Origin: Neoconidiobolus thromboides FSU 785
Taxonomy: Eukaryota; Entomophthoromycota; Entomophthoromycetes; Entomophthorales; Neoconidiobolaceae
Assembly (NCBI GenBank): GCA_025603075.1
Contig: MU626262.1
Coordinates: 1 to 64,000 of the forward strand
DNA length: 64,000 bases
Direction of reading: 5' to 3'
In this document: one piece after another, positions 1 through 64,000 of the stretch
How positions within the stretch are numbered: position 1 is the stretch's first letter
Layout of the letters: the number at the start of each line of letters is the position of its first letter
Program-made: the position numbers and the translations under genes
The notes under the pieces: model-generated
The model's input: only the letters and a program-made list of their open reading frames with translations
Databases searched by the model: none
What the model was told of the DNA's origin: nothing

Positions 1-127
1 GCGTTATCGCTTTATTCCATTCTTTACAGCAAATAAGCAAGTTAAATTTATCCTTATCTGTGAGATGATATAAAACCTCTTTTATCATCTTCCTTTCCAA
101 GTTCTCAAATTTAAACGAATTCCTCAT
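1..127 (-). CDS. F-box/LRR protein, N-terminal fragment cut by window edge
   Basis: The reverse strand from the ATG at 127-125 reads about 42 residues beginning MRNSFKFENLERKMIKEVLY and runs open off the window start. It is collinear with the N-termini of the intact F-box genes at 800-2137 and 28803-30176: a FENL lead, then the EVLYHLTDKDK and LLICCKEWNK F-box core. The family is known to recruit SCF ubiquitin-ligase substrates, with the F-box binding Skp1. Only the F-box is visible here, so whether the gene is intact downstream cannot be said. It is divergent from the 800-2137 copy, with about 670 bases between start codons. Confidence 0.8.
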   Translation of the reverse strand, partial: MRNSFKFENLERKMIKEVLYHLTDKDKFNLLICCKEWNKAIT

Positions 128-799
128 ATTGGACCTAGTCAAAGTAAAAAAAATAAAGAAATAAAATGTTATGTTTCTTTATATACTCAATGATGTTTCA
201 TTATGCGTAAGGTGATGAATAAAATATGCATAAATTAATTTAATAAGATTGCTCCATGAAAATTTCGCAGCTGGTTTAGCATGAAGTCATATCTAATTAT
301 AATTTTATGTAATCAATTGAGGGTAAAATTTATAGTCACTAAAATTTTTGTATGGCAAAAAAATTAATAGGGTTAAAAAATGATGCTCATTAACTTTGAT
401 CTCATTATCAAATTCATAGTTTTGGAACAAAGTCTGGTACGCAAAAAGCTACTATCAACAATAACAATAAATTAGCTTTATATGTTTACCATTATATAAT
501 CTAAATCTATTGAAATTCTTCCTCTCAAAGTATTCTTGTAAACACTATAAGAAAGCTTCCAAAAGAGATCTAAACTCTGACAATTTTAAACAATTTAAAT
601 TTATTATTAAAGTATATTCGAAGTAAATTAATAAAAGTTGCTTAGAATAAATATTCCAAAAAACTTAAATTTAGCATAACATTATAACATAACAATATAT
701 CAGATATTTAATTGGACTTTAATATAAAAAGCCATATATTAATTAAATGCAATCTAAAAATAGTTCTTTTTAATTATTTTAGTTTTTTTAATTCAAATA
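128..799. other. AT-rich intergenic region between divergent F-box genes
   Basis: No convincing coding frame. It must hold the promoters of both flanking F-box genes; a TATA-like site lies at 723-731. Nothing else was recognised. Confidence 0.6.
723..731 (+). promoter_or_regulatory. TATA-like box, F-box gene at 800
   Basis: TATAAAAAG lies 69 bases upstream of the ATG at 800. The spacing matches similar boxes upstream of several other genes in this window. In such an AT-rich genome a single match is weak evidence. Confidence 0.35.
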
Positions 800-2137
800 A
801 TGATGGGCAATAGCTTTAGACTTGAGTGTTTGGAAATAAGTATGATTAAAGATGTACTATATCATCTCACAGATAAGGACAAAATTAACTTACTTTTATG
901 CTGTAGAGTATGGAATAAAATAATATTACCTATATTATGGGAAGACATCGTTTCAGATCACCATCACAGGTATAACGAAGAAATGAGGAAAGCTTTTGAA
1001 AAATATGGTCATTATATCAAGCATTTAGATTTCATAAAGTTTCCAAAACTGCCAATTCATCCCTTGATGTATCCAAATAGTAGAAAACTTTTTTTACCTC
1101 TTGAAAATTATCTAAAACATATAGAACATTTTAAAAATATCCCATTAATAGGCCTTTCTTATACAAACTTTGCTGATGATATGACAATCGAAAAATACAT
1201 TTCTGCTAATAAAATATGTATAAAGAAAATATTTCAAGATTTAAGACATATAATAGTTTTAACTCCAAACAAATATTTTACAAAGTCAATAGTACCTTGT
1301 TTACCATCAACTGTTACTTCTCTATTAGTTGGATTTCATACTTACGATAAATCTTCATGTCTTAACTTTCTATTAGATAATTTTAATAACTTAAGAAGTC
1401 TTAGGCTGGTTTCTCTCCATATCAAATTAAGCGATTTTAATCTTCTACTAAACAGGGAGTTTCCCCAATTAAATCATCTACATATCGAATTCATATATAT
1501 AGATGCTTCAAATGGGTTATCTATAAATTTATACAATTACCCAAAACTCAAGACACTTTATTATAGGGAAAACTTCACATTGATATTTAGTGGAGTATCA
1601 CATTTGAAAAAATTAACATTAAATGACACTAATCTATCCAAAACAATAGTAAATAATGAAGTGTTCCCAAAGTTAAATCAATTAACCTTAGGGTTTTGTG
1701 ATTCTATTTCGTCCAAGTGTTTATATTCAATATTTGATATGTCAACAATCACTTATTTAGATTTAACGATAGAAAATTACTTAATATTTCTGGTTAAAGA
1801 AATTTATCCAAAAAAGAATAATATAATAACATTGAAAGTCCGTGGCTTAACTCTAGGGAAAGATTTTATTGATTTTTTGTATATGTTGTGTCTTAATTTG
1901 CAAAATCTTGAGATAGTAAATTGTTGCTTTGATATTAGTATACCTTTTTCAAATCATAAAATGATAAAGGATACTAATTTACAAAATGTCACATTCAAAT
2001 ACATTGTATGTCCCAACTTAAAAAAATTCATAGACCATATTTTAATCTATTTCAAAAACATAAAATCACTTAATTGTATAAGTTTAAAAGACACAAATTT
2101 TTATGCAGAGTATAAAACTGAACCTGACTTCTTGTGA
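800..2137 (+). CDS. F-box/leucine-rich repeat protein (intact)
   Basis: Single-exon frame of 445 residues. Residues about 8-55 are an F-box (IKDVLYHLTDKDKINLLLCC then VWNKIILPILWEDIV), the Skp1-binding module of SCF ubiquitin ligases. The rest is irregular leucine-rich repeats, for example FNNLRSLRL, FPQLNHLHIE, HLKKLTLN, FPKLNQLTLGFCD and CLNLQNLEIVNC, which in this family form the substrate-binding solenoid. It aligns along its whole length with the 28803-30176 copy and with three dead copies in the window. The start is the first of two tandem ATGs. The specific substrate cannot be inferred. Confidence 0.85.
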   Translation: MMGNSFRLECLEISMIKDVLYHLTDKDKINLLLCCRVWNKIILPILWEDIVSDHHHRYNEEMRKAFEKYGHYIKHLDFIKFPKLPIHPLMYPNSRKLFLPLENYLKHIEHFKNIPLIGLSYTNFADDMTIEKYISANKICIKKIFQDLRHIIVLTPNKYFTKSIVPCLPSTVTSLLVGFHTYDKSSCLNFLLDNFNNLRSLRLVSLHIKLSDFNLLLNREFPQLNHLHIEFIYIDASNGLSINLYNYPKLKTLYYRENFTLIFSGVSHLKKLTLNDTNLSKTIVNNEVFPKLNQLTLGFCDSISSKCLYSIFDMSTITYLDLTIENYLIFLVKEIYPKKNNIITLKVRGLTLGKDFIDFLYMLCLNLQNLEIVNCCFDISIPFSNHKMIKDTNLQNVTFKYIVCPNLKKFIDHILIYFKNIKSLNCISLKDTNFYAEYKTEPDFL

Positions 2138-3119
2138 GCAATTATCTGTATTAGAATTTTTATAACTCAGTATTGTAGAATGTTAAGGGATTCCAATTGA
2201 TTGTGTATTTGATATAAAAATAAATTTGGCTTTAATTTGTTTTAAATTTAATATATACCTATCTTATTAGTTTATTTCAAATTGACATTTTTAGATATTT
2301 CAATTATTGTTATTTGTTATTTCATAAATAAACTACTTTTGAAAAATGTTTATTTAAAGTTTAGACTATAAAGCAATTTATGATATCAATTTTTTTCGAA
2401 TATCTAAATTAAAATTTAAACTAAAGTTATAATATAAAACGTTTGAATTTTCGTAACTGAAGATATAGTCTTTTCTTCTAACCTCTGTATTACCTAATGT
2501 AGCTCATAGCAGCTTATATTTTACTCCTAATAGTCTCTATTTTTATCCTCCTTGAATGCAAAAATCCCTAGACAAAACCTGGAACCTTTTTATTAACCTC
2601 TTTTGAAAAAGCAGAATTACATTAGATAAAATTCCATGCATGTTTTTGTAATTGTTATGACTATACTGCACTGTACTAAATGCTAACTTCGAACTCTCTT
2701 TGTTTTGATAGATAAAATTCTTGTAGTTATTCAGTCACTCAAAAGGGTAAAGCATTGGCGTCCATAGTGTTTTTGAGATATTAGATAAAACAGCTTTTGT
2801 TAAAAACTATTGCTGTATGGCTTTCACTATTATCAAATATGATTATCGTTCTATAAAACATAAATTACAATAAGTTACCAACGATTTGAATTCAATATAT
2901 AAAATTAAAAAATTAAAAAATTAAAAAAAGAATAAAAGATCATATTTTACTAAAAATTATGTAATATTTCTCCATATACCGCTAGATAACCATCCGGATG
3001 TGAAACTTTAAATGACCCTGTATTTCAATAATGCTTTGAAACATAGTCAATGAAAATACTTGAATTCAAACTGTGTTAGTTTTAAATGCAGTGTTAGTTA
3101 TAGTATGACTTGATGGCAT
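2138..3119. other. AT-rich intergenic region
   Basis: Between the 3' end of the intact F-box gene and the 3' end of a decayed one. No frame, RNA or repeat recognised apart from AT-rich low-complexity tracts near 2900-2935. Confidence 0.5.
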
Positions 3120-3985
3120 TTCTCCTCTACTAATTAAAAATGATGGATCAATATTAAATTATAGCCTGATACTTTGGTTTTCTGTGAACTAGAACATGAA
3201 GTATATATAAAACTAAGAAAATCGCTTCTTAGAGTGAAATGTTCAGTATCTAGAATTATCATAATACTACTCTTTTTTGGATGAAGCTCTCTAATTAGAA
3301 GTGAAAAGTTATAATATATTGATAATCTCAAACAGGTGATTGTTGATATATTAAGTATTGGATACAGACACTTAGTTGATACATTAAAGGAGTATTTTAA
3401 CTATAATTTATTTAATTTCAGAAATGTCTTTTTGTTTATAATTTGACTACTTAAAGTGTAATTAAATAACTTTAATTTCTTTAAGTTTGATGTTCTAATA
3501 AATTACACTACTGAATAATCCTAAATATGAAGTGCTTTAATCTCTAAACAACTTCCTAACTTTATATATATCTTCCAGTTTACTTATACTCAAACGCTGA
3601 ATACGAAGTCTTTTTAATTGTGGAAACCGTTTATTTAACATAAAGTTAAATCCTTCCAGCTCAAGGTCAATGTTGTCTAGTTCAAGTACTTTTAGATTAT
3701 CAAATCTATTTATCAAGCTTTCAAAAAATGGCATCTAACTATCGTCAATACATTTTAACAGCAACGATGTAACAGTTGATAATAAATAAGGTCTTGTTGA
3801 TAATAAATAAGGTCTTGTTGATATTACAAAATAATTATCTATGTAATCTAGGTTTAAATAATTAAATCTCAAAATATTTTTTATTAACTTGATTTTTGAA
3901 TACATATTTCACAACTGACATAGAACAAACAAACATTGTATAGCAAAGGCCCACTAATAGAATATCTTGCAGTTGATATATATTT
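3120..3985 (-). pseudogene. Decayed F-box/LRR gene, 5' part missing
   Basis: Reverse-strand fragments in different frames match the family LRR part in order. Around 3975-3935 is a degenerate GLCYT motif, matching IPLIGLSYT in the intact gene. At 3734-3540 there are LRR segments (DNLKVLELDNIDLELEGFNF, FPQLKRLRIQ). At 3331-3134 are the C-terminal LIRELHPKKS and DFLSFIYTSC segments. Stops and frameshifts separate them. The F-box itself is absent: homology stops next to an inverted-repeat element at 3993-4096. Confidence 0.75.
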
Positions 3986-3992
3986 TTTAAAT

Positions 3993-4096
3993 ATATGAGG
4001 ATTTTTTTTTTGGTTTCATTACTTTTTCCATTTTTTGAGCGTTATTTGAGCGGAAAGATTGTTAATAAAATTAAACAAAAAAATACATCCCCATAT
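3993..4096 (-). mobile_element. MITE-like element, copy 1
   Basis: About 104 bases ending ACATCCCCATAT. It carries the family cores TCATTACTTTTTCCATTTTT, GAGCGGAAAGATTG and GTTAATAAAATT. The other end reads ATATGAGGA. Strand is assigned arbitrarily so that the 'plus' form begins ATATGGGGATGTATTTTT. It sits just beyond the 5' end of the decayed F-box gene. Confidence 0.75.
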
Positions 4097-4125
4097 TATT
4101 GTTGTAGATTTATTTTTTAAACCTG

Positions 4126-4238
4126 ATATGGGAGTATTTTTTTGGCTTCATCTTCATCACTTTTTCCACCTTTTAAGTGCTATTTGGAATGGAAAATTTG
4201 TTAGTAAAATTCTTAAACACAAAAATACATTCCCATAT
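4126..4238 (-). mobile_element. MITE-like element, copy 2
   Basis: Same orientation as copy 1 and only 29 bases away. It begins GATATGGGAGTATTTTTTTGG and ends ACATTCCCATAT, with the core TTAGTAAAATTCTTAAACAC. The short open frame across it (4059-4250) is accidental. Confidence 0.75.
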
Positions 4239-4515
4239 CAAAGTAATTGAATATATTTTTTAAGTCAACAGTAAAAATTGAAATAATAATTAGTTGAGTC
4301 CAATGCTGTATCAATTTTGATTAAAAGTCACTAATTAATATAAATATCCTGTAATCAAGAGTATAATAACTTATGATATTAGAAGATGATAGAGGATATG
4401 AAATAAATATCAATATTATAAATCAAAAACAGATTTCTTTGTATTTAAAATTAACTCTTAAGACTTAATCAAATTCAATTAACTAATCAGATTAAAAACT
4501 CGTATTATTATAACA

Positions 4516-4516
<1 letters not shown>

Positions 4517-4554
<38 letters not shown>

Positions 4555-4555
4555 T
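4517..4555. repeat. (AAT)n microsatellite
   Basis: About a dozen uninterrupted AAT/ATA triplets between AT-rich flanks. Non-coding. Confidence 0.9.
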
Positions 4556-4811
4556 GTTATTTAATAGTAAATCAAATTAATAGCATGATTGCTTATTAAA
4601 CCAAGGAGAGAAAATGAGATATTAAAAAAAGTAACTGAAATTTTAAATTAAAATTAGCAGTAACTAAATTACAATAGCATAATTTAAGACAATTTCAACT
4701 AAATTTTAGTTAAAAGAAACGTTAAGATTGATTGATTGACTTTCGAAACTCTAAAAATAGTCAATAAAGTAAAGTTGAGAAAACAATAAAAACTCAAAAA
4801 AATTCAAAGAC

Positions 4812-4819
4812 TATAAAAG
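4812..4819 (+). promoter_or_regulatory. TATA-like box, SUN gene
   Basis: TATAAAAG lies 81 bases before the ATG at 4900, followed by a TATATATA tract. Confidence 0.35.
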
Positions 4820-4899
4820 TATATATACAATATTAATTTCTTTTTAACAAAACTAAACTTGATTTAAAAGAAAAGTTGATTTAAAATATTTCATTACGA

Positions 4900-6201
4900 A
4901 TGCTAATATCATTACCTATTGTATGTTTATTTATATATTTAAATCCCACTTATTCTTTAACTGATATTCCATTATCTATTAATGAAACAGATAATCGAAT
5001 TATTGATTATACATCCACCAATGTTACTTTAACTAACCCTTCTCAAACTGTATTAAAAGAAGAAGAGAATGGTGATAATTGGATCGATGATGATGATGAC
5101 GAGGACGATAATGATAATGATAGCGATAATGATAATGATAATGATAATGATAATGATGATGAAGGAGAATGGGATAGTAATGATAATAGACCACCCCATG
5201 AAAATATCGACTATCCATCAAGACCCTTATTAGAACAAATTCCAATTGATATTGATCCAGCATTGCCACCTCATGGTCATCGACCTAATAAACCTCATCA
5301 ACACCAACCAAAACCTTCACATCAGCCCAATCAAGTTCATCAACCAAATCACCATCATGGACATCATCATCATCCCCATCGACCCCATAGAAAAGGGATT
5401 TGTTCTTTTTCTAGAATTGAAAATGAAATTGGTGTATTGAGAATTGGTAATAGATATTCAAATGATTATAGTGGATTTGCATTAAAAAGAGGGAAATTTT
5501 GCAATCGAGGAGAATATTGTCCATATGCTTGTATAGAAGGTTATTATTCATCACAATATATTATTCAACAAAAACATGATTTAAAAATAATCAAACCTGG
5601 ATTATACTGTAATCGAAATTCAAAATTGGAGAAAGGTTTAAATTTACCTTTATGTTTAAAAGGTTATAATAATGTATATTTACGTAGTAATCAAAATAAT
5701 TTATTATGTAAAGCAGTTTATCCCGGGAATTTAGATACTTTAATACCAATTCCATTAGACTATAAAGTAAAATCATTAACTACAATCCCTTTCAATATAG
5801 ATTATAATACATTTTCACTATATTATTTAAATTTGCCTCAATTTAATGAAAAGTGTGAATGGGGTACTAAATATAAGCCAAATGGTAGTTATGCTCCATA
5901 TATAATTAAGATAGCTGAAAAGAATGACGGATTAATTGAATTTATATTGAAATGGAATATTAAGTTTATAGAAAACAATATGAAGTCCAAATATTATCCT
6001 TATTTATTAGATATTAATGTAGCTTGTTTAAACCCCAATAATAATAATCGAGCTTATTGTAATTCAAGATTATGTACATTTACAAGAGATAGTAATAATG
6101 ATTATGTTTGTAAATTATTGTTACCAAAATATTTAAAATTGGTAATTGATTTGAAATCAAATTATAATTTACTTTATGGTAAAAATAATACTTCAAATTA
6201 A
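4900..6201 (+). CDS. Secreted SUN-family cell-wall protein with acidic and His-rich linkers
   Basis: 433 residues, single exon. Residues 1-19 form a signal peptide (MLISLPIVCLFIYLNPTYS). Residues about 55-95 are an extreme Asp/Asn repeat. Residues about 120-165 are Pro/His-rich and end in HRPHRK just before the conserved domain. Residues about 168-425 match the fungal SUN family (Sim1/Uth1/Sun4 type, wall glucan-associated). The Cys framework includes CPYACIEGYY, GLYCN, LLCKAVYPGN, a CEWGT near the middle, PNGSYAPYI and a final CNSRLC. Known members localise to the wall or septum. Function here is by family only; the DN and His tracts are unusual additions. VPS23 converges from the right with a 121-base gap. 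Confidence 0.85.
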   Translation: MLISLPIVCLFIYLNPTYSLTDIPLSINETDNRIIDYTSTNVTLTNPSQTVLKEEENGDNWIDDDDDEDDNDNDSDNDNDNDNDNDDEGEWDSNDNRPPHENIDYPSRPLLEQIPIDIDPALPPHGHRPNKPHQHQPKPSHQPNQVHQPNHHHGHHHHPHRPHRKGICSFSRIENEIGVLRIGNRYSNDYSGFALKRGKFCNRGEYCPYACIEGYYSSQYIIQQKHDLKIIKPGLYCNRNSKLEKGLNLPLCLKGYNNVYLRSNQNNLLCKAVYPGNLDTLIPIPLDYKVKSLTTIPFNIDYNTFSLYYLNLPQFNEKCEWGTKYKPNGSYAPYIIKIAEKNDGLIEFILKWNIKFIENNMKSKYYPYLLDINVACLNPNNNNRAYCNSRLCTFTRDSNNDYVCKLLLPKYLKLVIDLKSNYNLLYGKNNTSN

Positions 6202-6322
6202 ACTATTTTATTTTATTTTTGTTTTTGTTTGTTTTTATTTTATTAAAAAAATAGTCGAATTATTTTTATTTTATTTTATTTTATTTTTGTTTTTACTTTG
6301 TTTTATTTTACTTTATTTTATT

Positions 6323-7919
6323 TTATGGTATAAATAACTTCTCTTTAATTTTGACTATCAACGCTCGTACCATAAATTGATCCCTTGCTAATGTTCTAAC
6401 ATTCTATTTTATTTATGTTTTATTAATAAAAATTATTATATCATTTATTATAATTATCTGTTATAATATATTACCTTAAAATAAACCTTTGAAGTAATTC
6501 TTTGAGAACTTAAGGCCATAGATAATTCATGATAAGTATCTTCAAATGCATTCTCCTCAGCAATTAATTGAACTAATCTAATTAAAATATTAGTATTAAT
6601 GTTAATTTATTTATTTAATAAATAAGTAAATAAATAAATTATTAATTAATTATTAATATACTTACTGTTTATACAATTTATTTTTATCAAAACTTAAATT
6701 ATTAATTGTAATTTCAGGTAATTGATTTAAATAATCACAATTTTTTTCTAATATATTGATATTATTGGTTAATATTTTAATATTATCATCAGATTGTATC
6801 TAAAAAAATAAAAATAAAAATAAAAATAAAAATTAATAAATATAATATACATTTAATAAATATAATATATATTATTTTTTCATATAATAATTTACTTACA
6901 TTAATCATTTGTAATTGTCTTATTGAATCATTAATATCATAATTATTTTTATTTAATTTTTGATTATCAATTTCAATTTTATTTCTTAATTGATTATTGG
7001 CTAAATTAAACTTTTCAAATCGATGACTTAATTTTTGATATAATTTTAATTGTAGTTGATTAATATCGCCAATCGGATTATCTAAATCCATCAAATTAAG
7101 TTGATTTTCTTTATTTATTAATATTGATGGTGGCCTTGGCGCTTCAAATAATTTAGGACTTTGCTGACTTTCATTACTACTTCCCTATATTATTTTAATA
7201 TAAAAAATTAAAGTTAATATTATTAATTAATTTTAAAATTAAACTAAATTAAATTATCCTTTACATGTGAATTAGACCTTTCATTATTAGATATATTTTT
7301 AGCCCTGTTTTTTAAATTACTCAAAGATATTCTAGGAGGAATAGGTGGAGGAGGTCGACTTAGTAATGGTGGATTAATAGAAAATATATTCTTCATTATA
7401 TTAATTAATTGTAACAAATTACAGTGATTAAATTTATATGGCCACTCAATTAAATAACTATGCAAAAAATAACCTTCTTGATTAACATGTTTACTAATTT
7501 GAATTTGCATATCTGCTGTTGGATTTAACATTGGTACCGGCGCTACTTTAGGATACTCTTTAGGTAGCCATATTTTGATTGGCATATGATAGACTCGTGA
7601 TTCATAATTGATGGCTATAGTACCAATTAATAATACTAAATATTCCGAAACACTGGGATTTAATGCTAATTTAAGGATAAGTAATTGTTTTTCTTTTATA
7701 TGTAAAATCATTTATTAGAATTGTATTTATTCTTACTTACTTGATAATGTAATGCTTGGTCGTAAAGTGGGATTTTTATTTATAGTTAATATAAGATGAG
7801 AATATACTGTATTATGTTCAGGATATATCTAATTTATTAATAATGTTAATTAATTATGCTTATAATCTTACTGAAGCTATCGAATTCCTTAGCCTATTTT
7901 CTTCAATTGTATGAGACAT
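6323..7919 (-). CDS. VPS23: ESCRT-I subunit Vps23/TSG101 (UEV domain)
   Basis: At least seven exons. Exon 1 reads MSHTIEENRLRNSIASI after splicing at 7870ish. The UEV domain (first ~150 residues) has LLIGTIAINYESRVYHMPI, KIWLPKEYPK and SKHVNQEGYF, the ubiquitin-E2-variant core that binds ubiquitin and PTAP motifs in multivesicular-body sorting. A proline-rich PPLLSRPPPPIPP segment follows, then a coiled coil at 7094-6900. The C-terminal steadiness box ends in NVRTLARDQFMVRALIVKIK when the last acceptor is taken after AAAATAG near 6387. Start: the ATG at 7919 is the first in frame with UEV helix 1. One intron (6800-6832) holds an AAAAAT-type tract. Confidence 0.88.
6800..6832. repeat. (AAAAAT)n tract in a VPS23 intron
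   Basis: Five or so tandem AAAAAT units on the plus strand, beside a splice donor of VPS23. Low complexity. Confidence 0.7.
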
Positions 7920-8402
7920 GATAATAATAATGATGATAATGATAATTAGTTAAAAAATTTATAGAAATAATATGAAAAATGATTATTTTTTGTAGAAATT
8001 CAATTTGGTCATTTCCAATTTATGAATATTTTGGTGCAATTATTAAGTTTAATTATAGAAATTAAAAATGATTGGCTTAAATTATTACAAATGATGAGTT
8101 TTTAAATTAGTTCATTAGCATTAATTGATCCCTTTTATATGGTAGAATTATAGCAATTTCAGTATGTAAATAAAATAGTACTGAGTATTATTTAAAATAA
8201 ATAATAGAATATTAAAAATCAATATCAGAATAAAATTCTTTAAATATTAAAAAAGTCCAAATCTATAATAATAAATTTAATATGTTTGTTTTTTATAAAA
8301 TAAAGCAAATCAAGTTAATAATACTCTACATGACATTAAAAATGAATTAACATGGAATAACTATATTCTTCAAAAGACACAAGTATCACACCTAAAAAGT
8401 AT
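7920..8402. other. Intergenic between VPS23 start and Cys-repeat protein end
   Basis: Both neighbours are on the minus strand, so this holds the VPS23 promoter and the 3' end of the upstream gene. A short ATG/ATA triplet tract lies at 7918-7945. No other feature. Confidence 0.5.
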
Positions 8403-10580
8403 CTAATTCTGAACCATACTTACTTTAGCTTCTAGTGTAGAATCTAAAGGTAAAACATTACTCCCTGCTCCATTTTCATCCGAAATAATACTATCTAAAT
8501 CATTACTTGTAGCTCCATCGGGTAAATTATTATTATTATTACTTGAGTTATCATTCAAAATATTATTAACATTAGCATCATTGACACCTGGTATTAATGA
8601 AATGTTAGTATTATTATTAGTACCGCTAGTAGGTCGAACAATTGGTGCAATTAATGTGTTAATTGATGGTTTGATAGTACTACTTGGAATAGCATTGGTA
8701 ATGAGGTTACTGATGGGTTTATTACTATTATTTATAATAGTAGATATTACTGGGAGTATAGGAGTGGCAATAGAAGCTTGATTTTGATTTAAATTACCAA
8801 TGACTGCATCTACATTAGTTGAGTTCAGTAAAGAACTACCATTGATAATTGGAGTTGAAGCGGTAGAAGTAACTATAAAGCTAGAAATATCTAACATACC
8901 TGGGGATTTAGAACACTGAATTGAAGATAAATTAAAACATGATATAGATTTGGAATTGTAGTTAAATTTCCAACATTTAGGACATTTCTCTCCAAAACAA
9001 GGCAATTCGGAATTTCCATTTAAATAACAAGTTTTATTTAAATAAAAGGATCTTTTACTATATTGCATTTGAGAAAATAAATTACTTTGATTACTTGTAC
9101 ATTTAAAATTGGACTGGAAATCATAACATTTATAAATCGATAAATTATTATCATATTCCCAACATGATGGACAATAATTCCCTTTACATAAAAATTTAAT
9201 ATCCCCATTAACATAACATCCTTTTTCTAAGATGTTAATCGAGTTATCAATTACGGTTGGTGGTATTGTTGGTAAAACATTATTAACTAAACTACCACCA
9301 GATACTAATTGAACAGCATCATCAACTTGATTACAACTACCATTAATTGTATTAAAACATTGAAAAGTTTGATCAAGATAATTAACATTCCAACAAGGTG
9401 GACAATTAGCCCCTGATTTACAAGGTAAATTTTTATTACCATTAATAAAACAGGATTTATTTTTAATATTATTACTGGTAATTTTAGGCATTAATGAAGT
9501 CATATCTTTGAATCCAGGATTACATTGAGAGTTCACTTTTTTATAACAAGAAAATCGATTATTAATAGAAATCCAGCAAGGGGGACATTTTCCTTTGCAT
9601 GGTATATTGAAATTACCATTTATATAACATATATTTAATGGGTTATATTCTGGTTGAAATTTAAATTCATTATTATTTTGAGTAACTATAGGCAAATAAG
9701 TCACTTGAGGAGGCCTTACTACTACAGTCACAGTAGAAAGTACAGGTTGATAAATAGTATCAGTAATTGTCGGAGGCTTCACTAATTGAGTAGAAACTTG
9801 TAAAGAAATAAATGTATTAGTTTGAATTTGAGTAGATGTAACGGTAGATGGTGGTAAACTAATAGTTTGAGTTTGCAATTGAACAGTGACAGAAGTGACA
9901 GTATTAGTTTGAGTTACAGTGGTAGTTTTAGGAGGTAAAGTAACCGTTTGAGTCTGAGTTTGTAATTGAATAGTAGTAGCGGTTATTGTAGTAGTTGTAG
10001 TACTTGGAGGTAAAGTAATCAATTGAGTTTGTAGTTGAGTTTGTGTTGATAATATAGTAGTAATTTCTGTTTGTGTTTGAATACTTGTTAATGGGGGTAA
10101 ACTTATGGTAGTTGTATGAGCTAAAATTTGAGTTTGAGTATATGTCACTGTAGGTATTGGTAAATAACTAGTTTGTCCATTGTTAGAAGTATAAGTAGCT
10201 ATTACAGTATGGATAGTATTAGTGGGATAAAAGGTTATGGGAAACAAATTTGATTGATTAGATGGAGGAAATATCACTGTTTGTATGTTGTTTCCTCCAT
10301 TATTGTTTATTAAATCATTTGGATTATTACTTCCTATTATTATCGTATTATTATTGGGAAATCCAATATTACCGTTGTTATTATTGTTAATGTTAATTGG
10401 AAAGGTAGTATTAATACCATTATTTATACCATTGTTATTATTGTTGTTATTGTTATTATTATTATTATCATTATTATTATTCGGAAGCAATAAATCATCA
10501 GGGTTAATAATCAGTTGATGTTCCTTAGCAATAATAAAAGAAAATAGTAATAAAAGTGAATAAAATTTTAATGAAAGCAT
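8403..10580 (-). CDS. Secreted Asn/Thr/Gln-rich protein with four six-cysteine repeats
   Basis: 725-residue frame. Residues 1-18 are a signal peptide (MLSLKFYSLLLLFSFIIA). Residues about 30-95 are Asn-rich. Residues about 120-300 form a Thr/Gln stalk with recurring TQTQ and TLPP/SLPP blocks, likely O-mannosylated. Four repeats of about 38 residues follow near 316, 377, 452 and 515. Each has the pattern C-[YF]-x-N-G-x4-[PL]-C, then CPxCW, then C-[YF], then a final C. I do not recognise the repeat family; a wall-binding or adhesin role is inference. The frame ends just after GCTAAA followed by a perfect donor GTAAGTATGG, so a missed 3' exon is possible and the true C-terminus is uncertain. Confidence 0.75.
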   Translation of the reverse strand: MLSLKFYSLLLLFSFIIAKEHQLIINPDDLLLPNNNNDNNNNNNNNNNNNGINNGINTTFPININNNNNGNIGFPNNNTIIIGSNNPNDLINNNGGNNIQTVIFPPSNQSNLFPITFYPTNTIHTVIATYTSNNGQTSYLPIPTVTYTQTQILAHTTTISLPPLTSIQTQTEITTILSTQTQLQTQLITLPPSTTTTTITATTIQLQTQTQTVTLPPKTTTVTQTNTVTSVTVQLQTQTISLPPSTVTSTQIQTNTFISLQVSTQLVKPPTITDTIYQPVLSTVTVVVRPPQVTYLPIVTQNNNEFKFQPEYNPLNICYINGNFNIPCKGKCPPCWISINNRFSCYKKVNSQCNPGFKDMTSLMPKITSNNIKNKSCFINGNKNLPCKSGANCPPCWNVNYLDQTFQCFNTINGSCNQVDDAVQLVSGGSLVNNVLPTIPPTVIDNSINILEKGCYVNGDIKFLCKGNYCPSCWEYDNNLSIYKCYDFQSNFKCTSNQSNLFSQMQYSKRSFYLNKTCYLNGNSELPCFGEKCPKCWKFNYNSKSISCFNLSSIQCSKSPGMLDISSFIVTSTASTPIINGSSLLNSTNVDAVIGNLNQNQASIATPILPVISTIINNSNKPISNLITNAIPSSTIKPSINTLIAPIVRPTSGTNNNTNISLIPGVNDANVNNILNDNSSNNNNNLPDGATSNDLDSIISDENGAGSNVLPLDSTLEAKVSMVQN

Positions 10581-10660
10581 ATGAAAGAGATAGTAGTAAT
10601 GTAATGGTTCAAAAAAATCAAACTTTTTTTAAAATAGAGCTATAAAAAGAAATAAACTTT

Positions 10661-10669
10661 TATTATATA
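10661..10669 (-). promoter_or_regulatory. TATA-like box, Cys-repeat protein
   Basis: The reverse strand reads TATATAATA about 80 bases upstream of the ATG at 10580. Weak in this base composition. Confidence 0.3.
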
Positions 10670-11607
10670 GTATATCCTACTTCAGTATTTGGTATAAAAC
10701 ACTTAATTAATACCTATTTATTATACTACAAGTTGTTTACTTGTATGCCACTGTACTGATTTTTCTTATTTTTCGGTTAAATTTGTTTGAACATTAAATT
10801 AAGTACTTCTTTTAAAATTTAATAAAATGCTTCATATTCTATCGGAGCATTTAATAGCAATTTTATCTTAGCTTGAAAACTACATCTTAATTAAGTTTCT
10901 AAACTAAGTATACATCTGCTGCAATTCTAATGTGGCCCAATTAACTATTCGTTTAAGAAATTTTTTTTGCTAAAATCTGAGTAAATTTGAATCTTAAGCA
11001 CTAAAAAACTAAATAAGCAAATAGCTAGCTCTAAAAACCACCACAATTTAAGTTGCAAGAGAGTTGCAGCAACTATATAACGTTAATTTGTCTATTTTTA
11101 TCTTTATTTTAGTTGAAATTTAAAAAATTTATCAGTTAAGATTCTGATTCAATTGATGGTCATAACCAAATGGCGAAAGAGATACTTTTCACTTGTGTTA
11201 ATATCAATGCACTTGAGCCAATATACTATTAAGTTATGAATTTTTAGTTACTAAGTTTCTAATCATGTTTTTAAACTTTTAATTGTAAAATACAAATTGA
11301 TGAGTTAACAAGTTATAGTAACAATATTATAATATTTGAATTACAATCCGGTATAAACGTGTTTAATTCAATCATCCTATTTTTATTATTTCAAATATTA
11401 TAATATACCATAAACCTATTATTGCTATTCTCTTAATTTTACTGAAATCGGATTTTAAAATTTATCTTCCAACGTTCCAAATTTGATATTATGTGTAATA
11501 GTTTTATAGCATTCCATATTAGTTTAAAATAGTTACCTTGAAAACATTCCATCTTCAGTCGCACGTAATCTATAATAAAATGAAAACTCAATATTAAGTT
11601 TAATTTG

Positions 11608-11712
11608 CCCACTAAGGGATTTGAACCTGCGTCTCAGAAATAAAGTATAATTCTAAAATGAAATCAACCGTAGCAGCTGCTTTTAAAGATAGCTAACTCT
11701 AACTAGGCCAAT
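11608..11712 (-). pseudogene. tRNA-like remnant (A and B boxes only)
   Basis: The reverse strand has TGGCCTAGTTAGAG, like a Pol III A box, then about 70 bases later GCAGGTTCAAATCCCTT, a near-perfect B box with T-loop. The 3' end, AGTGGGCA, has no 5' partner (GCCCACT expected), and no good anticodon arm is seen. This looks like a decayed tRNA or a tRNA-derived sequence, not a working gene. Confidence 0.35.
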
Positions 11713-11993
11713 TTTCAAATTATAATTAAACTTTGTGTATCATCATTATGGTAAGTAGACATTTCATTAGGAGTATTATTTTGAGTTATACTTTTTCCAA
11801 ATTTTACATTTTATTGGTTAATCGAGGGTTAATCAATAATGAGTGGAATGTGCAGATTTTTGATGAATAAAATTTCAAAAATAAAGACAAATGCAAAACT
11901 AGTTTTAAACTTTTTGTTTTATAATTTATATTAAAAATCATTAATAACTTATGGAAAATCCTATTCAGTAAATAATTGATAAATAATATTAAT

Positions 11994-12096
11994 ATATGGG
12001 GGTGTTTTTTTGGCTTCATTGCTTTTTCCATTTTTCAAGTGCTATTTGAGCCGAAAAATCGTTAGTAAAATTTTTAAACAACAAAATACATCCCTT
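11994..12096 (-). mobile_element. MITE-like element, copy 3
   Basis: Begins ATATGGGGGTGTTTTTTTGG and ends ACATCCCTTAT. Core GTTAGTAAAATTTTTAAACA and a degenerate GAGCCGAAAAA present. Confidence 0.75.
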
Positions 12097-12653
12097 ATTT
12101 TAACATCACATAGAGATGTATAATAATATCTTAGTAATTGTTTAGTATGAACTCAAACTGAATTTATAAAAGATATTTTAAAGATAGAGTTTCAACTAAA
12201 TAAAAATAATATAATTTTAGTAAAAAAGCAAATTATTTTATTACTATATTAATATTTAATTGCTACTAATAATAGTATCATTTCATTTTATACATCTAGC
12301 TTAAACAATATACAAAACAAGTTATACTGTCAATAATTTTGCTATGAAATTATTAGTCTTCTATAATAATTCCAAGCTAATTTTAATTCCCTTAAACTCA
12401 CAAATGATAATAAGCCAACAATCTTCGATTATTGCCAGCTAATTAAAATTAATTGGTTAAAATAGCAAATGACTCTTCACATAAGATTGGATACGTTAAT
12501 AAGAATCAATGAATTTCATTGGTTAATAGACTCCAATTTAAAAATGACAAAAAATCACTAAAACAAGAGTAAGAAATTTAATGAGAATGAAAACTCCAAA
12601 TTTTCTTTATTCATTTATTCATTTATTTTATTAAAGGTAAAGATAAAAAATAA

Positions 12654-12662
12654 TATAAAAAG
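12654..12662 (+). promoter_or_regulatory. TATA-like box, SEC61
   Basis: TATAAAAAG 54 bases upstream of the SEC61 ATG. Confidence 0.4.
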
Positions 12663-12715
12663 CGGATTAGTGTTAACTTTAAGCTCTTATTTCTTTTTAG
12701 TAAGGATAAATTAAA

Positions 12716-14312
12716 ATGTCTTCTTTTCGATTTTTACATTTGATACGTCCTTTTGTGAATGTTATCCCTGAGGTAGCTTCTCCAGATAGAAAAGTAAGTT
12801 TAAAATAATCAAAACATTCAAATAGCAGACATTGATTTAACCTTTCCCTTAAAATTAGGTTCCTTTCAATCAAAAGATGTTATGGACTGCCATTACACTT
12901 TTTATCTTTTTAGTATGTTCTCAAATTCCATTATATGGTATTATGTCTAGTGATTCTTCCGATCCACTATATTGGATGCGTGTCATTCTTGCTTCTAATA
13001 GAGGTACTTTAATGGAGTTAGGTATTACTCCTATTATTACCTCTGGTATGATTATGCAAATGTTAGCCGGGGCTAACCTTATTGAAGTCGATTATTCTCT
13101 AAGAGAAGATCGTGCTCTTTTTGGGGCTGCTCAAAAATGTAAGTTTAAAATTTATTTTATATTGCTATCTTTTATTTATTTTATAAATAGTATTTGCTAT
13201 GATTATTACTTTTGGACAAGCTTTAGTATCTGTTATCACTGGACTTTATGGTAGACCAGCTGATCTTGGTATTGGTGTATGTATTTTGTTAGTTATTCAA
13301 TTATTTGTTGCTGGATTAATTGTGATTTTATTGGATGAATTGCTTCAAAAAGGATACGGATTAGGCTCTGGTATCAATTTATTTATTGCTACTAACATTT
13401 GTGAAACTATTATTTGGAAAGCATTTAGTCCAAGTACTTTTAATACCGGTAAAGGACCTGAATTCGAGGGAGCTGTTATTGCTTTCTTCCATCTTTTATT
13501 CACACGTCGTAATAAATTTAAGGCCTTAAATGAAGCTTTATTCCGCTCCAATCTACCCAATCTTTCCAACTTATTCGCTACTGTATTTGTATTTGCTTTA
13601 GTCATCTACCTCCAAGGTTTCCGTATTGAAATTCCAATCAAATCAAACAAAGCTCGTGGTTCAAGAGGTACTTTTCCAGTCAAATTATTTTATACTTCCA
13701 ACATGCCAATTATGCTTCAATCTGCTTTAACTTCCAATGTTTTCCTTGTTTCTCAAATGCTTTATATTCGTTTCCCTGAAAACTTTTTAGTCCGTTTATT
13801 TGGTGTTTGGGAGGTAAACAATAGTATCACTATTATTAGCAATCATATTAATTTTCTTATAGCCAATTGGAGAAAGTACTATGTTAAGTCCAGTATCTGG
13901 TTTGGCTTATTATTTACGTCCACCAAATGCATTTATTGAAGTATTACAAGATCCAATTCACTTTGTTGTTTACCTTGGATTTATCTTAGGAGCTTGTGCT
14001 TTATTCTCACGCACATGGATTGAAATTTCTGGCTCTTCACCACGTGATGTAGCTAAACAACTTAAAGAGCAAGATACTGTTATTGCAGGTCATCGTGATA
14101 CATCGATCTATAAGGTACTTAAAAAAGTCATTCCACAAGCTGCTACCGTTGGTGGTCTTGTTATTGGTTTACTTTCCGTCAGTGCAGATTTAATGGGTGC
14201 TATTGGTTCTGGTACTGGTATCCTTTTAGCTGTTACTATTATCTATCAATACTTTGAAATGTTTGTCAAAGAACAACAAGAAGCTGGTGGGCTTGCAGCT
14301 ATGATGAATTAA
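12716..14312 (+). CDS. SEC61: Sec61 alpha, ER protein-translocation channel
   Basis: Four exons, about 475 residues. Exon 1 encodes [20 protein letters not shown], the canonical Sec61 N-terminus. Exon 2 (from ~12859) covers plug and TM2 ([35 protein letters not shown]). Exon 3 begins [10 protein letters not shown], with YGRPADLG and [20 protein letters not shown]. Exon 4 carries LAYYLRPP, the [16 protein letters not shown] cytosolic loop and the last two TM segments ending AGGLAAMMN. Ten membrane segments can be followed in order. Known role: the channel for co- and post-translational translocation into the ER. Among the most confident calls in the window. Confidence 0.97.
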
Positions 14313-14439
14313 GGATTTTTTCACTCTTTTGATGGATTCTATTTTTTAAAAATATAAAAATAAACTAAAATAGCTATTTTTAATAATTATTTATAAAGTT
14401 TAACTTGGAATTTTTTTGTTTTCGTTTTTTAAGTTAAAA

Positions 14440-15642
14440 ATGCAAACTCAATCAGTCATATTAAATAATGGGAGCGTCATGCCTTTAATTGGGAGTAATT
14501 AGAATGATGATATATTACATAATAACATATAATAATAATAATAATAATAATAATAGTTGGCACTTATCGAATGAGAGATAAGTATCAGATTCAGGAAATA
14601 TTAACTGAAGGAATAGAAGTAGGTTATCGATTAATAGGTAATTTTTAAAAACATAACAAAATGCATTTAATATTTACTAAAATAATACAAAAAGATACAG
14701 CTCAAGTGTACAGAAATGAAGAAGTGATAGGTGGAGTTATTGAAGAATATTTAACTAATAATAAGGATAAAATTGAAAGAAAGGATTTGTTTATCACTAG
14801 TAAAATAGGTAATTAACTAAAATTAATAAATAGAATCCAATAAATGATAAAACTTATTTTATTTAGCTCCAAACAACCAAGGAGCGGATAGAGGCTATGA
14901 ATGTAAATTATTATTGTTACTTAAATCAATTATCTAAACAATAATAACCAATAGCTACTTTAGAAACGATAAAAAAATTACGTTTAGATTACATTGATCT
15001 AATGTTGATTCATTGGCCTGGTACTTCAAGGATTAGTCCCCAATCTCCTATGAATTCAGAATATCGAAAACAAACTTATCAAAGCTTAGAACGTTTGTAT
15101 CACGAAGGGATAGTCAAAAATATAGGCATCAGCAACTATACTTTATCACATTTAAAGGAATTATTAACTTATTGTCAAATTAAACCACAAGTTTTACAAA
15201 TAGAATACCACCCTTTATATCAATCGAAAGAAATCATAGATTATTGTAAGGAAAATGGGATACAAATTCAAGCCTATTCGTCCTTGGGAGAAGGGCAATT
15301 GATTAATGATGGTGATGAGTTTTTTAAACAGTTTTTAAAGTTCAATAAAAATTTGTTAAAGGAGAATGACATCAAAGGGCAATTAGTTGGTTTTCTGTTA
15401 AAATGGGCAATGTTAAAAAATATCGTGGTAATTCCAAAAACTAATAGTGTAAAACATTTAATTAGCAATTTTAATTATTTAAATATAGACTTGAATGAAA
15501 ATGTAAGTTTTTAACATTATGTTTCTATAGTATATCACATTAACTTTTTTAGATCAACGAATTTTTCAATAGCTGTATTTATGATAGTAAATATGAATTG
15601 AAATCCAACAAATTTTGTTGGGATCCAGAAACAGTTTTATAA
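14440..15642 (+). CDS. Aldo/keto reductase
   Basis: About six exons, about 285 residues. Spliced N-terminus MQTQSVILNNGSVMPLIG, then IGTYRMRDKYQIQE. The following exons give YRLIDTAQVYRNEE (catalytic Asp and Tyr of the AKR fold), LFITSKIAP (catalytic Lys), LRLDYIDLMLIHWPG (catalytic His), VKNIGISNY, LQIEYHPLYQ, YCKENGIQIQAYSSLG and NIVVIPKTNS, the NADPH-binding end. The final exon ends WDPETVL. NADPH-dependent carbonyl reductase by family; substrate unknown. The first intron contains an ATA microsatellite running directly into its acceptor. Confidence 0.9.
14531..14558. repeat. (AAT)n microsatellite in AKR intron 1
   Basis: Eight or nine triplets whose last unit supplies the AATAG acceptor. 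Confidence 0.85.
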
Positions 15643-15697
15643 ATAAACATGAAAATGAAAGCAACTTGAAAGTTATTAAAATATAATTTTATTAATT

Positions 15698-16817
15698 TCA
15701 AACTCTATTATACCCATTTCTACGTCTTTTTCCAGAAATAAATGTAACTGAAGAATGAATTAATGTCTAAATTAAAGTTACATTAGTTATTATTATTATT
15801 ATACATAAAAAGCCTACCATTAAATTAGGTATGAAATTTTGCCAAAATTCTACGTTTGGTATTAAATCCCAACCACTATTATTAAGCACATAATAGTTGT
15901 AAAGGATACCAAAGATAAAGTAAAATAATATCAATAATAATATGCTAATAAAACAATAAATGAATAAAACACAAAAATATCATTATTAAAACCTACATTG
16001 TACTAAACGCAATACCAGCTTGAGTAGCCGGGCTATTTCCTGGATCACTAGGTGGAGTTGAGTTATCCCCACTACAAAAGAGTTAACTAAATAAGCAACT
16101 AAAAAATAACACGAAGATAGAAATTACAGTGGACAAGCATATTTAGTAATCCAACTTAAAGTCAATTTACCGTTTTCATAATTTAAAATTTTTGGATCTT
16201 CATTCTATTTTGAAAATTAATATCTAGTATTTCTGCCAAAACCATTATATTGTATTTCTATTTACCTTATCTTTATCACATTGAAACTGTATAAACGTGC
16301 TTTGCTCTTGCTCATCAATAGTTTCCCCAGATAGTGATAGATGTAAGCCTAAATTTTATTATTACCATTATTAATTATATTTGTCTTTACTTACTGTCAA
16401 ATTTACCCTTAATTGCAGTAGTAGATAAGCTAGGTGGCTTTTTATTATTAGCTACTTCAATCAAGCTAATAACTCTAGGTTCGGAATTATCTTTATAATT
16501 GACAATACTTTGGCAGATATAAGTACCATCCCCGCATTGGTCTTTTGCATCTTTTTTATTTTTTGTACCATCACAAATATTAATTTCATAATTAGTTTCA
16601 GTTATCGTTGGTTTTGTAGTTTTATTCATGGAAATCGTATATTCTCTAATGGAAATGTTAATGTGTTATTGTTATATATTAGTAAATATACTTACTTATT
16701 TAAATCTTTAAAATTAAACTTTAAGTTGTCAATTGAGATCTCTTGAGTACAATCCCATTCACATTGAACATTTAAAATTAAATTGAATATTAATATTAAA
16801 ATGAAATTAAAATACAT
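15698..16817 (-). CDS. ATG27: Atg27-like type I membrane protein (autophagy membrane cycling)
   Basis: Multi-exon reverse-strand gene. Exon 1 gives a signal peptide (MYFNFILILIFNLILNVQCE) followed by WDCTQEISIDNLKFNFKDLN. The main lumenal exon (16629-16387) carries YEINICDGT, DQCGDGTYICQSIVNYKD and VISLIEVANN. Later exons give FIQFQCDKD, LTLSWITKYACP, then a linker, a hydrophobic segment near 15960-15900, and a short tail ending GKRRRNGYNRV. Cys spacing is that of the mannose-6-phosphate-receptor-like Atg27 fold, known to traffic Atg9 vesicles. Exons 3-5 boundaries are approximate. Confidence 0.75.
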
Positions 16818-16881
16818 TTTAAAAAAAAGTTAAAACGTAAAAGTTAGAACTCAAACTTTAGTCTTTTTATTCTTTTTAAAA
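16818..16881. promoter_or_regulatory. 64-base bidirectional promoter, ATG27 / RBMX2
   Basis: The ATG27 start (16817, minus) and the RBMX2 start (16882, plus) leave only 64 bases. Both transcripts must initiate here or inside each other's 5' region. Confidence 0.55.
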
Positions 16882-18035
16882 ATGAAGTAAAATTTAAAAT
16901 CAAACGTAATATTTTAATCATTAATTAAAACCTTAGCGTAACAAAAGAAATCCAACGTATTAATGAAAAAGAAATTGATTGGATGATAACCCGAGGTTTA
17001 GATGCTTCAGGCTCATGGCATGATGATTACAAACACTCAGCTTATATATTTGTTGGTAGTTTACCATTTGATTTAACCGAAGGAGATATCATTACCATTT
17101 TTTCTCAGTAAGGATATGATAATTATAACGATGATTTATTTATTTCTAAATTAATAGATATGGTGAGATAGAAGACGTCAATCTAATAAGAGATAAAGAA
17201 ACTGGCAAATCAAAAGGCTTCTGTTATTTAAAATATTTGGATCAAAGATCTACTAATTTAGCTGTGGATAACTTAAACTCTATTGAAGTAAGTATAAAAA
17301 AGTAAATTTGTTTCAACTAATTATTAATAATTTAGATCTTAGATCGAAAAATACGAGTAGATCATGTGAAAGATTACAAGCCACCCAAAAGAAAAGGGGA
17401 AGATGGCGTAGAAAGGTTGGACTTAAGTTATAACGCGGCTCCTAAGCTTGTTGAAAGTAAGTAATAAATATAATGATATTTAATTTCGACAGTTTTTAAC
17501 TGCAATTCACCATAGTACCAACCTCAGAAGAAGAAAAGGAAGAAGAAAAGGATAAAGAAAGTTTAATGATTGAAAATGGAATTGATCCAGATGATCCAAT
17601 GGCAGAATATCTTTATGAAAAGTTAATGAAAAAAGAAAAGAAGGCTAAAAAGAGTAAAAAAAGTAAAAAAGAGAAAGAGGAGGATCAATCGAAATCTAGG
17701 TAAATATTTTCATCTGTATTAGTTGTTCTTTCTTTATTTTTATTTTAATAAATTATAGAAAAGACAAACATGAAAGGGATTATAAAGATGATTATGAAGA
17801 TGATTATAAATCTGAAAGAAGAGAAAGAAAGGATCGTAGTAGAGATTCGTACGAAAAAAGGAATAGAAATGAATCAAGACGTAATTATGATAAATATGAA
17901 GGAAGAGAAAGTTCAAAAAATAGATATGATAGGAAAGATAGGTATGATGATTATGATAGATACGAAAAAAGAAATCGATATATGGATGATAAAGATAGCT
18001 ATGAAAGAAGGGACAGCTACGAAAGAAGAAGATAA
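16882..18035 (+). CDS. IST3: RBMX2 / Ist3 (Snu17)-type splicing factor of the RES complex
   Basis: Six exons, about 295 residues. Exon 1 is only ATGAA; exon 2 from 16937 completes MNVTKEIQRINEKEIDWM, the family N-terminus. The RRM spans about residues 35-110: AYIFVGSLPFDLTEGD (RNP2), TGKSKGFCYLKY (RNP1) and KIRVDHVKDYKPPKR. The last exons encode a Lys/Glu-rich stretch and a long Arg/Asp/Tyr/Ser tail of SYERR and RYD-like units. Known role: with Bud13 and Pml1 it forms RES, which binds the activated spliceosome and aids pre-mRNA retention. The long charged tail resembles animal RBMX2 more than the short yeast protein. Confidence 0.9.
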
Positions 18036-18629
18036 ATAAATTTGAATTGATGTGTTTTAAATTATTTTATTAAATCAATATTTATGAAGTTTTGCTAGTA
18101 TTGGAATTTTAGTTTTACTCTTATTTACTATTTTCGAATACACATTTTTTTGTTTTTTGGACATTTTGAGTTAAATTTGGTTTGGCTAGATACATGTTAC
18201 TTTATTTAAATGAATAAATTTATAAGTGGCTCGTAATTATTAAAAATAGTTTTAAATTCAAACAGCAGTAAAATAAACAAAGTTAAAGCATTACAATATC
18301 TTTTGTGATTAAGTCATCATTGCCCATACTTTGAATGAAATCATCAAATTCTTGTTTTAATTTTAATTTTAGTTTTCAATACCCAGGCTTGAGAGTCATT
18401 TAAAAATAGTCATCCTGTCAAGCGTAAATACAAAGCAGTTGACAAAAAACAATGTGTTAAAAAATCATAAAAGGGGGAATTTTTTATTCAAAAAAAAGGA
18501 AAATTTTTAAAGGTTCGAACAATTGATTGCCTTTTTGTTTCAAAATCATTGAAAATTCTTAAAGCTATATAAATATTAACAAACACCTTTAATTAATTTT
18601 TTAATTTTATTAATTTTTAATTTGCAAAT
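18036..18629. other. Intergenic with LEA2 promoter
   Basis: AT-rich, no frame supported. TATA-like site at 18566-18574; otherwise nothing recognised. Confidence 0.5.
18566..18574 (+). promoter_or_regulatory. TATA-like box, LEA2 gene
   Basis: TATATAAAT 56 bases upstream of the ATG at 18630. Confidence 0.35.
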
Positions 18630-19515
18630 ATGAAAAAAAGAAGCGTTTGTTGTTGCATTTGTACATTTATAGTTGTTTTAATTTTGCTAGCCGCAGCCGC
18701 TGTTACTGCTTTCTTTTTATGGGCAAGACAACCAAGTGTTGAATTTAATGGAGCCTTACCACCCGAAAACTCCAAAGACTCATTTGTTCTAAATGGCGCT
18801 ACTGATTTTTCTTTTAATTTGAGGCTCAATTTTACCGTGGATAACCCTAACTTTATTGGCGCTACATTAAGCTCAATAGCTGCTGAAGTAAGTTTGAAGT
18901 ATTCTTTGAAAATCTTAAAATTGGTGTTAATAAATTCCTTAGGGCTCTTTACCAGTGAATAAACAAGTAACTTTAGCTACTGGTAGTCTTAAAGATGTGG
19001 GTATTAATAAGCAAGCAAAGACAAACATATTATTTCCTATTAAGGTTGATTATAAATTAAAAGATGATACTGATTTGCTGATCTTAAAATATATTGCGAA
19101 TAATTGTGGACTATTACAAAATACTCAAAGGGGACAATTAGAAGTGAATTATGACTTAAATATCGTGGCTAAAATTGTTGCTATCAATATAAATTTGCCT
19201 ACATTTTCAAATGATGCCAAGTTTGATTGCCCTATTCCGGTAAATATTATTATGATTTATTTTTATTGTTCATGTTTATGTTTATGTTTTTTTAATTAGG
19301 CTGGTACTAAAATACCTGGTTTGGATTTAATATTGAAATTATATAATGGTGGCTTACCTAATAACATTGATCCAAATGCTCTTATTGCTACTTTACAAAA
19401 GCAGATACCGAACTTAGATAGTGTTGACCCAAGTATATTGAATAACATTGATCCGAATACTTTGAATAATATTGGTAGTCAATTAGGACCTATTGCTACT
19501 AAGATATTAGGTTAA
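18630..19515 (+). CDS. LEA2-domain single-pass membrane protein
   Basis: Three exons, about 250 residues. Residues 1-32 are a basic KKR start, a CCCIC cluster (possible palmitoylation) and a transmembrane segment (FIVVLILLAAAAVTAFFLWA), giving a type II signal-anchor. The rest is a beta-rich water-stress/LEA2-like domain: FNLRLNFTVDNPNFIGATL (the diagnostic V-x-N-P-N), NILFPIKVDYKL and GQLEVNYDLNIVAKI. The third exon adds a hydrophilic tail with the repeated units NNIDPNAL, SILNNIDPN and TLNNIG. Related plant and yeast proteins sit in membranes facing a lumen; lipid-binding is proposed for the fold. Biological role here is unknown. Confidence 0.75.
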
Positions 19516-19586
19516 AATGAATAATAATAACTAATAAATAATAATTGTAATATAATTTATATAATAAACCATTCTACATATATTTA

Positions 19587-20547
19587 TTAAATGTCAAAAA
19601 AATCGATATGAGCTCCACTTTCAAATTCATTTAAATGGACTAATTGAACTAATTTATCAGCAGAATCACTCATTTTAACTAGTTTATCCTAAATCAAATA
19701 TTAATAATGGAATTAATACATAACAAATACCATTACCTCTTTTTGTAAATTTTGGAAGACTGTTTTTAACTCTTGATCTTTAAGCTCACTACGTAAAATA
19801 ACTTGCATTCTGCCTTCCATAGGGCCAGGAGCATAATTTAAAGTTTTAATATTGGTCTAAATAAAAGGTTAATAAATAAATCACTTATAATATCTCAATT
19901 CTTACCTTCTTTTCTTCTAATGCAACTACCTTTAAAAACATATCTCTAGCTGCTTTTATTGTGCAATATAATGAGGAGTTACACATCGGTGTAGTTGCGG
20001 CTAAAGAAGAAGTATTGATAATGACTTTTTCATCAAAATTGGCATGTTGACTCCATTTTGAGAATAGGTTACTGTAGAAATTTAAAAGTCAAAAAGAACA
20101 ATGGTAAAAAATAAATTCAAATTACCTTAAATAAATGAAGCTAGTCAAGTTAATATTTAAATATTGTTGAATTTCAGCTATTTCCAACTCAAGTGCATTT
20201 TTACTAACATCTCCAAGGGTACCATGGTTATTAAAGAACAGTAACTTTTTAGTTTTACTTGCCTTAAATGCCTCACTGTCTATTGTCTCCCTCACTTTAA
20301 CATTGATATTTTCCCAGTTTATACTATTCACATCTGAGAATTCTAAGCTTGCAATTGGGTTAATTTCGATACTTTTAGTTTCATAATTAGTTTTAAGGTG
20401 GTTTAACTTCTCTTTGTTTCTACCTAATAGAATGAAATTTAACTTTAAGGATTCACTGGAGTGATATTTTTTGATAATGGACTCAAAGATTGCTTGCCCA
20501 AAGCCTTGAGTTACTCCAGTAATTATAATGAGGTAGTAAGATTCCAT
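19587..20547 (-). CDS. Short-chain dehydrogenase, sepiapterin-reductase-like
   Basis: Four exons, about 265 residues. TGVTQGFGQAI is the TGxxxGxG cofactor motif at residues 11-21, FILLGRNKEKL the Rossmann beta-2 with basic residues suiting NADPH, and FFNNHGTLGDV the NNxG motif. The catalytic stretch is INTSSLAATT (Ser) and SLYCTIKAARD (YxxxK). The C-terminal end has NYAPGPMEGRMQ, as in sepiapterin reductases and yeast Irc24/YIR036C relatives. Likely an NADPH-dependent carbonyl reductase; the exact substrate is not determinable from sequence alone. Confidence 0.82.
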
Positions 20548-21619
20548 TCTTTTTTTTAGTAAAAATGAAAAGTTTATTTTTTTTCTCTATTGGTTATGTG
20601 TACATGTCTAAAATAAAATTCCAAAATATAGCTTGAAAAATAATTTTGCATGTATCATAATGTATAAAATCAAATGTAAATAACTGACTTTTATGAGTTT
20701 ATCTATGGCTTCAATCTTGTTTTTATATACTCTAATGGATGCAAAATTATTTTTTAAATACTCCTCTAAAAATTTGCAAAAGCTTCTGAATAAACTTTAT
20801 ATTGGTCATATCTAGAATGTCATTATGAAATGGCCACACTAAAAATATATGTCCAAATAAGTCTTGAAATAATTACAGTATTTAATTATGGAAAATAAAT
20901 TTGCTTAGCAATGATAAGAATTATGAATACTATAAATTGAATAATTTGGTATTTGACTCATTGCTTTTAAATTATGGTTAATTAGGGGTACAATACTTTC
21001 AGCTGAATAATGGATACCTGCTGTTTTATGTCAGTAATCATCATGTATAAGCTGAAGGTGTAACATTAAACCACTTATTATGGGTATGTTTTTTTTGGTT
21101 TCATCACTTTTTCATTTTTAAACACTATTTAAGCAGAAAGATTGCTAGTAAAATCCTTTAAAAAAATATATCCCACTATAGTTTATTGTAGTTGAGCACA
21201 AGCAGGAACATCTATAATAACTAAAAGAAGCAAAGTTGAATATGAAAAACATTTTTTTATAGCTTTTTGAAACATGCAGTACTGTTACATAAACTGAAAA
21301 AGATGTTTAACTATGATATAACTAATAACTTTTCGAAACAATAATACACCTTTTTTAATAGCTCATAAATGTTCTTTATATGTTAAAACATTAAACTGAG
21401 AAGATAAAACATTAGAATATAAAAAGAATAATTAAAATTGTATTTAATTTTTATTTATTAACTTTGTTTATAATACTAATAATGTAAATATATAATGATT
21501 GTTATACTTGTATATAACTCCATACCAATTAAATCAATAAATTTGACCGATTTTATACTCTTGAATTGTAGCATAAAATAATCCATAAAAATACCTAAAA
21601 TGAGGCATTTGATATACTT
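20548..21619. other. Intergenic, one MITE-like copy
   Basis: AT-rich with no supported frame. Contains the element at 21077-21179 only. Confidence 0.5.
21077..21179 (-). mobile_element. MITE-like element, copy 4
   Basis: TTATGGGTATGTTTTTTTTG start, core AAGCAGAAAGATTGCTAGTA, end ATATCCCACTATA. More diverged than most copies. Confidence 0.65.
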
Positions 21620-22640
21620 AAATGCTATGCTATATAAGTTAAAATACTACATCGGTGTCAAAATAATAGTTTGTCATTTCGAGGTTTTGTAACGTAGGAC
21701 ACAGTGTATATAAGTACTAAAAAAATTGCTTACTAAAGTTAAATTTAGATAACTAATGTTATTATATTATTATTCTTTTTTAAATAAACATCTTCGATAA
21801 AAACTGATGAGATATAATATATCACTAAGTTTAAATAAGCAATCATTATCATTTTGAATATCAAATATAAATGCTCGGCTGATATATTTTTATAAAACAC
21901 TAAGTTAAGTTGCTTCAACTTTATATCGTTGAAAAGTCAACATTATAGTGGAGAATCAAATTTAAAGGAATTAAGATCAATTAACACTGGTATAACTAAC
22001 TTAGTCACAAATGATCAAATATTTCTAAAGCTCTCCAAGTTTTGGACAATCATTAAGTTGATATGTATTTCTTTAACTTTATTTCTATGCAAACAGTCAA
22101 AATGTAATTACTTTAGTTGCGAAAACTGCATATTTGATAAAGAAGTAAAAACATCCAACTCGATTTGGATATGATTTAATCTGAAATTTTTCAAGCTATA
22201 GAATTTACATAATAAAGCTACCAAATATGTAACTAAATCAAAGATATTATTTTGAATTATTAGTGAAGTAATGGTTGATGATAGATATAGTGGTGTTTCA
22301 AAGTAGCTTTTTGCACGATCAATCTTTAAATGCTTTAAATCTTCTAACACTTCTTTAATACTACCTCTATGAGTAAAAATATAACTATCAGCTCCCTCCT
22401 ATTCTGTCAACCAAACTGCTATAATATAAGCCTATCAGTCCAACATCTTTAAAATGCTCTTTGTTCTTTAAACAACTAACTAAGCCTATACATAGTTTAG
22501 TGTTATCTATGTATATTAATTGTTGATTAATTAATACATTTAATATAACACCCATCTTTTTTAAAACTAGCGTCGATTCATCTTGTAGTATTGGTAGCCC
22601 CGCTTTGGTTGATTCTTTATTAAAAAAGGAGTAACTTGAG
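21620..22640 (-). pseudogene. Decayed F-box/LRR gene
   Basis: Reading the reverse strand from 22640: a degraded LPILQDES (LPILWED in live genes), then HFKDVGLIGLYY, then 22350-22108 with STITSLIIQNN, FYSLKNFRLNHIQIELDVF and FSQLK. Near 21770-21640 is the C-terminal CPTLQNLEMTNYYF block. These are the same landmarks, in order, as in the intact copies, but separated by stops and frame changes. Two MITE-like elements lie immediately 5'. Confidence 0.7.
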
Positions 22641-22756
22641 CTTGTTTTTATATGGAAGATGTTATAAATAAATTCTACTATGCCCTTTTGGGATTTAAAA
22701 ACTCAAATTCTTACTCATCATTTAAATTTGAAGTGAAGTGCTATTTGTTGACTTGT

Positions 22757-22854
22757 ACGTAGGCGTTTCTCTCAGTTTCATTACTTTCTATTTTTGAGCA
22801 CTATTAAGCGGAAAAAATGTTAGTAAATTTCTTAAAAAAATACATCCTGATATA
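22757..22854 (-). mobile_element. MITE-like element, copy 5
   Basis: Left end eroded (GTAGGCGTTTCT). Core TAAGCGGAAAAAATGTTAGT and right end ACATCCTGATAT are clear. Confidence 0.65.
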
Positions 22855-22915
22855 TTATTTCTTAGTTTTGGTATATAAAAGTTATCGTCTATGATAAACT
22901 TTAATTGGATAATTG

Positions 22916-23022
22916 ATATGGGAATGTTTTTTTTGATTTCATTATTTTTTCCATTTTTTAAGCGCTATTTAAGCGGAAAATTTGTTAGTAAAATTCTTAA
23001 ATACAAAAACACATCCCCATAT
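22916..23022 (-). mobile_element. MITE-like element, copy 6
   Basis: Well preserved: ATATGGGAATGTTTTTTTTG at one end, ACATCCCCATAT at the other, cores AGCGGAAAATTTG and TTAGTAAAATTCTTAAA. The open frame 22891-23091 is a by-product. Confidence 0.8.
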
Positions 23023-23857
23023 AGTAATTACTATTCCACTTTTGGTTGTATTTTAGTGTTTGAATTCCAAACCATATTAAACTCTCGTTAACAGTTTCAT
23101 ACTATTATTTTATACACACATAGTGATTAAATTGTTACTTTTTTAAAATATAAATTACTACTTTTTATCATAAAAAGGTTATGATTTTTTGTTTAGTTTA
23201 ATATTAGATATCTATCTTTTATCCACTATTTTTATATATGTCCATATCTGATAATAGAAGATTTAATAAGTAATCTAAAATTATGGAAGTACATTTTAGC
23301 TATTATAATATTCAAAAAAAATAGCACAATAACACAAGTTTTTTAATTCTGAGAAAAATCTAACGCATTTTCATAAACTCTTTACAATCTCCCTGATAAC
23401 ATACCCATATTCCTTAATAAAACACTTGGCCATCAATGGATTATCCTTGGGATAATAATGTAACACTTCACTGAAAAAATATCAACTCACTTTTCACATA
23501 CCGTTAAGCAGCAATTATTGGTACTTTGATATCATATCATACCTTGGTATTCGGTCCATGACAAAAAGATCTTTCATTTATGTATTTATTATATTAAAGT
23601 TTGCCTCCCCCTTTTATAGCTTCTGCTCCTGCTTATTGCCATTGTTACCATTCGTAGATCACAATGCTATGGATATGACTGGTTGAAAAGTTAAGTAGAA
23701 ATGACAAAGAAGTGACGGACTGTATATTAATTAAAGGTAGAATAGATTATAAACTATCAAATTTTATTTTTTAGTTATTAGCGTTCTAAAATTCCTGCAG
23801 TTTATTTTTATATTGGCAGCATTGGAGCCACTATGTTTTAAATTACCTTTGATTTAT

Positions 23858-23896
23858 ATTCATATTTATATTTATATTTATATTTATATTTATAAT
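23858..23896. repeat. (TATTTA)n tandem repeat
   Basis: Six or so TTTATA hexamers in tandem, abutting a MITE-like element. Confidence 0.85.
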
Positions 23897-23897
23897 T

Positions 23898-24005
23898 TAC
23901 AAGGGTGCTTTTTTTGATTTTGTCACTTTTCTTATCTTTTAAATGATATTTGAGTAGGAAGGTTGTTGGTAAAATCCTTAAACACAAAAATGTATCCCCT
24001 TATAT
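23898..24005 (-). mobile_element. MITE-like element, copy 7
   Basis: Left end CAAGGGTGCTTTTTTTG, core TTGGTAAAATCCTTAAACAC, right end GTATCCCCTTATAT. Diverged copy. Confidence 0.65.
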
Positions 24006-25913
24006 TTATATCTAATTTATTAATTTATTGAGTTTGAAATTTAAGCTTAACTTGGTATTTTTTGATATTATTAAGTCTTAACGGTTTACCACAATAGAAT
24101 TATGGTAGTTTTAGGTAATCTCTAACAGCTTTATTGTATTTCGTATTAAACTATTTGCAAGAGAATGTTTTTTTATTAAGATTTATTATTGCTTTTAATA
24201 AATATTGCTATATTTGGTAATCCTATATTGAAAACATAAAATATATATAAGATTATATCTAGATATGTTTGGACTTAAAAGTAAAATTGGCAAAATTTTG
24301 AAATAAGTAAAGTAAATTAAATTAGTCAATTAATAAACACTTAACACAATTTGATGACTGACACTATTATAATTCATTACTCGAACAAAAACATACCCAT
24401 GAATAAGCTTTGTATAGAAACCCATATTGAGATTTCCTTTCTAAGTTCATTTTTGCACATTTCTATGTAATAAAGGATGTTGGGCAATTAATTAATAAAT
24501 CTCTTGAACAGAAGAAAATACTGTATCAAAATTTAAATTTAAATACCAGTCTAATACAAATAAACTTTATTGATGAAGCGAATTTAATTACTTTTAGTTT
24601 ACCTTTAGTACCCAGACTAGCAAATTTATAAAAAAGACTATATACATGCTACGATTACATTATATATTCTTAATCAATTGACAATATTTTTTTAAGTATA
24701 TAGGAAATACTAGAAAAAGTTGCTCAATAGTAAATTTAAATATAAAAATGTGATATTGAAAGCAAAAACTTTATTTCAACAATTTCTTTATAAGCAATTT
24801 TATAATGTGTTAGTAGCGTTTAATCAATACTTTCCCAGAAAATATATAATTATTTTGGGGCTCAGTCTAATAAGACTTTAAAAAGTTAATAAATTAAATT
24901 TTAAACAACCAATTCTCCACATCCAAAACTTTGGTAGACCAAAGACAAGTATTTTAGACCAAACGATCATTTAACTAGAATTTTACACATTAAGTTAGAG
25001 TTTTATGTAGTTACTTTTGAAAATTTTGGTTTAGACTAAAAGATATATCATGTCTGCAATTATTAAAAGGATTACAGAAAATGAAAGCTTCGGGTGAGAA
25101 ATATCTTATAATCACTGATTTAATTAAATGTTATTAATATTTTAGTGACAATATGAATGCTTGTAAGCTCAATTGATAGAGTTACAGTTTACTACTATTT
25201 GATACTAATTACTAAATATATTATTTTATGTTTTTATACTACAAACTAATTTAAAAAATAAATATTGTATACTAAAGTCAGATGAAAAATAACAGGGTAA
25301 TAATGAGCTATTAACCTTGTCACTAGTATAGTATAATTATTTTTTGGAAAATGATTTTATTTACCATAAATAGAAATATTAGACACATATCATTTTCATG
25401 ACTATGAAACACTAAATTATGAAAAGATTATAAATTTGAGTTTTAGAAATAATAATAATAAACGAAAAGAGAACTTTAAAGATAAATAAATAAAATAGAA
25501 GATAATGAATGCTAAACAAATGTTAAATAATGATGCTGCAAACAATAGTAAGGAAATAAAATATAATCAAAAAGTTAACTTTGAATAGTCAAAATCAAAC
25601 TTAATTTATTAACGGTTATCAAAATTAAAATTTATACTGTTGATTTCTTCAAATCTGATGAAAAATACACTGCTATATATGTCAATTTAACTCACTTTAA
25701 AAAAGGGGTAAAAAAGTTGCTTTGGACTTATTACGATTAATTCTATTTTTTCAATCTTCCCACCCCCTCATCTCTTTTCACTCTATAACACTCTCATTCT
25801 CTCCCCACAATACTACTATTTAAATATTAAAACATTAAAATTCAAGTCAACCTTTTTATCTTAATATTTTTTGATTTTATATATATATTTAAAAGTAGAA
25901 AACTATTTAACAA

Positions 25914-26543
25914 ATGTCGGATTTAGGCTTATTAAATGTATATCAAGATGAAATGATGGTTCAAATGGAAGAAATTGTCCAAACTGAGATCAAAAGAGCA
26001 GAAAAGAAGTATATAGAAGAAAAAGAAAAGCAAATAAGTTTTAATAAGATGAAAAAGAAAGAAGCTAATAATAACAATAAATCTAAACTACAAGGTATAA
26101 AGTTAAAAAAGAGTATTGAAAAGTTTAAAAACAGGTTCTTATTTTCATCTAATAACCTTCAAAATAACCCAACTTCCACCAAGGATATTGTAGATAGTGA
26201 GGCCGATAATTTGAGTGAAAAGATATTAAAGAATATTGAAAACGCACAATTTGTTTCAAGATCCCCAACTTTGAACAGTGCCAAAAATTATGACAGTAAT
26301 AGCTCAACTACTGATTTAGAAGTTTCAGTACCCTCTGGTTACATACCTAATTTAGAAGATATTTTAAACTTAGATTTCCATTGTCGTCGTATTGGGATTG
26401 AGAACTATTACCTAAATGAACAAAATTCGGTTTTAAACCAAGAGTTAGGTTTGGCCCAAGAATCGTTAGCTTCTTTACGTAAAATATTAATCTCTAAATT
26501 GATGCATTTAGATCATTTAACTTCTTTATTGAATTCTAACTAA
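25914..26543 (+). CDS. Hypothetical coiled-coil protein
   Basis: Single exon, 209 residues, not recognised. Residues about 12-75 are highly charged and likely helical (EEIVQTEIKRAEKKYIEEKE, then a KKSIEKFKNRF block). Residues 76-140 are Ser/Asn-rich and probably disordered. Residues about 143-209 are the best-ordered part: YIPNLEDILNLDFHCRRIGI followed by a heptad-like helix with LNQELGLAQESLASLRK. No signal peptide or membrane segment. The ATG is preceded by pyrimidine-rich and TATATATA tracts (25740-25890) typical of a fungal promoter, which supports real expression. Confidence 0.6.
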   Translation: MSDLGLLNVYQDEMMVQMEEIVQTEIKRAEKKYIEEKEKQISFNKMKKKEANNNNKSKLQGIKLKKSIEKFKNRFLFSSNNLQNNPTSTKDIVDSEADNLSEKILKNIENAQFVSRSPTLNSAKNYDSNSSTTDLEVSVPSGYIPNLEDILNLDFHCRRIGIENYYLNEQNSVLNQELGLAQESLASLRKILISKLMHLDHLTSLLNSN

Positions 26544-26897
26544 GTTCCTTGCTGTTTTACTTCCTTCGCTTTACTCCCTTTAGCTTCTCTCTATCCTATC
26601 ATCCCCTCTCTAAAGATTAATCTGAACAGTTAACAAATTTATACAAACGTGATTTCTACTTTATAATATTACTATTGAAAATGACTTAAATAATAATAAT
26701 AAAGTCTTATTTATTTTTATTTATTGTTTATATTTTCACCTTTCAAGGTTATACGTAAAAGCATTCGTTTCATTAATTTTAATTATTTACAAAAATATTA
26801 ACACATGATAGCCTTAAATGTGTAGTTAGGCTATAGTAATATAATCAATCTATTCGTGGTTTTTATTTTTAGAAAAGAATTTGATTCTACATCAAAG
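26544..26897. other. Short intergenic between convergent genes
   Basis: 3' regions of the coiled-coil gene and IMP2. No feature seen. Confidence 0.4.
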
Positions 26898-27579
26898 CTA
26901 TAGTTCTTTATAACTAGGTATAGGCCCAAATCTATCAAACGGATATACTATAAACGAAACTTTTGAAGTAATTAAACCAAGTGGCACCTTAAATAGCATG
27001 TAAATACAAATCATATTAAAAATAATGAATTTACTGGTCCAAAGGAATTAGAATCATTGGAATGAAATGACTCATCTCCTTCAACCCAACAGTGTCCTTT
27101 TGGTATGTATACTATTTCTGGCGGTTGAATAACATTACTTTCTGCTTTAAATGCTTTTAAACTCCTCTTATCTATCTTTAACGGCGACACCAATTCACCT
27201 TCCAAAGCTTTTATCCTTTTTATTAATAATTTATTTGGGTCTGTTGGAGATCTAAATATCATTACATTATATTTATATTGAGTATATAATTGTAATAATT
27301 TAAGTACTTCAAAGTTATTATATCACCCACTTTGTATTTTCTTTCAAAATTTGAAAGCTTATTTAATATTACTATATCATTTTTAAGTTCATTACTATCT
27401 GGGTTTAAAGTTGGCTAAAACGAGATGATATTTAGCTAAGCCTTAGTATTAGTTAATCTTCTTACCTGCATAGAGCGCCCTTTGACTGTAGAAATAGTAA
27501 ATACGTTTTCATTAAATACCCAAATAACTGGAGACCATAAAAATAGTCTTGTAAAGTACGTTTTTAACTTTTGTTTCAT
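26898..27579 (-). CDS. IMP2: Mitochondrial inner-membrane signal peptidase, Imp2-like
   Basis: Four exons, about 175 residues. Spliced N-terminus MKQKLKTYFTRLFLWSPVIW contains the membrane anchor. VKGRSMQ|PTLNP carries the catalytic Ser of S26 signal peptidases, split by intron 1. LLIKRIKALEGE carries the catalytic Lys. IPKGHCWVEGDE and SNDSNSFGPV match the box D/E signature (GDN/SxDSR-like, here DSNSFGPV). The C-terminus is VPLGLITSKVSFIVYPFDRF. The family cleaves intermembrane-space sorting signals, with Imp1 as partner. Divergent from the PEMT gene with 287 bases between starts. Confidence 0.85.
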
Positions 27580-27866
27580 TACAAATGATTTTATAAATTG
27601 AGAATAAATTCTATGAATTTAAATTCCACTTCATTGAATTTCATAAAATAAAAATCTACCAATTATAGTGATTCATTCATAATTTTGTTTGCCAATTAAA
27701 ATTTCCAGTTGTTTTATTTAAAAATCTAGAAAATAATAGCATAACTAAAAAATATGGTTTAAAAAAGTTAGTAATAAACTTGATTAATGATGTCAGAAAA
27801 AATATAAAGCAATTAAGTTAAAAAAAAATTCTCTTTTAAATTATTAAACTTTTGTCAGACAATAAA

Positions 27867-28676
27867 ATGTTATCTAATTTTCCAATAGACTGGAATCCAA
27901 CTATAATATATATATCAGCTTTAAGCATCTGTTTTAACCCAATATTTTGGAATATAGTAGCACGTAATGAATACAAAAATAAGACTTTAACTAAAATAGT
28001 TGGAAACTCAACTACTGCATGTTATTTTTTAGCATTCACTATCTTCAGTTTGGGATTAATTCGGGACTACCTGTAAATTTAATTACAATATGTTTTACCA
28101 ACATAACTTTAATTTTAATTTTAGCTATAAATTAGCCTTAGAATCTCAACCTATTAATCCAATTTTAGACAATCTCTACATCAAAGCTATCGGAGCGCTA
28201 CTTATTAGTGTAGGAAATATTTTTGTCATCACTTCTACTTATAAACTTGGTATTACTGGTACCTTTTTAGGTAATGATTTTTTTAATTAATTAAGCTTTA
28301 TTTATAATATAATAAAGGGGATTACTTTGGTATCTTAATGGATGCACCTGTTACTAGTTTTCCATTTAATGTTAGTAATAACCCTATGTATCATGGCTCT
28401 TCTTTAATATTCTTGGGTACAGGATTGTGGTAATATATCAGATTTTATTAACATATTTACACTGAATTAAATCATTATTTAAGGTATGCTCGTAGTGTTG
28501 GAATAGTTTTAACTGGGTTGGTAGTATTTATCTATTCTATTGCTACTTCATTTGAAAAGTAAGTTTATTTACATAATATTATAACAGAACATTTATTTAT
28601 TTTAAGCCCATTTACCACAATGATTTATCAAAAACGTGATGAGGAAAGAAAGAAGGATGCTAAAAAAGAAAAATAA
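27867..28676 (+). CDS. OPI3: Phospholipid N-methyltransferase (Opi3/PEMT type)
   Basis: Five exons, about 200 residues, the size of yeast Opi3. [10 protein letters not shown] is the first ATG; the frame extends upstream only without ATG. Several membrane segments follow: [33 protein letters not shown] and [20 protein letters not shown]. The conserved catalytic end has [36 protein letters not shown] and [20 protein letters not shown], then a Lys-rich tail (KKDAKKEK), a possible ER-retention signal. The enzyme uses S-adenosylmethionine to convert phosphatidylethanolamine derivatives to phosphatidylcholine in the ER. Confidence 0.88.
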
Positions 28677-28802
28677 AGTTCGACTTTTTTTATTTACAGA
28701 ATAAAATATAGTATATCGTTTTATTAATTATGTGTTATTTAATAATGTATCATTGTAAATAATTTTTTGTATGTAAGCTTTAGCGCATCGATTCGAGCGT
28801 TA

Positions 28803-30176
28803 TCATGGAAATAAAAATAGAGGATGATTAGAATATTTGACTAACTTGTATCTATCGTGCTTTGGAATTATAATTAACTTTATGCTTTTAAAAGATTTCA
28901 ATATATTATCAAGGAAGATATCTAAATTGGAGCTCCAAAAATACCTAAATATTACATTAGTTAAATTGGAGCTCCTTACTATCTTATGATTTGAAAATGG
29001 TATATCAATATCAAACCGGCATCCGGATATGTCAAGGGTATACAAATTGGGACATGACATATATATAAAATTTAAAAAATCGACCCCTAAGGTAGTACTA
29101 TTAACTTTTAATGTTATTATATTGTTGCTTTTTTTTGGATAAATTTCCCTAATTAAAAATAATGGATTGTGATGTGTTAACATATCAAAATAGGTGATTG
29201 TTGGGATGCTAAATATTGAATATAAATGTTTGGATAAGACATTTTTGCAATATTTTAGTGTTAGTTGATTTAGATTTGGGAATATACCTTTGCTTATATC
29301 TTGGTCAATTAAATTACAACCATACAGCGTTAGCTTCTTTAAATTTGATATACCGTTAAATATCAATTTAGAATACTTTAAAATATAAAGCTCTTCAAGC
29401 TTTGGATAATTGTTTAAATCCATACGTATTTCTTTTAAACCTTGCACACCTACATATTCAATATGAAGTTGTTTTAGTTCCGCGAAATGTTTACTTAATA
29501 GCAAGTTAAAGTTGTTTAATGCAATATTACTATTAGTTAACTTGAGTTTCTTTAAATTATTTAATTTATCCAATAAGTCCCAGAAACATACGAAGTCTAT
29601 ATAATGAATATACTGCAGTGTTATTGAAGTAATGGTTGATGGTAAATAAGGTACTATGGACACTACAAAATAACCATCTGGAGAAATGACTTCTAAGTAC
29701 TTTAAATTTTGAAATATTTCTTTGGTACAATTACCACTATCAGAAAAGTAATCACCAATCTCCATGTTATTGGTCTGCTTAGTGTAATAAAGGCCGACTA
29801 ATGGGATGTCCCCAAAGTGTTCTTCATGCCTCAAATAGCCATCTAAAGGCAAATAAAGCTCCATGCAATTTGGATAGATCAACTTGTAAATTGATGCTTC
29901 TGAAAAAATTCTGAGATTTAATTGTTTAATATGTTGACCATATTTTTTGAAGCTCTTATTTATCGCTTTTTCATACCCATAAATAAAACTATGAACCATA
30001 CACTCCCATAGTATTGGATTTATTATATTTTTCCACTTTTTACAGCAGGTAAGTAGATTGACTTTATCTTTAACTGAGAGATGGTATAAAATTTCTCTAG
30101 TTGCTTTTTCTCCGAGGTTCTCAAGTTTGAAACTACTGCCCATATCCAAATCAAACAAAGTGGTAAGCCCAGTCAA
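28803..30176 (-). CDS. F-box/leucine-rich repeat protein (intact)
   Basis: Single exon, 457 residues; an in-frame internal Met (MGSSFKLENLGEKATREILY) aligns with the start of the other family members and may be the real start. The F-box includes EILYHLSVKDKVNLLTCC and KWKNIINPILWE. LRR units include LNNLKKLKLTNSNIALNNFN, NYPKLEELYIL, LKKLTLYGC, FPNLNQLTLKYC and CPNLYTLDISGC. Full-length homology to 800-2137. Expected SCF substrate-recognition subunit. A dead relative lies directly upstream (31267-32631, same strand). Confidence 0.85.
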   Translation of the reverse strand: MTGLTTLFDLDMGSSFKLENLGEKATREILYHLSVKDKVNLLTCCKKWKNIINPILWECMVHSFIYGYEKAINKSFKKYGQHIKQLNLRIFSEASIYKLIYPNCMELYLPLDGYLRHEEHFGDIPLVGLYYTKQTNNMEIGDYFSDSGNCTKEIFQNLKYLEVISPDGYFVVSIVPYLPSTITSITLQYIHYIDFVCFWDLLDKLNNLKKLKLTNSNIALNNFNLLLSKHFAELKQLHIEYVGVQGLKEIRMDLNNYPKLEELYILKYSKLIFNGISNLKKLTLYGCNLIDQDISKGIFPNLNQLTLKYCKNVLSKHLYSIFSIPTITYFDMLTHHNPLFLIREIYPKKSNNIITLKVNSTTLGVDFLNFIYMSCPNLYTLDISGCRFDIDIPFSNHKIVRSSNLTNVIFRYFWSSNLDIFLDNILKSFKSIKLIIIPKHDRYKLVKYSNHPLFLFP

Positions 30177-31266
30177 TTGTTTAGTATACTTATGCTTGAT
30201 TTACTTCAATATTTTCTTAAATCAAAATATAAGTTTGAGAACTAAATGCTAGTAAATTTGTGTTAACAAATTAGAAAAGCGAGTTCCATTTTGAGTTTTG
30301 TATTTTCAGTGTAGGATTTCTGCTTGAATAATTTAGTTATTAGCTAAGCTAAATTTTAAACATTAATATGAGTGTGCTTTTTTGCCAGAACTTTAGCGAT
30401 TAATTTTTAAATTTCATATTTAAAAAGTGAGCAACTAGTTGAAAAGAATAGTCATGTGTTAATTTGTTACGAATGCTTAATATGTACATTATATAATTCA
30501 AGGATTTTATCTCGAATTTAAATAGGCTTTTGAATTTATGCATACGCTACTTGACTAATTTGAATGTTTTTAGAAATTAAGCAAATCAGAATTTGCTCTC
30601 AGTACATTGATGATAACATTTATCATCAACAATAGCTTTATTTTCAAAACTCTTGTTACAATATGGGGATGTATTTTTATGTTTAAGAATTTACTAACAA
30701 TTTTTCCACTCAAATAGCACTTAAAAGATAGAAAAAGCGGTAGAACCAAAAAAAAACACTCCTATATTTTTATCTTTTTTCGAAGCTTTATGACCTCCAA
30801 GTACCTTATTCGACAAAATATAGAAGTGCAAGAAGTCGTAAATGTTGTGGAATTATAGCGTTAATGCTGGGTTTGAGGCTTTTCATTTTACTACCATTAA
30901 AATATTAATCAAATATTCCAAGTATATTTTGAATGGTAAACTGCAACATTATGGATAAAAATGTGAGTGATTTGGATGATGTTTTTAAAATATTTTAATA
31001 CTAAACATTTAGAAGATCAAGGTGTAGTATTTAATTACTCTGTATCAACCTAAGCTCCTCTTCAAAGTTGTAAAACTCTCCTTTAATACTCTAAAAATAT
31101 TTGAAATTTTGTTCACTTAAAAAAATCTTAATTGTGTAACTTTTTTATATCAATTTTCTTAAATAATAAGTGTGATATATCCTATTTAACTATTGTATCT
31201 AGAAACTAAACTTTAAATCAATATAAAATATATCTAATATTCTTTATTTAAAGCATTATTAAAAGG
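30177..31266. other. Intergenic, one MITE-like copy
   Basis: Promoter side of the intact F-box gene. Contains the element at 30661-30767. Nothing else seen. Confidence 0.5.
30661..30767 (+). mobile_element. MITE-like element, copy 8
   Basis: Clean left end ATATGGGGATGTATTTTTAT, cores GTTTAAGAATTTACTAACAA and TTTTTCCACTCAAATAG, right end ACACTCCTATAT. Confidence 0.8.
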
Positions 31267-32631
31267 CTAATAGCTCTCTGGCCTGGTATTACAGAAAGCA
31301 ATATGAGGATATACAGTATATTTAGCTAATACATACTTCTCATGTCTTGGAATTGGAATTGGAATTGAATTTGTCCGTTTGAAGTGCCCTAGTATGTAAT
31401 CTATAAAGTATGTGGAATTTTTAGAAGATCGTTTATTAAGGAATAACACATTAGTCAAATAAGGGTCATTTATTATTCTATTGTTTGAAAATGGTATATG
31501 GGTGTCAAAATTACAGACCACCACTTCTAGGTTGCATAAATTGGGGGATGAAGTATATAAAAAGCTCAGAAAATCAACTCCTAAAGTGGGCTTTCAAACT
31601 GATAACGTTATTATGCTATTCCTTTTTTGGGGGTAGATCTCTTTAATCAAAAACGATAAATTATGTATTGACAAATTCAAGTAAATGATTGTTGATATAT
31701 TGGATATTGGATATAACTATTGAGACAAAACAGTATACCAAGTCTTTAAAGATAATTGATTTAGTTTTGGGAGCATTACTGTTTGCAACTTGATTCATTA
31801 AATTGCAGGCGATTAATGTTAATTCTTTCAAGTTTGATACACTATTAAGTTTTAATTTCGAATAAGCAGAAATTGCGAACGATTCAAGCTTTGAGTAGTT
31901 GTTTAAATCTACAATTATTTCTTTTAAGCCTCTTGCTGATACAGAACTAAAACAGAAGTCCTCTAAGTATGGAAACTGTCTACTCATTAAAAAAGTATAA
32001 TCTTTTAAGTTCGTATAAACTGAGGTTAGTTTGGGCACTTTTAAGTTGTCAAATTTATTTAATACCTGCTCTAAACATGAAATTGGACTGTAAATACTAT
32101 TGTTTGAAACTATCAATGAAGAAATGCTTGGTGGTAGGTGGGGAATAGTTGATATTACAAAATAAACATTTAAATCACCAACTTCCAAATCCCTTAAATC
32201 TTGAAGAATCCCCTTGACACGAATTTTATGAATAGGAATACATTCCTCAATTGGTATACTATCAATTCAAGTACTATAGTAAAGACACACTAATATCATA
32301 TGTTCAAAATATTCTCTATTTTTTAGGTAATCATTTAAGGATGAGCAGAGGTTCTTACTATGTGATAGCTTGATAAATTAATTGGCATATTTAAATGGTC
32401 TCCAAGGTCTAAATATTTGATATGGTGACCATATTTTCGAAAGCCGTTATACATCCCCATATTATAGTGTTGATTACACCTTGGAGTTATGTCTTCCTAT
32501 AGTATTGGCATAACCACTTTGTTCCATGCTCTGCACCATAAGAGTATATCAATTTTTTCTTTACCTGAGAGATGATGTAGAACCTTTTTAATTACTTTTC
32601 TTCCAAGGCTCTCAAGCTTAAGGTTATTCAT
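31267..32631 (-). pseudogene. Recently dead F-box/LRR gene
   Basis: The reverse strand starts MNNLKLESLGRKVIKKVLHH, continues with a recognisable F-box, and hits an in-frame TAG exactly where live genes have Trp in PILWED. It then continues as LRR fragments: 32188-31661 (VGDLNVYFVISTIPHLPPSI, FDNLKVPKLTSV, YSKLESFAISAYSKLKLNS) and 31524-31267 (NLEVVVCNFDTHIPFSNN). At least two frame changes and several stops. Length and order still match the 445-457-residue family, so the loss is relatively recent. Confidence 0.8.
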
Positions 32632-32949
32632 TTTTATGTGAATTCAAAGTGAAATAAGAGTTTCTTTATCCTCAATCTATATAAAGCTCAACCCAACTTG
32701 ATGTTTCCACATACTAAAACAGTAAATTACAAATCTAATTTTAGTAAGTGTGACTTTCGTTAAACAAAGTTCAATCTTTTGTGAGGTTTACTACAATTAT
32801 ACTCAATTTATACATTCTGACAGTGCAAAATTATTTTTCATTACTTTTCAAAAAATATTTAGAAACTCCAAAAAACTACAATTTATCTTACCAATCAACT
32901 TTATCTCTTGTTAAATTAAACAAAATAAAGTAGACTTTTTTTATCGAAA
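32632..32949. other. Promoter interval, dead F-box gene / RRP8
   Basis: Divergent spacer; no specific motif called. Confidence 0.4.
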
Positions 32950-33804
32950 ATGGCAAAGAATCAAGTGAAAAAGGTAAATAGTAGACGAGTATAAAATAAA
33001 CATAGCTAATTGAACTTATATAAGAAAGCAAACAATAAAAATAAAATCGACCTTAAAAAAATAGTAAAAAAGGATGAAAAGGAGGTAAAAACTACTACAA
33101 AAGTACAACAAGAACCAACGATAAAAAAGGTAAAATTAACCCCACTTCAAGAGAAAATGCAAAAGAAATTAAAAGGCGCAAAATTCCGTATGTTAAATGA
33201 AATGTTATATACAACTCGAGGAGAAGAAGCGTATAAAAAATTTCAAAAGGATCCAACTTTGTTTAATGATTACCATGAAGGTTTTAGATCCCAAGTAGAA
33301 AGTTGGCCAAAAAATCCAGTAGATATTTTTATTTCTCAAATTAATCAATGTAAACCAAATACGGTAATTGCAGATATGGGATGTGGTGAAGCTGAGTTAT
33401 CATTGAAAGCACCAAACCATGTTAAAGTTCATTCGTTCGACCTTGTTGCTGCCAACCCTAGGATTACTGCTTGTGATATTACAAATACACCTTTAAAGGA
33501 TTCATCAGTAGATATTGTTATATTTTCACTTTCATTAATGGGAACAAATTATGGGCAATTTTTAAAGGAAGCAAATAGAATATTAAAACCAAAAGGTACT
33601 ATCAAAATTGCAGAAGTAATATCTAGATTTGAAAGTATACCAAAATTTACTACTTTTATGAGAGAGTTTGGTTATAAAATGACATTTAAAGATGAAAGCA
33701 ACAAAATGTTTGTTTTGATGGATTTTGTCAAATTAAACAAGGACATTGGAACCGATTCCATTGAAGCTCCAACTCTCAAACCATGTATCTATAAAAGACG
33801 TTAA
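32950..33804 (+). CDS. RRP8: Rrp8, 25S rRNA N1-methyladenine methyltransferase
   Basis: Two exons, about 268 residues. Exon 1 is MAKNQVKK; splicing into AAAGCAAACAAT at 33020ish keeps the frame. A Lys-rich N-terminus fits nucleolar targeting. LTPLQEKMQKKLKGAKFRML is the family helix, FHEGFRSQ-like YHEGFRSQVESWP is diagnostic, and VIADMGCGEAELS is the SAM-binding motif I. VHSFDLVAANPRITACDITN, VDIVIFSLSLMGTNY, EANRILKPKGTIKIAEV and FGYKMTFKDE complete the Rossmann methyltransferase. It methylates a 25S rRNA adenine and aids 60S biogenesis. Convergent with ARV1. Confidence 0.95.
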
Positions 33805-34108
33805 TACAATTTTGCCAAATCAAAGGACAATGCCCAATAGCAATATTATGAAACAAGAAAAAATAAACTTGATACTCATATTGATCTAAGTAACTATTTT
33901 TGTAGTAGCTTATTTCAATAACTTTATTATATAAAATAGAATAAACGACAGCTTTTGTAAAAATAAAAGTTTAATAATATAAGTTGTAAATCATTTTTAG
34001 TAATTAAATAGCTTATATTTTAATGTATATGTGTATGTGAGCCATAATTTTGTAGTACTGGCTCAAGTGAATAAAATTCAAATGAATTAAATTACATAAT
34101 TATAGTAA
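33805..34108. other. 3' intergenic between RRP8 and ARV1
   Basis: Convergent ends; no feature seen. Confidence 0.4.
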
Positions 34109-35122
34109 TCAAGTAAATAAAATGGGCCACAAAGTTAGATGAGTATCAAAGTAAGTGTATGAAAACGTAAATATGATTAGCATCCTCACTATCCAACCAG
34201 ATAAAATGATTATAAAGGGAAATAAATACTTAGTTTCTAAAAATGCTATATACAAAATCAACGATGGTATAAAATTAAATGATTTAAGTACCTTTTAACG
34301 CTTCAACATTAGAAGTAAAAGTTAATAATGCTAATAACCATGAATATTGCAACCCGTGATAATCCCATATTGCCATTGCTACTAACAATAGTTTACCAAA
34401 ATTGGATATTATTAAAGCAAGCGAGACATAATTATACCTTGAAATTATAAATATGAAATTATTAAAAACAAATTATTTTACTTAAATATAGCAAATTTGT
34501 ATCCATAAAAGCATTGTACTAAAAATCGAATAACTATATGGTATAAAAATTGCTCTATTAAAGTAACAACAATAAGTCAAATTATAAACAAAATGCGATA
34601 AAATTACCTATCAAAGAAAATATGGATATGTGGAAGTATTGGATTAATGGTGGCAAATTTAACCATGTACACGAAGTACTTTCGAATATCCTTTCTATCT
34701 GAAACCATTTTATATCTTCAATTATAAATTAATAAACATAAAGTTTAACTGTTAGATAGATTACATATATCAAACAATATGATTAAAACTTCCAACCTTT
34801 TAATTGAAGACTAAAAAATTTAATACAAATCTTAAGACAAAAAATAATATTACTGGTAAACCAACGTCACAATACTCAATCCTATTGAAGATCAAATGTC
34901 GATAAACTTGAGGTTTATGTAAAACCATATCAATTACTAAAATAACTAAATCATGTTCGATATATTTATCAGCAAACCTATGGCATCGAGTCTTTTTTGA
35001 TTTATTAGCTTTTTATTTAAAATAATATCTGGATTTACACATTTAGTCAATACTACATTTCCTTTTCCATATTCTATATATAATCTATTGACCCCATATC
35101 CACACTCAATACATGCTGGCAT
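34109..35122 (-). CDS. ARV1: Arv1, ER sterol/lipid homeostasis protein
   Basis: At least five exons. Exon 1 is MPACIECGYGVNRLYIEYGK and ends VLTKC; splicing to TRCHRFADKYIEHD restores the Arv1 zinc motif (CxxC...CxxC). HKPQVYRHLIFNRI follows, then membrane parts. A well-defined exon (34440-34297) encodes YVSLALIISNFGKLLLVAMA, WDYHGLQYSWLLALLTF and TSNVEALK. A 46-base intron leads to the last exon with FLETKYLFPFIIILSGWIVR, ending at the TGA at 34111-34109. The exon between about 34870 and 34600 is approximate. The family acts in ER/Golgi sterol distribution and GPI-anchor intermediate delivery. Confidence 0.82.
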
Positions 35123-35740
35123 TTTAGATTAATATAAACATTTCATTTCTTTATGACTTAAATTTCTTTTTGAAAGTATACTTTTGCATAGATTTTGCAA
35201 ACTATTATTGGATTAAAATTAAGTTTTTCTTTAAAGCTTGAGCTACCATGCTGAAAGGTTGATGTGAATTTGTATAACAAAATAGAAAAGCAGTAAATTT
35301 GGTGATTATAAAAATCACCATATAAACTTTAGTTTTAATAAATGCAAATTAAAGATCAAAGGAACCTCTATAGTTGACTTCTAGAAAAGCCTAAAAGTGG
35401 GGGATCATTCTCATTACAAACGAGGGTTAACTTAGGTTTGGTTAAAGAGAAATTCATTCCAAAAAAAGATATCTAAAAAAATAGAATTCTCGGCTCCATA
35501 CCAAAAAGCGTTATCCAATTTATATAAAGGATTTTAACATCAATCAAATTTCACATAGTAAATAAAAATACTACATATAGAATATACTTGTTATGAAATT
35601 TTTATTTAGAACTTTTATCCCTAGAAGTTATATTTAACATTTTAAAATTGATAAAAGAGCAAAAGTGGTTTAAAAGCAGTAACTGGTAAGGTTCCATTCA
35701 ATCATATACTAACTCAGATGATTCAATGTGAAAAGTATAT

Positions 35741-35847
35741 ACATGTAGATGTATTTTTTTATTTAGGGATTTTACTGATAATAGCCTTTCCACACAAATA
35801 GTACTTAAAGAATGGAAAAACCAATAAAACCAAAAACACCCCCATAT
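35741..35847 (+). mobile_element. MITE-like element, copy 9
   Basis: Left ACATGTAGATGTATTTTTTT, core AGGGATTTTACTGATAATAG and CACAAATAGTACTTAAAGAA, right ACACCCCCATAT. Confidence 0.7.
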
Positions 35848-35927
35848 GCCAAAATCCTTTTTTTAAAAAACACTTCTATTTTATCACTTGACAACTCTAT
35901 ATTATATATCAGTAATATACTATTAAT

Positions 35928-36160
35928 ATGTTTGATGAGAAGGTTGATAAACTTTTAAATCAAAATGGAATCCAAATTAGGATTTGCTTAGATAGCTATT
36001 ACTGTTACAGTGATAAAGTGGTTACTGATCTAGTTAGAAACAACCTTGAAATTATTTTCATTATACTTGTAATGAGAATCACTATGAACTTTTTAAAGTA
36101 TATGAAACCCAAACCCTGATTTAGAATACAACCCCAATTTAATCATTAATAAAAAGGTGT
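35928..36160 (+). pseudogene. Decayed copy of the Cys-rich repeat protein
   Basis: Plus-strand frame beginning MFDEKVDKLLNQNG contains ICLDSYYCYSD and VVTDLVRNNLEIIF, matching ACIDSYCCFGD and DIVTNNLENFF in the 61151-61774 gene. A frameshift then moves the homology to CNENHYELFKVYE, matching CNESYCKVFKG. Only one repeat unit is present, and there is no tail. Confidence 0.65.
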
Positions 36161-36619
36161 GAAATCTGGTACTCAGGGTTTGGAGTCAAGAACAGCTATT
36201 GCTGGGTTGACTACACTATAAGTCGAAAGGTCTTAGTTTATGTGACTAAGATAGACTTGGATTATCAGGAATAGCACGTAATAGGTTACAAGCTATATAA
36301 GACAAATAGAATAGACAATACTAATGTAAAATCTATGTAAAATACTATTAAGAAAACTTAGTGGCTTTATTAAATGTTCGAGATATCAGGAAATAATTCA
36401 GTTAAAAGCCTCGAACTATTATACTCTGTAAACTCTTTTATACTCTGAAAAGTATAAATATCAAAATGAGAGGATAATATTCTTTTGGATGGAGCTAGAA
36501 ATTCTCATAACAAATCAAAATAAGAACATGGGATTGATTTCCTCTGAGCTCGAGAACACAACAGCTTAGGCGATTGTTATGTTATAATTAACCATGGGAC
36601 TGACAAAGCGATATTTCAC

Positions 36620-36725
36620 AATGGGGATGTATTTTTATGTTTAAGAATTTCACTAACAATTTTTCCGCTTAAATAGTGCTTAAAAGATACAAAAAGTAAT
36701 GAGTCCAAAAAAAACATCCCCATAT
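36620..36725 (+). mobile_element. MITE-like element, copy 10
   Basis: AATGGGGATGTATTTTTATG left, TTTTTCCGCTTAAATAGTG core, AACATCCCCATAT right. Very well preserved. Confidence 0.8.
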
Positions 36726-36798
36726 AATCAACTTTGATAAAAAATCAATTATTTCTTTAATCAAAATTACTTTAAATCTATAATATGTAATTTTAACT

Positions 36799-36904
36799 AT
36801 TGGGGGTATTCTTTTTGGTTTCATTACTTTTTCCATTTCTCAAGCACTATTTGAGCGGAAAACTCGTTAGTAAAATTCTTGAACACAAAAATACACCCTC
36901 ATAT
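36799..36904 (-). mobile_element. MITE-like element, copy 11
   Basis: Opposite orientation to copy 10, 73 bases away. Core TTGAGCGGAAAACTCGTTAG, right end ACACCCTCATAT. Confidence 0.75.
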
Positions 36905-37352
36905 TAAAACTAAGCATAACAAAATTTTTATTGTAATTATTAAATGTAAATATTAAAATATAAAAACAATGTTTTTTGTAACTAAAAAGTAAAAATTTTT
37001 AACTATAGTTATAACTATATTTTTATATATAACGTTTCAATACAATAAATTTTTTCAAACTGTTTTTAGCATTGTTTTTTTTAGTAAAATTATTAAGCTT
37101 CTCATATAAATGTTTTATATAACTCATAGCCTATACACATTATTTTTATATTTTATATTTGTTTTAATTATATAAAATATACAAGTATAGAATACTTATT
37201 AATAAATTATATAAAATAATAAAAATAAAGTATAATAATTATTCAAATAACCAGAATACAAATTATAAAACTAGTTTTTGTAATTTATATTATTTTGTTA
37301 AATTATTAAAAGCTATTAAAACTTTTAAATTAATTTACATAAGTAACATTAT

Positions 37353-37444
37353 TCTATTTAAGAATTTTACTAACAATTTTTCTACCCAAATAGTACACCT
37401 AAAAGATGAAAAAATAAGGAAGCCAAAAAAACATCCCAATATAA
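37353..37444 (+). mobile_element. MITE-like element, copy 12 (left end lost)
   Basis: Begins inside the element at TATTTAAGAATTTTACTAAC and ends ACATCCCAATAT; the terminal ATATGGGGATG is missing. Confidence 0.65.
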
Positions 37445-37825
37445 TGCTTATAAAAGTAATATTTATAACTTTAATAAGGCTAAATTCATAATAAACAATA
37501 TAATAAATAAGGAGTTAGAGCAAAAAATAATAATAAATATATTTCTTATATTTAACAAAAATTATTAATGTAACACTTTAAAGCTTTTTATTAAATTATA
37601 TTCTAATATTATACTTTTCAATGAAGCTATTAAATAATAATATTAAACAAATACTATAAAAAAACATATTTATAGAATAAAGCTCTTATTGATTATAAAA
37701 AACAACATTGATTTGTTAAAAAATCTAATCAGTATTTAATAAAAAAAGACAGTTATAAGTACCAAAATTAAAAATTGGAACCAGTTAATTAAACAGTATT
37801 ATAAGAAATATAACAAAGAGTAGAT

Positions 37826-37900
37826 CATGTATCTTTTAAACACTCTTTAAGCGGAAAAATTGTTAGTAAAATTCTTAAACATAAAAACACACCCCCATAT
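37826..37900 (-). mobile_element. MITE-like element, copy 13 (truncated)
   Basis: Only the right two-thirds remain: TTTAAGCGGAAAAATTGTTA, then GTAAAATTCTTAAACA and ACACCCCCATAT. Lies 113 bases from a tRNA-Ser gene. Confidence 0.7.
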
Positions 37901-38013
37901 ACTAATATTGACTTTATTAAAATTTCATCTCAGTACTCCTGTAGTTAACTATATATTTAAAAGTATGTTAAATATAAAAAAATTATTTTATTATATAGTC
38001 TATAAAAAGTTAA

Positions 38014-38095
38014 CGACAGCTACAGGATTTGAACCTGTGCGGGGAAACCCCATCAGATTTCAAGTCTGACTCCTTAACCACTCGGACAAACTGTC
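38014..38095 (-). tRNA. tRNA-Ser (anticodon UGA), copy 1
   Basis: The 82-nt reverse strand starts GACAGTTTGTCCGAGTGG (acceptor, A box). The anticodon loop is CTTGAAA (anticodon TGA), followed by a serine-type long variable arm (GGGGTTTCCCC) and a T arm with GGTTCAAATCC. The acceptor 3' side AGCTGTC pairs over 7 bp with one G-U, and discriminator G suits serine. No intron. A T run lies just downstream (37998-38008). Identical to copy 2. Confidence 0.95.
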
Positions 38096-38245
38096 AGTCA
38101 GCGTTGCTCTATAAGAAAAGAATTTTATTTAATTCACTAGTTATTTTAAAAATAAACAATTCAATCCCAATCCAATGATTAATATTTTCGATAAAATTAG
38201 TCAATTTGAGTTCTCTTTTTTATTCTAAGAAATCGATACATCAAG

Positions 38246-41200
38246 ATGATGACCTCAGACAATGAAAGAAAATTGATGCGGATTTATGGTATTGGATTTT
38301 GGAAATTAACAGTTTAATAAAAGATGATATTAATATTTTATTATTGTATTTAGATCATCTGGAAAGAGAAGATTATAAATCAGCACTTAATGATATGAAT
38401 TTATTATTAAAAAAAATATCAAATCATTACCTTTTGGTAAGCTATTAGTTAATCTTGACATATTAAGTTAATAAATAAATTTATTAAATAAAATTTCTTA
38501 TAGTCTTTTAAAGCGTATATACTTAGTAAATTAAATAGAAGAGAGGAAGCCATAGAATTAGCTTTGAAAGTTAAGAATAATTATCCAAAGGCTATCAGTA
38601 CCATACAAAATTTAAGTATGGTATTAAAAAGCGCAGGAAAAGGTAAGTTTTTATTGAAGTTTTAATTAAACTTATGTTAGTAATATTTGGTATTTTGAAT
38701 TTTAATTAATTTTTTCTCACTTATATATAGGAAAAGATATTCTGGAATTATATGAAAAAGCATACCCTGGACAAGAAAAAGACTTGGAATTTTGTACACG
38801 TTATTTTGAAGCCTTAGTTAAAGAAAAAGATTTTAAAAGTATGCAGAGTTTAACAATTAAATTACATCGTGACTTTAAAGATCGGAAATATTGGTATTGG
38901 GCCATCATGTGCTTAGTTTTGCAAGCGGAGGATTTAAAGAAAAATAATCCTGAAGCTTTTAAAAAAGATATTAGTTATGTATTAGCGGAAAGATATATCG
39001 GAAAAAGTTATCAAGAAAAAAATATTAAAAATTTTGAGGAATTTTATTTATATTATTTAGTTTTGATGGGTCAAAATAAACAGGATTTAGCTTTAAATTG
39101 GTTAACTAATGAATTATCTGAAACTAAAATGATTAAAGATCAATTAAGGTTTACCCTTTTACCTCATTTAATTAGAATGAAGAAATATGATGAGACAATT
39201 GTGTACTGTAAAAAGTTTATTCTGGATAATAGGTAATTTAATAATATAAGTGAATAATAGTAATGTTTTAAATTTGTTAATTCAATTTTCAATTAGTGAT
39301 GATTGGTTTTATTGGAGTCATTATTTAACTGCAGTGGAGAATAAAGTTAAGGAAGAGTAAGCTTTTACTTTATTAAAAGTAAACTTTAAAATAAAATATT
39401 AATAACTTAAATAGCCAAAACGAAAACTTTATAAAAGAAGAAGAAAACTATATTAACAATATATTAAATCAACATCAAAACTCTAAAAAAGCAAAGAGGG
39501 GCCCTTATTTAGCTAAAATTAAGTTTTGGTCGATTATTAAAGGTAGTATATTATTATTAATTAAAAATCTATTAATATGAATTTGTTTATCTTAGAAAAT
39601 ATTTTTGAAATAATGTTAAATTATATCGATAAATTTGGTACTAAGTCATGTTGTTATGAGGACTTATTACCATATATAGAAGGCACATTGGATGAATATA
39701 AAAATGATTGGAGTAATTATTTAGGCAATAAAATTCAATCAATTTCTATTAATAATAATAAGGTAAATTTAAAGTTTAATTTATATTTTAAGTAAATAAT
39801 ATTAATAATGTATTTTGAACTTATATAGCAAAAGGATATTCAAAATTGTCATTTATTATCGAATTTATTTAAAATTCAAAAACTAATTAATAGTCAACAA
39901 ATTTATATAAATGGAAAACTCGATATTAATGTAGAAAAACATTATGATTTGATTCAACAATTAATAGATTTTTACTCAAAAGCACTATTATTAGGTAATT
40001 ATTATTAAAACTAAATAAATTTATAATAAAAGTAATATATTTATTAATAATTTTATTTAGGTCAAGATTTAAATACGAGTGAAAAACAATATGGAGATGA
40101 TTTCATTTTGTTAGCAAGTCATTATCTATTAGAACTATATCATTATGAAAAAGATAGTTATCATTTATTGAGTATTGCATTATTATTAGAATATGCCATT
40201 GTTAAATCTCAATTTAATTTTCATATTAAAATATTTTTAATTAATATTTATATTTTAATTGGTAAGTTAAAAATTATTTAAATATTAAAATTAAAATAAT
40301 AATTTATATTGTTATTATTTAATTAGGGGTCTATCATCGTGCTTCTAAACTTTATAATACATTGGATATTAAACATGTTCAATTGGATACATTGAGGTAA
40401 TTTACTTGTAACTATAATTATTTCATATTACTAATTGAATTCCAATATTAGTTATTTAATAATGGATAATGGGAATAATTTAGCTCATTTTACAGAAACT
40501 TATTCTCATGGTCACAGTTCTACTAGTATTTATTTTCGTAACAGAGTAGAAGTAAGTTAATTTATTGTTTGTAATAATTTACATATTAAATTAAATTATT
40601 TATCTTATTAAATAGACATCGGAAATGTTAGTTCAAGCATTTAAACATGGTACTTATTCCAAAGTAAGAGAGATAACAGCATTTATATTTATATATTTAT
40701 ATTTATATATTTATATATTTATATATTTATATTATAAATTAAGATTGATATTAATGTAATTATTTTATTATTTTATTAGGTCCAAGAATTTCTTCGATTT
40801 CAAAATCGACTAGAAAACTCGTTACAAAAAAATATTAATGAATTTGAAATTTTAAGATCAGAATATCTATCTTCTTTTTTTAATGAAAAGGATTTAATAG
40901 AATTATTAAATTCATTACCAACAGAATTCTTTGAATGGGAAGAAAGTAATTTATTTTCGTATTTATTTTGTTTATTATATTGACATTAATATTTCTGTGT
41001 GTTTTTAGATGATTTAATTGATAATCGAGATTTTGATGTATTTTTAAATTTTAATTTATCAACTATTCCGAATATATCAACTCATTCTTTATTAAAGTTA
41101 TCAAAGGTTACCAATGTAAGCGATTAAGTTGTTTTTAATATTAATATATTAACTACTTTTTTATTTAGCCTAAATTACTTCAATATCATCAATTTGATTT

Positions 41201-41547
41201 ATATTTATTAAAATTATTGTTAAATCAAAAATTTGATTCAATTAATAAAATTCAAGAAAGAATTCAACAATATGAAATAATGACAAAACAACTAGAAGTA
41301 AGTTATCAATAGTTTGTCAGTAAATTAGTATTTATTTATTTAATTTTAGGAAAACAATCAATTATTGCCCATTGAAATTCACTTAAATTTAGTATCTAAA
41401 TATTTGTTACAATTACTAATTGAAGTCAATAACAATGGTAAATTTTTATTGAAATCCATTTTCTTATATTTATAGTTTACATATTATATTTAGATGAAGA
41501 TCGACAAAATGAAATTATTAGTCAAATTAATCAATCATTTGATGGTA

Positions 41548-41580
<33 letters not shown>

Positions 41581-42207
41581 TATATCATTATTTCAATAGA
41601 TACTTATAATTTTATATTAAGTTCATTAAATGGCTTTGATTATGGTAAAGCATTAATTAATATCGTTCATTATTTTGAGGTAAAACAATATCATATCAAT
41701 AACAATGTTAATAATAACGATTTTAATTAATAGAAATTTGCATTAATTTGGTCATTTTCAAAAATATATAAAATTAAGAATCCATATCAACAAGAAAAAG
41801 AAGTAGTTAATAAGGTAGTTTTAATTTTATTCTATTAAATCTATATCATATTAATTTATTTAATTTTCCATTATTTTAGTTAATTTACAAATTAGATAGT
41901 TCTATTAATAATCGAATCTTAACTTCTATAATGGAACTTACTAATTTAATGGAAGAGAAAGTTGACTTATTAAATACAAATTTACCAATTGATAATGTAT
42001 TAAATTCCGTTAAACAATTTATTACTACTTTAGAAGGTGAATTAAAAGTAAGTTTTATTATTATTATTTATTATATATTAATTTAATATTAATTTATTTC
42101 AATAGTTAGAAATCGGTACTAATTTAATTGAACATTTAATTGTGGAATTAAAATTATCAATTAAACAAATATTACATGCAATTAATTTCATAAAAAGCTT
42201 AAATTAG
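38246..42207 (+). CDS. NAA25: NatB N-terminal acetyltransferase auxiliary subunit (Naa25/Mdm20)
   Basis: Very intron-rich (about 18 exons, many introns 50-70 bases). Exon 1 MMTSDNERKLMRIY splices to DHLEREDYKSALNDMNLLL, the RRLRPIYD-type start of Naa25, followed by SFKAYILSKLNRREEAIELA. The long exon 38784-39236 gives KSMQSLTIKLHRDFKDRKYW, YWAIMCLVLQAEDL and YLYYLVLMGQN, TPR-like helices. RGPYLAKIKFWS and DKFGTKSCCYEDLLPYIEG are further landmarks of the family. The last exon ends HAINFIKSLN. With catalytic Naa20 it acetylates proteins starting Met-Asp/Glu/Asn on the ribosome. Individual splice sites need transcript support. Confidence 0.85.
40681..40737. repeat. (TATATTTA)n tract in a NAA25 intron
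   Basis: Imperfect tandem of TTTATA/TATATTTA units inside the intron before GTCCAAGAATTTC. Confidence 0.75.
41549..41579. repeat. (TTA)n microsatellite in a NAA25 intron
   Basis: About ten TTA triplets beginning 3 bases after the donor GTAG. In frame it would read as poly-Tyr and then stop, but removing it as an intron restores DDTYNFILSSLNGFD. Confidence 0.75.
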
Positions 42208-42340
42208 AACAAAACAAAATAAAAAATAAGAATCAATCATTTTTTATATATTTCATGTCTAGCATTTATTATTTGAATATATAAAAATAAAAACATAAAT
42301 CATTATCAGCATTTAAAAAAATAAGATAAAACAAGTAAGA

Positions 42341-42498
42341 CTAATAATCAGAATCGGAATTAACTTCCAATTCTATTGTAGAATCCATCAAATCTTCAGA
42401 TGATTTGGAAATCATTTTTAAACTATTGTTAATATTAGATTTAATATTTAACAAACAATCATTAGTGGATAAACTACGTTGTCGAAAATTATTAATGC

Positions 42499-42538
<40 letters not shown>

Positions 42539-45227
42539 GTCATTCTGATTATTATTCCCGATACTCCTACTTGATCCTTGTCTTAAATACTGTTGCTTAT
42601 TTAATACTCCATTAAGTGATTCATTTTTTAAATTAGTTTGTAATCTACTTGTATTCCCATTAATAATATTGTTATTACTCCTACTATTATTGATTTTTGA
42701 TAAAGAATCAAATTCTAAATGAATTAATTGTCTTAATTCTTCGGTACTAGTAAATGAAGGTATAGTTGTACAGGAATTAAATTCATCTTCAAATTCACTA
42801 TCTGAAGATAATTCTCTTTCATTATTATTATTACGATTATTATTATTATTATTTAATTGATTTCTAAATACATTAAAAGATTGGGACCTTTCTCTATTAA
42901 TTTTTGTAGGTTTATTATGTGGTTGAGCTGAGAGTATAATACCATTGGTTTCTACTCGAGATATTGTCGTTTTGGTTGGTCGTCTTAAATAAGGTAAACG
43001 TTGTGGTGATTTTATATCATTCATTGTTGAACTTATTTCACAACTTTTCATTGATGATATATTGTTGTTATTGATTACTAAAGATTGATTTATTATACTA
43101 TTTTGTTCATCAAATTTAATGTCTTCTTCATTATCACTTTCATTACTTAAATTATTACTATCACCATTTATTTCTTTTAAATCATTGTCTTCAATTGGAT
43201 CTTTTAATGATATAATTTGACTTGGTTTGTAATCCTCAATATTATTTTGATTATTATTATTATCATTATTATTATTATTATTATTATTAAATTGTAATTG
43301 TTTTAATTTAAATTCTAATTCTTCAATATATAACTGTTGATTAATACATTTTTGTCTATAAGATAAGGGCTGAATACTAGCTATTATTAAATAACTATTA
43401 TTTTCACTATATTTAAAACCTTTAGATATCTAATTTAAATTAAATTAATATGTTATTATTATTAGATTAATATTTAATAACAAATAATAAAATTACCAAT
43501 GAACCCACTCTACAGAATTGTCTAAACCCATTACTATCTCCCACTTTCATATCAAAAGTAAACTCTCTTATTATTGAATCTGATCGATTAGGATGTTTCT
43601 ATATAATTAAATTAAGTTAATTATAAAATATACAATAAAAGATGATTTAATAATTACCAATTCAATACGAATATTATATTTACTTAATTGTATATTTCCA
43701 GATAATAAATGAATCTTTAAACAAACATAACTTGATTTTGTTGTTGTTGATTCTATTATAATATATATATTAGTTATTTAATTTATTATTATCAAATATT
43801 TACCTATTAAACTAGACTCTAATTTCCATTTTAAACCAGAATCAATAATAATATCGGATTCAAATAATGTATCACTATTATTCTCATTAAAACTAAAAAA
43901 ATAAAAATTTTGTTAATTTTATCTTTAATAGACAATCATAATGAACTTACTAACACTCTGGTATATCAAATTCAAACGATTTAAAATTAGGTAAAAAATC
44001 TTTTTCAAATGTCATATCTACATTAATATCATCTCCTGGATTTTGTACAATTACTTGCTCTACCTAAATAATAGTTTATATTAATATTGTTATACTTTAA
44101 AATTATTATACCAATTTACTTTTTTTAATAAATGAATTACTTGTTCATCTGATTGTAATACTTTAACTTTAGATTTATTGTTAACTATCATATCTAAACT
44201 ATCAATAGTTGATAATAGAAAATTGGATTGCTTTATTAAGCTATTTCTTTGAGCTAAAAAAAGAAGAATATTATTAAAATTGATTATAATAATAATATAA
44301 TTCAACTTACAAAATAAAACACGGTGTTTTTCTCTTAATTGTTGTTCTAGATTAGCTTTATATTTATTAATTAAATTAATTAATTCTCTATCAGCCTAAA
44401 AACAAAAGAGAAATTATTAAAGATCTAAAACATAGAAGCAATCATTTTTTACTTACTTCGATTTTGGAACTATTACAATTATGTATTTTTTTATCAATTT
44501 CCTTCACTTTTTTATTAAATTTAACCATTCTCTTTTTTAAAGCTGATAAATAGATTTCAATACTTTCAATTCTTTGCTCATAAATAACTTCAATTTTTTC
44601 GAATTTATGCTCTTTATGCTGATAGAATAAAACCTCATTAATTTTTTCATAGAATTAAAAATCGTTCTAAATCTTACTTTATCCCCAAACATACCACAAT
44701 CCGAGCAGATAGGTATATCACAAGTATGACAGTAATAATTCATAATAGTTTGATGTTCAGTACATGTATCGCTATCTTCCATTCTTGTTGTTAACGCTGT
44801 TTTTAAATGCTATATTAAATAAATAAATCATAATTCTAAATTCTAAATTACCACTTACCTCTTGTAACTCATCAATAAATCTACAAGGAATTAATTGAGA
44901 TTGGTCAATATTAGCTCGACAATGAGGACATTCTTCTTTTTGTTCACGTAACCATTTCTATTATTTTAAAAAATATTTTATTAAAATTGAAAATTGAAAA
45001 TAAATAAAATTCTTTTTCACCTTAATACAAGCTTCACAACAAACTTTGGAACATTTGGGGCATAAATTAGGAGATTTTAAGTTACTTAAACATATATAAC
45101 ATTTAAATACTTCTTCAAACCAATTTGAGTGAATATTGAAATTGTTGATTGTTGATAAACTATCCATTCCTTCACGATCTCTTTTATCTTCTCCATCAAT
45201 TATCCGTTTACTTTTACTAAAGCCCAT
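42341..45227 (-). CDS. TRIM37-like RING / B-box / coiled-coil / MATH protein
   Basis: About nine exons. Exon 1 ends with the first half of a RING finger (VFKCYICLSNLKSPNLCPKC then CCEACIK); exon 2 completes it (KWLREQKEECPHCRA). Exon 3 has a B-box (CTEHQTIMNYYCHTCDIPIC, then CGMFGDKHKEHKFEK after splicing) and EVIYEQRIESIEIYLSALKK begins a coiled coil. A MATH/TRAF domain follows: LKWKLESSLI, YVCLKIHLLSGN, IIREFTFDMKVGDSNGF and QFCRVGSLISKGF. The C-terminal ~350 residues are Asn/Asp/Ser-rich and disordered. Order and spacing match animal TRIM37, an E3 ubiquitin ligase involved in peroxisome and centriole control. Function in this organism is inferred. Confidence 0.85.
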
Positions 45228-46338
45228 ACCGATATTAAAATTGGTATTAAATTATTAAAATAAGATTAATACAAAGTTAAAAAGTAACAACATAAGTCAA
45301 AATGGAAAGCTTTTTTAGTTTTATTATGGTGTTATAATTCAAATTCAGTTATAAAATTCTTTTAAAAATAGTAGTTAACGCTTTAGATCGACACACTTTA
45401 TGCAAATTCAATTGGCTAGATTCCAAATTGATTGTATAATAGTTAAATTTAAGGTTATGATTTTTAAACGTGGTAAGTTACTAATCTAATTCAATAAAAT
45501 CTAAGCAATATTTAAAATAGTTTAATTTGTTTTATTTAAAAATAAATGTTATCTTATAATTACGTGAATTGTTGCTTTTTGATAACATTTTCATTATAAT
45601 AATGACAAATTAAAATATTATAAATACTGATCAGAATTAATAGAATAAAATATCAATTTGGAATGTTCTTAAGTGACTGCTCTATTTTTATATCAGTTTT
45701 TTATTCTTTGGTAAAAAGTTATTTTTAAATTATGATAATTGAATTCTAGCACTAGTGTTCTTGTTTGTGCTATTATTACTCAAAATGCACTATTATTTGG
45801 TTATAAATAAATACTACTAAACATTTATTTGTTTATTTATTTGAAATCCATTTATAATGTTAATGAGAATAAATATAAACAAATATAGTTTATAAAATTA
45901 GTTCCTAATTATTAAATGGTATGATAAACTCGATTTTGACTAAGAGAATCCGAATAATGAAGTTTTTTTAATTATAGCACTAATATTTTTATCGAATGTT
46001 AAACTTGGAGTTATTTATAAATATTTAAAATAGTTTAATTATTAACTACCTTACAAATATCTACTTCAACCTAATAAGAACAAAACGAAATAGGATATGA
46101 ACTTGATTGTACTCTTTAAATGCTATGATAGACACAATTGTTAATAATAAAAGTAGTAAAACCCACTATAATAACTACAATCAAATGGAATATGAATTTA
46201 TAAAAACCTAACCTTTACAGAAGAAATAACACTAAAAATAGTAAATGGATGTCCATTTAAGTTTGGTGTTATTGGAGTATTTTAAATAGGTGGTTCCCAA
46301 TTGCAAAAAATTGGCTACAGTCTAAATCTAGATTGAAA
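45228..46338. other. Intergenic between TRIM37-like gene and tRNA-Ser
   Basis: AT-rich, no supported frame or repeat. Confidence 0.5.
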
Positions 46339-46420
46339 CGACAGCTACAGGATTTGAACCTGTGCGGGGAAACCCCATCAGATTTCAAGTCTGACTCCTT
46401 AACCACTCGGACAAACTGTC
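46339..46420 (-). tRNA. tRNA-Ser (anticodon UGA), copy 2
   Basis: 82 nt, identical in every base to copy 1, including the discriminator G. Downstream on the reverse strand a T6 run lies near 46301-46306, a plausible Pol III terminator. Flanks differ from copy 1. Confidence 0.95.
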
Positions 46421-47494
46421 TTAAACTGATAAATATTCCCTAGAATTATTAATTTTAATCTAATAATTTACTCTACAACAATTATAATAAAGGATTATAC
46501 TAAAAACCAGTATGCTAGTATTATCTAAGTATAAACATATGGGGGATACATTTTTTTGTTTATGAATTTTACTAACAGTCTTTCTGCTCAAATAGCACTT
46601 AAGAATGGAAAAAGTAATGAAATCAAAATACATCCCCATATTTCTAATATGCCTCTAAATTTTATGGATTATATTATAATAATCATCTTTATAACTTTTT
46701 ATTATAAACTCAACTTTTAAGAAGTTATTGAAATTCATTTATTTTCTGAGATTTTAATTCAATTGATACAACTTTTTTTATAAATACATATATTCTAGTT
46801 TTTAATATTATAATTGTTTGTTGAATATTATTGATTTTATTAAATCATTTTTAATGCAGTTATGTCATTTAAAGTTAGGCTATTTTATAAATAAAATAGT
46901 AAGTATTAATATCAAAAAATACAATTTTTTAAAGTTAATTGAATTTTTAAGTACATTAAAATATTAATATACTTAAACGATTTAAAATCAGTATACTCAT
47001 TGTATTTGTTTTCTATTCCTATTATGATTATAATAATATAGTTACTTTTTCAGTATCTAGTAAATTAGTTTTAAGAAAGAGGTTTCAGTATTAGAACTTT
47101 TCCCAGTAAAAACAAATCCGCAAAAATAAAACATTAAGAAATTCTTAAGCCCCTCACTTAATAACTCATTCAGAATTTACTTTTGTTTATATGCTAAATT
47201 TAGTGCTATTTCTCCTTATTGTTAAATTAAGATAAAAGCTTCCCTTATTTACTATCAATAGTTTAAATAGTTCAATATTCAAAAAATATTTATCTACATA
47301 AAAACTTCAAATTTATATTAATTTATCACTAACCAATGGTTAAAACGATAACAAACAAGCTTTAAAATTGAACTAGGACAATAAAACGAAGAATATAACT
47401 TTATATTGAACTCAGAAAAACCGAAAAAAATAAAAAGGGACACTTTTTTAATATTAAGGATGCTGAATACAAAACATAAAAAAAAACGAAAACT
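46421..47494. other. Intergenic with one MITE-like copy
   Basis: Contains the element at 46537-46641. The remainder is AT-rich and unrecognised. Confidence 0.5.
46537..46641 (+). mobile_element. MITE-like element, copy 14
   Basis: ATATGGGGGATACATTTTTT left, GAATTTTACTAACAGTCTTT and CTGCTCAAATAGCACTTAA core, ACATCCCCATAT right. 117 bases from tRNA-Ser copy 2. Confidence 0.8.
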
Positions 47495-49239
47495 CTATCT
47501 ACCACAAAATGGAAACAGTTTACCCCAACATGATGTTTTACTTTCTTCATTTTGATCCATATGTGAAGTCGTAAATGGATTCTGTGATTTATTTAAGGGT
47601 GTCGATGTCAATGCAGCAGAATTCATCGGGGTTGCTTGATAGGCACTTGCTTCATTATTTACTTGATAAGATTCCCTACCTTCCATTGGATATTTATTTG
47701 ACACTTCAAACCTAGGTGATATTGGGCTAGAGACCACATTAGGTAATTGATTGATAGGCTTAGGACTAAATGCACTGGTATTATTGCCGCTGGGACCACG
47801 TTGTAAACTTGGTCTGGGGGTATTAATATCGGTATGTTTAGAGACATTCGAAGTAGCACCAATTAATAAGCTTTCATTTTGAGCATTTAAAAGTTTTGAA
47901 GTACCTAATGTAGCTTGTCTGGTTAATTTGTCACCTGAATTAATATTGGATGCTCTATTGATCTTAGTCTCACTCATCTTACCCTTTAATAACATCCAAT
48001 CATATACACCATCATCTAACTCATTACTATTACTCAACACCCTTTCAAATAAATTTATTAACTGATCGTATTCAGGTGTTTCTTCAAACCCTAATTTTCT
48101 GACATAGGTTAAATAAGTTGCAAACTCTTCTGGAAATCCTCGACATAACTCTTCAATTCCTGTTGTTTGTTTCTTTTCTCCAATCTTTTCATACTTTTGT
48201 TTATTTGTAGCTGCTTTTAATCCTTGCCATGGGAGCGATCCTCGTAAAAAGTACATAAAGACATGCCCTAAAGATTCAAGATCATCTCGACGCGATTGTT
48301 CTATTTAAATCTTAATATTCAATTTCATCAACTTATACCCTTTCTTACCTCGTCCTAAATGGGTATTGATACTCATGTATCTAGCAGTGCCACTTAGACT
48401 TTTTCTTTCTCTGTACGGGATGTGCTGCTTTGTTTTTGGATCTCTATAAAACTTAGCCATACCGAAATCAATCATAAACACCATATTAGCATTTGGTGTA
48501 GAGGGATGACCAATCATGAAATTGTCCGGTTTAATATCCCGATAAATTAAACTTTTTTCATGAACTGATTGAACGCGTGCTATCTGGATAAAATATTGAA
48601 TTAATTGAATAGAGTTAATTGGACAAAGTTGTAATTACCATATTCTTAGCCAACATAGCCACCGTTTTAATACTAAATTTGCGTTGGCATAAGTCAAATA
48701 AATCTTCTAAACTTTTTCCTAATAGATCAATGCAAAGTAAATTGTGTTGCCCCTCAGTCCCAAAGTAGTACACTGCTGGGATACCCTCTATTTGAATGTA
48801 AAGTTAATAAATACTGGTCTTTATTATTTATAAATTTAAATATTACCAGTTCCCTGAAGTATTTTATAGGTTCTATATTCGTCTTTTAATTGCGGGGCAT
48901 CAGATTTTTTGGATTCCTAATAACAAAAATCAGTTTATCACTTCATTTTTAACAGTAATGTTATAAATTACAAACTTGATCGCTACAGGTTGGTTATTTA
49001 ACATATTTACCCCTATAATATCAAAGTTAGAATGACATCAAAATGAAAAAGATCTCGATAGTATCATACTATCAACTGGATAGTCACCTACCTTCATAGA
49101 TCACTCCAAAACTACCCTCCCCAATCTTTTTACCCACTCTATAGTGAACACCTATGATGTTTGGTGAGCCCATCCCCATCGCTGAAGAAGCACCCAAGTT
49201 GGCTATCGTATGGTTATTACTCTGTCGATTTACTGGCAT
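47495..49239 (-). CDS. Casein kinase 1, membrane-type (YCK-like)
   Basis: About six exons, about 470 residues. N-terminus [16 protein letters not shown]; the kinase domain opens [20 protein letters not shown] (Gly-rich loop), then QPVAIKFESKKS (VAIK lysine), [13 protein letters not shown] (HRD-equivalent YRDIKPDN), [14 protein letters not shown] (DFG), and [19 protein letters not shown], the CK1-specific activation segment. The main C-terminal exon contains [20 protein letters not shown]. The tail is Ser/Asn/Pro-rich and ends with two cysteines ([11 protein letters not shown]), resembling the palmitoylated C-termini of yeast Yck1-3. This suggests plasma- or vacuolar-membrane attachment. Confidence 0.92.
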
Positions 49240-50550
49240 TTTGTCTTATATGAGTTAAGGTTAAATTATTAACTAATTCAAGGCGGTCGTAGTAATAAAA
49301 AAATAATTATATCAAACTGAGAGTAATGAAAGTGGTAGATTATAGTATTATAGTGTAAAGTATATAATAAAAGTATAATAAACGTAAATAATATTGGCTA
49401 AAAGTAAACGTCAATTGTATTAGTAGTAGTATTAATTGAGCTATTGATGTCAGTGTATAATTCGTAGTGAATTATTTTAAGTTTGGTTGACTACTTTTAA
49501 AAAAAGGGGAGTTGAAATTATAATTTTTATAAAAATGGATCGCTTATTTAATAGCTTAAAATAGAATTAATCTTAAAGAGATAAGGGGACTTTTTACAAT
49601 TTTTAAAATAAAATCATAAAATCACTTATTAAATTCTTTAAAAAATATCAAAATGTTAAAATTAGAATAGGAAAGTTTATGATATTATTATAATGAAATA
49701 ACAAAGAATATTGACGGTTAGCTTCCAAATTTAACTATTTTGAGTAATGGATCTTTATGTGTTTAATCTGTTGAAGAGCTGAATGTTTACCTAGTTATAA
49801 AAACAAACTCAATATCATTGGTTAATTATCCTTGGTTTCTCCATTTTTATTAAAATAAAGTGTAAGGAGGAATTTACTATTACCCAGTATTAAATTATAT
49901 TCAATATTTAAAGTTTGCTAATTAAAGTTTTATGAGCTATTTATCATCATATTTGATGTAAGTTTAAGTTTATTTTTCAAATGTTGATCTAAATACTTTT
50001 TTAATCAAGCTTTTTTAAAGCTATTTAACATAAGCTATTGTAGTTTATTAAGTTGAAATAGTAAAATTAAAATTTAGAAATCATAATCAAATTTTAAAAG
50101 TACTATGATAAAGACTATACTTTAAAATAAGGTAATGGTGGAGTCATCTTTAATTAAGTATTATAAAGTATTAATTAGCTTTAATTTTTGTACCATACAC
50201 AAAATTAGTCCCAAAGTTAAATTAATTTTAATTTCAAATATTAATAGTAAGCACATATTTTAAAAAAATGTAATAAACCAAATATATAAAATCTAATATC
50301 ACATTCATTGTTATAACTACTACCAATTCATTTAAAAGCGCATTGATTCTACTATATTAATAAATTTTCAAAACGCCAAAGTTATAAAAAATCAAGTAAG
50401 AACAAACAAGCAGCAATAAATTAAAATAAAGCCACCAATCAAGCGAAAGCCTATAAGGGAGGCAGGTGGCTTGTTGCACAGGTCAAAAACTAAGTGCCAA
50501 GTGACAAAATATCTTAGTTTAATTAAATAACACAAATTAATATAAAAAAC
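49240..50550. other. Intergenic between divergent kinase and transporter genes
   Basis: 1.3 kb holding both promoters. A GC-richer island near 50440-50510 stands out but matches no RNA or motif I know. No frame supported. Confidence 0.5.
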
Positions 50551-52697
50551 ATGTCGAAAGAAAAAGAGATATTAAAAAAGAGAGGTAAGAAAAAGATGTC
50601 AGAAAAACAAGATGACATCGAACTCGTGGAGTTGATCGCAAGTGAAGATAAAGAAAAAGAGATCTCTATTAAAGGAAAGCCAGACGATACTTGGAACATC
50701 ATCTTATTAATAATCTTATGTAAATTTATTTATTTCCGTAAAAATCAAAGCTCATGACTAACTACTATTCAGACTTACTACAAGGTATACCTGGAGGTTT
50801 AGCCATGGGTTCTTTACCTTACCTACTGAAAGAAAGACTCAGTTATGGAGAGATTGCTCTATTTAGTTTAATAGCATATCCCTACTCATTAAAATTATTA
50901 TGGTCCCCAATTGTGGATTCATTATATATTAAGAGCATTGGGCGTCGTAAGACATGGATAATTCCAATTCAATTTTTCACTGCTTTCCTACTCTATTGGT
51001 TAGGTAATTATACTCAGGGATTATTAGATGGGGTAAGCTTTTGTTATTTCATGTAATAGAAATAAGTTGATTTGGATTAATATTAGGCCAATATGAACAT
51101 TAGCTCTCTTACAATGTTATACGCAATTCTGATCTTTTTTGCAGCGACTCAAGGTAATTTTGATGAGTTAACCAGTTTGAATATTTGGTTTATATTATAT
51201 ACTAGATATTGCTGTTGATGGCTGGGCATTGACTTTATTATCAGAAGAAAACTTAAGCTATGCTTCAACTTGTCAAACTATTGGGTTAAATACCGGATAT
51301 TTTATGTCATTTACCATCTTTTTGGCTTTGAATTCTGCGGAGTTCAGGTAATATTAATATACTTAGTATATAGAAACAGAGTATTTTATTTATTTTTAGT
51401 AATAAGTTCATCCGTACTGTACCCAGCGATGTTGGTGTCTTATCTATTTCTTCGTATCTTTCTTTTTGGGCTGTTGTGTATGTAATTGTCACTTTCATTT
51501 TATTTTTCAAGCATGAAGTAAGGATCTATATACTACTATCTCAAATTAAATTTTAATTTTACTATCAATCAGGAAAATGAAAAAGAAAGCGATGAAATGA
51601 ACGTAACCGAAACATATAAAAAAATGCTTGAGGTCCTTAAATTACCACGTAAATATCTCTCACATAACGATTATATATTCACTAAATCATAATTTAAAAT
51701 AGAAATCCAAAAGTTGATGGTAATTTTATTGATAAGTAAGATAGGATACATCTGTAATGATGCGGTGACTGGACTAAAGATGATTGAAATGGGTTTTAAA
51801 AAAGAAGATTTGGCTTCCATTGTGTTAATCGACTTCCCTATTCAAATGGTTGTAGGCTATTATGCTGCCAAACAATCAAATGGACCCAGACCCTTGAGAC
51901 CAGTAAGTTTATTTGTCATAGTACAATACAGCATAAATGTGTTTACTATTTATTCAGTGGCTATACGCTTCCTTTGCGCGTCTCCTTCTTTCCTTTTTAT
52001 CCATGTTCGTAGTTTACGGTTTTCCTAAAGATGGTGTAACTGGGACATATATCTTCATCGTTATTTTATCCGGAGTAGTTACTTCTTTTACATCGTAATT
52101 TTATTTTTATTATTAGATCATTATTACTTACTTTGTATCTTAATAGTACCGTACAATTTGTAGGAATCTGTGCCTTTTTCAATCAAATTGCAGATCCTTA
52201 TATTGGGGGTACTTATATGACTGTAGGTTATTTATTGTATTTATTTTAAAATTGTTTTATTTTACCAATTATTATTTAGTTATTAAATACAATCTCAAAC
52301 TTGGGTGGCACTTGGCCTAAATTTTTTATATTAGAGGCAGTGGAATACTTTAGCAAAGCTGAGTGTTCAGTAAGGGATGTTTCTGGTCAAAGTAAGGCTA
52401 TCTCTTAATTTTTTTATTTGCTTAATTTATCTTTTACTTTTATAGTACTCTCATGCGTTAAGGAGGAAGGTAAAAAGCAATGTACTGCTCTGAACGGGAC
52501 ATGTACTTTAATTACAGATGGATATTATTTGGTAAATACAGTAACATGTATTTTAGCTTTATTCATTTGGGTCTTCTTCATTATAAGGCAAATCAAACAG
52601 TTAGAAGGTAAACAACTCATTTCAAACCCAAAATTTAAATTAATTAATATTTCAACTAGTTATCCCACCTTCTGAATGGAAAATTCGTAAAGATTAA
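50551..52697 (+). CDS. Acetyl-CoA transporter of the ER membrane (SLC33A1/AT-1 family)
   Basis: About ten exons, about 540 residues. A charged cytosolic N-terminus (MSKEKEILKKRGKKK) leads into YLLQGIPGGLAMGSLPYLLK, the family signature of TM1-2. KLLWSPIVDSLYIKSIGRRK follows, with the GRRKTW loop. Exon 3/4 give FFAATQDIAVDGWALTLLSE. CNDAVTGLKMIEMGFKKEDL, VVGYYAAKQSNGPRP, FFNQIADPYIGGTYMT and TISNLGGTWPKFF complete the conserved series. The last exon ends PPSEWKIRKD. The family imports acetyl-CoA into the ER lumen for protein and sugar acetylation. Exon joins were set by frame and homology. Confidence 0.9.
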
Positions 52698-52788
52698 ACG
52701 ATATAATTAGATATTATAAAATAAAATAAAAATATATAAAACTTTATTACTTATTACTACTATTATATTTAAAATCTTATGTTATTCT

Positions 52789-53322
52789 TTATCCTTCCTG
52801 ATAAAGATGTACATTGCTATCAAAATACTCTTTAGCGAGTTTATGGTTCATTACGTTGGCTTGAAACATTGTATCGATCAAATCTCCAACAAATGGAATA
52901 ATACCAATAAAGAAGTCCAAAAATACATTAAATAACATTCTAAAAACAACTGCATAAGGTAGCCCTAATCCCGTAAAAGCCAAGTATACCTGAAATAAAG
53001 CTAGCATCAAAGTTATAGGGTCACCAACCCATGGTATGAGGCCAATAATTGCATCTAAGCCAATAGGTATCGGAAAAGGATTAAAACTAAAGTTATCTAA
53101 GGTTTCTGACAGCTTCTTAACTCTTTTTAAGCTCTGTTTAGCAGCACTTCGTTTAATGGTAGATGGATGTTTACGTTCAAATATCTTAAAAACAACTTCT
53201 GGTTTTACTTTAAAATTATTCCCGTTTCTACCTCCCTTTCTGGTCCTTCTACGTGTGTTGTTGCTACTCTCATATTGGTACTCATTTTCCGAGTCTGAAT
53301 CTAATACTTCAATCTTTACCAT
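52789..53322 (-). CDS. DUF4112 membrane protein
   Basis: Single exon, 177 residues. Residues 1-45 are basic and hydrophilic (RRRTRKGGRNG). Residues about 85-165 form the DUF4112 domain: FPIPIGLDAIIGLIPWVGDP, LMLALFQVYLAFTGLGLPYA and FFIGIIPFVGDLIDTMFQAN, with the paired G-x-IP-[WF]-VGD turns that define it and two or three hydrophobic segments. The family is widespread in bacteria and fungi and has no assigned biochemical role (yeast PRM10-region proteins excluded). Start is the only ATG before the basic region; the stop is about 90 bases from the convergent transporter. Confidence 0.8.
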   Translation of the reverse strand: MVKIEVLDSDSENEYQYESSNNTRRRTRKGGRNGNNFKVKPEVVFKIFERKHPSTIKRSAAKQSLKRVKKLSETLDNFSFNPFPIPIGLDAIIGLIPWVGDPITLMLALFQVYLAFTGLGLPYAVVFRMLFNVFLDFFIGIIPFVGDLIDTMFQANVMNHKLAKEYFDSNVHLYQEG

Positions 53323-54701
53323 ATTTTATAAATAAAAAAGTTATAAAGGTGAAGTTTTTTCATGTCATTTATACTTTTTGATTTAACTTAGCCAAACATA
53401 AAAATTAGGTCATAATTTAAAATGACATTGGAAAGGGGTTGGAATTTCTATATTTGGAGAAACTGCTAATATTTTTTTGCATTTAAATGATTTAGATGAG
53501 GTTGAGTAAATTTGAGATGAAATTTAAAGTTAACTATTGATTGGCATAAACAAAATATTTGGTTATAAATAATCAAAGTTTGGAATATGATAGATGAATT
53601 GAGTATAGCTTATAATTTTCTTGTGTAGCATCATTGTTTATACAGCATTTTCAATTCAGCTTTACTAAGTTGGTTTTTGACAGAACCAAAACCAATAAGC
53701 CAGATTTTACAAACTGGTAGCATCAAAGGCAGCCCAGTAAAATTAGATTAGAGGTGCTATAATAGATAGCGATCTTTAAAAAAAAACCATAGCTCCACTC
53801 ACCCTTAAACCTAGAGTTTGAACTAACAAAATATAAGACTATTTGCTGTTCGAATCATTATTTACCAAGATGATTTTAATATTAACAAGCATTGAAAAAA
53901 TAGTAGTAAATTCAAAACAATAACCTTGAGAATTCTTTTTCAATAAAAATTGTAATCAAATTAGTAAAACAGTCAATGTCACGATATACTAATTTCAGAT
54001 GAGTTTTCTATAAACAAAATTTTATATCATATAACGATATTTACAACCGAAATTATTAATGGATAATATATGTTCAACAAAAATGACCTCTAAGTTTCAT
54101 TCATATATTTATTAAAACTAGCATAAACTGGTTCATTTAACTAAAACTTTGAAATTCTATTCAGAATTTGACTGGAATCAGTATCCATTTATCCCTACAT
54201 TTTTGGGCAGGAATTAATTTATTATGAACAATTTGTTACTATGGGTTGAAAATTTTAGCATGGCCTCGATTAAAATGAGCTTATAGTGAAAGAACGCGGT
54301 ATTTTCAGTGACTAATAAGAAAGTGTTATTTTTTATTTTGATTCGTGTTTAGAGAACAATCATAATCAAGACTCTAAAATAAGTCATTTTAGTTATAAGT
54401 CAATAATTGGAAAGTAAATAAATTGTATTTTACAATCATTTTTCATGTTTAAGCAAATTACCAAATATAGTATTGCGGGCTCATCTTCAGCCGTCAATTC
54501 CAAAACTCGAAAAACACATTAACACAAAGAACATTTTTTGATTGGCTAAATAATAACGTATCAAAATTTGACGAATCAAAGGAATCCATTTTCAAACCAA
54601 TGCTCCAGAAAAAAAACATACGATAATTTAAACTCAAAAGCTATAAATAGCCGAAAAACTAAACTCTAAATCACAAAGTTTTTCAACAAAACAAACCAAG
54701 A
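53323..54701. other. Intergenic, ERG6 promoter side
   Basis: 1.4 kb between divergent genes. TATA box at 54642-54650. No other feature recognised. Confidence 0.5.
54642..54650 (+). promoter_or_regulatory. TATA box, ERG6
   Basis: TATAAATAG, a consensus match in a locally less AT-rich context, 60 bases upstream of the ATG. Confidence 0.5.
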
Positions 54702-56001
54702 ATGAGCAACCATCAAGCAGATATTGAAGGAGCAAAAAAACTCCATGGAAGCGTCAGCAGCAGCCAAACATTCTTTGAAAAGGTAGCTAATAAAGATAAG
54801 GCATTGGCTTCGGAAATCGCTGATGAATACAGGAGTTTCTGGGACAGCCGTAGAACTGGAGAAGAAGATGAGAAAAACTTGGAAAAGAGAGCTACCAATT
54901 ACACCAAATTGGTTAATGCTTACTACAATTTATCTACCGACCTTTATGAAGTAAGAGTGTTTATTTATTTTAGTAGTTTTTATTTAACTGATCTTTTTAG
55001 TATGGTTGGGGAACTTCTTTCCATTTCGCTCGTATGTATAAAGGTGAAAGCTTATTCCAATCTATTGCCCGTCACCAACACTTCCTTGCTTCAAAGTTAC
55101 GTCTTGCTGAAGGCATGAAAGTATTGGTAAGTTGCACAAGATCCAATAATAGACTCTGACTAATCACATGAATTAGGATGTGGGCTGTGGTGTTGGTGGA
55201 CCAGCTCGTGAAATGATCCAGTTTTCTGGAGCACATGTAACTCATTTCAACAATAATGCTTATCAACTTGAAAGAGCAGCCAGTTATGCCGCTGCTGCTG
55301 GTATCTCTGATTTATGTGCTTTTATTAAAGGTGATTTTATGAATATGGAAATCCCAGATAACACATTTGATGGAGCTTATGCTATTGAGGCTACTTGTCA
55401 TGCACCTAAACTTGCTGGGGTATATGGAGAAATGTTTCGCGTCGTAAAACCAGGAGGTAGAGTTGCTTTGTATGAGTGGTGTATGACCGATAAATATGAT
55501 GAAGCTAACCCAGAACATAAGCGTATTTCTCTTGGTATTGAGGTAATCAAATATGAATATAAATATCTCATTTTTTTATATTTTTAAAGGAGGGCGATGG
55601 TATTGCTAAATTGTTCACTTGTGATGAAGCCTTAGAAGCCTTTAAATCCGTTGGCTTTGAAGTTGAGTACTCTAAAGATATTACTCAATTTACAGGTAAT
55701 GATATCCCATGGTATGTACCATTAGAAGGACGTATTTCAGATGGTATTATGGGATTCTTCCGTACTAAATTCGGAAAATCAGTCACTCATCGTCTTGTAA
55801 GCTATATTATCATATTCAATTGTAAATTTATTAATTTAAATTTAATAGGTTGGCGTTTTAGAATCAATTGGAATAGCACCAAAAGGTACATCTCATATGT
55901 CAGAGGTACTTTCAGTTGCTCAAGATCATTTGATTGAGGGAGCTAAATTAGGTATCTTTACTCCTATGTTTATGTTAGTTGGTCGTAAACCAGAAAATTA
56001 A
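54702..56001 (+). CDS. ERG6: Sterol 24-C-methyltransferase (Erg6)
   Basis: Five exons, about 370 residues. Exon 1 ends YYNLSTDLYE, spliced to YGWGTSFHFARMYKGES, the substrate-recognition YEYGWG motif. DVGCGVGGPAREMIQFSGA is the SAM-binding motif I; IKGDFMNMEIPDNTFDGAYA, IEATCHAPKLAGVYGEMFRV and VKPGGRVALYEWCMTDKYDE follow as in all Erg6 proteins. The C-terminus is IFTPMFMLVGRKPEN. It adds the C-24 methyl to zymosterol on the way to ergosterol. One oddity: the usually invariant GLNNNDYQ is HFNNNAYQ here. Confidence 0.96.
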
Positions 56002-56516
56002 TATTTTTAACTAATCGAAATTTTAAAATAAAATCTTTATCTATTTATACTGTTTTATCTTATTTTGTTGGTTTTTTACACTAAAACCTTTTAAGCATTA
56101 AGACATTATTTATTTTTGAGCTAGTCATTAAGATTTGTTCGAATTAAATGTTAAATGATGATAAGATATTCAGAAGTAAATATTCTTAGGTATGGTAGTC
56201 TTATACCTCTGAACCTTTTATTTTCATATAAATATTATCATGCTTATACCAATGTTCTATTGGAAATCAAATGAAAAAACCTTTTAACTTGTAAAATAGT
56301 GATCTTAAAAATAAGGCCATATGATTGAGTTTAAATATCTAAATTTGTTAGAAAAAATAAAATTAAACCATGTAGGGATGTATTTTAAGAATTTTATTAA
56401 CAATCTTTCCGCTCAAATAATGCTTAAAAAATGGAAAAAGTAATGAAACCAAAAAACATCCTCATATAACATATAATTATTTATTCTAATGCTTCTTTCT
56501 AAAATTTTAGATTAAC
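56002..56516. other. 3' intergenic between ERG6 and EF-G, with one MITE-like copy
   Basis: Convergent gene ends; element at 56370-56467 lies 50 bases from the EF-G stop codon. Confidence 0.5.
56370..56467 (+). mobile_element. MITE-like element, copy 15
   Basis: TGTAGGGATGTATTTTAAGA left (about 8 bases shorter than others), core AATCTTTCCGCTCAAATAAT, right AACATCCTCATAT. Confidence 0.75.
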
Positions 56517-59088
56517 TTATGCTTTACCTTCAGACTTTTTCTTAGCATAATCTTTAACCATATCTTCTTGAACATAAGGTGGGACTGGGGAGTGCTCAAA
56601 ATACTCCATAGTGAACTCACCTTTGCCTTGGGTAGCTGATCTTAATTCTGTAGAATACCCAAACATGTTATTTAATGGTACGCGACATACGGCTTGGAAA
56701 TAATCTTCTTGTACTTCCGAATCAACAATAGTACCTTTACGTCTGTTGATAGATCCCATTACAGTACCTTGGAACTCTACTGGTGCACTGATTTCTACAG
56801 TCATAATAGGTTCTAATACAACTGGGCTGGTTTTAGGGTAAGCTTCTCTGAAGGCATGGAAGGCGGCAGTTCTGAAGGCTAATTCTGAGGAATCTACAGA
56901 GTGAGCAAGACCATCTTCAAGTACTACTTTAACACCTTTAACTCTATGGCCAATCAAAGGACCCTTTTCTAAAGCATCTTGGAAACCCTTATCTACAGCT
57001 GGTATATAATTTTGTGGGATAGTACCACCTACTACTTGATCTAAGAATTGGAATTCAGGTACAGTACTATCTTCATCTTCAGCATTCTCAAACTCAGTTG
57101 GATCAATGGGCTCAATATAACCAATAACACGACCAAACTGTCCAGAACCACCGGTTTGTTTCTTATGAGTATAGTTAAACTCTGCTTTTTGAGTGATTGT
57201 TTCTCTAAATGCTACTTGGGGTTTTCCGGTCACACAATCGACTCCATACTCTCTCTTTAATCTTTCGACATAAATGTCCAAGTGTAATTCTCCCATACCT
57301 GAAATAATGGTTTCTTTGCTTTCAGCATCTAAATGAACTCTAAATGTGGGATCTTCTTTTTGGAATCTATTTAAGGCCTTGGAGAAAGAGCCTGTATCTT
57401 TAGTTTTTGGCGTTAACGATAGTGATATTACTGGGTCTGGTACAAACATTGATGTCTATTATAAAAAATTATTATTGAAAATATGTCATAATACAATATT
57501 TAGCTATTACCATTGAAAGGTTGACTTTACCATCAGTAAAAGTATCCCCAGAAGCACATTCAATACCAAATAATGCACAAATTTCACCGGCACCTACTCT
57601 ATCAACGTCCTAAATAAAAAATATTAGTGTTGAATTACTTTTTGATTTTATGTCATAATAATCTACTTACCTCCATTTCATTTGAATGCATTCTCACTAA
57701 TCTGGCAATCTTGATCTTTTTACCAGTTTTGATATGAGTGACATTGGTTCCTTTAACAAGCTCTCCTTGATAAACACGGACATAGGTTAATTGACCATAT
57801 TTTCCTTCTTCTAGTTTGAAAGCAAGACCAACGAAGTTATTATTCGAGTAAGGTACTAAATCAACTACAGCTTCTTGATTTTTGAGATCCAAGGCAGTAT
57901 TTTTAACCTCAAATGGTTTAGGTAAAAATTTAACGACACCATCCAATAAAGTTTGGATACCTTTATCTTTAATGGCACTACCCATCATTACAGGTGTAAA
58001 TTTCAATGCCAAAGTAGCCCTTCTGATAGCCAACGACAATTGTTCAGAAGTTGGTTCTTCTTCCATTAAAAACAATTCAGCTATTTCATCATCCACATTG
58101 GCCAAATTTTCAATTAATTCCATACGTTTGATCTTTGCTTTTTCCATTAAATCTTGTGGTATCTCTTTAGTAACAATATCTGAACCTCTGTAGCCTTCGT
58201 TATAGATAGCTTTCATTTCAATGAGATCAATCACACCAGCAAACTTATCTTCGGTGCCAATAGGAATTTGAAGTGCTGCTGATGGGATCTTTAATTTTGC
58301 TCGGATCTGTTCCACAATACGGTCTGGATTAGCACCTGCACGATCCATCTTATTAATAAATGATATTCTTGGTACATTGTATCTTTTCATTTGCCTATCT
58401 ACAGTGATAGTTTGGGATTGTACTCCAGATACTGAACATAATACTAATACTGCACCATCTAATACTCTCAATGCTCTTTCAACTTCAATAGTGAAGTCAA
58501 CATGGCCTAGAAGTAGATTTTAATCAACTGGTTAATGATTTTGACTTAAATAACTTACCAGGGGTATCAATAATGTTCAAATTGGTTTCATTCCATTTAC
58601 AATAAGTGGCAGCAGATTGAATGGTGATTCCCTTTTCTCTTTCTAACTCCATAGAATCCATCTTTGCCCCAACGTTATCTTTACCACGTACTTCATGAAT
58701 CTCCTTGATTCTGCCGGTGTAAAATAAAACACGCTCAGTTAAAGTGGTTTTTCCACTGTCTATATGTGCTGAAATACCGATATTTCTTAAGCGATTTAGA
58801 CGTAACTAATAGGAAAAATTAAGTGAATTAGAATATAAAGTGTAATCTTTTTACCCAATCTTTTTCTTCAACACCTTCTGGGGGAGCAGAAATATTTAAA
58901 GAAGGGGAATATGAGGCTGAATAGTTACGAATGGGATTGAATTTATAAATTGAATTAAAATTGTTAGTCATGCTATTGACCTTTTGAGCCTCATTGTAGA
59001 AATTGAGATTGATAACTCTCTTTCCTATTGGATTCGATCTCTTTGAGATGGCTCTTAATGATAGACTGCTTAATCTTCTTAAACTCAT
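56517..59088 (-). CDS. MEF1: Mitochondrial elongation factor G (mEF-G1)
   Basis: About five exons, about 780 residues. Residues 1-50 are Arg/Ser-rich with no acidic residues early on ([20 protein letters not shown]), a typical mitochondrial presequence. [18 protein letters not shown] is the P-loop (AHIDSGKT), [11 protein letters not shown] switch [19 protein letters not shown] switch II (DTPGH) and [12 protein letters not shown] the NKMD guanine motif. Domain IV-V markers are [20 protein letters not shown] and [11 protein letters not shown]. The C-terminus is KKKSEGKA. It drives ribosomal translocation in mitochondrial protein synthesis. Confidence 0.95.
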
Positions 59089-59696
59089 AGTTTCTATATT
59101 CCCTTCTTTTTTCTATTTCTATTATGTTTTCAAAAAAAAGATAACTTAGTTATTTTGATTTTTTTTAATTTCTAGCTTCGAACTTTTCCCCAAAAATCGA
59201 GTTTTTTGTTGAATTTTATTGGTTAAATTTTATTTGGCTTTCTAATGAAATCAAGCTTTTTTCATATTAAAATGAAAATTAAATATTAAATATTATGCCC
59301 AACAATAGCTAATTATATTACATAAAATTTACATTGCTTTAATGTTCATATAACTATAGATTTTTGATTGATGAGTTGTACATTATTTTAAAGTAAAATA
59401 CTATCTTATACTACTCAAAAAAGGATAAACTAATACCGATCAATATTATTCTCATTAAATTATATAAGTTACTTTATTGATAATTAAATACTTTTAATGA
59501 AATGTTGATGTGCATTAAAATGACCATGATTGTATGACTGTAATTTAAAATAAAAATATGAGAGGAAATATTATTGAAAAAGGAATAACTCACACTAAAA
59601 TTTAAGAAGTACTATATGTTTAAATATTTTTCTTTACGACATTTTAACTAATATAAAAAATCCCTTTAATTGTATTGAATTTATGAAATTCAAAAT
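59089..59696. other. Intergenic upstream of mEF-G
   Basis: AT-rich, no gene or repeat seen. Confidence 0.4.
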
Positions 59697-60420
59697 CTAA
59701 CATTTAATTTCCATATCAGATAAGTCAGTTTGAGATCCTGGTACAATACCATGTTGAGAAGCACGAGTAAATAAACTATAATAGAATAAGATTGAAATTA
59801 AAGCTTTAAAAAATAAGTTACTCTGGTGTACATATTTTCTTGAACCCAATCTTTACAGGCTCTGCTTCTAAAAGACTAAGCAAAAAATAAGTAAATCTTA
59901 ATTTAAAAATCTGTACACAAGTTACCGAATACGAGCTCTTTCTTGGGCTGATTTCAACATAATAACTTGCTTCTGTTTGGACTCTTCTTCGCTTTCTTGA
60001 TGAAATTCAATCCAGCGGGTGATTGGATGATGGCCCTATTAAAAATTTAGTGTAAATTACATTTATTATTTGATCCTATCTAGTTACTTCTGAAAAAAAG
60101 GTGGCGTCAAATTTAGACCAAGCATAGAAACCGGCAATTACATAAATAGAGCGTTTCCACCATGGACTGAAAAAGGTTTCTATAAATGAAAAATAAACAA
60201 TATTCATTTGTAGTTTCAATCTATTGTATTACCCTCTGGATACTTTTCTTCAGTTTTATTCTCACTTTCTGTTGACCCAAATCTCTTGAAAGAGGTAGCA
60301 GATAATAAATTTCGGTTTAGTGACCTTACGCCTAAGGTTGAAATCTAATATTTTTGCTTTAATATGGTATTTCCCTTTTTATTCTTTATCTTTTACTTTG
60401 TTAATATTTAATCCTTTCAT
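59697..60420 (-). CDS. Probable mitochondrial inner-membrane protein, complex I accessory subunit-like
   Basis: Multi-exon, about 165 residues. Exon 1 MKGLNINK splices to ISTLGVRSLNRNLLSATSF, giving an Arg/Ser-rich mitochondrial-type N-terminus. WWKRSIYVIAGFYAWSKFD is one membrane segment. HPITRWIEFHQESEEESKQK starts a charged helix ending ARIR. The C-terminus has SQHGIVPGSQTDLSDMEIK. The single TM, charged helix and PGSQxDLS-like end recall the fungal NUXM/17.8-kDa subunits of NADH:ubiquinone oxidoreductase, but I rely on recollection of that pattern. Mitochondrial location is more secure than the exact subunit. Confidence 0.5.
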
Positions 60421-61150
60421 CTTAAAATTTTGTTAAAATGAATTTTGATTGATTTTGTAATGATCAATCTCAATCTAATCATTTTTTAAACTATGTCCCA
60501 TAAGTTTTAGGGTTAATTTTTATAAATTATCTGGAAATTTTTAGCTGAAAATATCCGTTCTATGTAAATAATTTAAAATGAATAAGTAATAGTTGAGCTA
60601 ATGTTTGATGATTTGTATGAAGCATTCTTAGTTTTATACTATATGTATTTATATTAATTTTAATTTTATCATCCTATTCAACTAGCTAGGCTAAAATAAT
60701 ATAAATGTTCTTGTTTCAAAAGTTTACTAAAATTTTCTAAATTTTTCAAGCTTTATGCTACATAAAATATGGCCAAATCACTGAAGTGAAAAAGACAACC
60801 CTGTATAAAACTGTATAAACTTTATAAAAAATTTACAAGAGGAATGTGTAAAATATTCAAGTGATACGATGTGCATTTTCATGCTAATATTATATAGCAA
60901 CTATATTACATAGAAGACATATTTATGTCATATATACGAAGTTGACGTTTTTTATAAACATAGCTTCATGCTAAATATTCTTTATAACATAAATAAGAAA
61001 AATTATTATTCAGAAAAGGTTTAACAAGAAAATTCATTTAAAAATAATATAAGTGGTAATTTTTAATGCTACATCATGATAAAATATAAAATAAAATAAA
61101 GGCATTTATTTATTAAAAACATAGAAAAATAGCTAACAAAATATTTTTAT
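60421..61150. other. AT-rich intergenic region
   Basis: Nothing recognised apart from the flanking gene ends. Confidence 0.45.
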
Positions 61151-61774
61151 TCAAAGGATAAAGTTACATAATAAAGAAATCGAAAAAACAAAAGCCAACT
61201 TTGCACTAATAAATGTGTTAGCATTATTCGCTGAAGAGCTACTTGGGTTTGGTATACTTGAGCTTGATTTACTTTGACTTGACCCATTTTGACTTGATTT
61301 ACCTTCATCTAGTTTACTTTCAAACTGGTGATCATTTCCTTTAAAAACTTTACAACATGATTCGGTACAAATATAATAATAAAACTTGTTCAGATCATTT
61401 TTAATGATATCGTCAGAAATCGGACTATCGCCAAAACAGAAATAATTACCTTTGGTTATGACATTTTCAGCTAAGTCGTATTTAAAATCTTTTTTGAAAT
61501 CATCAGCTGATAGATCAATATTGTATTCTTTTGGATTACTTTCATTTGGTCTACTTTTATAACGTTTATTATTTCCTTTAAACACTTTACAATAAGACTC
61601 ATTACAAATAGAATAAAAAAAATTTTCAAGGTTGTTAGTGACTATATCGTTGCTTATTGAACAGTCACCAAAACAGCAATAGCTATCTATACATGCTATT
61701 GATTCACTCGAACTTTGGTTAAAAAATGTCCTCAAATTGTAATCTGATAATTTAATAGTGTAGTTTTTTTCCAT
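61151..61774 (-). CDS. Two-repeat cysteine-rich protein with GPI-like C-terminus
   Basis: 207 residues from the first ATG (61774); the frame continues upstream without ATG, so a 5' exon with a signal peptide may be missing. Two tandem units of about 85 residues: the first has SDYNLRTFF, ACIDSYCCFGD, DIVTNNLENFFYSICNESYC and KVFKGN; the second has SADDFKKDF, NYFCFGD, DIIKNDLNKFYYYICTESCC and KVFKGN. A Ser-rich stretch (SSQSKSSSSIPNPSSSSA) leads to a hydrophobic end (AKLAFVFSISLLCNFIL), as in GPI-anchor signals. I do not recognise the domain. Two degraded relatives occur in the window. Confidence 0.65.
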   Translation of the reverse strand: MEKNYTIKLSDYNLRTFFNQSSSESIACIDSYCCFGDCSISNDIVTNNLENFFYSICNESYCKVFKGNNKRYKSRPNESNPKEYNIDLSADDFKKDFKYDLAENVITKGNYFCFGDSPISDDIIKNDLNKFYYYICTESCCKVFKGNDHQFESKLDEGKSSQNGSSQSKSSSSIPNPSSSSANNANTFISAKLAFVFSISLLCNFIL

Positions 61775-61804
61775 ACATTTACTTTGAAGTAAGTAAAAAG
61801 TCAA

Positions 61805-62885
61805 TATTTGACAAATTATTGATTCTCAAGTTATTTATATTTCTAATTTATGATGATGTAATGTAACAACCAATAGAACATCAAGATAGTCACTGGACTG
61901 TGACTAGCTTCATTTTTGACCATACTGTTCTATTTACTATTTTACTTTTATGAGTTTACCAAACTAATTTTTATGGTGCTAATGTCATATGAGATTAATG
62001 AAAAAGTGATTTTTTATAAAATCTTGGAAACTAAAGTTGGGTTCTAAAATTGTCAAATTCGATCCTAACTTAAATTCGAAACTAATTGTATTATTCCAAG
62101 TATTTGATGGAATATCGTGTATAAAGTAAGCTGCCATTAGAAAAGCATTTTGGTTTTTACCTTATTATGTTATTTTCAAAAAAGATTCCACTTTAAATTA
62201 TGATATGATAGCATAGCTGATAAGCCGAGTAAAGCATTGATGTGATAAAAAAATGTGTTACTCATCCTTCAAAAAACATACATAGTTGGACGTGTTAAAT
62301 TGTGCTGTTTGTAATAAGTAGTAAGAAAGCTCATTTTTTAGAATCCAAAAAACCACTCCACTTTAATAATCTATGTTAACTATCTAGTATATCTTTTAGT
62401 ATAAGTAATACTCAATAGGCATCTTCATAAATATCTAGAAAGCTGAAAAGCTGGTATTAAGCTAAATTCTATTTTCTAATGCAATAAATCATCTGTTGAG
62501 ATTTGCTTACAGACTTTACTATTGAGTATACATTTTATAGCAACTTCAATATTGAATTGATATAATTTTTCGACACTATTCTTCAAAAGTTTTCTATCAA
62601 ATCCCTCACATTATATTCGAGAGGTTCTACAGAAATAGAAATGCTTCTTTTTATCTGACAACAATGTAAGCATTGTTTTTTATAGCATTAAAATAAATGT
62701 GTTATTTTGATAGATGCTTAAATAAAACTATTTTATCTTGAAGTATAATAGTTGCATATTTTTTGATACGAGATCATGCTTAAACAGAAGGATTTAAAGA
62801 TCAGTATTTTTATTTTTATAAAAATAAATTATATATTAAGGAAACAGAAGGAAACAAGACCATTTTTCCATCAACTATGAAATTA
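61805..62885. other. Spacer between the two Cys-rich copies
   Basis: AT-rich. The part just upstream of the gene (61895-61965) resembles 63500-63565 upstream of the broken copy, so the duplication included promoter sequence. Confidence 0.5.
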
Positions 62886-62991
62886 ATATGGGGGTATTTG
62901 TTTGATTTCATTACTTTTTCCATTTTTTAAGCGCTATTTAGGTGGAAAAACTTGCTAGTAAATTCTTAAACAAAAAAGTACATACTTATAT
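62886..62991 (-). mobile_element. MITE-like element, copy 16, at the 3' end of the broken Cys-rich copy
   Basis: ATATGGGGGTATTTGTTTG start, core TTAAGCGCTATTTAGGTGGA and GCTAGTAAATTCTTAAAC, end ACATACTTATAT. Family homology of the adjacent coding copy stops at its edge. Confidence 0.75.
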
Positions 62992-63470
62992 TGTTTACAG
63001 AAGAGGTGCTTGGATTTCGTTTATTTAAGCTTAACTCATTTGGATTTGACTCACTTTCATCAAGTTTACTTTCGAATTGGTAGCCACTTTCTTTGAAAAT
63101 TTTACAATAGGACTCATTACAAGTATTATAATAGGATTTATTGAGATTGTATTGATTGATATCACAAGAGATTGGGTTATCTCTAAAACAGAAATACTTA
63201 TTATTGCGTCTGAATTGTTCATTTAAGTTGTGTTTAAAATCTTTTTTGAAATCATCAGCTGATAGATCAATATTGTATTCTTTTGGATTACTTTCATTTG
63301 GTCTACTTTTATAACGTTTATTATTTCCTTTAAACACTTTACAATAAGACTCATTACAAATAGAATAAAAAAAATTTTCAAGGTTGTTAGTGACTATATC
63401 GTTGGTTATTGAACAGTCATCAAAACATCAATAGCTATCTATACCATTAACATTTGACGATATAATATAA
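62992..63470 (-). pseudogene. Broken duplicate of the Cys-rich GPI-like protein
   Basis: Same two-unit plan as 61151-61774. On the reverse strand, about 63450-63420 reads GIDSY, then a TGA stop where the live gene has TGC in SYCCFGD, then CFDDCSITNDIVTNNLENFF. The rest stays open: ICNESYCKVFKGNNKRYKSR, DDFKKDFKHNLNE, YFCFRDNPISCDI and ESYCKIFKES. The Ser-rich tail is cut at SVNN by the element at 62886-62991, so the GPI-like signal is lost. About 170 bases (63232-63404) look identical to 61481-61652. Confidence 0.8.
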
Positions 63471-63479
63471 GGACTAGTC

Positions 63480-64000
63480 AAATAGAAACTAGTAGTTATT
63501 AGATTCAGGACTGCTTTTATTTTTGACCAATATTGTGCTATCTACTATTTCACCTTTATTAGAACTTTAGTAAACTTGATTTTATAGAGTTATTATTATA
63601 TGAAATCAATATAATCATAATTTTTAAAATTCTAGAAAGCTCAAAGAGACTCTAGAAACAACTGAAACTAAAAAAAACATCCTCATTTATAGAACAAGCT
63701 ATCATTCGAATACAGTGTTGGCAATTTTTCTACTTATTCTTGCTTCGAAAAATCCTGTACTTCAACTTATAACCTAATAGTATAATTGTTAAACTATTTA
63801 ACTTGATGTGATAATTAGGATGACACCTATTCCTCGACAAACACGTGTAATTAAATGGGCTAATTTATACTACCTATAGTGAATATTATGAATACCCACT
63901 TTTTTGAAGTTAATAAATTCTTTTACTTGAGTCATGTATTATAACTATCCAATTTATATTTTATTATACTTGACCTCAAATTAGCTCCTTTGTTAATACC
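63480..64000. other. Intergenic to window end
   Basis: Upstream region of the broken Cys-rich copy. A possible scrap of the MITE-like right end (AACATCCTCAT) near 63676-63686; nothing else. Confidence 0.4.

What the first reader, a model, noticed from the sequence alone, without database searches (positions are those of the whole stretch)
3993..62991. A ~105-bp non-coding inverted-repeat element present at least 16 times in 64 kb
Sixteen copies (listed as features) share ATATGGGGATGT-type ends that are inverted repeats of each other, plus conserved interior cores (TTAGTAAAATTC, TTTTTCCATTTTT, GAGCGGAAAAA). They occur in both orientations, have no coding capacity and are all in non-coding DNA. 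The size and ends fit a MITE, with a DNA transposase elsewhere. I could not fix a target-site duplication by eye, so transposition is inference. The interior is as conserved as the ends, which is unusual for old MITEs and could mean recent spread or a selected function.
Basis: partly seen in the sequence, partly recalled or inferred. Interest (0 to 1): 0.75.

Follow-up and report, generated by a model that had tools for sequence, protein, structure and literature searches.

The report
Abundant 99-bp fungal MITE family
The repeated 99-base sequence is a tiny non-coding 'jumping gene' present in thousands of copies in a small fungal genome; it carries clear scars of cut-and-paste insertion, so it is a well-founded but fairly ordinary mobile element whose moving enzyme has not been found.

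Summary
Profile searches find 16 clear copies and one degenerate copy in the window. With 200 kb of another contig the total is 57. The density, one per 4.5 kb, implies about 5,000 copies in the 23.1-Mb genome; one search flagged 4,253 candidates. The host is probably a fungus near Massospora. The element is 99 bp, GGGGATGT...ACATCCCC. Empty sites lacking the element exist. So it is a MITE. The interior is as conserved as the ends because both decayed equally (11.9%, 12.0%). Hairpin pairing is kept no better than chance. None of 56 copies overlaps an ORF of 150 aa or more by over 30%. A non-coding element of about 1.1 kb shares the 8-bp end. No transposase gene was found. Ends and duplications resemble Sola2 elements (PMC3627910); membership is not shown. 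Ordinary kind, unusually abundant (my judgement).

The parts
3996..4091 (+). MITE copy
   Evidence: nhmmer 8e-21; flanks ATAT/ATAT
4128..4233 (+). MITE copy
   Evidence: nhmmer 4.7e-21; flanks ATAT/ATAT
11996..12094 (+). MITE copy
   Evidence: nhmmer 4e-26; 1 of 4 flank bases alike
21080..21174 (+). MITE copy
   Evidence: nhmmer 1.2e-16; flanks TTAT/CTAT
22761..22847 (+). MITE copy, ends eroded
   Evidence: nhmmer 3.8e-13; below the score cut of the flank table
22918..23017 (+). MITE copy
   Evidence: nhmmer 1.2e-24; flanks ATAT/ATAT
23901..23998 (+). MITE copy
   Evidence: nhmmer 8.9e-18; flanks TTAC/TTAT
30666..30764 (-). MITE copy
   Evidence: nhmmer 8.3e-22; flanks ATAT/ATAT
35748..35845 (-). 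MITE copy
   Evidence: nhmmer 6e-18; flanks ATAT/ATGT
36158..36617 (+). 460-bp LTR-like repeat next to a MITE; this copy supplies empty sites for MITE insertions at C54:30000 and C1:193867
36624..36723 (-). MITE copy
   Evidence: nhmmer 4.6e-24; 2 of 4 flank bases alike
36801..36898 (+). MITE copy
   Evidence: nhmmer 3.8e-24; 1 of 4 flank bases alike
37348..37438 (-). MITE copy, 3' end eroded
   Evidence: nhmmer 2.8e-15; flanks ATAT/ATGT
37828..37895 (+). partial MITE copy (model positions 32-99)
   Evidence: nhmmer 6e-13
46543..46639 (-). MITE copy
   Evidence: nhmmer 7.8e-21; 0 of 4 flank bases alike in the frame used
56375..56465 (-). MITE copy
   Evidence: nhmmer 2.6e-19; flanks ATAT/ACAT
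60705..60803 (-). degenerate MITE copy
   Evidence: nhmmer 7.5e-10, E 0.013 with a later profile
62888..62984 (+). MITE copy beside a duplicated gene segment
   Evidence: nhmmer 1.6e-20; flanks ATAT/ATAT
63656..63687 (-). possible solo left end of the MITE (about 30 bp)
   Evidence: E 4.5, not significant; GAGGATGTTTTTTTTAGTTTCA seen by eye

Best explanation
It is a miniature inverted-repeat transposable element (MITE): a 99-bp non-autonomous DNA transposon with GGGGATGT ends. It was spread by a cut-and-paste transposase acting in trans that makes a 4-bp staggered cut, prefers ATAT (mostly AWWT), and so duplicates 4 bp. Shown: ends, 4-bp duplications, empty sites, genome-wide copies, decay without detectable constraint, and a longer non-coding element with the same 8-bp end. 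Inferred: the cut-and-paste mechanism, and that the transposase was Sola2-like (my estimate about 50%). No transposase gene was found.
For: 16+1 copies in the window, 57 with C1:1-200000. Flanking DNA is unrelated between copies. Identical 4-bp flanks in 29 of 51 copies against 14.8 shuffled, maximum 21 of 500. With the frame re-set from the inverted repeats alone, 23 of 38 against 9.5 (maximum 16 of 2,000 shuffles). Of these 38, 13 are ATAT/ATAT; 11 have ATAT on one side only and so mismatch; of the 14 with ATAT on neither side 10 are identical, 1.2 expected (this subset leaves out the 11 mismatches). Copies closest to consensus: 17 of 20 perfect (frame chosen with help of the flanks, so lenient). 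Empty sites: the C54 insertion against window 36270-36412 and two places in C1; the C1:193867 insertion (ATAA on both sides) against window 36450-36597 and C1. Nested MITE in L081: the two halves of its host match E57 932-1115 and 1112-1293, overlapping by 4 bp. One copy is 98-99% identical to five others. AWWTGGGGATGT followed by a run without T: 46 places against 0 for the reversed pattern; of 25 read, 18 belong to the longer family.
Against: No transposase-coding element with these ends was found in what could be read. 28 of 57 unselected copies lack a demonstrated perfect duplication (22 failed and 6 were below the score cut), as decay would give but as chance could too. ATAT is common in a 26%-GC genome, so single ATAT/ATAT pairs are weak evidence. 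The resemblance of the MITE interior to the 1.1-kb element is weak beyond the 8-bp end. Five of 23 perfect duplications are not AWWT.
Confidence: 0.95

Rival explanations
1. It is a selected element (a regulatory site, a hairpin RNA or a chromosomal structural element) kept in non-coding DNA by function, which would explain the conserved interior.
For: The consensus folds into a hairpin over its whole length (-31.1 kcal/mol as RNA against -14.5 for 100 simple base shuffles). None of 56 copies overlaps ORFs of 150 aa or more by over 30%. The interior is as conserved as the ends.
Against: Pairing in 80 aligned copies is 2,345 of 2,652 cells, against 2,345.6 in shuffles; double changes keep the pair in 24 cells and break it in 15, against 25.5 and 10.3. 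Divergence is 11.9% at ends and 12.0% inside. The CpG at model 47-48 has become CA or TG in 38 of 80 copies. A transition excess is also seen in an unrelated repeat (385:122). Insertion scars and empty sites exist.
Confidence: 0.03
2. The same MITE reading, but the transposase belongs to a superfamily other than Sola2, known or undescribed, that makes 4-bp duplications.
For: No transposase was found, so the superfamily rests on end and duplication features only. Other superfamilies with 4-bp duplications are known (recalled: Ginger, Chapaev).
Against: TTAA-specific groups (piggyBac and Kolobok, as stated in a passage of PMC9587614) do not fit: TTAA is not among the 23 perfect duplications. Ginger (TGT ends) and Chapaev (CAC ends) do not fit GGGG ends (recalled, no call).
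Confidence: 0.45
3. The copies are by-products of segmental or tandem duplication rather than transposition.
For: Copies are somewhat clustered: 10 gaps under 300 bp in C1 against 3.1 expected at random, 3 in the window against 1.4.
Against: Aligned 25-bp flanks show no shared sequence beyond the 4-bp site. Neighbouring copies are in mixed orientation. Empty sites are precise.
Confidence: 0.01

Closest known systems
Sola2 DNA transposons (Fanzor-bearing Sola2 families of Dictyostelium fasciculatum and Polysphondylium pallidum, PMC3627910)
   Same: Short inverted ends (12-13 bp in D. fasciculatum, imperfect 21 bp in P. pallidum; here 13 of 14 counting GGGGATGTNTTTTT) and 4-bp AT-rich duplications (AWWT; ATAT, AAAT, ATTT named there; here 18 of 23 perfect ones fit AWWT). 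Passages read.
   Different: Those elements are kilobases long and carry a Sola2 transposase or its remains and Fanzor; this one is 99 bp and non-coding. Their end sequences are in a figure I could not see. No Sola2 transposase was found here. ATAC, ATAA, GTAT, AAGT and ATCT duplications (one each) do not fit AWWT.
MITEs as a class
   Same: Short, non-coding, inverted ends, target duplication, thousands of copies, AT-rich targets outside long ORFs.
   Different: Nothing basic; copy density (about one per 4.5 kb) seems high for a 23-Mb genome (judgement, no survey done).
The 1.1-kb GGGGATGTCYAAATTRGTTT element of the same genome (this work; L081 and relatives)
   Same: Same 8-bp end (the right end of L081 has one mismatch); 46 places with this end found preceded by AWWT because the pattern required it; non-coding.
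   Different: Longer inverted repeat (21 bp at 90%), different interior, older (mostly 72-80% identical between copies). Similarity to the MITE beyond the end is weak. The outer 4-mers of L081 are not identical.

Membership tests
MITE | Terminal inverted repeats | tested here: met
   GGGGATGT/ACATCCCC in the consensus of 51 copies
MITE | Target-site duplication of fixed length | tested here: met
   4 bp; 29 of 51 identical, 14.8 expected, with no excess at 2, 3 or 5 bp; 23 of 38, 9.5 expected
MITE | Empty sites at paralogous loci | tested here: met
MITE | Short, non-coding, high copy number | tested here: met
   99 bp; 4,253 candidate places, 40 scored; 56 copies in about 252 kb without N
MITE | Related autonomous element | tested here: inconclusive
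   A longer non-coding element with the same 8-bp end was found, but no coding one; the assembly could not be read whole
Sola2 | 4-bp AT-rich (AWWT) target duplication | tested here: met
   of 23 perfect duplications 13 ATAT, 3 AAAT, 1 ATTT, 1 AATT fit AWWT; ATAC, ATAA, GTAT, AAGT, ATCT (1 each) do not
Sola2 | Short inverted repeats beginning 5'-GRG (recalled) | tested here: inconclusive
   GGGG fits, but the GRG rule is recalled and no Sola2 end sequence was available
Sola2 | Sola2 DDD transposase in the mobilising element | tested here: inconclusive
   None found; no Sola2 profile was at hand; a guessed family PF25273 gave nothing here or in the 14 control genomes
piggyBac / Kolobok | TTAA duplication | tested here: not met
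   TTAA is absent among 23 perfect duplications
Selected RNA hairpin | Compensatory changes keeping the stem | tested here: not met
   2,345 observed paired cells against 2,345.6 shuffled

The most novel reading that the evidence does not exclude
The family, with its 1.1-kb relative, is the trace of a transposase lineage not yet described from entomophthoralean fungi (Sola2-like, or a new one with GGGG ends and mostly AWWT duplications). Its elements may serve as preferred landing sites for a 460-bp LTR-like repeat that was repeatedly seen inside or beside them.
Probability: 0.2. Interest if true: 0.5.

Novelty: new member of a known kind. Interest (0 to 1): 0.3.

Why it matters
One 99-bp element of about 5,000 copies (my estimate) would make up roughly 2% of a compact 23-Mb fungal genome, about one per 4.5 kb. 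It is therefore likely a main source of insertional variation there, and a handle for finding the transposase, or its loss, in a fungal group whose DNA transposons appear little studied (my impression; listings show no title or abstract start on this family).

Tried and rejected
Autonomous partner. Pattern GGGGATGTNTTTTTNNNVVV gave 82 places against 0 control. Eight were fetched: seven are ordinary or indel-bearing MITE copies (three by profile, four by eye), and L053 is an end running into a microsatellite. The other 74 were seen only as 20-base strings. Pattern AWWTGGGGATGTNNVVV gave 46 places against 0. 25 were fetched (14, 3, 8). I sort them as 18 with ends of the longer family, 4 MITE copies with altered ends (L069, L084, L087, L088) and 3 others (L085, L086, L090: chance in or near genes, or against the 460-bp repeat). 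The remaining 21 were not fetched; one of them, window 32446-32462, was seen only as a motif. The consensus of 770 positions of the longer element has 24-30 stops in each frame. At GGGATGTCYAAATTRGTTT (19 places) one pair of facing ends gave the full element on C40 (L081).

Solo ends in the 264 kb: no convincing long element. Pfam PF25273 was a guess and said nothing. A 37-base core with both CpGs intact has only 3 exact copies.

Hairpin function was rejected. Strong subfamily structure is not seen: the lowest linkage P among 399 tests is 7e-5. Derivation of the MITE from the ends of the 1.1-kb element: best z 3.5 for the left side; for the right side z values are scattered (highest 3.1) with no clear pattern; so not claimed. 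An Rfam scan of the window gives only two tRNAs. Literature: the listings show no title or abstract start on this family; most listed papers were not opened. Opened, passages only: PMC3627910, PMC9587614, PMC5753468.

Rows dropped: 6 of 57 copies (score under 50) from the flank table; 5 of 85 hits from the 80-row matrix, of which 25 rows come from 20 stretches chosen for high consensus identity (55 are unselected); 18 of 56 copies with poorer inverted repeats from the strict test.
Full report
What is there. A profile built from nine copies finds 17 copies in the 64-kb window and 57 in the window plus the first 200 kb of contig C1. The window is the start of contig C5 of a 23.1-Mb, 392-contig assembly; the window is 26% GC. 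Gene pieces in the window place it among early-diverging fungi: the mitochondrial EF-G piece matches an unnamed jgi protein at 71% and named fungi such as Dimargaris, Spiromyces, Coemansia, Racocetra and Rhizopus at 69-71%, and a Sec61 exon is 86% identical to Massospora cicadina over 87% of the query. So an entomophthoralean fungus is likely, on one gene piece; the species is not established.

Copy number. The interior word TTAGTAAAATTC occurs 2,069 times against 32 for its reversal. A search with the consensus flagged 4,253 candidate places, of which it scores only 40. By density (56 copies in about 252 kb without N) I estimate about 5,000 copies, roughly 0.5 Mb or 2% of the genome. Extrapolating from the 12-mer (14 exact words for 56 sampled copies) would give about 8,000, so the figure is good to within a factor of two.

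Anatomy. The aligned copies (51 of 57; six low-scoring ones left out) give a 99-bp unit GGGGATGT...ACATCCCC. Outside it the columns are not conserved except for a 4-bp ATAT-like site. That site is a target-site duplication. The 4-mers on both sides are identical in 29 of 51 copies against 14.8 after shuffling partners (highest of 500 shuffles 21), while 2, 3, 5 or more bases show no such excess. Re-setting the frame from the inverted repeats alone, 23 of 38 are identical against 9.5 (highest of 2,000: 16). Of the 38, 13 are ATAT on both sides, 11 have ATAT on one side only and therefore mismatch, and 14 have it on neither; of these 14, 10 are identical (AAAT three times; ATAC, ATTT, ATAA, GTAT, AAGT, AATT and ATCT once each) against 1.2 in shuffles among them. 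Of 20 copies picked for closeness to consensus, 17 have perfect duplications (frame chosen with help of the flanks).

Empty sites. Joining the flanks of each copy with one 4-mer and searching the fetched DNA found sites that lack the element. The insertion at C54:30000, flanked by ATAT, has unfilled counterparts in three copies of a 460-bp repeat, at window 36270-36412 and C1 193375-193529 and 193642-193770, where the site is a single CTAT; the insertion at C1:193867, flanked by ATAA on both sides, has counterparts with one ATAA at window 36450-36597 and C1 193204-193352 (small gaps beside the second site). In L081 a MITE interrupts a longer element; the two halves of the host align to E57 932-1115 and 1112-1293, overlapping by 4 bases. 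Other hits come from neighbouring MITEs or AT-rich repeats and are not used. Together these show insertion, not segmental duplication. In L030 three copies stand in a row, two of them exactly 4 bp apart (coordinates), as expected if the ATAT left by one insertion is a good target for the next.

Age and constraint. Unselected copies differ from consensus by 11.9% on average (6-24%). One young copy is 98-99% identical to five others, so activity reached fairly recent times. Ends and interior have decayed equally, 145 of 1,222 and 486 of 4,044 sites. The consensus can fold into a full-length hairpin, but in 80 copies pairing is what independent decay gives (2,345 of 2,652 cells; shuffles 2,345.6). 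The CpG at model positions 47-48 has become CA or TG in 38 of 80 copies, with only one double change, which suggests methylated CpG (inference). Transitions outnumber transversions 533 to 117, and in an unrelated 460-bp repeat 385 to 122. None of 56 copies overlaps ORFs of 150 aa or more by over 30%, as selection against coding insertions or a preference for AT-rich targets would give.

The partner. Searching for the same end with a different continuation, AWWTGGGGATGTNNVVV, gave 46 places against none for the reversed pattern. Of 25 read, 18 have ends of a second, longer family, GGGGATGTCYAAATTRGTTT and relatives; 4 are MITE copies with altered ends and 3 are others. One complete copy of the longer element (C40:115751-117539, L081) has both ends, a 21-bp inverted repeat at 90%, and two MITEs and a 460-bp repeat nested inside; without these it would be about 1.1 kb (my subtraction). 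Its own outer 4-mers, ACAT and GTAT, are not identical, so a target duplication of this element is not shown. The consensus of its left part is non-coding. Similarity between it and the MITE beyond the 8-bp end is weak. So at least two non-autonomous families use the same end; the transposase gene was not seen in the parts that could be read.

How it works (inferred). A transposase bound the GGGGATGT ends, cut the element out and inserted it at 4-bp staggered AT-rich targets; repair left the 4-bp duplication. By ends and AWWT duplications the nearest known group is Sola2: dictyostelid Sola2 families have 12-13-bp or imperfect 21-bp inverted repeats and 4-bp AT-rich duplications (AWWT in D. fasciculatum; ATAT, AAAT, ATTT in P. 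pallidum) (PMC3627910, passages). Five of the 23 perfect duplications here do not fit AWWT. The GRG start of Sola2 ends is recalled, not read. Because the transposase was not found, I do not file it as Sola2.

Verdict. A genuine, well-supported MITE family, of a known kind. I saw no earlier report of this family in the listings; subscription journals and Repbase were not searched.

Noticed in passing
window 36158-36617; L081; L057; L060; L065; C1 193039-193861: A 460-bp solo-LTR-like repeat (TGTGAAATC...GATATTTCACA in the window), 554 candidate places genome-wide; the 40 best, the window copy included, are 95-100% identical to it. It was seen inside or within a few bases of GGGGATGT-ended elements in both orientations, but those places were fetched for their GGGGATGT ends, so the association is untested.
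   Followed up: partly
C40:115751-117539 (L081): A full-length longer non-coding element with the MITE's 8-bp end, carrying two nested MITEs and one 460-bp repeat.
   Followed up: partly
C3:313327 (L084): A snap-back MITE whose two halves are near-inverted copies of the left half, flanked by AAAT on both sides (by eye).
   Followed up: no
window 61278-61692 and 63030-63444: A duplicated gene segment (415 bp) whose second copy has a MITE at its edge, overlapping the end of a 123-aa ORF.
   Followed up: partly
window 38012-38095 and 46337-46420: Two identical tRNA genes 8.3 kb apart.
   Followed up: no
window 28871-30143 and 31442-32648: Duplicated region whose first copy holds an F-box/leucine-rich-repeat ORF.
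   Followed up: no
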